A DNA stretch of 64,000 nt. It comes from Physcia stellaris (Eukaryota; Ascomycota; Lecanoromycetes; Caliciales; Physciaceae). The notes under the pieces were generated by a model. That model worked only from the letters and a program-made list of their open reading frames with translations. It did not search any database and was not told the origin of the DNA. The number at the start of each line of letters is the position of its first letter. Position 1 is the first letter of the stretch. The position numbers and the translations under genes were made by a program. This document shows, piece by piece, positions 1-64,000 of the stretch. The stretch lies in contig JABSSW010000003.1 of assembly GCA_018902385.1 (NCBI GenBank), positions 1 to 64,000 of the forward strand. Direction: 5' to 3'.

Positions 1-2167
1 AAACAATCGTCGAAAAATTGAAACGTAAAATTTTGAATTTTTTAAACGTTTCGAAAGTGTATTCAATTCGAAAAAACAAACAAATTATTTTTTCATAAAT
101 TTTACGATCACAAAATCGAATTGATCGAAAATTCGAATCAATTGTTTCGAAATCGAATTTATTTTTTATCGTTCAAAAATTCGAAATTTTCAAAAATATT
201 TACACGATAATTTTCAAAAAAATTTATCAATTCAAACAAGACGTTTTATGTTTCGTTTATTTTATTCGTTGTCAAATCGAATAAACAATTTCGTTTGTAC
301 GTAAATTATCGAAAATTGAACGTCATAATCAAACGTAATAATTATTTTATTTCGTTGATTGAAAAAATTCTCGTTAAAATTATCGATTGTAAATTTTTGT
401 TCAAATTGAATATTATATCGATTTTCAATAAATTTCGAATGAATTCACAAAACGAAAATTTTATTATTTTTATATGTTCGTTAAACATTTACAAATATCA
501 TGTATTGTTTTTCGATTTTATCAATGATTCGATCAATTGACAACATTACATGAACGATTTGTTGTTTGAATATATTAATCATTTTTGTCAAATGTATTTG
601 AATGATATTTTCATTTATAACAAAATTCGAAAACAACATGAACGACATTTCATTCAAATATTTCAAAAATTGAAAAAAATTGATTTTCAAATCGATATCA
701 AAAAATGCGAATTTTTTCAAACAAAAATTTCATTTTTAAAAATCATATTATCGACAAAAAATTTACGCATGAATTTCAAAAAAATGTAAAATATTGTCAA
801 TTGAATTCGTTCAACGTGCATCAAAAAAATGCAAACGTTTGTGAATTTTTGTAATTTTTATCGACGTTTTATTAAAGCGTTTTCGAAATTCGTCAAATTT
901 TTAATTCGAATAATCAAAAAAAAATTGATTTCGAATGAATCGATTTCGTTAACGAAATATTCGAAATTTTGAAAAAACAAATAATCGAAATTTCAATTTT
1001 TCGACATTACGATCGCAATCGTAAAATTATTTTGAAAATCGATTTTTAAATTGATTTTAAATGAAATTTTATTTCAATACGACAACGACGAAATGTTTCA
1101 TTCGATAATTTTTTTCAAAAAAAAGATTTTTGTCGAACGCAATTACGAAATATATAACAAAAATTTTTGATCATTATTCGATGTTTGAAACATTGAAAAT
1201 TAAAATTTGAAAATATCAACAAATTTGTCGAAATTTATATCGATCATAAAAATTTGAAAATTTTCATGACGAACAAAAAATTCATTTTTCGTCAAATGCG
1301 TTGAATTGAAATTTTAATCGATTACAATATCAAAATTCAATATCAATTCGAAATCAAAAATGTTAAAACGAACGTTTTGATTCGAATGTTTGAATTTCGT
1401 TTTGTCGATAACAACGAACGAAAATTCTATAAAAAACAAATTTTGTTGTCGTTTTTTCGATTGCAATTATGTTCGATTGACGTTCAAAACGATGTGTACG
1501 AACGAATCATGCAAATCAATCGAATAAATGAAAATTGTATTAATTATCGTCAAATTTTGATCGATGAACAAATCATCAACGAAAAAATAAATTTACAAAA
1601 ATGTTCAAATCGAAACGACGTTTTTTTTAAAAACGAAAATTTATGATTATCAAATCGTTTAAATTTCATGATTGAAATAATTCGCGATATTCACGATCAA
1701 TTTTTTTGTATTTATTCGAACATAAATCGCACGAAAAAATTCATTAAACGTTATTATTATTGATTTAATATGCGATTATTTATCAAACGTTATATTCGTA
1801 ATTGTCACAAATGTCAACGATTTAAAATTTCACACGATGATCGTCATAAATTATTAACATCGTTGTCAATTTTTAATCAACGATGAATGAATATTTCGAT
1901 AAATTTCATAATCGAATTATTTGAATTCAAAAAAAACAACGTTATTTGCACGATTATCGATCGATTAATCAAAAAACGACATTATATTTTTTGCGTGATC
2001 GATGATAATAATTTGACAATCGAAATTTGCGTCAAAATATTTTTTCATTACGTATTTCGCACGTATGATTTATTTTTTTATCGTTTCGAATCGAAAAAAT
2101 CAATTTGTAAATCGCGTTTGAAATTTTTTTGCAAACGTTTGAAAATCAAATGTAAATTGTTTACGAC

Positions 2168-2328
2168 TGTTACGATAAAACGTATTGAATAATAATGTGG
2201 TGAATAAAGTGGTTGAATTGTTACTATCTAGGAGACAGAGTGCGAGATATGGGCCAGGCTGCCAAGGCGCTAGTCCGTTCTTGTCAAGATATCCTGACTC
2301 CAGCCCTATGTGGAGGTTTACCGTAACA
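2168..2328. repeat. Left LTR of element 1
   Basis: A 161-bp repeat, TG...CA, nearly identical to 4369-4529. The preceding five bases ACGAC are the target duplication. Confidence 0.88.
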
Positions 2329-2453
2329 GATGCCACCAACGAAAGAAGATCACAACGCCCTCGTTGTGCCGTGTGGCGGGGACATGCGAGTCGTCCTTCG
2401 AGAAATCTATTAGTAATACATGAAAAGAAGTAAGGAAACGGCCTGTTTCTCCA

Positions 2454-3995
2454 TCAGGGTGTCAAGGATCTCCGAGCCATGATATTGCGACCGCGCTCTT
2501 GAAGCTTCCCAGGTCCATGGCGAGGTGCTTGGTCGAAATGGATTGCACGTAGGTGCCGATGCAGGCCATTGTTCGATCCGAAAGTACCGCGGCAGATGCG
2601 GCAGTCGTGGGACAGGCTTGAGGCTCGAATGGTAGGTGAAACAGGTAGGTGGACCGAGGATTTGCAGATTGCGGCCCCTGGTTGAAAGCGTGAGATACCT
2701 GGCATTTTGTATGGCGAAACGCTTGATATCTCAGAGGTATGCAGGCGGGAGAAGGTCGGTGTTTTGTATGGTAAAACGGCCGATTTCTCAGACACGCTTT
2801 TGGTAGGAGGTGTGGATTTGGCGCGGCTCATTTCCGCAGGCATGAGTTGATTCAAACTCCTCGGATTCGGCGTTTTCGAGCCCTGACTAATCGAGGTGCT
2901 CTGGTTGGCTGCAGGCCTGAAGTAGGAGGTTATTTTGGGCTGGCGGGAGACCTTTGGGGAGGATTCGGTCTTCCTGGTGTGTAATAGGCCTGACTTCGGG
3001 CGCTTCTCAGCAAACATCTCGAACAGGTCATCGATAGTAAGGTAGGGTTTCTGGTGTTGGTGTTTTGGCACTGGTTTCTGAGGGGGGGTAGGCGGCGGAG
3101 TAGGCGGGCAAGTAACTGATGCGGTCTCCAACGCTTTTGGTATGATCTTTGGTGTGAGGACTGGGAGACGCGAAGGCTTTGGTGCAATGACTGGGCGTGA
3201 GGCTATTTCGGCCCAGGATATTGGCTTTCTTGGTGTTGCGGGGTCTTGAGGTGGCTGCTTTGGTGTGGCAGGTGGTGTAATAGGAAGTGAGGTATCGGAG
3301 GTCGATTCTGGGTGACTAACAGGTGGTGTGAGCAACAATGCTGGCTCACTCGGTGCTGGAGGTGTTGCAGGAGGTGTAGGCATCGTGGCGGGTTCCGATT
3401 TTGGTGTAGAGGGAGGTGTCATTGGTGCAGATGCTGCAGTTGGTGTAGTTTCTGCGGGCTCGTTTGGTGTAGGCATTGCCGGCTCGCTTGGTGTAATAGG
3501 ACTAGGAGGTGAGGGCATTGCGGACTCGTTTGCGGCAGGCTTTTGGCTCTTCTGGTGGTGATTCTGGATATGTTGATGGAGCTTGGTGTTGCTAGGAAAC
3601 TTCGCTGGGCAACGTCTGCAAGCAAATGCTTCTGCTCGCTCCTTTGCTATGCGGGCTTGTTCGGCTTCTTGACGCTCCGTTTCGATTAGTTTCAATCGCT
3701 CCTCCAAGTCAGCGAGATATGGTATGACCAGAGGGCATTGAGGAGATTTCTGAACGTGTGCTCCCCATGGATTTCCGTGGTGAGGAGAGCACTCCTGATT
3801 CCAATCTTCGACATATACGCAGAATTTGCAATGCTCACAACAAACGGCCGGTCGAAACTTGCTGAATGCAAAGCTGTAGCGCTGTTCAAGTTTGAAGCAT
3901 CCTCCTTCGATTAAAACCTTGTAGCTGGGTTGTTCATGCGGCCAATAGGAGGAATCGAGGCAGGGTTCGGGACCCCATTGAATATCGTAAGGCAT
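2454..3995 (-). CDS. Gag-like zinc-finger protein of element 1, with BIR-like N-terminus
   Basis: A 513-aa open frame fills the element. Residues about 15-90 resemble a BIR (IAP-repeat) zinc fold: a WP and GGCF segment, then C53-x2-C56, tryptophans at 65 and 77, and H80-x6-C87. The spacing between C56 and H80 is longer than in a canonical BIR. A short coiled-coil-like stretch follows at about 95-125. A C2H2 finger lies at about 126-148, then a long Pro/Thr/Ser-rich region (about 155-320). The block KPYLTIDDLFEMF is near residue 325 and ITSYF near 360. A second C2H2 finger is near the C-terminus. The middle and C-terminal half match the gag-like region of element 2, while the N-terminus does not. 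I infer a capsid or nucleic-acid-binding role from the retroelement context. No enzymatic domain is visible. Confidence 0.6.
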   Translation of the reverse strand: MPYDIQWGPEPCLDSSYWPHEQPSYKVLIEGGCFKLEQRYSFAFSKFRPAVCCEHCKFCVYVEDWNQECSPHHGNPWGAHVQKSPQCPLVIPYLADLEERLKLIETERQEAEQARIAKERAEAFACRRCPAKFPSNTKLHQHIQNHHQKSQKPAANESAMPSPPSPITPSEPAMPTPNEPAETTPTAASAPMTPPSTPKSEPATMPTPPATPPAPSEPALLLTPPVSHPESTSDTSLPITPPATPKQPPQDPATPRKPISWAEIASRPVIAPKPSRLPVLTPKIIPKALETASVTCPPTPPPTPPQKPVPKHQHQKPYLTIDDLFEMFAEKRPKSGLLHTRKTESSPKVSRQPKITSYFRPAANQSTSISQGSKTPNPRSLNQLMPAEMSRAKSTPPTKSVSEKSAVLPYKTPTFSRLHTSEISSVSPYKMPGISRFQPGAAICKSSVHLPVSPTIRASSLSHDCRICRGTFGSNNGLHRHLRAIHFDQAPRHGPGKLQERGRNIMARRSLTP

Positions 3996-4095
3996 TTGGT
4001 GGATAGATAGGTAGACGGGTATGCTGATGCCAACTGGCTAGATATTTGGGCTGCGGAGGACTCGTGATGTTTTGGCGCCGAATGGCTAGGTGTTT

Positions 4096-4155
4096 CTGGT
4101 GCAATAGATGCTGGTGCAATAGATGCTGGTGCAATAGATGCTGGTGCAATAGATG
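4096..4155. repeat. 15-bp tandem repeat, four perfect copies
   Basis: The unit CTGGTGCAATAGATG is repeated four times head to tail in the untranslated part of element 1, between its ORF start and the LTR. The perfect copies agree with a young insertion. Confidence 0.9.
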
Positions 4156-4368
4156 CTGGTTGTTGCAGAGCAACTGAGGCCGTTATCGTCAGGCAGGACT
4201 GGGTGCGTTTATCGTCTGCTGGACTGGATGTTGCAGAGCAACTGATGCAATTATCGTCTGCCGACTAGATGCTCCACAGGGGCTAGATACTGCACCGCAG
4301 TTGGATGCTGCTCATGCTAATGAGACAGCGATAGAAGCTGTCAATCGTTACTCGATGATGCTACCATT

Positions 4369-4529
4369 TGTTACGATAAAACGTATTGGATAATAATGTG
4401 GTGGATAAAGTGGTTGAATTGTTACTATCTAGGAGACAGAGTGCGAGATATGGGCCAGGCTGCCAAGGCGCTAGTCCGTTCTTGTCAAGATATCCTGACT
4501 CCAGCCCTATGTGGAGGTTTACCGTAACA
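4369..4529. repeat. Right LTR of element 1
   Basis: A 161-bp repeat paired with 2168-2328. It is followed by ACGAC, the second copy of the target duplication. Confidence 0.88.
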
Positions 4530-6292
4530 ACGACGTTTCAATTTCAAATCGATAATCAAATCGAACGAATTAATCAAAACATTGAAATTCGTTTACGATT
4601 GTATTGCAATTATCGTCAAAACGATTGAATTGATTGAATCGACATCATGAAATTCGTTAATAACAATGACGTTTTCGCAATCACAAATTTCATTTCGTTT
4701 TTTATCAATAAAAATTATCATTTTCGAATGATTTTTGATTCGAATTTGAATGATTACGAAATCATTAAAAAACGTTTATTAATCAAACAAAACGAATTTA
4801 TCGTCGAAAAAATGAATTGTATCATCGAATGAATCAAAATCAATGTTATTGATATTAAACGAAAAATGATTATTCGAATCAACAAATTTCGTTTTTCGAT
4901 CAATTTTGAAATAAAAAATTATGTATGATTAAATCGTCGTCACATCAAAACAATTCGTTCATTTGACAAATTAAATGACAAAAAATTAAATTCATATTTC
5001 GTTGTCAAAAAAAAAATATTGTTTACGAATTCGAATTGCTCGATGACATGCACATTCATTCAATTTTTCATTTTTGATTGTTAAAAAAAAATTTCAACGA
5101 TTCTTTGAAAAAATAACACAACGATTTTTCGAAATTCGTTATAACGCAAATGAAACGTTCGAATGAAAATTCGACGACATATTGCAATTTCGATATCATT
5201 ATTATCGTTTTCAATATCGTTGTAAATGATCGAATTGAAATTTTCATGATCGCACGTGATATTATGTCGACGACGACGAATTTCAAAATGTTCAAAATAT
5301 CGTCGATGTTTTTCACGAAATTAATTCAAAAACAACAAAATTTGTTTTGCGAAATGATTAAATCGTGTTTTTTATTGTTTGTAATCGATCATAAAACGTT
5401 ATTATCGAATTTTTTACAATTCATTTTCAAATTGATTCAAATGAATTTTTTTATAATTATTCGTTTCGTTGTCATTTCGCGTTATTTACAATCAAAATTT
5501 ACGTCGCATGAAAAATTGAATTGTGTCAAAAACATTTTCAAAAATTGTCGTCAAATCTTATTGAACAATGAATAATATAAAAAACGTGTCATGCATAAAT
5601 ATGAATGAACAACAAAATGTCAAAAAATTCAAATATTTATAAATTCGTCAACAAAATTTTCAATTGTTTATTAATGACACGCGAAATTATCTGTAAAATT
5701 CGTGCAAAATATTTGCTTTTCAAAAAATTTATTATTTACATATTTCGTTAAATGCAATGTACGAATCAATTGTCGTATATGCGATAACATCAACACGTTA
5801 ATCGTGATAACAAAAATTTCGTCGACGTAATCAAATTATTCGTTTTATGATATCAACATGATGTTGTAAAAATTTTCAAATTTGTCGATACGCGAAATCG
5901 CGTTATCAATTATTAATGTTCGTCGAAATTATTTTTTACAAATTGTATAAATTGATCATTTTTCAAAACGTTTATTGCATTCACGTTTTGACGCATGCAA
6001 TGTACACATCGATTTTCGCATATTCGAAAATATCAATGCATTAAAAATTGTAACGACGATTTTATTAACATGTTCAAACTGTTTATTTCAAGAAATAATC
6101 ATATAAATGTTTTCGAAATTTTGACGAATTTATTTCGTTGACGAAATTCATTTCGCGACGTTTCGCGTTTGTTTTTTTGTTTCGACGATCAATCAATTCA
6201 ATCTCATTTAACGACATATTTATATCGCGCAAAACGTTTAAAAAAAATCAATTAATCGTTTCGAAACGAAACTGAAAAAAAACGAAAAATAA

Positions 6293-6507
6293 TGTGACGA
6301 ACGTGTATCGAATTCAACATTTAACAAATTAACATCGAATTAACATCGTTATTTTATTACATCGAATGTTAAAATCGAAATTCGTTTTGACGCATTCAAA
6401 TGATCTAATTTTCTACATATGTTTTTACAGATTTTCATGTATTTGCTTTTCACTTAGAAATTCTCGTGTAATTATGTATTAGTTCAATCAATGCATAACA
6501 TTTCACA
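6293..6507 (+). repeat. Right LTR of Gypsy copy A
   Basis: This repeat of about 215 bp starts TGTGACGAACG and ends ATTTCACA. It belongs to the same LTR family as 11326-11542, 21574-21790 and 32949-33165. It keeps more non-mutated dinucleotides than the other copies. Confidence 0.85.
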
Positions 6508-9500
6508 TATTTTACACAAAACGTGTTCACGACACGTTTAGAAATTTACAAAAATGAACACACGAAATCACGAAATCAAATCAAATTTACAATTTTGATT
6601 TTGACGTCACGCGAAATCATTGTGTGTTTCAATAACAACAATAAAAAAACAATAAATTTATTTTTGACAATTTTGATATTGTACAAAATTGTTAACGTTA
6701 ACGAAACACAATTTAAATACGAAAAATATTTTTATCAAATTATTTCAAAAAAAAAATGATCGTAATGAATTTTTGTGTACGTGTTAAAACGTTAATCAAA
6801 TATTCAATATATTTATCAAAACAAACGACGAACGAAATAAATCGCAAATAAAACAAAAAAAAATCATGCAATAAACGCGAAAAAACGTTTGTTTAACGAC
6901 GACATATTAATATCAATTCGAACAATTGAAAATTAATTTTTTTCATTTCATATTGAAAACGTAACAATGAATAAAATCGTCGTCACGTCATCGATTTATG
7001 AATTACAATAAACATTTTATTATTTGAATTACAATGAACATTTGTTATTGATAATGAAAATGATTCATATAAAAATAAAAATAAATAAAAATCAAAACAA
7101 ATTTATTTATATTTGAAATAACGCAAAAAAATCGATATCAAAATACAAATCGAAAAATAAAAAAATAAAAAAACAATGTTCAAACGTCGATTCGAAAAAC
7201 AATTTCAAAAATAAAAAAGTTTTCATTTTTGCGTTTTATTATTAAATTATTTTAACGATAACAAATAAAAATCAAATTGAAATTATATGTCGATTTAATT
7301 TGACACGAATAAATTATCATGCGTAAAATTAAATAACATTGATAAAACGTAAAAAAATCGTCGTTAAAAAAAACGAAACAAAAACAAAAAAATCGATTTG
7401 AACGATTATTTTTAAAATTAAAAAATTTTGATTTTAACGTTTTATCGTTAAATCATTTGAATTATACAAAAATTTGATTTAAATTGTTTATTTCAATGTT
7501 CGAAAAACAATGCGTAACACAAAAATAAAAAATTACAATCAAAAAAATTCAAATTCGCGAAAAACAAACGTCGAAAAAACGTTTGTTTTCGCGTGTTCAA
7601 CAAAAACAATAATATATTGATAATTCGAACGAATGTTGATTTGAACATATTCGTGTTATATATCATGAATGTCGTGATATATCGCAAATGACAATATCAC
7701 GATTAACAAAAAAATTATCGCATGATCGCGAACATCAACATTGAAATTTAAAAATAAATTTCGATTGAACGTTGCGCAAACAACGAATTAACGTTACACA
7801 AAAAATTATTATCAAAAAAAAATTTTTTAACGAAAAAATTGAAAAATCGAATGAATTATACGCAAAAAAACATCGACGATTCGATTTTGAAAATCAAAAA
7901 AAAAAAACAATTATTATGTCGAGTTAAAATTGTCAAACACGTTAATTTGATCGAATTTAGCGTTTTGATCGATAAAATATAACATTTCGAAAATTTTCAT
8001 TTTTTTTTAATTTTACGATTCAATTTTATCATTATTTACAATGTTATTACGATAATTCATCATCGTTTTCTAAACATTGCGTTTGTTCGTAATCATTTGA
8101 TCATTCAATCGCATATTTTTTTACAGAAATTAACACAACAAATGTACAGAATTTGTCAACGTAACGCATAAAATATCAACGAAAAATTGTCAATATCACA
8201 AATTTTGCGATTGTTAAAATTAAAATATATTATAATTCGCGTCATATTTCGATTCGATTAAAACAAAACGAAAAAATTTATTTACAATTCAACAAAAAAT
8301 ACAAATTGTTTGATAAATCAAATTCGAAATTATTTCAACATAAATGCGAATCATTTCGAATTTTTAAACGTATCGAACGTTTTGCGTACAAATTGAAATT
8401 ATTATCAATATAACGAATTTATTTCGTCGTGTTTATTGTACAATTCGAATTAACATTTGTCGAAATTTTTTTTACGCGCGTTTTCGTTTTCATTATTTTA
8501 ATTTTATTGAAATCGAAAATGATACGAATCAATACAAATTTTATGAAATCGAAAAGTTAATTGAAAAACGAATCAAAAAATACAACAAAATTTTAATCAT
8601 TCAATATTTGATTCGTTGAATAAATTACGATTCAAAATACGACAAATAACGAAATATTTCAATATTGAACAACGTCACGAATTTTATTGAACAATACGAA
8701 TTCAATCATTCGAATGATTTTGATTATCGCAACAACAAACGAAAAACAAAAAAAAATTGATGCATAATATGATTACGCATGATAATAAAACATAAAATTC
8801 AATAAAAACATTAATTTTTCTTTTTTTGATTGACAGATTGTTATGACACAAAATCATATAAATAACATAAAATATGATAACATTATTCAATTAAACTTTT
8901 GCGTCGAAAAAATGTTTTATTGTTTATCGATTCGAAATCGAATGCATTTTGATCAAAACGTTTAAAACGTTTAAAATCAATTTTTAACGTTTTTGATTTT
9001 TTTATATAATACAAGTTTGCCCGTGAATTTTTTCAAAAAAATTCCATGCAGAACTTCAGAATTAGGTTTGAATTTGATAAGATTGCGAAGATCGACATTT
9101 CGCAATTGCTTTGCGATGTCAGCGACTTCGCATCTTAATAACATTTACACTCAATAAGTAAAATATACAAACGAAGGCTCATTTTGAAGCTCATTATGAG
9201 CTCTATTCAAATAATCAATAATATCGAATATTCATCGAGTGCAAAAATTCGAAGTTATGATCGAAATCGCGTTGAATTTGTTTGCAAATCGCCGAGAATC
9301 GGACGCAACACATTTCAGCAGACACAAATTTGACAGCGACGTAATCTTCGAACTCTCAAAACTATTGCGACAATGAATCGATTTGTACAATTCTTGAAGC
9401 GTTGAAATGCGCTTATTCTGTTTTATAATCTTGATTAAATACGCGAAAATCATATGAGGTTGTTGATTGAAATGCAAGATGCGAAGTAACTGTACAGATT

Positions 9501-11325
9501 TCGAAGAGTTGAGCGAAAACACTTTCGCAGACATCTCAATTGGCGATTTGACAACGATGAAGTCTTCGAAACGTCAAAACTATTGCGATAATGAGTCGAT
9601 TTCTATTATTTTTGCAACGTTGAAATGCGCTGATTCTGTTTTACAACTTTGATTGAATACATGAAAATCATATGTGATTGTTGCTTGATGTGCAAGATGC
9701 GAAATAATTGCAAATTATTGAAGCGTTTTGAGATGATCTTGACGTATGTCCCGATTGAAAACTTGAATTCTCAATTGATGAGAGTTATCGACTTTAACGA
9801 ATACGAACGCAGAATTGATCAGAATTTTTCCCGATCGATCACTCGCGTTAAGCGATTTTAATGAATATTTTATTATAGAAAGATTCTATTCGAATTAACA
9901 TCGAGTTTATAAAACATAATATCAAAAAATTGTAATCGATTTTAAATATTTTATATTTGAATAACATTTTCAATCATCGAAAAACATTTTTTGTTACGAA
10001 ATTATAATGTCACATCAAAACGCATGCAGACATGATTTGTTTATTTTTGTTTTTTGAATTGACAATTAATTTTAATTATCGTATCGATTATCGTTTATAT
10101 TCGTTCGTTTCATGTTGTTTTCAAAAAATACGTTCAATTTAATTGATATTAATGATGAATTTTAATTTTTATCGTAAAAAAAAATGACAAAAAAAATTTA
10201 ATGTTTGATTATGCAAACAATTTTCGAATGTCAAATAATTCATGTTAAATGAATGACATTATTGATATAAATGAATCAATAATGTGCAAAAAAAATTCAA
10301 AAAACAAAAACAAATTTTCATTTTTTCGTTCATTGTCAAATTTTTAACAAATAATTGATTGATATTTAAATGAATCATATGTCAAATTCGTTATGATTTG
10401 AATTTTCACGAAATTTCAAAAATAATTTAATTTTAATTACAAATTTGTTTTTGTTTTTGTTTTTGAAATTATTGAAAAATTTTTGATGTAATTTTTCAAA
10501 TATTTGTTTATTGTATTTTTTTTTCGTGACAACGAATACAATTAAAAATTAAATGAACATAATACACGATAAAATTTAAATACGTTAATAAAATCAAATA
10601 TATATATCATGAAAAATTTACAAAATAACATCGATGTAATTGCACGCACGTATTGATAAACGTATTCGTAAATCATTGTTTGAAATACGTTTAATTTCAT
10701 GTACATTTGATTTTTAATTGAATTATTGTTTTCAATACGATTTTTTTTCGAATATTTTCATTTCGACGATTTTGATATCAATATAACAATTTTTCATTCG
10801 AATCAAAATTAAAAATTTTCAAATTTGAATATAATTTTCGAAAACGAACGAATTTTCATTGAACAATTTTCGTAATTCAAACATCGTTTTTGCATTGTTT
10901 CAATTTATGCGTTCGAACAAAATCTGTTTAATAACGATGTTATTGTTCAACGACATTGCAACAAAAATTTTTTTCGTGAATTAATAAATACATTTTGCGT
11001 ATATTTGCAAAAAAATTGATTGATTTTTTTAACGACATGTAACAAACAACGATTTTTGTAACATTGTCGCAATTCGAAATTTCGAATTCGTTTTTGTCAT
11101 TTTTTGTCATCAACATAAAATATATTGTTATCAATTTTGTGTTCATTAAATTTTTTGATTCATATGAAATTTGAAAAAAAAAATCGAATGAATTCAATTT
11201 TTGCAAAACAAAAATTCACGTTGTTTCGAATTTTTTTATATTTTTGTCAATGAAATTGTTGCGATGATACAAATTAATACGATTTTTTTATTACAATTTT
11301 CGATTTTTCAATCGATCGCATTATT
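6508..11325. other. AT-rich DNA without a recognisable gene
   Basis: This is 4.8 kb of hypermutated sequence between copies A and B. I see no host gene, LTR pair or conserved retroelement motif in it. Short open frames are rich in K, N, F and I and look like by-products of AT composition. A less mutated island at about 9010-9860 stands out and contains a diverged tandem duplication. Confidence 0.6.
9310..9708. repeat. Diverged tandem duplication, 218-bp period, in a less mutated island
   Basis: Two units of about 180-218 bp (about 9310-9490 and 9528-9708) share landmarks at a constant offset of 218 bp, for example TCTTCG, ACTATTGCGA and TTGAAATGCGC. The island 9010-9860 has more C and G, and more CpT/ApG, than the flanks. 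No protein homology is evident. Confidence 0.7.
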
Positions 11326-11542
11326 TGTGACGAACGTATATCGAATTCAACATTTGACAAAATTAACATCGAATTAATATCGTTATTTTATCACATCGAA
11401 TGTTAGAATCGAAATTCGATTTGACGCATTCAAAAAATCAAATTTTCTACATATGTTTTTGCAAATTTCATGTATTTGTTTTTCATTTCGATATTTTCGT
11501 GTAATTATGTAATAATATCATATCATTGCATAACATTTCACA
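11326..11542 (+). repeat. Left LTR of Gypsy copy B
   Basis: A 217-bp repeat, TGTGACGAACG...TTTCACA, paired with 21574-21790. Confidence 0.85.
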
Positions 11543-12524
11543 TTATATCGAAATCATTTTTTTTTCATGTTCGTTCATGATACGCGAACATTCAAATAAA
11601 CAAAACTTTTTACAATTAAATTCAGTGAACGAATAAAAACATAATAAATTCAATTTGATTTTGATCATTCAACGAAAACAACGAAACATAATAAATTCGT
11701 TGTGAATTGAAAAAAACGAAACATAATAAATTCGTTTGTTTTGTTTTAAAAAACGTTCAAAACAGACGAATTCACGCGATAATTTCGATTCACAATACAA
11801 CAAATTTTTTTTTTTTATCATTTTTGACGAAACATTCGTGTTTGAAAATCAGAAAATCATCAAATCAAATTATTAAAAAACACATCAACAAACAAATATT
11901 TTTATTCAACATTCATTTGTTTCATCATAAACAAATATTTAGAAATTTCATTCAACATCACATCGAATTTGTCATTTTGAATGAAATTCAATCATTAAAA
12001 TTTATTTAAATCATTGTTTTGTTCATTTTTTTTTTTTTTCTGTTTCAACAATTATTCGATTTCAATTCACAATCATGATTTTTTCAAGTTTTTTTTTCGA
12101 AATCAATTTGAAAAATCGATTATTGTTTAACGAAATTACACAATTGAACGTGTATGTTTTTGATCGAATAATCACGAATTTCGAACAACATATCATCGAC
12201 ATTTTTTTGTTTTAAATTTTAATCAAAATGACGATGAATTTGATAAAAATGAATCGTTCAAAATCGTTAATTCGATAAACATTTTTTCGAAACAATAATT
12301 TCAATCAATGATCGTCAATTATTTCGACGAATTATGAATTATTTTCGAAATTTTTCGACGAAATCGAAATCGAAAAATGATCGTCATTCGAATTTGAAAT
12401 TTTCAAATAAAAAACATGAAAATCAAAATTTCGAATCATAATAAAAAAAATATAAAATCAACGAAATTTTGCGTGTCGTCAAAGTCGAAATTTCTGTTGT
12501 TCAAATTCAATGTAATGAATTTTT

Positions 12525-12711
12525 TGTGACGAGCGTACTACTTATGTGTTGGCCCCTGGTAGGTGTTTAGACCCTTATCTTATCACACCGGGATCCTGGC
12601 CCGGATCCCGGCTATGACCAAACCACCTACATATGCTCTGCCAGGCCTCCATAGTTAGTTCTGCAGTCTAGAATCCTGTTGTTTACCCATATCATTGCAT
12701 GGCACCTTACA
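12525..12711 (+). repeat. Left LTR of element 2
   Basis: A 187-bp repeat identical as read to 15204-15390. It begins TGTGACGAGCG and ends CACCTTACA. It contains AGTCTAGAAT at 12665-12674, complementary to the putative primer site downstream. Confidence 0.92.
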
Positions 12712-12713
12712 TT

Positions 12714-12723
12714 ATTCTAGACT
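12714..12723 (+). promoter_or_regulatory. Putative self-priming primer-binding site of element 2
   Basis: ATTCTAGACT begins 2 nt after the left LTR and is the exact reverse complement of AGTCTAGAAT inside the LTR (12665-12674). No TGG-type tRNA primer site is present here. Tf1/sushi-type retrotransposons prime reverse transcription by folding the 5' end of their own RNA onto such a site. Part of the match is the palindrome TCTAGA, so chance is not excluded. Confidence 0.5.
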
Positions 12724-13280
12724 CTTACCAAACCCATCCGGGGTATGTCTTCGTACATGCCTCAACCATAGCCTGAAGGCAGGCAGTTGGACCGAGCACT
12801 GCGGACCTCATTTCGCAGCAGAGCTTCGTCGACCAGGACCAGATATCTGGACCACCAATCAACGAACTCGATTCCTCCCTCCTACACGCCTATTCAGACC
12901 AATACAACAACCTACCTACCGCTCGTTTGTGATACGCGAGATTAAACAAGCATTCACACCCCTTTCAGAAAGCCGGTTCCGAAACCTCAAACCAGACCTC
13001 AGAACCGTCACGATAACTCAGCACCCAAACCACTACCTATCTGTATCTGAACCATCCTCCTTGTCCGAGAATCAGTTCAGAATCCTACCTAGTATCATAG
13101 CAAACCAGCACTTGTCCCCTGTTTCGGTGGTAGCTTCAATAACACCTCGAATCAAACCGGCCCCGAGACACTCAATCAGTACCCAATACCTACATCATCA
13201 TTCCTATTGGAGAACCTTTCGAAATCCTTACCTATTTCTTAGCAAATCGATCGTCTTCTCCAGCTTTCGCGATATCGACG

Positions 13281-15203
13281 ATGTCTTGTCCAATTTGTCA
13301 CGTCGACCTTCCTACAGGGCTCGACCTTCCTACAGAGCTCACGAACAACCCCCTTCAGGAGCACTGTAATGAATCTTATTCCTGCCTCATAGCAGTCATG
13401 AAGGAACAGGTCAAAGGATATGCACGCAAGCGAGAGTATATTGAACAGGTAGCTCGAAAGCGAGCAGAGGAAAAAGAACAACAGAAGCAAGCCGAATTGG
13501 CCCGTCAAGCGGTTCAGCGAGCAGACCCCGAGGTCGCGAAAGCCGAAATCCTGAAGGCCAAGCAACGGCTGCAAGACCTACGTCAACGACGAGCTCAAAG
13601 AGAGGCTATCGAAGCTGCAAGACCTATACCAACACCCCGTGATATCGGTATATTCGATCCAACCCTCATATGTGATATTCAGGAGTTCGATCTATATAGT
13701 AAAGTAACAGGCTTTCTGCAACACCTTGAGCGTCAGCAAAGTCAACACCAATATCGCAAGTCAGATGTGCTCGCTCTGTTACCGAAATGCCTTCGAGGCC
13801 CTGCTTTCGCATGGTTCAATAGTCAGTCAAGTTTCACCACCATACAGGACTTTGGCCGAGACCTAGCATGTGCGTTTCCTACCTCGATCGAACCTGAAGC
13901 ATTACAATCGACTTCATCAACTCCTCCGCATACCACACCTTCAATCGAGTATCACAACTGCCCTGAATGCCTTGCAGCTTTCTCGTCAATGAGTCGTCTG
14001 TGACAACATACTCAGTTTCATTGTACGGGCTCGCAAGTGGTCTGCAAGCACTGCGATGCAGGCTTCAACTCCAAGAATAAGCTTCACGAGCACATCCGCG
14101 AGCAGCGTACTCAGAAATCGAATACCAACTCGAATCTCCGATCCCCTACACCAGAATCCACGTACAAAACCAAGGAGAAGCCAGCAGTCGTTTGTCCGCC
14201 TGCTCCACCTGCTCCGCTTGCTCCGCTTGCTCCGCCTGCTCCGCCGACCCCCCCTGCAACACCTACATCGATATTTGAACCAGTATCACCAAAGTGTTCG
14301 CATCTCCCTATTGCGACATCCAATATTACACCAAAGCAAGCGGAGATCGCAGCGATGCTAGCCACACGAGGTTTTACACCAAAGCGCGCCGAAATTGCAG
14401 CGTTCAATTGCCCGCTTGCTCCACCGACCCCCCCTGCAACACCAAAGCCGATATCATGGCCTGCATCGATATCTGAACCAGTATCACCGAAGTGTTCGAG
14501 TCTCCCGATTGCGACACATAGAACCACACCAGAATCGATGGAGAAACTACCAGCCAATTCACTTACACCTTCGGCTTCACCTCCTCGAACACCTGTACCA
14601 AAACACCAGAAACCTTATCTCACTATCGATGACCTGATCCGCATGTTTCGTGGGAAGCCTAGGCCATTTGGCCTACGTCAGCACCAAAAGAGCCTTGCTT
14701 CTCCGCAGAGCGGCGGCACTCGTCCACCTCGCCAATCACGCTCCCCCTCCATGCACCAGTCACGAATTACCTCTTACTTCATGCCTGCAGCCAATCAGAA
14801 GACACCGATTAGTCAGGCCTCGAAAAGCCCGAATCCGAAGAGTTTTCAGCAGCATACGCCTGCGGAACCGTTCCGCCCTGCTTCTGCTCTGCCAGAGAAA
14901 TCGGCCTTTTCGCCATACAAAAAGCCAGGCATCTCCTACACCTCGCTGCAGTCAAGGTCCTCATTCCTGCAGTCAAGGTCCTCATTCGCATGGCCTCGGC
15001 CTACGTCTCCGCCGTCCTTTCGATCTCTGACCCCAGATCACGTTTGTTGCACCTGCTTCGGTCATTCCCGCTTCCGCAATGGCCTGTTCGACTACCCACG
15101 CCCTAGCCAACGATACCCCTCGAACCGCCGGCCGATGAGAGAGGGAGGAGTGGGAGGAATGGTTAGTCGCTTCGGGGCGAAGCTGGGAGGGAACGGGGGG
15201 TAA
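13281..15203 (+). pseudogene. Gag-like coding region of element 2 (coiled coil, capsid-like, zinc fingers)
   Basis: The first part (13281-14003) starts with a small Cys/His cluster, then a charged coiled coil (residues about 45-115). A capsid-like segment follows at about 125-205, with LLPKCLRGPAFAWF followed by a phenylalanine-rich helix, as in Gypsy Gag. The rest (about 14037-15203) has a C2H2 finger, Pro/Ala-rich repeats with a CPLAPPTPPATP flavour, KPYLTIDDLIRMF, ITSYF and a C-terminal Cys/His cluster. The second half is shared with the protein of element 1. The region is interrupted about once, so I treat it as a nearly whole fossil. The inferred role is particle formation and RNA packaging of the element. 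Confidence 0.65.
15185..15200 (+). promoter_or_regulatory. Polypurine tract of element 2
   Basis: GGGAGGGAACGGGGGG lies 3 nt upstream of the right LTR, the expected place for the plus-strand primer of an LTR retrotransposon. It fixes the element's orientation as plus. Confidence 0.75.
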
Positions 15204-15390
15204 TGTGACGAGCGTACTACTTATGTGTTGGCCCCTGGTAGGTGTTTAGACCCTTATCTTATCACACCGGGATCCTGGCCCGGATCCCGGCTATGACCAA
15301 ACCACCTACATATGCTCTGCCAGGCCTCCATAGTTAGTTCTGCAGTCTAGAATCCTGTTGTTTACCCATATCATTGCATGGCACCTTACA
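15204..15390 (+). repeat. Right LTR of element 2
   Basis: A 187-bp repeat identical as read to 12525-12711, which is evidence of a very recent insertion. Confidence 0.92.
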
Positions 15391-18300
15391 TTTTTCAAAA
15401 TTCAACGAATTCGTGAAAATAAAAATAAACAACGAAAAAAAATTGCTAAATTATCAAAATTCGAAAAATTTTTCAATTTCGAAAAAAAATTTCGTTTTGA
15501 ATTTAAAAAACGTTCGTTCAAACAATTTGATTTTTTTGTTGAAAAAATTCGATTTGATTTTAAAACGCGTTCGTTCAAACATTTTTATTTTTTTATTTTT
15601 TTTGAACATAAAAATTTCAATACATTTGAATACATTCGTTACGATATTTGAAAAAATAAATGCATTGATAAATTGAAAATCAATTTCGATTGATACGTCG
15701 ATAAATTCAAAAATTTTTTTACAATTATTGATTGAACAAAAAAAAATTTGCGAAACATATCGATATTCGACGCGAAATTAAACGCAATTTTTTCGAATCA
15801 ATTGATCAAATTTTCAAATTTTTGAACGACATTTATATTGATATTGATTATTTTCGAAACGTTCGTCGTCAATACGATGATTTGAAAATGAAATTCATTG
15901 AATTTTTCAACGAATTTTATTTCGAATTTTTTTTTTTAATCAATCAATTGTTCAAAAAAAATGAAAAAAACAAAATTCACGATTTCGAAAAAAAAATCAC
16001 AACGAAATTTCAACACGTCGACGTTGTTTTGAACGATTATGAAATTTTTAATCATTATTTTCGCAAATTTCAAATTATGAATAATAAACATCGTCGTATC
16101 AAAAACAACGATGTTAAAATCAATATTTTTTTTATTAAAAACAAATTATCGATCAATCAATTAAATTTTCGAATTCGTCGCAATGAACAATATATAAAAA
16201 ATTTAAAAATTAAATATACGATTTTTTAAAAAAAAAAAACGTATAAAATTGTCATTGTTCGTTTTAATCTGTTTAAATTAAAAAAAAAATGTCGAAAATG
16301 TGATGAAAAAAATCATTAATAAAAAAAATGCACGTTTGACAAATCATTTGATAATTGAATCGACAATTTAATTAAACAAAAAATATTTAATTTGCAAATC
16401 ATTTTTTTGATCAACGATAATTTTTCAAATATCGACGACGATAATATAAATTTCGATATTTCAATCACATTCGACGTTAAATCGAAAAATTAACAATTTT
16501 TTTCGAAAACGCGAAAAAAATTATCAAAATTTGTTCACGAAATTTTCAACATAACATTTTTAACGAATTTCATTGTAAATTTTTAATTAAGAAAATAAAT
16601 CTGTTTTCGAACGATAAAAAAAATCATTATTTATGATTTAATTGATATCGATGTTTTTGAATACGTTTTCATTAATGAAAAAATTGCGCAAAAAATATGT
16701 CATAAATTATAATCAATTTCAATTTTTTTATCGCGATTCAAAAAAAAATTTAATTTCGAAAAAACGAAAATCAAATTTATTTTTTATCAAATATTGTTCA
16801 AAATGACAATTCAAAATCATTCAAAATTTTTCGTTTTATTGTTTATCATCAAAATAAAACAACATTCGTTGATTTTAAAAAATTTTTGAATGAACAAACA
16901 TGAAATAATTTTCAATATAATCAACAACGAATGTTATTTCATTTCGAATCATTGTGATCACGTTGAAATTTTTTTTTTGTTATCACGTTCATTTGTATTT
17001 CAAAAATTATTTAATTCGAACAAACATTCGAATAAAACGTTTTATTTGTCATTTTTTGAACGATTTTTAACGTCGTTTTTATCGACAAGCGTTCAAAAAT
17101 ATCAAATATTACAAAAACGATCAATTTCGACATTTTTTCGAATAACTTTTTTTCGTTTTATTGTGAAAAACTCGAAAAAAAACGAACAATCAATAAAAAA
17201 ATTCTTGAATTCAAATTTCAAATATGTTATTGAAAAAATAAACAAAAATTATTCATCGAATAAATCGTTCAAAAAAAAACGAAAAACGAAAATCATACGC
17301 GAAATTCAAAAATCGAATTTAATTAACGTTTCAATAAAAAAATTTGACATTTTCAAAAAATTTGCACGTCGATTTAATAAACGATTTAAAATTACGATTT
17401 CGAAAATTGAAAATGACGAACAAAATTTCGATTTTGATATATTATTGAACGTCGTTTTTATTGACGCAACGATTTTTCAATTTTTAACAAAATTTAAAAA
17501 AAAAAAAAAAATTTTTTCGTTGATTATGAAAAAATTAAACGAAATTATTGACAACGTCAAAAAAAAATTAATCAAAATAAAAATTGATTTTGATTTGAAT
17601 TTCAAAAAAAAATTTAAAATCATGAAAACAATCGTCGAAAAATTGAAACGTAAAATTTTTGAATTTTTTAAACGTTTCGAAAATGTATTCAATTCGAAAA
17701 AAACAAACAAATTATTTTTTCATAAATTTTACGATCACAAAATCGAATTGATCGAAAATTCGAATCAATTGTTTCGAAATCGAATTTATTTTTTATCGTT
17801 CAAAAAATTCGAAATTTTTCAAAAATATTTACACGATAATTTTCAAAAAAAATTTATCAATTCAAATAAAACGTTTTATTTTTCGTTTATTTTATTTGTC
17901 GTCAAATCGAATAAACAATTTCGTTTGTACGTAAATTATCGAAAATTGAACGTTATAATCAAACGCAATAATTATTTTATTTCGTTGATTGAAAAAATTC
18001 TCGTTAAAATTATCAATTGTAAATTTTTATTCAAATTAAATATTATATCGATTTTCAACAAATTTCGAATAAATTTACAAAACGAAAATTTTATTATTTT
18101 TATATGTTCGTTAAACATTTACAAATATCATGTATGTTGTTTTTCGATTTTATCAATGATTCGATCAATTGACAACATTACATGAATAATTTGTTGTTTG
18201 AATATATTAATCATTTTTGTCAAATGTATTTGAATAATATTTTTATTTACAATAAAATTCGAAAAAAACATGAACGACATTTCATTCAAATTTTTCAAAA

Positions 18301-21300
18301 ATTGAAAAAAATTGATTTTCAAATCGATATCAAAAAATGCGAATTTTTTTAAATAAAAATTTCATTTTTAAAAATCATATTATCGACAAAAAATTTACGC
18401 ATAAATTTCAAAAAAATGCAAAACATCGTTAATTGAATTCGTTCAACATGTATCAAAAAAATGCAAACGTTTGTGAATTTTTGCAATTTTTATCGACGTT
18501 TTATCAAAACGTTTTCGAAATTCGTCAAATTTTTAATTCGAATAATCAAAAAAAAATTGATTTCGAATGAATCGATTTCGTTAACGAAACATTCGAAATT
18601 TTGAAAAAACAAATAATCGAAATTTCAATTTTTCGACATTACGATCGCAATCGTAAAATTATTTTGAAAATCGATTTTTCAAATTGATGTTTAAATGAAA
18701 TTTTATTTTAATACGACGACGACGAAATTTTTCATTTAATAATTTTTTTCAACAAAAAAATGATTTTTGTCGAATGCAATTACGAAATATATAACAAAAA
18801 ATTTTTGATCATTATTCGATGTTTAAAACATTGAAAATTCGAATTCGAAAATATTGACGAATCAATCGAAATTTACATCGATCACAAAAATTTGAAAATT
18901 TTTATAACAAACAAAAAATTCATTTTTCGTCAAATACGTTGAATCGAAATTTTAACGAATTACAATATCAAAATTCAATATCAATTCGAAATCAAAAACG
19001 TCAAAACGAATGTTTTGATTAAAATGTTTGAATTTCGTTTCGTCGAAAACGACGAACGTGAATTTTATAAAAAACAAATTTTGTTGTTATTTTTTCGATT
19101 GCAATTATGTTCGATTGACGTTTAAAACGATTTATACGAACGCGTCATGCAAATCAATCGAAAAAACGAAAATTGTATTAATTATCGTCAAATTTTGATC
19201 GATAAACAAATTATTAACGAAAAAATAAATTTGCAAAATTGTTTCGATCGAAACGAAATTTTTTTAAAAACGAAAATTTATGAATATCAAATAAATTAAA
19301 TTTCATGATTGAAATAATTCGTGACGTTCACGATCAATTTTTTTGTGCACATTCGAACATGAATCGTATTGAAAAATTCATTAAACGTTATTATTATTGA
19401 TTTAATATGAAATTATTTATCAAACGTTATATTCGTAATTGTCACAAATGTTAACGATCGAAATTTTCACATAATAATCGTCACGAATTGTTAATTTTAT
19501 TGTCGATTTTTAATCAACGATAAATTGATATATCGATAAATTTCATAATTGAATTATTTGATTTCAAAAACAATAATGTTTTTGTATTATTATCGATCGT
19601 TTAATCAAAAAACGTCATTACGTTTTTTGCGTGATCGATGACGATAATTTAACAATTCAAATTTGTGTCAAAATATTGTTTCATTATGTATTTCGTATTC
19701 ATGAATTATTTTTTTTATTATTTCAAATCGAAATGATCAATTCGTAAATCGCGTTTGAAATTTTTTTGTAAACGATTAAAAATCAAATGTAAATTGTTCA
19801 TTGTTTTTCAATTTGAAATCGATGATCAAATCGAACGATCGAATCAAAATATCGAAATTCGATTGCGTTTGTATTGCAATTATCGTCAAAACGATTGAAT
19901 TGATTGAATAAATATCATGAAATTCGTTGACAACAACGATATGTCAACAATCATCGAATTCATTTCATTTTTCATTAATAAAAATTATCATTTTCGAATG
20001 ATTTTTGAATCAAATTTAAATAATTACGACATCATTAAAAAACGTTTGTTAATTAAACAAAACGAATTCATTATCGAAAAAATGAATCGTATTATCGAAT
20101 ACGTTAAAATCAATGTTATCGATGCAAAACAAAAAATGATTGTTCGAATCAACAAATTTCGTTTTTCAATAAATTTTGAAATAAAAAATTACGTTTGATT
20201 AAATTGTCGTTATGTAAAAACAATTCGTTCGTCAAACAAATTGAACGACAAAAAATTGAATTTATACAAAATATTCAAAAAAAAAATTTCGTTTATGAAT
20301 TGAAATTGTTCGACGATATGCACATTTATTCAATTTTTCATTTTTGATTATTAAAAAAAATTCTAAAAATTCGTTGAAAAAACAACATAACGATTTTTTA
20401 AAATCAATTATCGCAAACGAAATGTTTGAATGAAAATTCGATAATATATTGCAATTTCGATATCATTATTATCGTTTTCAATATCGTTGCAAATGATCGA
20501 ATTGAAATTTTCATAATCGAATTTGATATTATGTCGACGATAACGAATTTCAAAATGTTCAAAATATCGTGAATGTTTTTCACGAAATTAATTCAAAAAC
20601 AACGAAATTTGTTTTACGAAATGATTAAATTGTAAATATCGTTTATGATCGATCAAAAAACGTCAACATGAATTTCGTTACAATTCATTGTCAAATTGAT
20701 TCAAATAATTTTTGTTTCGATTTTTCGTTTTCATGTTATTTCGTGTTATTTATTGTCAAAATTTACGTCGCATGAAAAATTGAATCGTATTAAAAACATT
20801 TTCAAAAATTGTCGTCAAATTTTATTGAACAATAAATAATAATTTAAAATGTTATGCAATGAAATGAATAAACACAAATTGTCAAAAAATTCGAATATTT
20901 ACGAATTCGTCAACAAAATTTTCAATTGTTTATTAATGACACGCGAAATTATTTGTAAAATTCGTTCAAAATATTTGTTTTTCAAAAAATTTAATACATG
21001 TATATTTCGTTAAATGCAATGTACGAATCAAACGTTGTATATGCGATAACATCAACGCGTTAATCGTGATAATAAAAATTTTATCGATTTGTTCAAATTG
21101 TTCGTTTCGTGATATCAATTTGATATTGCAAAAATTTTCAAAATTATTGACGCGTTAAATCAAATTCACAATTTTTTATTTATTAATGTTCGTCGAAATT
21201 ATTTTTTACGAAACGTATAAATTGATTATTTTTTAAAACATTCATTACATTCACGTTTTATCGCATGCAATGTACACACGAATTTTCGCATACGCGAAAA

Positions 21301-21573
21301 TATCAAAACGTTAAACATTGTTACGATAATTTTATTAACATGATCAAATTGTTCATTTCATCGTAAATCGATTTGATGTTTTCACGATTTTTGACGAATC
21401 GATTTCGCGAACGAAATCGATTTCACAACATTTCGAATTTATTTTTTCATTTTATCAATCATTCAATTCAACGTCATTCAACAACGCATTTAAATCGCGC
21501 AAAACGTTCATCATTAAAAAAAAAAAATTCAATTGATCGTTTCGAAACGAAATTGAAAAAAAACGAAAAATAA

Positions 21574-21790
21574 TGTGACGAACGTACATCGAATTCAACA
21601 TTTAACAAAATTAATATCGAATTAACATCGTTATTTTATTACATCGAATGTTAAAATCGAAATTCGATTTGACGCATTCAAAAAATCAAATTTTTTACAT
21701 ATGTTTTTGCAAATTTCATGTATTTGTTTTTCATTTCGATATTTTCGTGTAATTATGTAATAATATTATATTATTGCATAACATTTCACA
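21574..21790 (+). repeat. Right LTR of Gypsy copy B
   Basis: A 217-bp repeat paired with 11326-11542. It is preceded by an A/G-rich stretch and followed by TCATT. Confidence 0.85.
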
Positions 21791-24262
21791 TCATTTTTCA
21801 AATTTTTTATAAATTTTTGTCAACAAAAAAAAATTATTATTTTCGATTTTTTTTGTGAATGTTATTGATGTCGAATAACAACAAAAAAAATTTCATCGAA
21901 TAACAATTGCGCATTTCGATTTAAATTTCGAAATTCAATTGCATTTTCGAATAACGCAAAAAACATATTCATTGAATACGATATTAAACGATGATTATAA
22001 TTTAATTGTAAACATATTATCGTTTTGTACAACAAAAAATTCGTGCGCACAATTTGTTATAATGTCGAATGTATACAATTTTCAAATTATTCGCGTTCGA
22101 ATTGTTTTTGAATAATAAATGCATAATATCGATATATTTTTAATTTATTTAAAAGCATGTTTTAAACGTCGAAAATGTTTATGAATCAATTGTATGCGTT
22201 ATTTACGTTCACAAAAAATTTTTTTTATGTTTTTTATTCAGTTCGATTTCGCGTACATTTTAATAATTTGAAATTTATATTAAATTTCATTGAAATTATG
22301 ATTGAAAATCTGAAATATGACGACGAATTCGTAATTAAATTTTTCGACTTTACAATTAATTTGAACGATGTAAAAAAAATTGATAATTGATTTGATTTTT
22401 TCATGTTAATTTTGTTGAATTTGTGAAACGTTTTATACGTGAAATTTCGTTTAAATTTTTTAAATTTCGATTGAGATTTTTTTTTCGATGTTCATTAAAT
22501 TTTTTTTGTTGATATTTGTACGAAAACATTAAAAATCGCAAAAAACACGAAAACACGAAAAATCGTGAAAAACACGAAAACACGAAAAATCGTAAAAAAC
22601 ACGAAAACATCAAAAATCGAAAAAAACATAAAAAACACGAAAACACGAAAAATCGCGAAAAACACGAAAATTGAAAAAAATAAAATTCGTGCATGATGAA
22701 AAAATGTCAAAATTGTTTAATTTTCGATCGATAAAATCGATATATTCGAAAAAACGTCGAAATATGAAATATGTAAACGAAAAAAAATGTTGAAATTGTC
22801 GATTCGTCAATCGATCGAAATTCAACGTACGATAAAACGTTGATAAATGCGATTTGTAAACGAAAAAAAACGTTAAAATTGTTAATTTGTCAAACGTTCG
22901 AAACGAAACGTTCGATAAAACATAAAAAAATTTCGAAAAAACGTTAAAAATATTGAACAATGTTTTTGCACGATTTGTAATGAAAAAATCGCTAAATTTA
23001 TATTTTAATTCGCGATTTGTTCGTATCAAATTCAATTGTGACAAAAAATTTGTCGTAAAAAATGTTGCATTGTCGTATTTTTTTTAAAATTTGAATTAAA
23101 ATTTTGATTGAAACATTTGAATTTTTTTTTTTTTTTGAATTTTCAAAAATATTCAATTTGTTTATTATTGCGTTTTTCATCATTAAACGTATTCGTTCGA
23201 TATTCGAATATGTTTTTGCGACATTGTTAAAAACGTTTAAAATTTTTGCAAATACGTGCGATAACATTATTTGTTTTACATTGTCGAAATTTCAAATTTG
23301 TTTTTATTTTTTTTGTTCGAAATTTTCGTTTTTTTTCAATGCGAAAAATCGTTTTTTTTTTCATTAACGTTCAACGATCGTTTTGCAATTTCAAACGATT
23401 TATTAATAATTTTTTTATCAATTGATAAAAATTCGTTATAAAACGTTTTATTTTATGACACATAATCATGACAAAATTTCGAATATTTCGTATCAAATTT
23501 TCAATATTTATGTCGCGTGTTTTGTGTTTCAAAAAATGTTTCAATTCGTCGATATGTTTGAAAACATTAAATTGAATTATTAAACGTTAATTTATTTATT
23601 TCAAAAAAACATTGATATAACGTTCGATTATCATTACGAATATTAATTTTACGAATGTTTTTACGAATGTTATTGTTGATTTGAAATTCATTAATAAAAC
23701 ATAAACAAATCAAAATTTTGTAAATTTACGCAATTTCTGAAAATTGAATTATGAAATATTAAATGAACATCAAAATTTTGCAAATTTAATTTTTTTTTTT
23801 TGCAAATTTAAACAAAATTCAAAAATTGATTTGTGAAATATAAAATAAAAAAATCAAATTTTTGCAAATTTGAACAATTTTTGAAAATTAATTTGTGAAA
23901 TATTAAATGAAATAAAAAATGTATTCACAATTCAAAAAATCAAATTCGAAAAAACGAAACAAACATTGAAATTATTGAACAAAAATAAATTTACATATCG
24001 ATTATTAATTCAAATCAAATAAATTTTTACGATCGTTGTTTTTCATTTTTTAACATGCAATTGTTAATGTTTATTGTTTTCATTTCATTTGTTATTTTAC
24101 ACACATTTTATTGAAAAAAAATGTTTGTTTTGATATTAAACAAAAACAAATTTTCAAAAATTACGAATTGAAATATTTTATTTTGTTTTTAAACAATTCA
24201 ATTTAAATGCAAATTTTTTTTGTAAATTACACATTTATTTGTTGAATTTTGATCGTATTTTG
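21791..24262. other. AT-rich DNA without a recognisable gene
   Basis: This is 2.5 kb of hypermutated sequence between copies B and C. I see no LTR pair, retroelement motif or host gene. The only structure noted is a minisatellite at about 22520-22672, whose minus-strand reading gives a repetitive Phe/Cys/Arg/Val frame that I regard as non-coding. Confidence 0.6.
22520..22672. repeat. A-rich minisatellite with CACGAAAACACGAAAAATCG-like units
   Basis: Four to five imperfect head-to-tail units of about 29 bp carry alternating CACGAAAA and AAAATCG blocks. They lie in AT-rich DNA and follow the same residual CpA/CpG pattern as the surroundings. Confidence 0.75.
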
Positions 24263-24582
24263 TGTAAAAAATAAAAATTCAAAATTTTCGAAAATGCGAT
24301 TCGCATTTCGTCAAACAATTCAATTATCGAAATTCGAATAATTTCGAAAAAAATCAATTTCAATCATTTTACAATTCGATCAACGATAAATTCAACAAAT
24401 TCATATTGTCAATCGAAATCGATCGAATTCGTACGATTGAATAAATAAAATATGAATAAAAAACAATTGCAAAACGTAATTTGTTTTGTAATAATTAATA
24501 AATCAATATATTACATTTCAAATTATACATTTTTGATGTCAATAATTCATTAAATTATATTATTTCTAATACGAATTTTACA
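24263..24582 (+). repeat. Left LTR of Gypsy copy C
   Basis: A 320-bp repeat that matches 30581-30894 with scattered transitions and a few small gaps. Confidence 0.85.
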
Positions 24583-27500
24583 TTTTAATCGTTAATATAT
24601 TTCAAAATGATGTTATTCGTGTATATTTAACAAAACACAATTTTGTTGTTTCGCATATATCATGTCGAATTTTGATAATGATTTGTTTTTTGAATTTGTC
24701 GAAAATGTTAATTTTTTTTTGATTGATTTATTACAAACAATAAATCGAAAAAAATCACAAAAAAAATCAAAATCAAAATTCGAATTGTCAATCGTTCGAA
24801 ATTTACAATCATTATTTCATTTGTTTTTATTTCATTTATTTTTGATTTTGATTTTGTTTGAAAATTTTTCGTCATGAAAATCATCGAGACGACATCGAAT
24901 CAATATGAAAAAAAAAATTACAAAAAATGAAAAAAATATTGCAAACAAATGAAAAATCAATTTACGCAAAACAACGTGAATCATATAATTTAATTTTTGA
25001 ATTTAATTAAAATCGCATATATTAATATTTATTTTAAATCAAATAACAATAAAAACAAATTTTGAAACGCAAAAATCGATTTTCATTCAAACAAACAATA
25101 CATTTGAATCGAATTCAAAATTTTTTTGAAAAACGACATCGAACGAACAATCACGTTATAACAAAATTTTTTGAAAAAATATCGCAAACACAAACAAAAT
25201 CACAATCAATCGATTAAAAATTACAATGTCGAACGAATAAATATGTTTGTTGAATTGAAATTCGAATTCAAATTCACGAAAACAATGAAATTTAACGATT
25301 TTCGTGACGAATTACGTTTGAAATTTCGTTGAATACTATTTAAAAAAAAGAAAATTTTCAAAAACGAAATTGTTTGAACGATTCAAACGTATGAAAAACG
25401 TTCAAATTTTGAAAAAAAAAATTCAAAAATTTCAAAAACGTAAAATTTCGTTCGATATTGACAATTTTGAAAACGAAAACGAAAAATTCAAAATTGCGAA
25501 ATTTAAAAATAAAAAAATCAAAAATATTAACAAAATCAATTCGAATCACGAATCAATCAAATCGAAAAATACTCGAATGTATCGTTGATTCGTTAACGAA
25601 TTCAAAAAAATTCAAAACAAAAATAATTGTATAAATTGTGACAAATCAAATCATCAAATCGAAATTTGCACAAACAAAAAAAACAAAATCATTTTCGTTG
25701 ATCAAATTTTTGAACAATCAAAAAATTAATCGATTTGATGATTTTCGTTCAAATCGTTAAAAAAAAAATTTCGAATTTTGATTTCGATACGTCGTTTTTT
25801 TCAAACATGAACAAAAATCATATTAACAAAAAAAAACGACGCAAAAAATTTAAAAAATTTGTGATTCGTAAATGCGTTAAAATCAAAATTAACATACAAA
25901 ACAAAAATCAAATTTGAAACGAATCGAAAACAATATTCGATACAAAAACGAAAATTAATTTGATAAATCATGTTTATGCGAAAAAATTCGATTTTCGTCG
26001 TTTCGAAATTTTAAATTGTGATGCAATAACAATTGACAATCATCGTTTGAAAACATATGACGTTTATTTCGTACAATTCGAAATGTCAAACGTAAAAAAA
26101 TCAATCATTTTTTCGAAAAATCGTTTTTGATCGTGAATTTGAATTGAAATTTAACGTTAAACATGTTTTGAATACAATTTTCGAAAATCAAAATAAATTG
26201 AAACGACGACAATATCAAAATTTGACGTTGCAAAAAAAAACATTTCATTTTCACGACGAATCGTATCGAAAATATCGAATTAAAACAATTGATCATAAAC
26301 GTCATCGATAACGAAATTGAAACGTATTTCATGTTCGTACGAATATATATTGACAAACAATTCGACATGTATGAAATGCACGTTTCGAAACGAATTCAAA
26401 TAAAATTTGTTTTGATTGAAATGAAAAAAAAAATCGATATCAAAATCACGTTTTTCGATATTTTGAAAACGTATGAAAAATTCGATAACGAAAATAAAAT
26501 TTACGAATTATCGAATCATGATTCAAACGATCATGTTATTGATTTAAAAAAAAACAAAAAATCGTCGCATGAATCAATTTATTTTTTATTTGAAAATAAA
26601 TTTCGAATATTACGTGTTTACATCGAAAAACATTTAATTAACGATTTCATTCGATTTTCACAATTTTTTGCTAAAACGTTCATTTTGTTCGTAAAAAAAA
26701 ACGATAATTTACGTTTATGAATAAATTACAAAATTTTTCATGTTTTCACGATAAAAAATAAATATTTTTTATCGTTAATCGATGAAAATTTAAATAAATT
26801 CAATGAAATCGTCAAATATATCAATATCGATTTGATTGTTATTTATTATCGATTGCGTATCAAGTATAAAAACGAATGAAAAACAATTTTTCGTATTCGA
26901 TATAATCATTTCGAATATAACGTATTTTTTTTCGATTTCATTAACGTTTCGACGACGTTTCAAAATTTTATCAATCGAATTTTAACGATTCGTTTCGATA
27001 TTAACGTCATAATATATTTGAACGATATAATAATTTATTCGATAAACGTCGAAATTCATGTCGACGATATTAAATGAATTTTTGATCGTTTTAAAAAAAA
27101 TAAATTATATATTGTTTTTGAGAAATGCAAATGATTCGTTGACGAAATAAATTTTTTTGAATTCGTTGTTTCATTCAAAAAAATACGAATGCAAAACAAA
27201 AAAATCGAAATTATTCAACAATGATTTGTATTTCGCAACGTTTTCGACATTATGCAATTTTTCGATATCGTTAATTTTTATCGACGATTCATTAAACATT
27301 TCAATAAAATTATTGAATTTCTGATCGTTATGTTAAAAAAATCGCAAAAATTACGAAAAAATATTCGTAAACGTAAACGAAATCAAAATCGAAATCGCAA
27401 CAAATTTTCGAATATTCACATTTTTTTGATCAATGAAACGTTGAAAATTTTCAAACGATTTCGCAAAACATTTATCGAAATATCAATTTTACGTCATTTC

Positions 27501-30500
27501 GATTTCGAACGTGTTATTCGAATCGAAATCGACGTATTCGACAAAATTATCGAAATCATTTTAAATCAACAAAACGACGAAAATTATTGACATTTTGTTG
27601 CGTATTTTTCACGCAAAATGATTTCGATCGAATGCAATTACGAAATTCATGACAAAAAATTGTTGATTATTGTGATTTCGTTCAAACAATGAAAACATTA
27701 TTTCGAAAACGCAAAAAAACAAATTTTTGTTTTTATTGATTATCGCAATTTGAAACAATTTATAATCACAATTAAATTGTCGTCACGTCAAATTCGATGA
27801 ATTCAAAAATTGAATCGATATAATTTTTTAATCGATTATCGTTTCGATAACAAAAATTTTGTTGACGAATTTTCAAAACGATTTGATCACATGATGATTA
27901 TTGAAAAAAACGTCGAAAACAATCGTCAAATTTTAAAACAATTGCAAAAATCATTAATCGCAAACTCGAAACATTTCGAAAAAATGCGAATAAATGCGAT
28001 CAAAATCATGAATGCGATGCATGTTATGAAACGATTCATGAATGCGATACATAACATGAAACGTCGATCGCATTTAAATGATTCAAAAAATATTGAATCA
28101 ATCAACGTTGTTTCAAAAACATTTGATTCAAAAAATTCAAAACGAAATCGAATTTCAATCAACGTTGTTTCGAAAACATTCGATTCAAAAAATTCAAAAA
28201 ATTCGAAATATTCGATTGAACAAAAATCAAACGTGACATTCATAAAATGAAAATTTTTTGTGTTAAAATTAACGATTGTATTTGAATACGCAATGCATAA
28301 AATTCGAATACAAATTGTTTTACGAAAAAAAACGACATATAACGACGAATCAACATTTTCATTGTTGAATTTCGTTCGAAATTTGATCGATAAAAATCAA
28401 TTCGTTTTTGAAATATGTCGAAAATTAATTATTTCGAAAACAAAAACAAATCATGACAACAAAAATGAATTTTTGTATTACGACGACGTCGTTTACATTT
28501 CAAAAATTTGCGTGAAAACGTTATTCGTGTCAATCACGATAATTTCGTTCGTTGATTATTTCGACATCGAACGAACGTTAAAATTGATACGTCGAAAATA
28601 TTATTGATCGAATCAAAATTTTATCGAAATTTTTGAAATGCGACAACAAATAAAAAATATGAAACATGCGTCGTTTGCAAACGAAACAAAATTGCACGAC
28701 ATAAATCATACGACGAATTTTTTTTTTTCGATTTTTGAATTTAAATGAATTGATTTTTTTATGAATTTCGTGACAAAATTTTTTTAAATAAAACATGAAA
28801 TGAAACGATTTACGATTCGATTTTAATGATTGTGAATCGTTTAACGAAAATGATTCATTACATATTAAAATTCAACGATTAAAACGATTTTTTCAAAAAA
28901 TTTGATCGAAATTTTATTTCGCGAAATCATTCGATTTCACGATTTTTTTTCGTCGATCGTTATCGACAAAAATTTCATTTTAAACATTCAAATACAACGA
29001 TGCGTTTTGTTACGTTTTGAAAATTAAACGTAAATTGTCAATCGTTTTTTATTTTCAAATCGAAACAAATCGAACGAATAATCGAAAAACGTCAACGAAA
29101 AATTTTTTCGCGTTTTCGTCAATTTCGAACAAAATGATTGAATAAAATTGTTTTTATGATCGAATTCGTTTACAACAACAACAAAACGCATTCACAAACA
29201 TTTTTTCGTTTAAAATCATGTTTGAATATTTTTCGCATGTTTTTCGAAAAAACATGAAACAAAAAAATTAAATTCAAATTCGCAAAAAACACGTTGAACA
29301 TTTAATGAATTATTTTAAATATTGAAAAACAATTTATTCGTGATCAACAACAAACAAATGTACAAAAAAACGAAAAAATTGCAAAAATAACGAACGAAAT
29401 TAATGTCATACAACGTCGAAAATTACGTGAATTTGAACGATAAAAACATCAAAATTGAACGAAACAAAAAATTGAAATGAAATTTTTTGAATTATTTCAA
29501 ATTTTAAAAATTATAAAAAATCAAATTTATTGTTTAAATTTATTCAAACGTTGACGCATTTACAAACGACGTTTTTCACGTTTTTTTTAAAAAAATTCAA
29601 TGTTAAAAAAACATACGTCACATTTTTCTGAATTTTCGTATCAAGTTGAAAATATTGAATTCGACGAAAACATGAAAAAAATGAAAATCACGAAAAAATT
29701 TTATGAAATCGAAATCATTAAAAACAACAAAATTTTCAAAACAAATGAAATTTCAAACAAATTTTACAACGAATTCGATTTTTACTATTTGATAAAATAA
29801 AAAAATTATAAAAACGCAATTTGAAAATTGCATCGTTTGTCAAATATTTTCGAAAAATTTTGCGATAATTTCATAACGAAAATTCAAAAAAAATCAATTT
29901 GAAAAAAAAAAAACAAATCATCGAAAATCACGAAAAAAATGAATTGAAATATTTATTGCATATTAACACATTTTCGTTTTCAAAAATTTTGTGTGTTATT
30001 TATTGTTTAAAATTTACGACGCATGAAAAATTGAATTGTGTCAAAAACATTTTCAAAAATTGTTATTCGATTTGATCGAACGATAAATCGTTAAATAAAA
30101 AATGTGAAATGAAATAAAAAAAATTTCGAAAATTTGAATATCAATGCGATCGCGATTAATGAACGTTTATCGCGTTACATTTTTTTTCATAATATCGATA
30201 TTGATATTCGAAATGAAAAAATAAAAAAATGAAAAAATGTTCGAATTCAAAAATTTTTGTCAATAAATCAATTGTCAATCATCATATCGAAAATTGTAAA
30301 TAATACGAAATCAAACATTCGATCATGAAAACAGCAAACAATTGATTTATTAAATTATGTTTTTTTTGAATCATTCAAAAAAATGTTTTTTCAAATTTTT
30401 AACGCAAACTGATTATTGAATTCGAACAAAAATATTTCAAAATGCGAAAATCACGATTATAATGATTTTTCAAATCAATGCAAAATTAAAACAAACAAAA

Positions 30501-30580
30501 CATGTCAAAACAAACAAAATACGTCAAACTTTTTGTTAACATGTTGATTTCAAAAAATTTCGATATTTAAAAAAAACGTA

Positions 30581-30894
30581 TGTAAAAAATAAAAATTCAG
30601 AATTTTCGAAAATGCGATTCGCATTTCGTCAAGCAATTCGATTATCGAAATTCGAATGATTTCGAAAAAAATCAATTTCAATCATTTTACAATTCGATTA
30701 ACGATAAATTCAACAAACTCATATTGTCAATCGAAATTGATCGAATTCGTACGATTGAATAAATAAAATTGAATAAAAACAATTGCAAAACGTAATTTGT
30801 TTTGTAACGATTAATAAATCAATATATTACATTTGATTATACATTTCTGATGTCAATAATTTTAAATTATATTATTTCTAATACGAATTTTACA
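30581..30894 (+). repeat. Right LTR of Gypsy copy C
   Basis: A repeat of about 314 bp ending TACGAATTTTACA. A similar short tail, TATACGAATTTTACA, recurs near 35480-35500. Confidence 0.85.
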
Positions 30895-33165
30895 GAATTG
30901 ATATATCGATAAATTTCATAATTGAATTATTGATTTCAGAAACAATAATGTCATTTGTATTATTATCGATCGTTTAATCAAAAAACGTCATTACGTTTTT
31001 TGCGTGATTGATGACGATAATTTAACAATTCAAATTTGTGTCAAAATATTGTTTCATTATGTATTTCGTATTCATGAATTATTTTCATTCATTATTTCAA
31101 ATCGAAATGATCAATTCGTAAATCGCGTTTGAAATTTTTTTTGTAAACGATTGAAAATCAAATGTAAATTGTTTATTGTTTTTTAATTTGAAATCGATGA
31201 TCAAATCGAACGAACAAATCAAAATATCGAAATTCGATTGCGTTTGTATTGCAATTATCGTTAAAACGATTGAATTGATTGAATAAATATCATGAAATTC
31301 GTTGACAATAACGATGTTTCAACAATCATCGAATTCATTTCATTTTTCATTAATAAAAATTATCATTTTCGAATAATTTTTGAATCAAATTTAAATGATT
31401 ACGAAATCATTAAAAAACGTTTGTTGATTCAACAAAACGAATTTATTGTCGAAAAAATGAATCGTATTATCGAATACGTCAAAATCAATATTGTCGATGC
31501 AAAACAAAAAATAATTGTTCGAATCAACAAATTTCGTTTTTCAATAAATTTTGAAATAAAAAATTACGTTTGATTAAATTGTCGTTATGTAAAAACAATT
31601 CGTTCGTCAAACAAATTGAACGACAAAAAATTGAATTTATACAAAATATTCAAAAAAAAAATTTCGTTTATGAATTGAAATTGTTCGACGATATGCACAT
31701 TTATTCAATTTTTCATTTTTGATTATTAAAAAAAATTCTAAAAATTCGTTGAAAAAACAACATAACGATTTTTTAAAATCAATTATCGCAAACGAAATGT
31801 TTGAATGAAAATTCGATAATATATTGCAATTTCGATATTATTATTATCGTTTTCAATATCGTTGCAAATGATCGAATTAAAATTTTTATAATCGAACATA
31901 ATATTATGTCGACGATAACGAATTTCAAAATGTTCAAAACATCGTGAATGTTTTTCACGAAACTAATTCAAAAACAACGAAATTTGTTTTACGAAATGAT
32001 TAAATTGTAAACATCGTTTATGATCGATCAAAAAACGTCAACATGAATTCGTTACAATTCATTGTCAAATTGATTCAAATAATTTCGATTTCGATTTTTC
32101 GTTTTTATGTTATTTCGCGTTATTTATTGTCAAAATTTACGTTGCATGAAAAACTGAATCGTATCAAAAATATTTTCAAAAATTGTCGTCAAATTTTATT
32201 GAACAATAAATAATGTAAAAAACGTGTCATGCAATGATATGAATAAACAACAAATTATCAAAAATTTCGAATATTTACAAATTCGTCAACAAAATTTTCA
32301 ATTGCTTATTAATGACACGCGAAATTATTTGTAAAATTCGTTCAAAATGTTTGTTTTCAAAAAAGTTTAATACATACACATTTCGTTGAATGCAATGTAC
32401 GAATCAATTATCGTATATGCGATAATATCGACGCGTTAATTTTGATGACGAAAATTTTATCGACACGATCAAATTGTTCGTTTCGTGATATCAATTTGAT
32501 ATTGCAAAAATTATCAAGATTTTTGACGCGTTAAATCGAATTCGCAATTGTTTGTTTATTGATGTTCGTTGAAATTATTTTTGACGAAACGTATAAATTG
32601 ATTATTTTTTAAAACATTCATTACATTCACGTTTTGTCGCATGCAATGTACACACAAATTTTCGCATACGCGAAAATATCAATGCGTTAAACATTGTTAC
32701 GATGATTTTATTAACATGATCAAATCGTTCATTTTATCGTAAATCGATTTGATGTTTTCACGAATTTTGACAAATCGATTTCGCGAACGAAATTGATTTC
32801 ACAACATTTCGAATTTATTTTTTCATTTTATCAATCATTCAATTCAACGTCATTCAACAGCGCATTTAGATCGCGCAAAACGTTCGTCGAAAAAAAAAAT
32901 TCAATTGATCGTTTCGAGACGAAATTGAAAAAAAAAACGAAAAATAATGTGACGAGCGTACATCGAATTCAATACTTGACAAAATTAACATCGAATTAAC
33001 ATCGTTATTTTATCACATCGAATGTTAAAATCGAAATTCGACTTGACGCATTCAAAAAATCAAATCTTTTACATATGTTTTTACAGATTTTCATGTATTT
33101 GTTTTTCACTTCGATATTTTCGTGTAATTATGTAATAATATCATATTATTGCATAACATTTCACA
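30895..33165 (+). mobile_element. Ty3/Gypsy fossil, copy D (truncated: integrase to right LTR)
   Basis: Starting directly at the end of copy C, this segment is collinear with copy B from about 19525 to its right LTR. It covers the later integrase region, the 3' tail and a 217-bp LTR at 32949-33165. The upstream two thirds of the element is absent here, and I cannot find it to the left of copy C. It is heavily broken and old. Either copy C was joined by recombination, or a larger copy was deleted. Confidence 0.8.
32949..33165 (+). repeat. Right LTR of Gypsy copy D
   Basis: A 217-bp repeat, TGTGACGAGCG...TTTCACA. Its first 14 bases match element 2's LTR exactly. Confidence 0.85.
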
Positions 33166-33450
33166 GTTTCATCAAGAACAAAACTCGTGATTTATTATGT
33201 ATTCGACAATTTTTTATCGAAATTTTTAACGATTATCGCATATCGTTAATAAATAATTTATTCGTGATTTTCACAATTTTCGAAATTAAAATTTATGAAA
33301 TTTTTCTAATTACATTATTCGACGCATATATCGAAATCTGTTCATTAAAATTTGAATATTAATGTCGAACAATCGTTTTTTTATTTTTGATTTGAATCGT
33401 TGCAAATCGTTTATTCGACTTTGATTTAAATCGTTATATTTTTATGAAAA
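33166..33450. other. Short AT-rich spacer
   Basis: I see nothing recognisable. It is slightly less mutated than the blocks to its left. Confidence 0.5.
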
Positions 33451-33640
33451 TGTTACGAGCATGTCTTGAGAAAAACGTTGATAAAATTTTATTTTATCAA
33501 CGAAAATTCATATGAAAATTAGCGCGATTTAAAATTTGACGTTCACAATTTACTTTTGACATTCGATCATCGTGTACATATTTGCTTTTTAAATCAAATA
33601 TTCTCGTTATGTTATTTGTTTTCTGAACACGCATCTGACA
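33451..33640 (+). repeat. Left LTR of element E
   Basis: A 190-bp repeat that includes a strong hairpin: GTTGATAAAA and TTTTATCAAC around a 5-nt loop, at about 33478-33502. Confidence 0.85.
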
Positions 33641-35280
33641 TTATATTTGATTTTCATCGTGACGAACGATATAAAATTCACATTCGCAAACGATTTGCGA
33701 ATTAAAAAAAACAAAATCGAATCAATTCGTGACGATCGCACATTTTTAACACGAAATCTCTTTATCAATTGCAATGACGATGACGAAATCATTTTTACGT
33801 TTTCAACATAACACGATTTTTCGTTCTGAATTCTGCGAAACTAATTGACATTCGACAAAACGTTTTGTTTCGAAACAGATTGCTCGTCGAGATACGCGAA
33901 TAAGCAAAATAAAATCGTCAAAATGTGAAATTTTCTTAAAGAAAAATCACGAAACAACAAATCGAATTTTTCTGAATGAAGCAACAGAACGAATTTTCAC
34001 GAAACGAAAATTTTCTCGAGAGAAGTCACGAAACAACAAAACGAATCTTCGTGAATTGAATGAAAAATTTACATAAAACATTTTCAAGTCAACGAAACGA
34101 AAATTCTTTTTCGAAAACGATGATTGCATTTTATTTTCATTTGACGCATCGTGAGTCAACGAAAATGATCGTGAATTTGCGAAAATGACAATCAATTGTT
34201 GATTTTTTTGTTCTGAAAATCAATTAATCAGTAAATTTGCTACAACGACAATCAATAGTCGATTTTCTTGTTCGTCGAAATCAGTCGACATCTAATCAAT
34301 AAACGATTTTCATGTTTTTTCGAATCAATCAATTCATCTATTCTCGAATGATTTTTACAATAATCATTTTCTTGAAACGTTGAAACATCGTTTGATAAAA
34401 ATAAAAATAAAAATCATACACAACAACAATTTTATATCAAATCAACAAACAATCATTCAAAATCATCAACAAAATTTTCGATTTTTAAACTTGTTACATT
34501 TTCAACATTGTCGAAAAATTTATTCGTTTCGTTTCGTTTCGTCAGTGTTTCAACGAGTCTGTCTGTTTTAATGACACTCAATGAGTTCGTTACAACGATT
34601 AATGAATTTATTTCAATGAAATTTTATTAATGAATTTGTTTCAACGACGTCAAAAACGCATGCGTTCGATTTTTTACATTTTCGCAATCAACATCAACGA
34701 AAATGAATTTATTACATACAAACGATACGAAAACAAAAAACATGAATAGATAAAAAACACGAATCATTTGAGTTTGCTATTCAGTCAAAACAGTTCGTTT
34801 TTTTCGTAATCGTTTGTTCGTTGTCAGTGCGTTAACATTTTGTCAATCAAATTTTTTGTTTCAAAATCTGCAATCAATCAAAACGCGTCGATTAATAAAA
34901 ATTCGAAAAGCACAAATTCGAAAAGTTTGAAACAACATACGTTCGCGAAATCGATATCGTTTTGTTCTTTTGTTTTTGTTTTGTTCGAAAAATCGATCGT
35001 TTCATCATATTAATCTGCAAATATTTTTCACATCGATCGAAATCAAAATTCTCAACAAGATTTTCATTCTCGTCGCATATATATATTTTTTTCTTTCTCG
35101 CACATTTTTTGTTTTCGAATTTATTTCTTCACGTTTATCGCATTTGTTATGAAATTTTCAGCGTCAATCATGATCAGACAAATATTTGAATTTCAGTCAA
35201 TAAATTTTTTTCGCAATGTCGATCGTTAGAAAAATGATTTATTCGTTTCGAAACGAAACTTGAAAAAGACGAAAAGATAA

Positions 35281-35470
35281 TGTTACGAACATGTCTTGAA
35301 AAAAACGTTGATAGAATTTTATCTTATCAGCGAAAATTCATATGAGAATTAGCGCGATTTAAGACTTGACGTTTACAATTTACTTTTGACATTCGATCAT
35401 CGTGTACATATTTGCTTTCTAGATCAAATATTCTCGTTATGTTATCTGTTTCCTGAGCACGCACCTGACA
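35281..35470 (+). repeat. Right LTR of element E
   Basis: A 190-bp repeat paired with 33451-33640, less mutated than the left one. Its end marks the edge of the AT-rich block. Confidence 0.85.
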
Positions 35471-35594
35471 AAAAAAATATTTTATACGAATTTTACAGTT
35501 TAAATTCAATAAAGAAAATAATTAAAATCAGACGTCGAGATAGTTTTCAGTTTTATGTGTAATGTAACGAAAAAGACATACACAATACATTATG

Positions 35595-36299
35595 CTAAAG
35601 AATGTCTCTGTTCGTCATTTTTATCCAGAGTTCTCGAGCCTTTTGTCGCTCGGCTTCTTGCTCATCAGGGTCAACCGCTTCCTCGAGACCCTGAGCTTTC
35701 CTATCCTTCAAGATCTTCCGGACATAACAAGCCATGCCGGCATGCACTGAATAACAGGCAGCCGAGAGCAAGCCAGTCACCCCCATGGCAGCCCAGATTC
35801 CTCGGCTAACGCTGGCCGATGTAACTCCGGCGGTCCCCGCTGGACATTCTGTTCGCCTAAGACCTAGGGGCGCAGACGCACTGCATGAGGAGAGCATTAG
35901 GACCGAATCGACAAAATACACTATGGCAAAAGTGGACGAGAAACATATGGCCATAGTAGGGGGGTTTTGTCGGAGAAGCATATGCAGATGCAACGAAGGA
36001 ATGGCATTGAAGAAAGAGCAACCCGGGATGAGTAAGGTTTGTATTATTTTTGGTCTAATGTGATATTTTAGCGATCGACGCAAGCACGAGAGTTGGCTCA
36101 GGAACTCGAGTTGAACTTACACCGTCATGTTCGACTTCAGCTCCACCAGCCAGACCGAGCCAAAAGAGATCTGAGCAATGCTGAGAAGGAGAATGATTGC
36201 AACCACGACAGGACCATAGAGAGTGAAACGTGATGCTCCAGCCCACCTTCGATCTCCTCGCCACGAGAAATTGTGATAAGATAACGTTCTTCCCGCCAT
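35595..36299 (-). CDS. Four-helix membrane protein (MARVEL-like, uncertain)
   Basis: Two exons, 36299-36121 and 36054-35595, are joined over a 66-nt intron with GTAAGT donor, CTAAA branch-like site and TTAG acceptor. They give 212 aa. The hydrophobic stretches lie at about residues 30-54, 64-85, 92-118 and 141-165, followed by a charged C-terminal tail with many K, E and R. This layout (two N-proximal helices, a Cys-containing loop, two further helices, cytosolic tail) fits small fungal MARVEL-type membrane proteins, but I recognise no diagnostic motif. The gene is the first after the repeat block, only about 125 bp from its edge. The start is the first ATG in frame and is preceded by no other candidate exon that I can see. 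Confidence 0.65.
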
Positions 36300-37058
36300 G
36301 TTTCAGGGTCGAGGTAAAATCTGCTCGAATTTATGATCCGTGTTGCTTGTTGTATTGGATAGATAAATACAGAGGCATCAAATTCGATAGCGTACGAGTA
36401 TCGGCGTCATACCTCAAGTTGGCGCGGTCGAGTGACCCGTCACGTGCTTAGATGTAAAAATACCTTACCTATCGAAGCCTAGGGAGCCGAGCGTTATAGG
36501 GTTAGATCAGGGTTGGACAACCAAAGACCTTAATCAAGGGCTTTTTTCATACCATCCGCTCGCCGAGTCGAAGTTTCGGCATGCCAACCGTGCATCGTTA
36601 CTGAAACTCTTATTAAAAGCTTTCGATACCCTACATTTACACATTACTTGGTCTCTCTTGCTCTTGAGACGAGTAGTAGCCTTACTTCACCGAAGAGCTG
36701 AGGCATGTGGCTAGGCACCTTCGAAGCCGGGGCCTTTCCACCTCAGGGGATGTTGTCAATGGTCATCACCCGGAGATCGCACTCGCGGAAGAATTTCGAT
36801 CGGATCGCTGACATTCAGTACGAGAGTAGCGACAGGGACAGCATCTAAATGGTTAGATCTATCTTGAACTGCTATCCCACGCTGGGAATGCAATGCTCGG
36901 TGACCGGCAGGAGTTTCCAAGGGCATCTCCTATAAGGTTCAGTATTCTGTCTAATACAAACTTTCGCGGTCTAATTTGCCCAACGTAAACAACCCTCCAC
37001 ATCTCGTAGAACATCTGCTTCAGGCGAGCTGTTCTAGTACATCTAATCACTAATCATC
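36300..37058. other. Intergenic region between the membrane-protein gene and scytalone dehydratase
   Basis: This divergent spacer of 759 bp is of normal composition. I see no ORF, tRNA or repeat, and it should contain both promoters. It includes GTCACGTGC near 36440, an E-box-like CACGTG, which is a common bHLH site, but no function can be claimed. Confidence 0.5.
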
Positions 37059-38118
37059 ATGACAAAAGATATCTCTTTCACAGGTAACGGCCTCATTTAT
37101 TGAAGGAGATACGGTGTGAACTGACAGAAGCATAGATTACCTTGGCCTCAACGCTGCTCTGTATGAGTGGGCAGAAAGTTATGACTCCAAGGTAATTGAA
37201 GGTGCCTCTCATTCATATACTCCACTAAACACTGAATAGGACTGGGATCGCCTTGCAGCTTGCATTGCTCCGACCATGCGAATCGATTATCGGTCCTTTC
37301 TCGACAAGATCTGGGAAGCCATGCCCGCCGCAGAATATGTGGCAATGGCGTCAGATCCCCACGTCCTTGGAAACCCGCTTCTAAAGACTCAGCACTTCAT
37401 TGGCTCCTCAAAATGGGAGTACGTCTCAGACACTGAAGCTATCGGTTGGCATCAATTGCGTGTTCCGCATCAGCGTTATACCGATGAATCCAGGAAGGAG
37501 GTGGCCATCAAGGGTCATGCTCATGGATCGAACCAGCATTGGTACAAAAAAATTGGTGGTGTATGGAAATTCGCGGGCCTTGCCCCAATCATCAGATGGG
37601 GAGAGTTCGATTTCGAAGGGGTTTTCGCTAATGGAAGGGAGACTTTCGGAGAACAGGAGAAGATGGAAGAACAAGTGGCCGTTGCTGCCGGGGTATCAGC
37701 TGAAGTCGGTGACTCGCAATCGGAAGTCGAGTTGACGTCTTACACGCAATCTGCGCAATTGGTAACTCCCGCCCTGCCGCAGGGGACCGCACATTTGTCT
37801 AACAATGGATTCAAGATCGTACCTGCAGCGACTGTGGAAGTCGAGAATCCGCTGAAATTGACATCAATGCCTACGGTCACGGAAGAAACTCGGATAAAAT
37901 CGACAGAAGAGGATAATGCCGCCACGCCGCAGACTAAGTTGACCGCGCAATCGCTGCCGGAGCCCGCTTCAGCAACAGCTGAGCTTTCGAATAGTCCTGT
38001 CAATGCTCGTTCGGAGGAAGAACAAGTAGAACTGATGCAAATGGCCAAGGAAGACGGTAAACTGTTTGAGATGCAGGTCGAGGAGATTCCTATCGAGAAT
38101 GTACATGTGAGGGGTTGA
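37059..38118 (+). CDS. SCD1: Scytalone dehydratase with long C-terminal extension
   Basis: Three exons (37059-37083, 37136-37191, 37240-38118) with introns of 52 and 48 nt give 319 aa. The enzyme dehydrates scytalone and vermelone in the DHN-melanin pathway. Residues 1-166 align along their whole length with the 172-aa Magnaporthe enzyme, including both tiny N-terminal exons. The active-site residues of the family are present: Tyr24, Asp25, Tyr44, His79, His104 and Asn125. The position matching Ser129 of Magnaporthe is Gly123. The barrel ends at WGEFDFEGVFANGRETFGEQ. After that comes a further tail of about 153 residues, acidic and rich in Glu, Thr, Pro and Ser, with no domain I recognise. 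Such tails are not part of the classical enzyme. No other melanin gene (polyketide synthase, reductase) is in the window. Confidence 0.92.
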
Positions 38119-38306
38119 AAGGCAAGGTATAAAAAACCGGCGCATTCCTTTTAGTTACACGGATTGTAGCTGTTGGAAAGCCATATTAGAAGGGATCGAG
38201 GAGTGGCATCGGACTTCAATATTAAATTATCATTAATTTGTACGTTCTACAGTCTCTATGGATCTTTGTTCTCGAAGATTCGAAGAGTCATTTCGCCTGG
38301 AGCCAC

Positions 38307-40429
38307 TCAACACACGGTAATGTATAGCCCGATGGGCGCCGGGTTGTAGTCTTGGAAATATTCCAGATCCAAATCACCGGTGGCGCTGACCTCATAGCTA
38401 ATCCTAGCTCCAGCAAAGCAAGGGCCTGAAGCAATCACATTGCCGCTACCAGCCTGTAGGTCTGCTACGGCACCTACACGAGCTGAAACAGCCGGGACGC
38501 TCTCGTAGGTCGTCTCCGCCGTTGCAGGATCCTGCAACCGTAAAATCTCGATTCCTCCCTTACCTGATAAGGTATAATTTGATGTTTGTAAAGTTTCCCG
38601 TGTCGGGAAGACAAAGATCAGTGAACATGTCAAGCCTTTGTATGAGGGAAGAATATCGAAATTGAAGATGGAAGAGATCGTTGGCGAGAAGTGTGCGTTG
38701 TAGCTGTTCCCTTGTGGCGTAACTGGACAGTCCTTGTTGACAGGGACGATCAAATGTGGATATTGAAGTTCGCCGGACAGCGAAGACGGACAGCTGCCAG
38801 CGGGCTTGTTAGATACTGCAACGGCTGTGTCGCTAGCTGTCGTTGAGGTCTGGACTACGGTATACAGAGTACTGCCGACAGTCGATGTCAGAACAACAGC
38901 GGATGTTGTCATGCCTATGCTCGTCTGAGAACCAGAGGTGTAGGTCACGGGCAAGGTCGTTATGGCCGTGTATGTTTTTACGTTTGTGACGCTTGGGGCT
39001 GGCTCAGGACCCAACTTGGAGGTAAAAGGAGCCATTGTGGCTGCAACTGACAGAGGACTAGATGACCTGCCGAGAGCCGAACTTGAACCTTTAACAGCGG
39101 CTGCAGAGCTGCTACCGGATTGCGTAGAAGGAGTTGGAACTAAAACAGGCTTTGCTGTCGAAGTCGATGAATCTGAAGATGCTGGAAGCGTGGAAGCGAC
39201 AGAAGAAGAGGAAATTGGAGACGCAGAGCTTGATGACGACACAGAAGACGTTCCGGCATCACAGCTTAAGTCATATAGGGGAGTAGTACTTAGTGCTGTA
39301 CCCACGACGCCGAAGCTTGGGTTTGGAGCTGTGGGATGAGCGTCTTGGAGTATGTACCACCAGGTGTTGATCTCGCCAAGCACTGAGCATGCAACTTGAT
39401 TCCAGTATGTTTGAGCATTTTCAGTACTTGCTACGGCGAGATTCTCCTACTTGGAGTCAGTGCCATCTATGTTGTGGATGCCTGTCCAGCATTTAGGACT
39501 TGTCTTATCGAAAGGAGCTAGCTAGACTGTTAAGGCGGGGAGACTCACAGTAGGCCCACTGACTGGCCACCCAGTCTCCGTGATCCATACTGGTTTCCCA
39601 CCTGCAGCTGCGACTGTAGCGTTGTAGGCATCGAAAAACAACGTCCTACCGCTTTCTATCGCATTGCTCATGGTGTTCTGAAAGTAAGGATATGCGTCCA
39701 TGCCGATAAAGTCACAGGCGTCGATGACAGCGTTATTCGATGAATTGACATAGGCAGTCCAGGTATCGACGTGGCCAACGGCTTTGCCACTGGCAGCAGT
39801 TCCAGCAATCAAGGAGCGGACCTGGCCGATGTAATCGGCGACTTGAGCAGGCTCAACACCAGCACCAGAATCATTCTCAATGCCTATCGGAGAGATGCGA
39901 TAGAGGTCCTCACTACCCACGGAAATGCCAGCGATCAAATCAATAAAATCTTGACCATATGTCGAGATGGCAGATCGCAGTGCCGTGAGCTCATTGTTGA
40001 AGACCACCTGGTCGGAGGATAGAAACAAACCAAGCAACAACGAGGTCTTGGTGGTGATGGCAGCTGGAATGGCTTGAGTGGGAGTGTTTGTAGTGCCAGC
40101 CTGAAATAAAAATAAGTTCATGTCTTTATTATTGTTAGTAGTAGTTGGGAAGTTGATTGTTCTGTCTTTTGAATTTTGCTTTTCTCTAACCTCCTAACCT
40201 CTAGAAACTCTATTAAATTTGGACATACTTGGACCATAGTGAAGAGCCTGGCACTGGTGAAGGCCGAAGTGCCGACCAATCTTTGAGCGGTGGAAAACTC
40301 TTTCTCATAGTCAGTCTGGGTGATGGCAGATCCATCGGTGAAAACAGAGGCATAGTTGAAACCCCGATAGATCTGTGCACTGGCGGCTGCCAGGGTCGTT
40401 GCAAGACCGAGCAAGCTAGTAGTGAACAT
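38307..40429 (-). CDS. Secreted GH17 beta-1,3-glucanase fused to a But2 C-terminal domain
   Basis: Three exons (40429-40229, 40100-39549, 39446-38307), with introns of 128 and 102 nt, give 630 aa. Residues 1-19 are a signal peptide. Residues about 20-305 are a GH17 domain of the EglC type, which cleaves or transglycosylates cell-wall beta-1,3-glucan. The acid/base Glu131 is in VGSEDLYR and the nucleophile Glu242 is in WITETGWP. A Ser/Thr-rich linker (about 315-465), probably O-mannosylated, leads to a But2-type domain (about 470-630) with [13 protein letters not shown] and an ending [15 protein letters not shown]. EglC proteins normally end in a GPI-anchor signal after the linker. Here that is replaced by the But2 domain, so the protein is probably wall-bound or secreted by other means. 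Confidence 0.88.
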
Positions 40430-41316
40430 GGTGCTACCTTAGGAAGGCAGTAGAAATGGCAGCGTGCCGAAAGAATAGTACTAATGATGGGAAGAAGCGT
40501 TTACCAAAAGAAAAGGAAATCTTGAGCTTGTAACGAGCGTGGGCGATTGAAGTACTCGTACTTCAGCAACGATGGCCACGGTAGCTGCCATGCTCCTGCA
40601 GTGATGCAAAGGTTTCCCCGCCACGGAAGGAAGGGGGACCACGGGCATGGCCACCAGCGTGTTTAGTGCTGATTGCGTTGAGTGTATAGGAGGTGTTCTG
40701 GGTGACTAAGGGAAAACCTTTGTTCCTCCTCCTGTTGTTTTTTCTCAATTCGGTTGAGACGATCCTCTGCAGGGGAATGACGTTGGAAGTCTCAACACAG
40801 TTCCTGCCCGCACGGCAATTGTGGTGGGGAAAGGCACAAGCCAGCCCTCATCGAGCTTGGATTCCCCCGCCCAAAGGCATAGTAAGTACATTATGTAGTG
40901 TAGGTACATGTACCTAAAGTAGCTGATCGAGGTCTCATCGCAGATTCGTGCAAGGTAAATGCGGTTTTCGGTGCCTACTGTACCTTTTACCTCAATACCC
41001 CAGAGATCTAGTGCTGTCTTCGACATAGTGCAGCACGAAGACGATTGTCGATCGTCGGCGAGAGCAGGCGAGAATGATCAGGTAGTCTGTGATCCGCGCC
41101 AAGGCCACCGTTGTGGCCTTCTTTGCTAAATGCTCGGTAGGAGCCAGGAATAATCAAGTAAAAATACACGCACACCCCAACCGGCATATCGAGCGACCGC
41201 TGTAGTCACTGGCCTGTAGAGACCCTGTTGTATGTACACGGCGGAACCGTCCACCGGTCGAGTCCTGGCACATTACGAGCAGCTTGCGGCGCTCCCATTC
41301 AACCTCACTCCGCTCA
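40430..41316. other. Intergenic region upstream of the GH17 gene
   Basis: This is 887 bp between the GH17 start and the 3' end of KGD2. I see no convincing ORF, RNA gene or repeat. It should hold the GH17 promoter and the KGD2 3' end. Confidence 0.5.
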
Positions 41317-43361
41317 TCATAAGAGCATTCTACGTGGATCCTCGATGTACTCCTTGACCTGGATGTCTGCGTTAGCACAAGACCCAATCTCCCATTAGGG
41401 TCAACGCGCCTTGACGAGGAAGACCACTGCCTCTCTGCCGTCGAGTAGCCGATGGTCATAAGTAAGGGCGAGATACATCATCTGGCACCATCTATCAGTT
41501 TGCAGTGCGCCGTTTGACCAAGTCATGAAGACCCACCGGTCGAATCTCCACCTTCCCGTTAATGGCCACGGGTTTCTCCTTGATGGCGTGCAATCCCAGT
41601 ACAGCTGTCCAGGTTTTAGCGGGTGAAATCGACGGTAGGGGCCCTCAGCATTACCAGTTTGGGGAAGATTGATGATCGGAGTGCCCATTAGCGAACCGAA
41701 AACGCCGCCCTGGTTGCTGTGAGCGATTGCCTTTTAACCGTGACATACACTTACGTTGCTGATGGTAAACGTCCCTCCGGCCATGTCCTCAATGGTCAGC
41801 TTGTTGTCACGAGCCTGCATATGTCAGGGATGTGATTTGTGTCGATAGAACTGGCGACAGACCTTTTTTCCCAGCTCAGCGATAGCTCTCTCAATGCCTA
41901 TCAAGTCCATATTTTCTGAATTGCGAACCACAGGCGTGACCAGACCCTTTTCCGTTGCAACTGCAACACTGATATCTACATAGTCTCGGTAGACGATGGT
42001 GTCACCGCTGCCGGGCCCTTCTATCGACGCGTTGACGGCCGGGATATCCCTCATAGCCAGAACGCATGCGCGTGAGAAAGCGCTCATAAAGCCAAGTTTG
42101 ACTCCCGTTTTCTTGAGCACATCCTCCTTGTACAGCTTTCGGAATTCCATTATGGATGACATATCTACCTCATTAAATGTCGTGAGAGAGGCTGCTGTAT
42201 TTTGGGACTGCTTGAGGCGTTCTGATATTCGTAATCGCATACGATTCATTTTGACCTTGGAGCAGCATTAGCATCTTGGATCGCACCAGTATTGGATAAG
42301 TCGCCTTACTCGTCTCTCCTCTCGGCTACCATACGCGGTTTTAGGCTCTGGTTGCTTCGGCTCTGAAGGTTTACTTGACTCCTTTGGGGGTGGGGAGCTT
42401 GGATTTTTGTCTTCTGCCTTCGAGTCGGGCTCTTTCTTTGGTTCGGGGTCCTTTCTGGGCTGTGTCTCGTTTTTCGGAGGTTGCGGTTCAGGCATAGACT
42501 CTTTCTCTTTTTTACCCTCGTCCTTTGAGGGGTTGGGGTCCGATGAAGAAGGCTGCTCTTCAGGGGCCGGTGCTTTAGGCTCCTGCCCGGCTTTTTCTTT
42601 CTCTCCCCCTTCCGGCTGACCCCCAAGCTCCAACTTGACTAGGTCCTGTCCGACAGTCACGGTGTCTTCTTCATTCGCAAGGTACTCTTTGACAGTACCC
42701 GCCTCAGGGGCGTTCACTGAAACATCGATCTGGAGTTCTTAGAATAAGTCGTGAGAATCTATAGGTTTTTAGTTAGGGCAAAAACCTTGTCCGTCTCAAT
42801 CGTTGCGATCTCTTCATCTTGCTCGACATAGTCTCCAATTTCTGTGCTCTTCATTCAGCTATGCTTTGGTCAAAGCGCTCCAAGGAGCTACAAGAAAATC
42901 AACAGACGTTTTGACCATTGCTTTAAAGTTCCTTCGGTTATAGACTCGGCCATCTCTGGGACCTTCACAACCTTGTCCGCTAATTCACTCATCAATTCCT
43001 GTCAGTGGACATAGGGGTTGACCAGCTATACCGTAGTAGCGCCGTTGAGCCTGCAAAAGCCCCAAGGAGCCTGCCAGGGGATGGCGATGTCTAACACCAG
43101 TCAATTGCGGATCTCATCGAGCCTTGCCCTGCTTGAGAACCTTTTGTGGTGTTGTAGAAAGCAGAAAGCTTCAGATTGCAGTGATGTGGTGTAGCTTCGT
43201 CGACTTGTACGAAGAGCTGGGTCTCGAAACATACGTCTCAAAGGGAGAGTCGAGGGGACTAAGCCGCCTCGTGGTGCCGAAGCATTAGAGACAGTCAGTC
43301 TCCAGCAATGTTGGCGTGCCATAATTGAAAGAAAGGAGCCAGAGCAATTGCATCTAGACAC
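41317..43361 (-). CDS. KGD2: Dihydrolipoyllysine-residue succinyltransferase, E2 of 2-oxoglutarate dehydrogenase
   Basis: This is a mitochondrial TCA-cycle enzyme in about ten exons on the minus strand. The N-terminus is a basic, Ser/Arg-rich transit peptide. The start may be 43361 or the next ATG at 43322, and the first exon joints are tentative. The lipoyl domain has [14 protein letters not shown] and the lipoylated lysine in ETDKIDVSV. A Pro/Glu/Lys-rich linker follows, then the catalytic domain ([38 protein letters not shown], and DHRLLDG with the catalytic His and Asp). As usual for this family, no E1/E3-binding subdomain is obvious. The last exon (41358-41317, [13 protein letters not shown]) is reached only through a 51-nt intron that seems to start with GC instead of GT (41409-41359). 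The gene is divergent from NDUFB9. Confidence 0.93.
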
Positions 43362-43731
43362 CTTGCTAGCAAACGAGCAACAGAGGAGAGATCAGACCCA
43401 GGAGGAGATATCGCAAATCATCAATGGGTCGCGAAGAGACTGGGACGAGAAGTAAGGTAGTTGGTGTTTTCGGCAGCTTTCTTTGAGGCCAGAACCGCCG
43501 TGGACTCTCCGCTGCACGTGCCCGCTGTTCTTCCCGAAGGGCTTGGCACACCTGGGCCTTCTCGTTGCCAGCGTCTTCCTCTCAAGCTGATGCATCTTCA
43601 TGAAACCTGGTCTCAAACAAGGTAATGTGCAGTTTCCTGTCACTTGAGCCTCGATAGCCCCAACATACTGCGATCTCGCGAGAGTCTGTTGGATCTTTGA
43701 GTGGTAGTACCTGGTCAACTTGTATTTCCTG
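43362..43731. promoter_or_regulatory. Divergent promoter region of KGD2 and NDUFB9
   Basis: About 370 bp separate the start of KGD2 (minus) from the first exon of the complex I gene (plus). A minus-strand open frame of 179 aa runs across it into NDUFB9, but it lacks any family resemblance and I take it as a shadow. No core motif was identified with confidence. Confidence 0.5.
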
Positions 43732-44239
43732 ATGTCCAGTCGCCAAGCTGTAACGTATGTTCCGAACCTTCCCATTGAACCTCTAAAGTACCGAGTTGAC
43801 CCAGAAAAGCTCTCTTTACCGGCGATGCTTGAAGCTATCACTGGACTGGTGTGTTCACCGCTACATCTGGCGAGGCCAGGCGCTTTACATTCGATCCCTT
43901 TTCGAGGCAAATCGTAATGTTCGAGAACCAAGACAACAACGAGTGAGCGTGATGGAACTACTTACACTATAAGGCTAATAATATCTTACTAGGAGCTATT
44001 CCAGGAGGCTGAGGTGTTGCTCGAGAAGTGGAAGTATCCGGATCCATACAAACCACCTACGGCTCCTGGAGGTATGAACATATCCTCGGCTCTCTGGCCT
44101 ACGGTGGTAGACTAACCCTCTTCCAGGCTCTAAATATGAGAGGAACATTCCGCCACCTATTCTAGATCGTACGTACAGTCTTTACCATTATCGTTTGCTT
44201 CACTGATCAGAAATAGCTCCACCCCATTTCACCCTGTAA
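43732..44239 (+). CDS. NDUFB9: NADH:ubiquinone oxidoreductase LYR-motif subunit B22 (NDUFB9)
   Basis: Five small exons (43732-43749, 43805-43942, 43993-44071, 44127-44168, 44217-44239) give 99 aa. It is an accessory subunit of mitochondrial complex I. The LYR motif is at residues 10-12, in SLYRRCLKLSLDW. The segment RGQALYIRSLFEANRNV follows, and the family signature PDPYKPPTAPGGSKYERN covers the end of exon 3 and exon 4. The last exon supplies PPPHFTL and a stop. All introns are 50-55 nt with GT-AG ends. The first exon of six codons is the least certain part. Length is near the fungal norm and shorter than the animal protein, which has a C-terminal extension. Confidence 0.88.
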
Positions 44240-44741
44240 ATAGAACTCACCTGTAGAACGTGAAAGGCATGAGGTTAATATTCTAGCACAACAAAGTTGG
44301 AGCAGAATTTTCCTCAGGCGATGCTCTCTTCGTGAATCTTTGCAATTTACTTCCCCCCTTGTGAATCCGTTGTCTAACTTAAAGAACGAAGTCCGCGCTG
44401 TCACAGCCTAGACAAGTGACCAAGTTGACCATTGTAATGTTTTAAGGACGATATGGAAGGAGGTCATGGCCATCACTTTCGGTGATTAAGATGTTGGCTT
44501 CAGAGCCGCCACTGCCTACGCCCGACTCATCGATGATGGCAATCAGTGTAGATAATGAACAAGGGGGGCAAAAGGCATGAGAAATATCGTTTGATTCCTG
44601 AGCTATGTCTAGAATCGTGTCGTCGCTGTGGACATAATGTACACATGCCTAGAGCATTTGCAAAGCCATACCCCTTAGCCCCCTTAACCCCATGATTGCA
44701 TGAAAAAGCCAAACCAGAACCTCACGCCAAGAACCAAGTGC
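44240..44741. other. Convergent intergenic region (3' ends of NDUFB9 and H2A)
   Basis: This is 502 bp of ordinary sequence. I see no gene or repeat. Both flanking genes end here, so it holds two terminator regions. Confidence 0.5.
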
Positions 44742-45368
<627 letters not shown>

Positions 45369-45881
45369 ATTGAAAGATTTGGGTGTTTGAAAATTGGAAG
45401 CCGAGTTCGATGTTTGTAAAGGGTCGTGGGGCGATGGATGGGTGGATACGGGTATGTGGATGCAGTCGACGATGGATGGAAGAAGGTGTAAAGTTGATGG
45501 GGCGGAAGGTGGTTATGTAGTGGCAGCAATAGCGCGGTGATTCGGGGGCGCGCCCAGTGCTCGCTTAGTGAAGAAATGTGAAAAATGTGAGTGAATCGGT
45601 TGGTGGGAAATGATTAAATAAGCCCCAACACACCCTGATTCTTCCGCATTCCCCCTAGCTTGTTGTTTTTCGCTTAAATCAAAGACGCGCCAAGGCTGGA
45701 AATCACGACCACGGCGGGACGAGTATAAGTTCCAACGCCGCCCCAAAATCTCGACCTCTCCTTCCTCCCCCACATCCATCGTTCATCAAGGAATCTATCG
45801 CACGTACCACGCATTAATCAATCAATCACTCCAACCTCACTTCTCCATTCTCACCACTCATCTTCCGAAATCAACTAAAAA
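45369..45881. promoter_or_regulatory. Bidirectional H2A/H2B promoter
   Basis: This is the 513-bp region between the two histone start codons. A TATAAG box lies at 45724-45729, about 155 bp before the H2B start. A/T-poor and GC-box-like stretches (GGGGGCGCGCCC near 45545) lie in the middle. The arrangement allows joint S-phase control, as for other fungal H2A/H2B pairs. No specific factor site is claimed. Confidence 0.7.
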
Positions 45882-46534
45882 ATGCCTCCCAAAGCTGCTG
45901 AGAAGAAACCCACCACTGGCGGCAAGGCCCCAGCTGGAAAGGCGCCCGCAGAGAAGAAAGAAGCTGGCAAGAAGACTGCCGCGCCCGCTGGAGACAAGAA
46001 GAAGCGCAACAAGACAAGGAAGGAGACATATTCTTCCTATATCTACAAAGGTATGTTCGCCCAATTTATCGCGTGCTTTTTCCTGTTGCGCCTGGCCTAT
46101 GCCAGTCGCCTCATTCCGCGATGACCCTTTCTCCTGCGATTTCGTGTCGTCTCTTTACTGACGCATTTCTATCCAGTGTTGAAGCAAGTCCACCCTGACA
46201 CCGGTATCTCCAATCGTGCTATGTCTATCTTGAACTCGTTCGTCAACGGTATGTGTCATTAGAGGTTGACAAGAGACCTCATTCCCTAATTATGTCTCAG
46301 ATATTTTCGAGCGCGTCGCCACTGAAGCCTCCAAACTCGCCGCATACAACAAGAAATCCACCATCTCGTCCAGAGAGATTCAGACCTCGTGAGTTTTACC
46401 ATGTGATGTACTTTCCCGCCATCAGCTAACCCTGGACTACCAGAGTCCGACTGATCCTCCCTGGTGAACTCGCCAAACACGCCGTCTCGGAAGGTACCAA
46501 AGCTGTCACCAAATACTCCTCATCGACTAAATAG
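45882..46534 (+). CDS. HTB1: Histone H2B
   Basis: Four exons (45882-46050, 46177-46248, 46301-46388, 46444-46534) give 139 aa. It is a core nucleosome component pairing with H2A. The N-terminal tail is Lys/Ala/Pro-rich ([14 protein letters not shown]...). The fold contains [20 protein letters not shown] and [20 protein letters not shown]. The C-terminal helix ends [10 protein letters not shown] and contains the lysine ubiquitinated by the Bre1 pathway in other fungi. Intron positions are supported by exact conservation across all three joints. Confidence 0.98.
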
Positions 46535-46993
46535 GTGCCTTCTTTTCCTGGAACCTATGGTTTATGGCTTGTCCTCGGTAGCATGATATCTTGAGGTATG
46601 GCGTGAGCATGTGGGCGCGGTTTCTCTGGTGTTTGGTTGGGGATTTCTAATGCCTTTACGGGATGGCTGGCTGGCTTTGTGGCCAAGATTAGCAAGGGTT
46701 TGCAACAACGGTAAACCTGGCTTGTACCATACAGATATCCAAGCATGCAATTCATGAACATGTTCCCACTTTGCTCGCTTTCACTTTCCAATGCCTGTTC
46801 AAAATCGATTTTCAGACACTGACCTACAACTGCCACTTGCGTCGACCGCTTCTATTTGAAATGTTGGCAATTCCTTCCACATGTCGCCATGGAGAAATCT
46901 TCACGCAGGAAGTATTCCGCCCCAAATAAGGTACATTATACTCTGAGGATGGGGCAGCTTTCTCTTGGAATGACTGGGCGGTACAGAATCATG
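46535..46993. other. Convergent intergenic region (3' ends of H2B and ATG4)
   Basis: This is 459 bp without a supported gene. Short minus-strand frames here lack any family features. Confidence 0.5.
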
Positions 46994-48489
46994 TCATGAT
47001 ATTGGGCGCTCAACCACGTCCCCATCCTCATCATCCTCATCATCTAAAACTGCTACATCATCTACTGCACTCGCCCTTTCAGCACCGTGGCCATGCAAAG
47101 ATGGCTCAGTGTCGGCTACGTGGACCACCGGCTTTCCGGAAACGCTTACGATGCTCTCTCTCCAGTCCCTCCAATCAGCTTCATCCTTGATGAGGAACGC
47201 AATGAGCATGCTTGGATCCATCTCGTTTATAGGTAAACGTCGCAGTCTACGCGTGTGGCAGGAGTCAATCTCCTCCTTATTGTACTTGTTGATGTCGGAA
47301 TGCAAGGGTAAGGCCGTGCGCGTTTGATGAGGATCCAGATAGAAAAAGCTGTCTCCTTGGACTCCGATGAAATAGTGAGATGATGATGGCCGGCCGCTAG
47401 GAGAAGTTAACCAGGAAGACTTGTTCAACAGCTTACAAGAACATTACCCTGCAATTCCCATAGATTGGGGCAGTCTCAACGCTGCTTTCAACGAATTCCA
47501 ATACACTGGGTTGACTCTGTCTATGCCCAACCTAATGCCAACTAAAATAAGTGTAGGCGAACAAACGTTGCCACTGTGCATAGCGACACGCTTGTAGGTA
47601 TCCTCATATACATCTGCGCCGTCGCCGTTCATGTAGACTTTCAAACCGGCTTGCGAGTGCTGCTCAGACAAAGCTCTATGCTACGATCAGCGTGGAGTTT
47701 AGGGAGACTCTGGGGGCTACGTACTGGATACACCTTGCAGTCGCCGAAGGACCAAACCATTCACCTGGATGCTTACCACACGCCAATGCGCCATGCTCCA
47801 CGAATCTATGTATTGAGAATGGGGCTTTTGGATCGTCGGCGAACAAAGCAAGCAACCTCCGCTCATCCACCTCGTGAGAACCTCGCCGCCAGTCTATCCG
47901 TATATCAGATATGAGAGTAGCATAGGATCCATAAGGACATCGTACCTCTCCCAAGACGGAGGATAGCCAGCGTGTTAGCCAAAACACTTTGGCCGGACCG
48001 AATCATACATCCCCAACCGGTATCTGATGTGAAGCCCGCCTGGTCTAATTGACTGCGTAAACGTACAGATAGTGACATCGAGGCCGAGGCCTTGGGCTCC
48101 GTCGACTTTGCTATGGCTGGGAAGTTTGAGCGGTATGTCAGCCATAAACGCGATTCGAAATCTTCAAGAAAGTCCCTTGGCCATCCTCCGTCGGGGTCTA
48201 TGCCATTCTGGACAGCAGCAACCGGCAAAGCTTCTCGGCCACCGTTGACGGACGCGTTCGTCATCTTACTTGGCGCAATGTAAGCTTCCTGTCCCTTTTG
48301 TGCGGATAAGGTTTCCTCCTCAGGATCCGAGTGCCTCGAGGTGGCTGACTTCTCATCGCAGCTCTCGATGGGTTTATACTCTCGACCTAGGCACCATATG
48401 GGCGTCTGTGGGGTTTCATCATTCTTAGGCTCGGGATCCCAGAAGTACTTGACGATCTTCTTGTAGCGGCCAAAGTCTACATTTGACAT
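46994..48489 (-). CDS. ATG4: Autophagy cysteine protease Atg4
   Basis: Four exons (48489-47946, 47893-47725, 47675-47448, 47396-46994) give 447 aa. Atg4 is the cytosolic C54 protease that trims Atg8 and later releases it from phosphatidylethanolamine. The sequence opens [19 protein letters not shown]. The catalytic Cys161 is in [12 protein letters not shown]. Asp335 and His337 lie in FYLDPHQTR. The stretch [19 protein letters not shown] spans the last splice joint. The acidic tail ([11 protein letters not shown]) near the end fits a C-terminal Atg8-contact region. All introns have GT-AG ends and conserved phase. The gene is divergent from SQS1. Confidence 0.96.
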
Positions 48490-49103
48490 CTTCGATACAG
48501 TTGTTTGAAGGTAAAGTCCATATAGTCATACCAAAGCTACTTAGTACGGGTACAAGTGAGCAGCCACGGTGGGGTACTGAGTACGGAGTAAGTAGGTGTG
48601 TTGGTGCTGGAGAGTGTCAGGAGCAAGGGCGATCCCATTTACACCGAGTTCATCGAAGGCTTCATCTTCAGTTGATGGTGTTGAGAACAGGTCATGCTCA
48701 ACCCAACCGTGTCTCACTTTCAAAGGGTCCAGGCGCACACCCTGCTAGAATGGTGCCTAATAGCTACTGCCTAAGGTAATACGATACGAGTACTACAACG
48801 GAAAGTACGTCGAGCCCGTACTTATTTTAGGCAAGACTCGGCAGACTAATGCCCGCCTATCGCGAAACCCTTGCCCATTGCGCCCGATAAGCTCCCGCCT
48901 GGTCAACGGAAATGGCCTGCATCGAGCCTGCCTCGCCTGCCTCGCCTGCTTTGAAACATGACATCGTCGCTTCTCGGGCCAGTTTAATGTCCCAAACTAC
49001 ATAACATCACTCTTGTCCGCTCCCCTGTGTAAAACGCCCCGATGCTAGTGTTTGGATCGTGTGCAGCCGCAGCTTCAATTATAACCTGTCATTCACCCGA
49101 TAG
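48490..49103. promoter_or_regulatory. Divergent promoter region of ATG4 and SQS1
   Basis: This 614-bp spacer has no supported ORF. It contains short direct repeats such as GCCTCGCCTGCCTCGCCTGC near 48930 and TACTCCGTACTC-like stretches upstream of ATG4. No specific binding site is assigned. Confidence 0.45.
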
Positions 49104-51598
49104 ATGAGTTCGAGCAAACGAGGCAAGGCTTCGGGTGCCAGTTCACCTCCGCCATCATTCAATCGCGACGGCTTAGCCAAATCATTTATCTCGCCAAGTC
49201 CGGATTGGATGAATCGATGGGGGAAGACGAGTTGTCAGTCCCTTCGCCTCTTGTCTTCATTCCTTATTGATGGCTCACCGCAGTACTGTGACAGCATCGT
49301 CGAGAGACGAAGCCGAGGAAACCCCGCCACGATTCCTGCAAGCGGACTCCAAATTACGGACCAATCATATTGGCTTTGTCAACGCTGGCACGTCCACCAG
49401 TCACGACCAGGTAGAGTCCATAGAGACCATTTTTCGTACACCAGGGTCATCCGATAACCCTAGCATCCCTCCAAACATTGATGCTGGTTTAGGTCCCCCT
49501 CACTCAAACGGCTGCCCAGCAGTGAATTATACCTCCCAGTTTAATGTTATTGTTGATTCCGAGCGGAAGTTTGATAGCCAGTCGCCGTCCGCCAGTGATA
49601 AATTCACCATTGATCTTCGTGGCTCTGCGAGTTGGGTCGATACTGGTTTCCCTATGCCTACCGTTCGGCGGTCGCCTTCGCCTGAAGGCTCCGTCTCAAG
49701 TGAAGAAGTCATATTATTCTCAGGGCGGGGCGGTTCAAATTGCCGCCCAGAAAAGCCCATTAACTGGTCTTGGCCAAGCAACGATCCTATCACGATTTCT
49801 GATCCTCCAGCCAAAGTCAATGAAGCCCCCGCGGATAAGCATAGTACATCTGTAACGCCCCGCAAGATGTCACCTATTCTACACAAAGCCACTTCAAGCA
49901 TAAATCGCTTTAGCGGTGACGACTGTAAAGCGCGCGGTCGTCAGGTACCCTTCACGGCCCAGCGTCCTGCTCGGAAAAGGCACGGAAAGAACCAAAGAAA
50001 GATTGATCAGGATGCTGTTCTTGCTGATTACATTGCAAACGTCGATGCTGATGATGACTTTGATGGTTTGGCACTTGATTGTGCGCACGGTGTCCGCCGA
50101 GTTGATGCTATGGATACAGATTGTTGGCAGGATGAACCTGATGGATCTGAAGCTCTCCCTCGAGCTGAGAGTATCACATCTCTCAGTATGAACTGGCAAT
50201 CCGCCGATCTGGAAGCTTTTGACGAACTAAGCACGTCGGATGAAATACTTACCGCCGAGGTCAAAGGAATCGTCTCTAAGCGAAAAAGGCCCTCTGGTAT
50301 TCAATATCTTGTGGTCCCTGAGGGATATACAGTAAACGACGCTCGTTGGTATCCAACCGCCTTGCTTGGTGGATTTGCGGCTCGCCAAAAAATTCGCGTT
50401 TTTGAGAATGAACAAGCTCAACTCGAGGCATTCTCCACGGCTACTGATCCCGACTCTTTTTCAGATCAGGATGCGCAACAGGAGCAGGACCTGCAGGAGG
50501 AACTAGACGAACTTGCAGACGAACAGGATCTTCTCGATCGCCATCGAGAGAGAATGTCAGACGAACATATCGCAAGGCTATTCTTGGAGCAGGAAGAGCT
50601 TGGTCTCGCTTCTCACGACCTCGTATTGTACGATGGTGTGGAACGACAGTCACCTTCGGCTTATGTGGCTCAGAGACCGCGCAGGAACCCAGATCCTGGT
50701 AATATTAGCCAAACGCGGAGAAAGGCTAGAAATCGGTTCCGAGACGAGTTCCCTTCAGCCAGTATTATGGCAGACGTGTTGGAGCAAGATCCATATCATG
50801 GCTTTGACATTATGGACCAAGATCGCCCCAGTCTACGAAGGAAGGTCAAAGGACGCCGCGGTAGAATCCCTCTCGAGCTCTCCGATAGTGAAATTGAGCA
50901 AACACTCCAATCGCAATGGGAAAACGATAAAAATAAAAAGAAAGCTCGTAAACAGGACCGTGAAACACTACGCGCTCAAGGATTATTAGGCGGAAAGGGA
51001 AAGGCGAATTCGAGGGCCAAACACCCCGGTAACATATCGCTAGTAAAGATTAAAGACCAAATTCAGGACTTTCTAGGATCGACGAGTGAGAGGTATTGCC
51101 CTTCCCTTATAATTTGATTATTACGCTAAGGGCTGCAGCTTGACTTTACCGCCAATGTCTGATAAAGACCGCAAATTGGTCCATGAGGTCGCCAATGCGT
51201 TCAAGCTAACATCAAAGTCCTTTGGGAAGGGCAATGATCGGTTCCCGGTCCTCTATCGTACTCGCCGAACTCTTGCTTTTGATGAAGGTCTTCTAAACAG
51301 GAAGCAGTTACGATTATTCTTGGGCAAACCCTTACCTGCAAGAGCAAGGGTTTCGAAAGAACAATCCGTCACTGCAGGTGTAGCTCGTGGTGGTGGTTTT
51401 GCCAAGGCTGGCGTGTCTTATCGTGACGGAGACATAGTGGGAGCTGCAGCACCAGAGCTAGGGCAAGAAAACAAGGGGAGAGCGATGTTGGAGAAAATGG
51501 GTTGGAGCACGGGTACGGCGCTTGGTGCCCTGAACAACAAAGGCATCATGCAGCCCGTCGCTCATATTGTGAAGAATTCGAAGGCTGGCCTGGGGTGA
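49104..51598 (+). CDS. SQS1: R3H/G-patch protein of the Sqs1 type (spliceosome disassembly cofactor)
   Basis: Three exons (49104-49237, 49284-51092, 51139-51598), with two 46-nt introns, give 800 aa. Yeast Sqs1/Pfa1 activates the DEAH helicase Prp43 in ribosome biogenesis and splicing. Here most of the protein is low-complexity and acidic. One region is rich in DEQEQ repeats (about residues 410-440), and a Lys/Arg-rich segment comes before the second intron. An R3H domain follows at about 653-700 (DRKLVHEVANAFKLTSKSFG). A C-terminal G-patch ends exactly at the stop (GRAMLEKMGWSTGTALGAL, then KAGLG). The first splice joint uses a weak GTCCCT donor and is tentative. The alternative start in exon 2 (49267) would drop about 40 residues. 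Confidence 0.85.
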
Positions 51599-52221
51599 GT
51601 TGGTGCTTTGACCGTTATTTCACTCGTTTCTTTTCCCGACTGGACCAGAACACGGAGAGGACTTGTGGTAGCTGGTTGTCGAGCATAGCGGGCGATTCCA
51701 TTGTTTCCAAATCAAGCGGCATTGCTGGAATACCTAAATGTACAAACATTCGGGTTGTGTATACATGTCTTGCTTCATATTGTCTAAGTGGATTTCAAGG
51801 CTAGACAGCGACTTGCCAAACAATACTCTATGTACCATGTAGAAGCCATCTACCTTATCAATGTTTCAAGTGATCAAACTGTTGGCTTGGACCGCGCAAT
51901 CTGATGCTCGTGGGATTGATCGAGGGCTAGGGTTCAAGGCTGTCACTCAAGGGCAACAATTTTACTTTTCAGCACTCTTGCCTACTTACATGTAGTATTC
52001 GCTATCTGCGTTGCTCGATCAAGAGAATGGTATCTTAGAGTCGACGGGCGATTGGTATTGAAGAGTTCATGAATCGGGTATACGTATAACGCTTAGTAAA
52101 CTGAATAGCGATGCCTCGCCATGCCGCTAACCCTCGGGCTCATCGGTTCTCGTACGGAAGTACACACTAGACAGATACTCAAAGATAGCTTAGCTACATT
52201 GATAGATGCTGTGAGCTACGC
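51599..52221. other. Convergent intergenic region (3' ends of SQS1 and JJJ1)
   Basis: This is 623 bp of ordinary sequence. I see no gene or repeat. Confidence 0.5.
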
Positions 52222-54000
52222 TCATCGCTTTTTACCCTTGCCGCCTTTTGCTTGTTGGGGTACCGGTCGCGCATGGCCGAAGTCCTGGATGTGACTGAAA
52301 AGCCTTGTTCTAGAAGGGAAGGCTGCATTGCATGTAGCGCACTTGAACTGGATCCAATCGTCAGTGTTCGGAATGAGTGACAATACAAATATGCATACCT
52401 CTGCATTGGCTAACTCGGTCGCCAGTGCGGCCTTTTTTGCCCGTTTCTCCTTGGCTTTGCCAGCCTTCCGCGAAGGGGATGAGTGTCTATTACCGTCTAG
52501 TGTCTCCTTGGAAAACATATTTGTTACCCTGTCAAGATCGTGTAAGTGCTCATCGTCATCCCTACGGCCTCCCTTCTCGCACTTGGAACCCAGAAAACGC
52601 TCTTCCACCTTCTCCCGTGAAGCATATTCATCGTCTGTGGATGACGCCGAAGAAGGATTCGGACTTGCTAGGAGTTCGCTATCAATTACTTGATGCGTTC
52701 TGTCTGTGCCGGAGAGGTCGGATGCTACCGCTTCTCCTTCGGGCTTGCTGGTATCAATTTCATTGATACCACGAGTGACCACACCGTCATACCCCGGGAT
52801 ACTCGATACGTCTTCATCGTCCTTCTCCGCAGGCGTCGAGATAGCGCTGCTGGCGCCGTTATCGAGGTCTAAAGCTTTGGCTTCTCCACGCATGTCTTTT
52901 CTGAGACGGTCTACCGCTTTGATATGTTTCCTACTTTTCTCGTGCGCATCTAATTGCTTCTCACTCTTAAAGACTTTATAGCACACAACACATTCAAAAA
53001 CTTTCTCTGGCTCCTCTTCTGACTCCTGGACCCCTTCGTCAATAGTCTCGGCAGTCATCTCATGGTGGGTGGCCCATTCTGCAACCTTCTCCTTCTCGGC
53101 CATTTTGGCGCGATTTGCTGCCTTTGATCGAGCTGCCTGAGCATTAGCAGCATCCCTGTTGATCTTCTGTCGCTCCGCGTCTGTTGGAACATTCTGCTTG
53201 TATCTAGGGTCACGTTTTCGAGCGAATGCTACAAGTTGCCGAACAGTGTCGTTGAACTTGCGGACTCCTTCGTTTCTGAATTTTCTATTTTCCTTTTCCA
53301 TCGTACGCCGACTACGACGATCTTGTGCGTCTGAGGTGCGGAAGACGTCCATCCATGAGAAAGTCTTCTTAGTCGCAAATCCATTCCACGCGGCATAGAA
53401 AGGTCTCACTATATCTTCATAGCTGTCATCGGCATGGCCAAAAGAGGGATAGTCAATAGGCTCTAGCCCTTCCCAATCGCAAGCCATGCGCTCCTCCTTC
53501 GCGAGGGTTTCAAATGTATTACAGAGAACGCCGTAAAAGCCATTGCTTGCATCTGAAAAGTCAATTTCGCCTGTAAACCTTGCAAACAGCCGCATCAGAT
53601 CATCTGCGGTGGTGACCCTGACATTGTGTTCATAGTGCGCTCCGGCTGTCTCGTTCCCGCCACTTAGGATGATACTTCGGTGAGAGTCGTACCACGACCT
53701 CTCTTGTGGATCTGAGAGCACCTCATACGCCGACTGAATCTCAGCAAAACGTTGGGTTGTCTCGGTGACATTGCCATAATTGCGATCTGGATGGAGCTCT
53801 AACGCCTTTTTTCGGTAAGCTTTTTTGATTCTACATTCCGGGATTAAAGTCTCAACTACGTTAGAGGGTTGATAACGGACCTACTCCTCGTCGGTGGCCT
53901 GACGGTCGACGCCTAGCAACTCGTAGTAGCATGTGTTAAATTCTCCTGAACCCTCTTCATGATCACCACCACGACCATTCGTTGACTGATAGGCACCCAT
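52222..54000 (-). CDS. JJJ1: J-domain and C2H2 zinc-finger protein Jjj1
   Basis: Three exons (54000-53885, 53830-52399, 52347-52222) give 557 aa. Yeast Jjj1 is a cytosolic Hsp70 co-chaperone needed for late 60S ribosome maturation and release of export factors. The J domain (about residues 25-95) carries the HPD motif at 52-54 and spans the first intron. The middle holds the W-D-V-F and DPRYK segments typical of the family, and a charged coiled coil. A U1-like C2H2 finger follows (ECVVCYKVFKSEKQLDAH), then an acidic linker and a second finger (CATCNAAFPSRTRLFSHI) before a basic GGKGKKR end. The last intron (52398-52348) is 51 nt, in frame and free of stops, so an unspliced form would add 17 residues. 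Confidence 0.94.
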
Positions 54001-54287
54001 GAGAGTATCAAAAGTCTAACACCCGTGTTAGCGATGTACAAAACAATCCATCCCGGCTTACGTTGGCATAGGAGGCGCTTGGTGATACGTACGTACCTCA
54101 TTATCCCGTATTTTAAACTAAGTAGTGCGGGTGCCAAAGTGCGTTACGCGCGCTTAAGCTTACAGCGAGAGATCTGCGATACTCGAGTGACGACATTCTC
54201 TGATCAATTCACTCCCAGAGATATGGCAAGATCATGTAGATTACCAATTTCCCAGCCCCATTGTTCGGCCCAGAATCAAGAGAAACC
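54001..54287. promoter_or_regulatory. Divergent promoter region of JJJ1 and the F-box gene
   Basis: A 287-bp spacer between start codons. No motif is assigned. Confidence 0.5.
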
Positions 54288-56240
54288 ATGCCGCCTAAAA
54301 CCTTATACGATCTCCCGAGCGAAGTCGTACACCAAATTCTTCTGCTTCTAGATCCAGTTTTCTTGCCAGCACTTGAGCTTGTCTCCAAACAGTTTGCGCG
54401 GTTCGTGGATCAACCACTACTATGGCAGAATCATTGTTTGCATCAATTCAAATACTGGAATTGTGAGCGCAACATCAAAGGAAAACTTGCTGAGAATGTC
54501 AACCATACAAATTGGAAAGCGTTGTACGCCGAACGCTACAGAATCGACCGAGACGTAAGCCGTGAAATTGAAAGTATTCTATCAACTCAGACGAGTCGCA
54601 TCCTGAAGGCGACAAAAATTGTTGATTTTGGCTACGAAGCGAAGGATACTTTACTTCGTCATTGTGCAGCCGCAGATGATGCAGAGGATGTTCTAGCTCG
54701 ACGGTGAGGCTTTACTCTTTCCTTGGTTCCGCCTCCTTTGACCTCGACGTGCACGATGAATACTGATGTTCCCTATCCGAGATTTAGATACTATAGTCAC
54801 GCAGTCTTAGCGTCTTTGCATAGATCATTAGCCACCCAGCAGTGGCATCATCTACATCTGAAAAGCGTCGTTCCGCTCGAGAAAGCACTGGCGGCCTTTG
54901 ATATTTTTACCTCCCATAACCAGGAAGAGGATTTTGAGAAGGTGCGTGAAAAAGATCAAGGACATTTGGTTAGGCAGTAAACTTACGTCTACAGATATCG
55001 GAAAGTCTCGACACACTCGCCAAGGAAGTTCGTGAGCAATGTCCTAGATTGTTTGACCAGACGTTACGCCAGCAGGCTCTGGAAATTACAAATTACTTAC
55101 GCCGCAACAACTTTCAAGGGGTTCGTCATGATGCTCAATATCATGACCTACCGAACAATTTCATCGGGATGGCGTTGCGGGACGAAGAGCACCAAACCTT
55201 ACCGCTGGTATTGGTAGCCATATACTGCTGTGTTGCACAGCGACTAGGAATTGACGCGCAGCCTTGTGCGTTCCCTCATCATGTACATGTGATCATCAAA
55301 GCACCAGATGACCAAGACTTGGACGGGCGAACTGTTGTGGCGGAATCAGAATCATCGTATATGTACCTGGATCCTTGGCGGTCCAGCGATGAGACGCCAA
55401 AAGGAGAACTTATCCAAAGGCTCCAGATTCTGAAGATAGATCCTTCCCATTTTTCAGCTCTACTCGGGCCTTCTTCCACGGCCGAAATTGTGCGGAGAAA
55501 CGCACGCAATGTTTGGACTTCTGTCCAAATGGTATCTCAGACTACCGGCGTCGGTGGTCATTTGAGCCCTCCCCCAGCTTTCCCAGGCACTAATGATGCG
55601 GCCTTTGGGGCACTATGGGCTTTGCTCCTACTACCAGAAGGGCAAGGCCACCAGATCAAGGCCCAACAGAAAAGGCTGATACCTTACGTACTGCACCATA
55701 TTACACAGAATTTCCCTCTAGACCTAGGCATTTTCGAGAAGAACGCCCTGCCTTCTTTCCACGAACAAGACCACTTCGAGCAGCTACGAGACAGTGTGCT
55801 ACGTATGCTTGCCGTTGATGACGCACCTAAAGAAAGTAAGCCGCGACTGCTGGAAAAGGATGTTCGCTATAAAGTCGGTCAAGTATTTCAGCATAAGCGC
55901 TATCATTATACAGCCGTCATCACGGGCTGGGATGTGGAGTGCGCCGCTAGCGAGGCTTGGATTGCGCAGATGAATGTTCGCTCATTACCCGGCGGCCAGC
56001 ATCAGGCATTTTACCACGTTATGTACGTTATCAACGGTCTAATGTAGGCCAGAGCTAACATCGCTTCACAGGGTCGAAGATAAGAGTGTAAGATACGTCG
56101 CAGAGGAGAATGTTCGGATTGTGACCCCCAACGTTGCCACGTCCGAGCTCATGGCTATCGCTGGGCAACATTTCAAACGTTGGGACTTCTCAGCTAAGTG
56201 CTTTGTAAGCAATGTTAGGGATGAGTATCCCGACGATTAG
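54288..56240 (+). CDS. FBXO21-like F-box protein with transglutaminase-like and YccV domains
   Basis: Four exons (54288-54703, 54788-54941, 54995-56022, 56072-56240) give 588 aa. An N-terminal F-box lies at about residues 5-45 (LYDLPSEVVHQILLLLDPVFLPALELVSKQ). A SirB1/transglutaminase-core-2 region lies at about 195-345 (RHDAQYHDLPNNFIGMAL, ...RLGIDAQPCAFPHHVHV). A YccV-like, hemimethylated-DNA-binding-type domain lies at about 478-565 (KVGQVFQHKRYHYTAVITGWD). The same three domains in the same order define animal FBXO21, a substrate receptor of SCF ubiquitin ligases. By analogy this is an SCF receptor, with unknown substrate. Intron positions are supported by frame and by YccV conservation across the last joint. 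The gene is divergent from JJJ1. Confidence 0.9.
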
Positions 56241-56397
56241 ACAATCCAGCACTGCATGAGCCATCAAGAGAATACAGTCTCTTTTGATTAAACGATCTTC
56301 GAATCCAAGCAAGGGGAGTTCAGCAATACTTGACTTGTAATCGTATGTCTTAACGTATACAATGCTCGTCGATCAACGATTTAAACAACCAGCGCGA

Positions 56398-57531
56398 CTA
56401 CTTCATACCAATGGTTCCTAGTAAAGCTTGTGTCTGCCTTTGAGATAGCCCGTCGACCTTTCCTAATTCTAGCTGAGTATACAAAGGTTTCGGCTGAGCT
56501 TTGAGCATACCCTCGATGAAAGACAACAGCCGTTCCACAAGAGCATCAATCGGTAACTCCTTGGCCAGTAGTTCATTCGCATGCTCTTGTAATGATCTGC
56601 CGTCAGGTGGCATAATCTGCAAATGCAAATCGTAAGCTTGCGGGCCTCTGTATCATAGCAAAGAAAGCCCAACGCCACTTACGGTTCGGATATGCTCATA
56701 TTTGACATCATTCCATCCAAGTACTTCCGCTTCTTCTTCCTGATCGCAAAACATGGCATTGATTGCCCACTCATCAGTACCTTGCTCAGCGCTCAAATCG
56801 GGATCATAGCTCCAAGCGAAAGCTTCCTTGACAGCATCTGTGAGCCTCACGCCACGTAGGAGACTTTGCTCCAAAGCCGCATGTGCCATATACCCTGCAG
56901 CGAGTCGCATCCAGAGGACGGAAACGGGCTGCTTCTGCAGTACGCTCTGTGCGGCCGACAAGGCCATGAAGGACGGTAATGTGTCAATTAAAGATATAGG
57001 ATGGTCTGGCCCGTATATGTTTGTCGAAGTTCGCATTCCTGAATCCCTTGAATCGGTGGTATTGACTCCTTGCGCAGCACCTTCCGTTTCTATCGTGTCT
57101 GCCAGGCGGTTCCCAAAATTGGAAGACTTGCGTCGCTGGGTACTGGAGTCCCTAAGACGCTTGATGATCTTTTTTGACGGCCTGATTGTCAATGAGGCGA
57201 AACGACTGCAGAAAAGGGATGTGAACTTCAATAACCGCAAGCGATTTTGTAATTCTTGGGTGCCATGATCTCCTGGATGTAGAGATCGAAAGAAGAGGAG
57301 GAATGCTGTGGCCGTGTTAGAAAGATGAGGGCCGAAAGAGTACGGGATTAACATACAGTCCACTAACTGTAAGAGCGTATCCGCACAGTCCTCATGCTTG
57401 TTCCGGTCACCCTTCTCAGAGCTGCCCTTTCTGAAGTCATGAATGAGTACCTTGGTGGCAGAGTAGAGAAGATAATCTAGAATCGCATGGTCGACCTCAA
57501 GCTGTGAGGAAGGGTTTGCACGCTTCTCCAT
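56398..57531 (-). CDS. Unrecognised protein, 338 aa (conserved-looking, no known domain)
   Basis: Probable exons are 57531-57357, 57305-56683 and 56616-56398. The first intron (57356-57306, GTATGT donor, CTAAC branch site, ACAG acceptor) is 51 nt, in frame and stop-free, so a 355-aa unspliced product is also possible. The second intron has GTAAGT and TTGCAG ends. The predicted protein is mainly helical and lacks a signal peptide and clear membrane helices. It opens MEKRANPSSQLEVDHAILDYLL, has a basic middle (SLTIRPSKKIIKRLR), and ends with an amphipathic region and QALLGTIGMK. I recognise no catalytic motif. Good splice signals and codon use support a real gene. It is convergent with the F-box gene. 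Confidence 0.75.
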
Positions 57532-57876
57532 CGTGTGCTATCCTGAGGAGATTGAGGTTATGTCAGATCGATTGCGTCTTTATGCTCGTGGATGCTTCAA
57601 TGGTGAGTTTTTCACACCTTGCGGGTTTTCTTTTGGACAGCCATAATAACAGTGAATGCCTCGCCTTATAGAAGCCTCATAGACTAGAGTTCTACTGTGT
57701 TATAGCTATGCACAAAGGTAAACGTAGGAAAATGCAAGATTGAATTGGTCCCATGCATTATTCAATATGATAATGGTTTTTTGTTCTTCAAGAAGTGTAC
57801 GCCAAGATGAGTTGTTCTCCTAAAGTAATCGGTTGAGCCGGCTACTGTTCGCTTGCGGCCAATCAAATCAATAGGG
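57532..57876. other. Intergenic region left of the TIR element
   Basis: 345 bp in which I see no gene or repeat. Confidence 0.45.
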
Positions 57877-58418
57877 GTCTTCAGAGTAACTTTTTTTCGA
57901 CCTCGTAGACCTCGTAGACCTCGTAAGCAGGGGTCTGAAACACAACCCCCACGAGGTCTACGAGGTCTACGAGTACTCGTAGACCTCGTTAGCTAATTGG
58001 ACTCAATCGATCGATTAGACCTCGTTAACGACCTCGTTGTGGCGAATTTGAAGGTCTTTTCTTCGAATTAATCAAGGTCTTGAAGGTCTTGCAGGTCTTG
58101 ACGCAATTTTCTTCTCATTTTTCTTTTCGCACGGATACGTTGTTTAGGTCATCGCTATTGTTTGTTATCGCTATAGCATCTGTCATCGCTGGTGCATTTA
58201 CATGTCACTTTGCATTCTCGATTTTCGCTATCTTATAAAGTACATAGTTCTAGTACTATGAGGGCGGGGGCTGAATAAAACGCAATGGTGCTAATGCGCC
58301 AAGATCGGACGATTAATTACACCCGCAAATGGGATCCTCACGGTAAAGCCATTTAACGAGCTCTACGAGATCTAATAGGTACGAGGTCTACGAGGTCGAA
58401 AAAAGTTACTCTGAAGAC
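57877..58418. mobile_element. Small TIR element (MITE-like) with GACCTCGTA subterminal repeats
   Basis: Terminal inverted repeats of about 38 bp (one single-base length difference in a T run) start GTCTTCAGAGTAAC and run into iterated GACCTCGTA units. The whole element is 542 bp and non-coding. The interior carries more copies of the same unit in both orientations (for example TACGAGGTC repeats near 57950) and a second motif, AAGGTCTTG, repeated near 58070-58100. No clear target duplication is visible at the ends, so the superfamily is open. The repeated subterminal units are typical of transposase-binding arrays in non-autonomous DNA transposons. Confidence 0.8.
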
Positions 58419-58939
58419 AATGAAGCCTAAGCAATCTATAGCTGATAGGGTTAGGTCTCGCACCAGAACTCATCTCTGGGCCGACACGAGTATAATTAGG
58501 TTATCGAGGTGTATGTACAATGTACAAACTTACTCCGTAGTACTGTACCGAGGTGCTCCTTTGGGAGAAAACACTTCCTAGGAAAGACGAATACTTATAT
58601 TGGCTCACTCTGAATACTTAGGAACAAATTTCGCTCAAGTAATGTGATTACAGGTAGATTGAGTGTACAAGGTGCTCAATTTGGCATCTTCGCTCCTACA
58701 TATCTCTACTCTCTAGAAGACTGCCAGACTTCACCTATACCCATGGAATGCTACCTTGCAAGCGTATGAAAGCCTTTAAACGAACCAATAGAGACGATGT
58801 TGCACCAAATAGCACTCGTTGAGACGTGAACAGTGATGAGCCACGCTGTGTCATAAGTTTTATGTATCTGATTCCGAGCGTGTACAATCCACGATATACT
58901 CGCCATATGGGAACCGACTGAAATAACCGATTGATCATT
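58419..58939. other. Intergenic region between the TIR element and the UCH gene
   Basis: 521 bp with no supported gene. A minus-strand frame here is an extension beyond the UCH stop in another frame and looks spurious. Confidence 0.45.
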
Positions 58940-60745
58940 TCACCTCTTCTGCTTCTTGCTTCTTGATTTGGGTGTTCCGTAGCCATCGATCGGCCTCCGT
59001 GCCAAAATCTGGGCCAGCTTGATTGCCAGCGGCCCATAGTCATGTCGCCTTGCATTCGCCTTTTCTACATCCAAGCGTTGCGCCTCACACTCATCTCTTA
59101 CTGAAGTCCAAAGCCGCGCTTGGGCGATACAGAGTTCTTCTTGGGATGCAATAACGTCGGAAACCTCATGACTATGAAGAGCCGACTCAATCGAGGATGC
59201 GACTTTGGCTTGCTCGATCACATCTGATGTAAGCCCAATGTTAAGGTCAGGCCCCATAAGGGTATTTGTGACCACGCAGCCCTGTTGGTCCCCCAAAGAG
59301 GCACAATTCTTTGTGTCTGTGCTGATGCTTTTTAAATGCGAAGCTAAAGCTTGGAGACCTTTGACGTTTTCGGCTAACGCAGGAACTAATTCGAGTAGTG
59401 GATCCTTGACTAAGCTCAAAATAGCGAATTCAATCTGACCCTCTTCGTACTCAGCCATGCGTGCCTCAATATCCGGCTTGGCGTTCCTGATCCAATTCTC
59501 GGACTTTATGCTCCCTTGCAATAAATCGTTAGTGAGAGTCGCAATACTGAAACGATCGAATCCCGCATACCCAGTCTCTGCGGTTGTCTTTCTAAACCAT
59601 CGAGCTTCCACACATGATCCTCAACCGGTACGTAGGCAATGAAGTGGAAGCCGGCATCTTCATCAGCATTGGCTGACTTAGACTTCTTCGATTGTTTTTT
59701 GGCAGTCACCTCGTTCTTCATATGTAGATCCGCGTTGAGCATATCCATATTCCTAGTTACTCGGTCAGCCACTTAGACAGGATGAAGTGTGAGTTGCAAC
59801 CATTGGAAATTAGTCAAACAACTCCAGTCCCAAGCAACGGTGATACCTCGAGTCTAATCTCGCAGCGATTGCAGGTGACAACGCAAACTTTATCCTAAGG
59901 AAGAAGAAGATGCTCGAAGTTGTCTAAGGGATCTTTCATTCGCCTTAAGGGGAGCACCCACAGTGCATGTATTCCTTTCAAGACACGCAGTAAATACAAG
60001 CGTGAACGCCGAAAAGAGTGACACAACTGTTGTTCCTCCAACGAGATATAATGAAATCTTACTGACCGAGCAAAGGAATTATGAACCTCTTTCACGAATG
60101 TAAAGTTGCTGATTGCATCCCCACGTAGAGCTGGACTTAGTTCCTTTGTGAAAGACTTAAACTGCTTGAGAGGTTCCCCAAGCTCGATATTGGGGGTGTT
60201 GTTCACGATGTTGAGCAAGGCCACGCTTGCGCAGGCATTGGAGGTAGTCTAGCAAACGGTCAGTCATTTTGGGCACAGTTACAAGGGGCCTTGTTGACCT
60301 GATTTGCAAACCAGACCCCTTCTGGGCAGCTTTGCTCGAGCTTGTCGGGATCTTCTTCTCTCCATTTGAATAGGAATACAAGCCCATAGACAGGTTGACT
60401 AAATACTTAGGAGCGATCATTTTACCGTGGTAGGTTTTTGTATACATACGGAAGAAATGCGAGCAGCTCATCGTCCAGGGACACTACCTCCTGCACCTTT
60501 ATGCCTTTGACACCAAAATCCCGAAGCATGATATTGAAATAAGCCTTATAAGGTCAGCGCTGCCAATCGCTCAAGATAGCATCATCATGTACCGGCTCCG
60601 ACTCGATCTCGCAAAAGCCCCTCCATTGCTTTCTATCATGAACCGTGGCCCTTACGAATTGGCTATCCGGGAAAGTCTTTGTGACGGATGTGCTTGAGTC
60701 GTCGAATAACCGTTTCGTTACGTTTCTTCTGGGACGTTGGCTCAT
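58940..60745 (-). CDS. uch2: Ubiquitin C-terminal hydrolase of the UCH37/UCHL5 type
   Basis: Six exons (60745-60593, 60544-60450, 60398-60299, 60248-60067, 59752-59571, 59514-58940) give 428 aa. It is a C12-family cysteine protease that removes ubiquitin. The animal and fission-yeast orthologues sit on the proteasome 19S cap. The oxyanion Gln lies in FANQ (residue 116), the nucleophile Cys122 in NACAS, His213 in GFHFIAYVP and Asp228 in WKLDGLERQP. The crossover loop after NSFARNMDML is rich in Lys and Ser. The C-terminal part contains the ULD-like helical region (about 280-390) and ends in a basic tail, SRSKKQKR. All introns are 49-314 nt with GT-AG ends, and exon 4 uses a GTCAGT donor. The gene is divergent from POM152. 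Confidence 0.94.
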
Positions 60746-61289
60746 CTTGTTATATTGGGTGAAATGAAGCTACCAGGCTCTGCCCCTAGATACCCTGCAA
60801 GGAGCCGATGTGGTGGGGTAAAGTGACAAGCCATTATCACATTATTCCTGGACAATGGTGACACCATCTGGTACCTAGTATGGTAGTCATTGCATCACTT
60901 TGGATGACTTATGGCGGATTCAGAGATACCAAATGCAGCCTCGGTACCAAGTTACCAAATGTATTCTAGTGATAGGTAAGCAAGTGATCGATTGAGACTT
61001 TATGGGCGAAAGCTACCTCTGACGTACTTTTTGGAAGTGACCGTCGGAGCGGCTAACAAGCGCTTCCGTCGTGGAAAGAAGCGACCAGCGCTTACTAATA
61101 ATAGTAAAAATACCGGGGCACCAACGCGGTCGCGAGATTCGCGCTGGATTGGTATGGCAGTCGTCTACTGGTACATCTAATCAGACTTTTTTCCGCCCAC
61201 AGCACTTGGCTAACAGCACTACAAACTCATTTTGTCGTAGCTACAAAGACATTAATTTGGAGTTTCCCAAGTACATCTCAAAAGATGCC
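60746..61289. promoter_or_regulatory. Divergent promoter region of the UCH gene and POM152
   Basis: This is 544 bp between start codons. It contains short direct repeats (GGTACC and TACCAAAT-like words near 60870-60960) but no identifiable gene. Confidence 0.45.
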
Positions 61290-64000
61290 ATGAACAGCAC
61301 TCCTCGTCTCCGTTCGGCTTTTCCTTCCACGCCCCAGAGCAAACAGAAACAGGAGGGACATGCCCCAGCTTCTGGCTCGTGGACCTCTCCATCTATCATA
61401 CCAGCATTGAAGTCTGTTAATACCGCCGGAAGTGCTCCGTTGATCCCCACCCGAGTACTTGATCCTCCATCTCAGCGACTATACGTTCTCTTCTTCTACC
61501 TTGGGCTAACTGTATGGCGTCTTTATGACTATTTCCGTGTACTCTCAGATGAAGCGGACTCACTATGGCTGTTCATGAAATGGGTACTCATAGACAGCAT
61601 TGTGCTGTACGGATTGCCTGGACTCCGGATACCATGGCTGCAATGGTCGTCGACAACAATGACCATGCTCTTTGTGTCTCATGCATTTCTTAGCGCTATT
61701 ATGATGTTCCGCATTCCTGTAGGTGGATAAGGGCCAAAATCCAGAATATTGCTAATGAAAAGTAGATCCCTCTGCAAGCGTGGCTAGTAGCATTTACGAG
61801 ACTATTGTATGACCGGGAATTGGCCGTACTGGAGAGAAATGTGAAGCCAGCTTCGGTGTTACACAATGCCTCGTTGATCTTAGGGAAACAGATCATACAC
61901 ATATTGCCCGAGGGGTACAATAAATACTTGCTTAAGCATTGGATTACGTGCTGACCTAGATGCTTACAGGTACGCCATTTTGAATCCGGATCACTCGCCC
62001 TTCTGTATCGGTGGCACTCAGGAATCCACCACTCTCCCCATTCGTATTAATCAGACAACTCCTATCTTGATAGAATTACTCCGTGTGGATCTGGAGACTA
62101 ATTCGAATGAGACCATTGTAGTGACAGGGCGGGAGTTGGGTAAACTCAAGAAACAGGCAGACCGAGAACTTGGAAAACCAGACCCGGCTAGTCCACTGAC
62201 ATTAAGGGTGCCCATAAAGGTCGCAGGCTTGTATCGACTTTCCAGGGTGATAGATCAGTCAAAATTGGAGGTGCGAAGAAAATCATCCGATACCTTGGTG
62301 GTTCAGTGTCCGTCGGCTTCGATAGAGGCTGTTTCTTTAGACAAATGTCAGGGTGACTTGACAGATTTCAAGATACTTGTCGAGGGGACCCCACCATTGA
62401 GGATTCGATATAGTAAGACTGTCAACAATAAGGACACAGGCCATCACGTGCTCGAACATATAAGCCCTGAAGACCTTATTTCTCCTCCTATTAAGCAAAG
62501 TACATCTGGAACACTGGTGTCGTTGGACGACTCTCCCAACATGGACATATCCTGGGCTCGAATTCAGTCTGTACAAATTCCGATAAATGAATCTCTTGGA
62601 GTAAGTGGAGGCTACAAGTACTCTATCGATGAAGTGCACGACGCTTGTGGCAACGTTGCTGTGTATACTGGCTCTCGTCCAATGATGGCTCGTAAACGCT
62701 ACTCTGAAGAACATAAAGTACTCGAACAAGTGTTAAGCGTTCATGAGCGGCCTAGTGCTCAGTTTCACGGATGTAGTGCACAGCATGAGCTCAAAATTGA
62801 GAGTGGCAAATCTCTTGAACTCCCCGTTCGCTTCTCGTCCACCGGGTCCAGAAGCCTTCGAGATTCTCCTCACCAGATTTCTTATGTGTTTGAGCCTGAA
62901 ATGGCAGATCAAGAGCACGGAGTCGAAGCAATCGTCTATAATGTATCTTTGAAGCCTACCGATTCGCTTCCCAGGGTGCACAAACCCGGTTTGTATTCGC
63001 TCAAGTCAATCAACACCGGCTTCTGTATGGGCGAGATTTTGGAACCCTCAACGTGCTTGTTAACAAATCCACCTGAGCCGAGTCTGATCATCAGCCATGA
63101 AGCGATCCCAGGCAAATGCGCAGGCAAACCCGTGGGGCTTGCTGTCGGATTGGAATTGACCGGAACACCACCTTTTCGAGTGCTCTACACTGTTTCTCAT
63201 GATGGGGGACGGGTCACGCCTGAGACCAAGGAGATATTCCAGGTTCATGATCAGGTCGAATTTAGACCTTCTATTGCAGGTCGTTACGTCTATACCTTTA
63301 CTCATATCAGCGACGCAGTATACAACAAGCCCCGTTCAATCTCGGAGGAAGATCTTAAGGTCGAGCAGGAGATCAAACCCCCAGCTTCAGCTAGGTTCAG
63401 GGATACCAATGCATTTCGCAAAGTTTGCATTGACGAGCCTGCAACTTTTGAGGTCGAGTTCTTAGGGGACGGCCTCCTTGAGTTGGAGTATGAGCTTATC
63501 CACAACGGACGGCATAAAAACCTTCAAAAAAAGAAGTTCAAAGGCGATGGAGGCATTATCCATACGATTACTACCGACATGCTCCAGGAAGGAGGGGATT
63601 ACACGTTCGTGTTGCTCAGCATGACGGATGAGAACGGCTGCAAGAATCCCTTGAATCAAGAATTCAAGCTTGACGTAGGTCTTCAGAAGCCCAAAGTATC
63701 ATTTGGCTTCATTGCGAACCAAAGAAGTGTATTGGCGCTAGAAGCAAAGAAGATCAAACTTCCCATAAGACTACAGGGGAGTCCGCCATGGTATCTTTTT
63801 TATCGAAACCTTGACTATCCGAGCGATTCGATAGAGGCCATTTTGCACAATCAAAACGATGATATTGAGGTCAAGAGAGCGGGATTATACGAAATTACGG
63901 ATGTTCATGATGCCGCATGTCCTGGTACCGTTGACACATCGGCTAATCAATTCGAGGTTCAATGGATCCCCAGACCTGCCGTACATGTGTCGCAAGGTGC
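61290..64000 (+). CDS. POM152: Nucleoporin POM152 (3' end outside window)
   Basis: Exons 61290-61718, 61766-61914 and 61970 onwards give more than 860 residues, still open at the window end. POM152 is a transmembrane ring nucleoporin of fungi. A Ser/Pro-rich cytosolic N-terminus (MNSTPRLRSAFPSTPQ...) is followed by hydrophobic segments at about residues 55-75, 85-110 and 118-140. Then comes the long lumenal part built of repeated Ig-like beta domains, seen as recurring blocks such as PPLRIRYSK, PPFRVLYTVSHDGG and PPWYLFYRN, spaced by YSL/GLYxI strands. Introns of 47 and 55 nt keep conserved phase. It is divergent from the UCH gene. Confidence 0.93.

Follow-up and report, generated by a model that had tools for sequence, protein, structure and literature searches.

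Probable RIP-like hypermutation of transposon DNA at cytosines before pyrimidines in a filamentous ascomycete

Main finding

The repeat-rich left part of the window (the whole 64-kb stretch of DNA analysed here) has lost nearly every cytosine that stands before a pyrimidine, and this loss is probably the outcome of a RIP-like hypermutation of transposon DNA in a filamentous ascomycete, in which C before C or T (CpY) is converted to T on both strands. Loss of CpY with CpA and CpG kept runs opposite to the repeat-mutating defence that is usual in fungi. A C-to-T process that needs a 3' pyrimidine had been proposed in an earlier note on this DNA, and it is borne out by base composition, by rate fits, by LTR pairs, by an unmutated LTR related to mutated ones and by the stop codon pattern of a Ty3-like frame.

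From the DNA itself, the C-to-T change, its context, its rate order, its location in transposons and the sparing of neighbouring genes can be taken as established. Fresh LTR elements would insert without mutation, a partly mutated stage, of which element E may be an example, would follow insertion, and saturation at about 23% GC would be the end state. The targets may be chosen by homology or by heterochromatin, and the agent is plausibly an enzyme of the DNMT1 family, similar to RID or DIM-2, whose reading of the +1 base has changed. We put forward only tentatively the wider proposal of a distinct genome-defence mutator, which would catalyse at CpC and CpT and reject CpA and CpG, would be mechanistically separate from canonical RID-driven RIP, would kill coding DNA by turning Trp codons into TGA and by removing all Pro and Gly codons, not by CAA/CAG to stop changes, and may exist unnoticed in other fungi.

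Organization of the window

The earlier note had described the loss across positions 1-35500. It holds in four saturated blocks and is not uniform between them: two stretches (2168-4529 and 12525-15390) are unmutated, and 9001-9900 and element E are partly mutated. The features are the following, with the strand where one was assigned and CpY as a share of C sites:

1-2167, saturated block, left part of copy A1; CpY 1.2%; 1-2161 is 91.8% identical to 17626-19798
2168-4529, minus strand, island 1, unmutated young LTR element; GC 0.513, CpY 50.9%
4530-9000, saturated block carrying the right part of copy A1, with an LTR at 6293-6508; CpY 2.6%; 4536-6516 is 83.9% identical to 19806-21800
9001-9900, partly mutated stretch; CpY 27.4%; internal tandem duplication 9328-9510 / 9546-9727 (81%)
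9901-12524, saturated block, with a family A LTR at 11326-11546 placed by repeat comparison; CpY 2.4%
12525-15390, plus strand, island 2, unmutated young LTR element; GC 0.515, CpY 51.6%
15396-32800, main saturated block, which holds copy A2 as far as 21794, element G and the greater part of copy A3; GC 0.227, CpY 1.2%
24263-30894, plus strand, element G, saturated Ty3-like LTR retrotransposon; LTRs about 24263-24582 and 30581-30894, pair 94.7%
30896-33168, copy A3; 94.4% identical to A2
33451-35470, element E, a partly mutated LTR element bounded by its LTRs at 33451-33640 and 35281-35470; CpY 15.3%
35476-35600, AT-rich transition zone outside element E; CpY at 9 of 29 C sites, GC 0.232
35601-64000, unaffected gene DNA (control), annotated with Pfam; CpY 50.5%, GC 0.488

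Both islands are young LTR elements with TSDs, lying unmutated within saturated DNA. The LTRs of island 1 (2168-2328 and 4369-4529) have 2 differences in 161 sites, each at a CpC; its TSD is ACGAC (2163-2167 / 4530-4534), its flanks when joined give an unbroken alignment to 19710-19904, and its ORF has a weak C2H2 match (Pfam zf-C2H2_4, E 0.00024, below the cutoff). The LTRs of island 2 (12525-12711 and 15204-15390) are identical, with 0 differences, they are related to the mutated family A LTRs, and the TSD is TTTTT (12520-12524 / 15391-15395). Within the 64 kb, the only duplication of 9001-9900 is its own tandem one, and element E is without a full second copy. Rfam at gathering thresholds gave 0 matches. 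BLAST of converted islands against the AT-rich blocks gave mostly about 57% identity among the matches listed, which was taken as an effect of composition and set aside.

The pattern of CpY loss stops no more than about 130 bp from element E. The DNA from 35601 onwards encodes scytalone dehydratase, a GH17 protein, a C54 peptidase, a J-domain protein, a transglutaminase-like/YccV protein and POM152, and has no CpY deficit: CpY is 50.5% in 36501-64000, the lowest 200-bp window still has 34.5%, and across the gene DNA CpY does not follow GC (r = 0.03). No methyltransferase was found among the 18 ORFs scanned with Pfam, out of 30 ORFs of at least 150 aa in the window. Relatives of POM152, scytalone dehydratase and the island 2 ORF in viral_contigs, and of POM152 in genome_contigs, numbered 0. 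Scytalone dehydratase and POM152 are families whose presence points towards a filamentous ascomycete as the host.

Cytosine contexts in the saturated blocks

The four saturated blocks (1-2167, 4530-9000, 9901-12524 and 15396-32800) sum to 26,667 bp and contain, on both strands, 6,101 C, followed by A in 2,999 cases, by G in 3,008, by T in 94 and by C in none. Mononucleotide shuffles of the same blocks (n = 200) have on average 3,049 CpY and at least 2,964, against 94 in the real DNA. The original observation of CpY loss is thus confirmed, and is stronger than first stated; its example, 18601-18900, was counted correctly (16 CpA, 18 CpG, and 0 of CpT, CpC, ApG and GpG). The depletion is strand-symmetric, CT/AG and CC/GG being equally affected.

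Relative to an assumed ancestor with the composition of the neighbouring gene DNA, retention is 0% for CpC, 2.6% for CpT, 83% for CpA and about 105% for CpG, and over the range of ancestral compositions assumed it is 0%, 2.6-2.7%, 79-83% and 104-106%, respectively. The statement that CpA and CpG are kept needs refining: CpG has no net loss in composition, and CpA is retained and yet not untouched. The CpG depletion that marks deamination of 5mC (MIP-like or basidiomycete type) is absent from these blocks, and CpG deamination is rejected on the counts.

Upstream of the cytosine no preference is required. TpC survives (TCA 1,561, TCG 1,677), and the 5' base frequencies are reproduced by the CpY rule without any 5' term. 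Among the leftover sites GCT is less common than ACT; conversion of RGCT to RACT under the same CpY rule could account for this bias, so we claim no effect of the 5' base.

Classical indices score the four blocks as negative for RIP: TpA/ApT is 0.46-0.53 and (CpA+TpG)/(ApC+GpT) is 1.23-1.55, the usual thresholds being at least 0.89 and at most 1.03, respectively (PMC3828140). Because these indices call CpY-depleted blocks negative, similar systems could be overlooked, and surveys that use them may misjudge which fungi have a RIP-like defence.

Composition models and substitution rates

If conversion of CpY to TpY is carried through fully in the genes of the window, the expected GC content is 0.241, against 0.229 observed. 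Among 10 rules compared, the CpY rule leaves a dinucleotide divergence of 0.03 bits, the runner-up (CpT only) 0.158 and the CpA rule 1.82.

Fitted C-to-T rates, for which the ancestral composition is again an assumption, are 2.4-4.1 for CpC, 1 for CpT, 0.02-0.16 for CpA and at most 0.02 for CpG. CpC is therefore the fastest context and CpG the slowest, with CpA about 6-60 times slower than CpT. A single order fits three regions of differing exposure, the partly mutated regions yielding the same order as the saturated blocks, and a coarser rate grid (60 sampled settings per region) returns it too. For the saturated blocks, starting from gene DNA, the fit reaches lnL -60,568, against -60,564 for the saturated model, -65,391 with all rates equal and -70,222 for a 10-to-1 CpA rule; with island DNA as the start, the saturated block falls 20 lnL units below the saturated model, with a CpC rate of 81.8 that is not fixed by the fit.

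Comparison of repeat copies

The two 190-bp LTRs of element E differ by 15 transitions (12 at CpT, 2 at CpC, 1 at CpA) and 0 transversions, in agreement with the earlier claim of about 15 differences, all transitions and all but one in CpY context. Differences fall on 14 of 21 CpY sites and 1 of 45 CpR sites, CpR being C before A or G (Fisher p 2e-8), and on 0 of 20 CpG sites. When the unmutated LTR of island 2 is compared with the mutated LTR at 11326, an alignment that is uncertain in the middle, the changed sites are 23 of 25 CpC, 14 of 17 CpT, 8 of 26 CpA and 0 of 10 CpG.

Pairs other than element E give weaker support for the CpY context. Between the tandem copies in 9001-9900, differences fall on 10 of 16 CpY and 8 of 41 CpR sites (22 transitions, 13 transversions); between the LTRs at 11326 and 21574, on 8 of 34 CpA and 2 of 2 CpT sites; and between the older copies of A, on 46/282 to 68/231 CpA and 16/262 to 39/199 CpG sites. 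These CpR differences indicate that a slower CpR process also exists.

Alternative explanations

A slow decay, in which a DIM-2-like enzyme with a CpC/CpT preference would methylate heterochromatic repeats in each generation and methylated C would become T by decay or conversion in mitosis, is an explanation that we consider unlikely, but not lightly dismissed. Neurospora DIM-2 prefers CpT according to a passage of a 2026 review (PMC13297926), functional Dim2 of Zymoseptoria tritici promotes mitotic C-to-T mutation in repeats, there at CA (PMC8016269), and element E is half mutated, with LTRs that differ site by site. The exclusive transitions between these LTRs favour a fast process; however, this argument is weak because transitions and transversions stand at 12 to 3 in element G and at 92 to 23, 126 to 41 and 194 to 108 in copies of A. 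Moreover, CG is the most methylated context in Z. tritici and yet has no high mutation rate (PMC8016269), so that methylation alone does not control the rate. Protection, namely a broad cytosine deaminase hitting repeats whose CpA and CpG are shielded by a methyltransferase of usual specificity, predicts the same end state, and CG and CA are indeed the most methylated contexts in Z. tritici (PMC8016269); it is nonetheless very improbable, requiring two activities and near-complete shielding, and alone it leaves the higher rate of CpC over CpT unexplained.

RIP of the ordinary CpA type with CpT as a secondary target, as in Botrytis, Sclerotinia and Magnaporthe, could draw on the CpT signatures known beside CpA (PMC4352252) and on CpT to TpT outnumbering every other change where RIP-proficient fungi or elements have been aligned (PMC7882544, PMC2621366). 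It is contradicted by the CpN counts and scarcely credible: CpA is largely retained where CpC is gone and CpT nearly so, both indices lie on the wrong side of their thresholds, 29 CAA codons persist in a 942-codon frame, and the 10-to-1 CpA rule is worse by about 9,650 lnL units. CpC and CpT are also dipyrimidines, as UV-type damage would demand, but the retained TpC and a CpY rule that needs no 5' term rule out both UV and APOBEC/AID-type signatures with a 5' context, whose probability we take as negligible. We give equally little credence to an assembly artefact, foreign DNA or a quirk of base composition, against which stand the strand symmetry, the sparing of young insertions, the end of the pattern so close to element E, the Ty3-like frame that is open under TGA read-through, and the divergence of the E LTRs after insertion in the same context.

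Relation to known systems

The RIP-like CpY conversion that we favour resembles the RID-dependent RIP of Neurospora crassa in that C:G becomes T:A on both strands within transposons, AT-rich relics remain and genes are spared; RIP, however, removes CpA and leaves an excess of TpA, whereas here CpA and CpG stay and CpC and CpT are lost. Ascomycetes that carry a RID-class gene, namely Magnaporthe, Botrytis and Sclerotinia, also have CpT as a mutated context in their transposons (Amselem et al. 2015, PMC4352252), but together with a CpA signature, and the term CpC is absent from the main text of that paper. Published CpT signatures mostly come together with CpA loss. The DIM-2 mitotic mutation of Z. 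tritici likewise involves a DNMT1-family enzyme, C-to-T changes in repeats mainly at one dinucleotide and CG that is not highly mutated, but its context is CA and CT is barely methylated (PMC8016269). In short rDNA repeats of Stagonospora nodorum, CpT to TpT is high and CpA to TpA is lacking (RIPCAL, PMC2621366); these are, however, short repeats in which the authors doubted RIP, and the passages of that paper do not describe CpC loss. Basidiomycete transposons share a context-bound C-to-T change, with CpG or TpCpG bias, but CpG is the named target there and is retained here (PMC4352252, PMC4014442). In a Rhizoctonia table CpC ranks first among the C-to-T SNP classes when these are counted per base pair, with SNPs in genes and repeats alike (PMC4014442).

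Among the open-access matches listed, no published case combines CpC and CpT loss with CpA and CpG kept, and passages in PMC10998396, PMC11969663, PMC7979813, PMC5148876, PMC8959702 and PMC3516569 contain no CpC-plus-CpT case. A kingdom-wide screen of 2025 (1,239 species in one count) concluded that RIP-like defences share a CpA preference (PMC12543289), to which this locus is a clear exception. Catalysis by RID in vitro is given as "not detected" in a passage of the 2026 review (PMC13297926), and mapping of the target recognition behind the CpA choice of RIP would gain a direct comparison from a naturally occurring variant whose +1 preference is the opposite.

Degenerate frames and stop codons

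The mark left on coding DNA is visible in two frames:

25959-28787, plus strand, degenerate Ty3-like pol frame in element G; 942 codons, 18 TGA
16713-18356, plus strand, degenerate frame of 547 codons with TGA read as Trp; 4 TGA, 0 TGG, 16 CAA

The shorter frame has no Pfam match. When TGA is read as Trp, the longest frame in 15396-32800 grows from 431 to 942 codons (maximum 249 in 20 simulations), and read-through of TAA or TAG brings no gain over 431. The 942-codon frame matches RT_RNaseH (E 5.6e-21) and Ty3-G Gag-Pol 7q5b (E 9e-34); it contains 18 TGA and 0 TGG, 29 CAA and 0 CAG, and 33 CGA. Gln CAA and Arg CGA codons are thus spared and stops arise solely from Trp codons, a different route to transposon inactivation.

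Layout of the window

A nest of LTR retrotransposons makes up most of 1-35470, and ordinary gene DNA occupies 35601-64000 (GC 0.488), where Pfam identifies scytalone dehydratase, POM152, a C54 peptidase and a J-domain protein, among others; this gene content points to a filamentous ascomycete. The scytalone dehydratase frame (37240-38118) runs about 150 residues beyond the known domain, as an extension or an unspliced intron. An earlier note, made from the sequence alone, had assigned to the whole of 1-35500 a RIP-like loss of CpT and CpC (together CpY) with CpA and CpG (CpR) kept. This extent holds for four saturated blocks (GC 0.22-0.24; CpY 1.2-2.6% of C sites) and partially for two further stretches, but not for two LTR elements.

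Mutation state of the repeat nest (forward-strand coordinates)
1-2167: saturated block
2168-4529: unmutated LTR element (island 1)
4530-9000: saturated block
9001-9900: partly mutated stretch
9901-12524: saturated block
12525-15390: unmutated LTR element (island 2)
15396-32800: saturated block
33451-35470: partly mutated LTR element (element E)

Cytosine context and the mutation rule

The dinucleotide pattern itself was upheld, and the counts noted for a 300-bp example matched exactly on recount. In the 26,667 bp of saturated DNA, the base following the 6,101 C of both strands is A in 2,999 cases, G in 3,008, T in 94 and C in none; 200 mononucleotide shuffles gave a mean of 3,049 CpY (minimum 2,964) against the 94 observed. 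When the composition of the window's genes is taken as ancestor, retention is 0/3,021 for CpC, 94/3,547 for CpT, 2,999/3,597 for CpA and 3,008/2,851 for CpG, and with the young elements as ancestor model it is 0%, 2.7%, 79% and 104%, respectively; there is thus no net loss of CpG, and CpA is slightly affected. None of the four saturated blocks scores positive on either classical RIP index: TpA/ApT is 0.46-0.53 and (CpA+TpG)/(ApC+GpT) is 1.23-1.55.

A single CpY-to-TpY rule explains the composition of the saturated blocks: run to completion on gene DNA, it leads to a GC of 0.241, against the observed 0.229, at a divergence of 0.03 bits, while among nine other settings CpT alone reached 0.158 and the remainder were worse (CpA 1.82). 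Rates (kC:kT:kA:kG) were obtained by a random search over simulations, and their final digits carry little meaning. From a gene-DNA start, the saturated blocks gave 4.1 : 1 : 0.04 : 0 (lnL -60,568), compared with -60,564 for the saturated model, -65,391 for equal rates and -70,222 for a 10-to-1 CpA rule. Exposure was lower in element E (3.6 : 1 : 0.02 : 0.002) and in 9001-9900 (3.2 : 1 : 0.15 : 0.02). With the islands as start, CpC was 2.7 and CpA 0.04 in element E, and 2.4 and 0.16 in 9001-9900; for the saturated block the fit did not fix the CpC rate (81.8) and lay 20 lnL units below the saturated model.

Direction and context in sequence pairs

Between the two 190-bp LTRs of element E, differences fall at CpC 2/2, CpT 12/19, CpA 1/25 and CpG 0/20 sites, with no transversions, which bears out the earlier count of about 15 differences, all transitions (14 at CpY, one at CpA); in the 195-bp match of these LTRs the sixteenth mismatch lies outside the LTR. 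At the presumed target duplication of this element the left side is GAAAA (33446-33450), with its G preceded by T, and the right side is AAAAA (35471-35475), where a G would have A before it; both are as expected under the CpY rule. The LTRs of element G, an LTR element at 24263-30894, differ at CpT 4/5, CpA 2/30 and CpG 2/32. The tandem copies in 9001-9900 are a weaker case, with 13 transversions (CpC 1/1, CpT 9/15, CpA 4/23, CpG 4/18); this duplication (9328-9510 and 9546-9727, period 218 bp) lies in a partly mutated stretch that has no further copy in the window.

The mutated family A LTRs have an unmutated relative in the LTR of island 2. Against this unmutated sequence the copy at 11326 is changed at CpC 23/25, CpT 14/17, CpA 8/26 and CpG 0/10, and the other three copies at CpC 23-24/25-26, CpT 11-14/17, CpA 8-12/24-26 and CpG 0/10, the middle of the alignment being uncertain. 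Among saturated copies almost no CpY remains and the differences sit at CpR: CpA 8/34 and CpG 0/22 between the family A LTRs 11326 and 21574, and CpA 46/282 to 68/231 and CpG 16/262 to 39/199 between copies of family A. These counts show a second, slower CpR process that runs behind the main CpY one, with CpA ahead of CpG.

Reading-frame test

The CpY rule turns TGG into TGA and keeps CAA and CGA, so it predicts that transposon frames reopen when TGA is read as an amino acid but not when TAA or TAG is. With TGA read, the longest frame between stops in 15396-32800 grew from 431 to 942 codons, against at most 249 in 20 first-order simulations; with TAA or TAG read, it stayed at 431. Summed frames of at least 150 codons came to 3,838 with TGA read (simulated 942); with TAA read they rose from 1,073 to 2,908 (simulation average 2,072).

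Frames opened by reading TGA
25959-28784: 942 codons; 18 TGA, 0 TGG, 29 CAA, 0 CAG, 33 CGA; no Pro, no Gly
16713-18353: 4 TGA, 0 TGG, 16 CAA; no match in a Pfam search

The longer frame is without TAA and TAG by definition, so that its length and codon counts are what is informative. It is Ty3-like (RT_RNaseH, E 5.6e-21; Ty3-G Gag-Pol 7q5b, E 9e-34) and would be hard to account for had CpA been a target.

Relation to known signatures

CpY loss is well supported as a real mutation process. Judged by CpA, RIP proper is not what is found here, and the process would be a variant related to it. Known ascomycete signatures involve CpA, at times plus CpT (Magnaporthe, Botrytis, Sclerotinia; PMC4352252), and a 2025 kingdom-wide screen describes a preference for CpA as common to RIP-like defences (PMC12543289). 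Several reported cases count against novelty. RIPCAL alignments of Neurospora Tad1 show more CpT-to-TpT than CpA changes, and short rDNA repeats of Stagonospora nodorum show CpT without CpA change, where the authors doubted RIP (PMC2621366); CpT-to-TpT was dominant in the RIP-capable controls of a 2021 survey (PMC7882544); Monilinia has CpC-to-TpT double changes alongside classical CpA ones (PMC8959702); and CpC is the top class per base pair in a printed table of Rhizoctonia SNPs, although the authors emphasise CpG (PMC4014442). One nematode-trapping fungus has repeats without lowered CpA, but there both indices are positive (PMC3828140), unlike the saturated blocks. Among the matches listed in the open-access literature, none reported loss of CpC and CpT with CpA and CpG kept.

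The simplest account would be a RIP-like mutator that recognises, at its catalytic step, the 3' neighbour of C and acts where this is a pyrimidine, the likeliest candidate being a DIM-2- or RID-class enzyme with altered +1 recognition. A precedent for context set by the enzyme is Zymoseptoria tritici, where Dim2 promotes C-to-T mutation at CA during mitosis and barely touches CT, and where CG is the most methylated context yet its mutation rate is not high (PMC8016269). Neurospora DIM-2 prefers CpT according to a 2026 review (PMC13297926), and in the Pyricularia MAGGY element CpA methylation exceeds that of CpC or CpT (PMC7979813).

Repeat association and the unmutated elements

Past the outer LTR end of element E the CpY deficit is confined to about 125 AT-rich bases (CpY 9/29). 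The gene DNA shows no such deficit: every 200-bp segment has at least 34.5% CpY, and the CpY share is unrelated to GC (r = 0.03), which is evidence against a general effect of AT-rich DNA. From this one 64-kb window we infer that repetition selects the target.

Island 1 is unmutated between two saturated flanks and has a 5-bp target duplication (ACGAC). Its flanks, when joined, match the uninterrupted family A copy A2 at 19710-19904 (195 bp, 87%), so that it was inserted into a copy of A. The only two differences between its LTRs (2168-2328 and 4369-4529) are both CpC, as if mutation were just starting. Island 2 is flanked by TTTTT duplications, and its two LTRs are identical; no full empty-site match to its flanks was found within the window. 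At 2.4 and 2.9 kb both elements are short, and their three scanned ORFs gave weak C2H2 zinc-finger matches alone and no polymerase. The LTR of island 2 has its ends in common with mutated family A, and both islands resemble non-autonomous companions of larger LTR elements.
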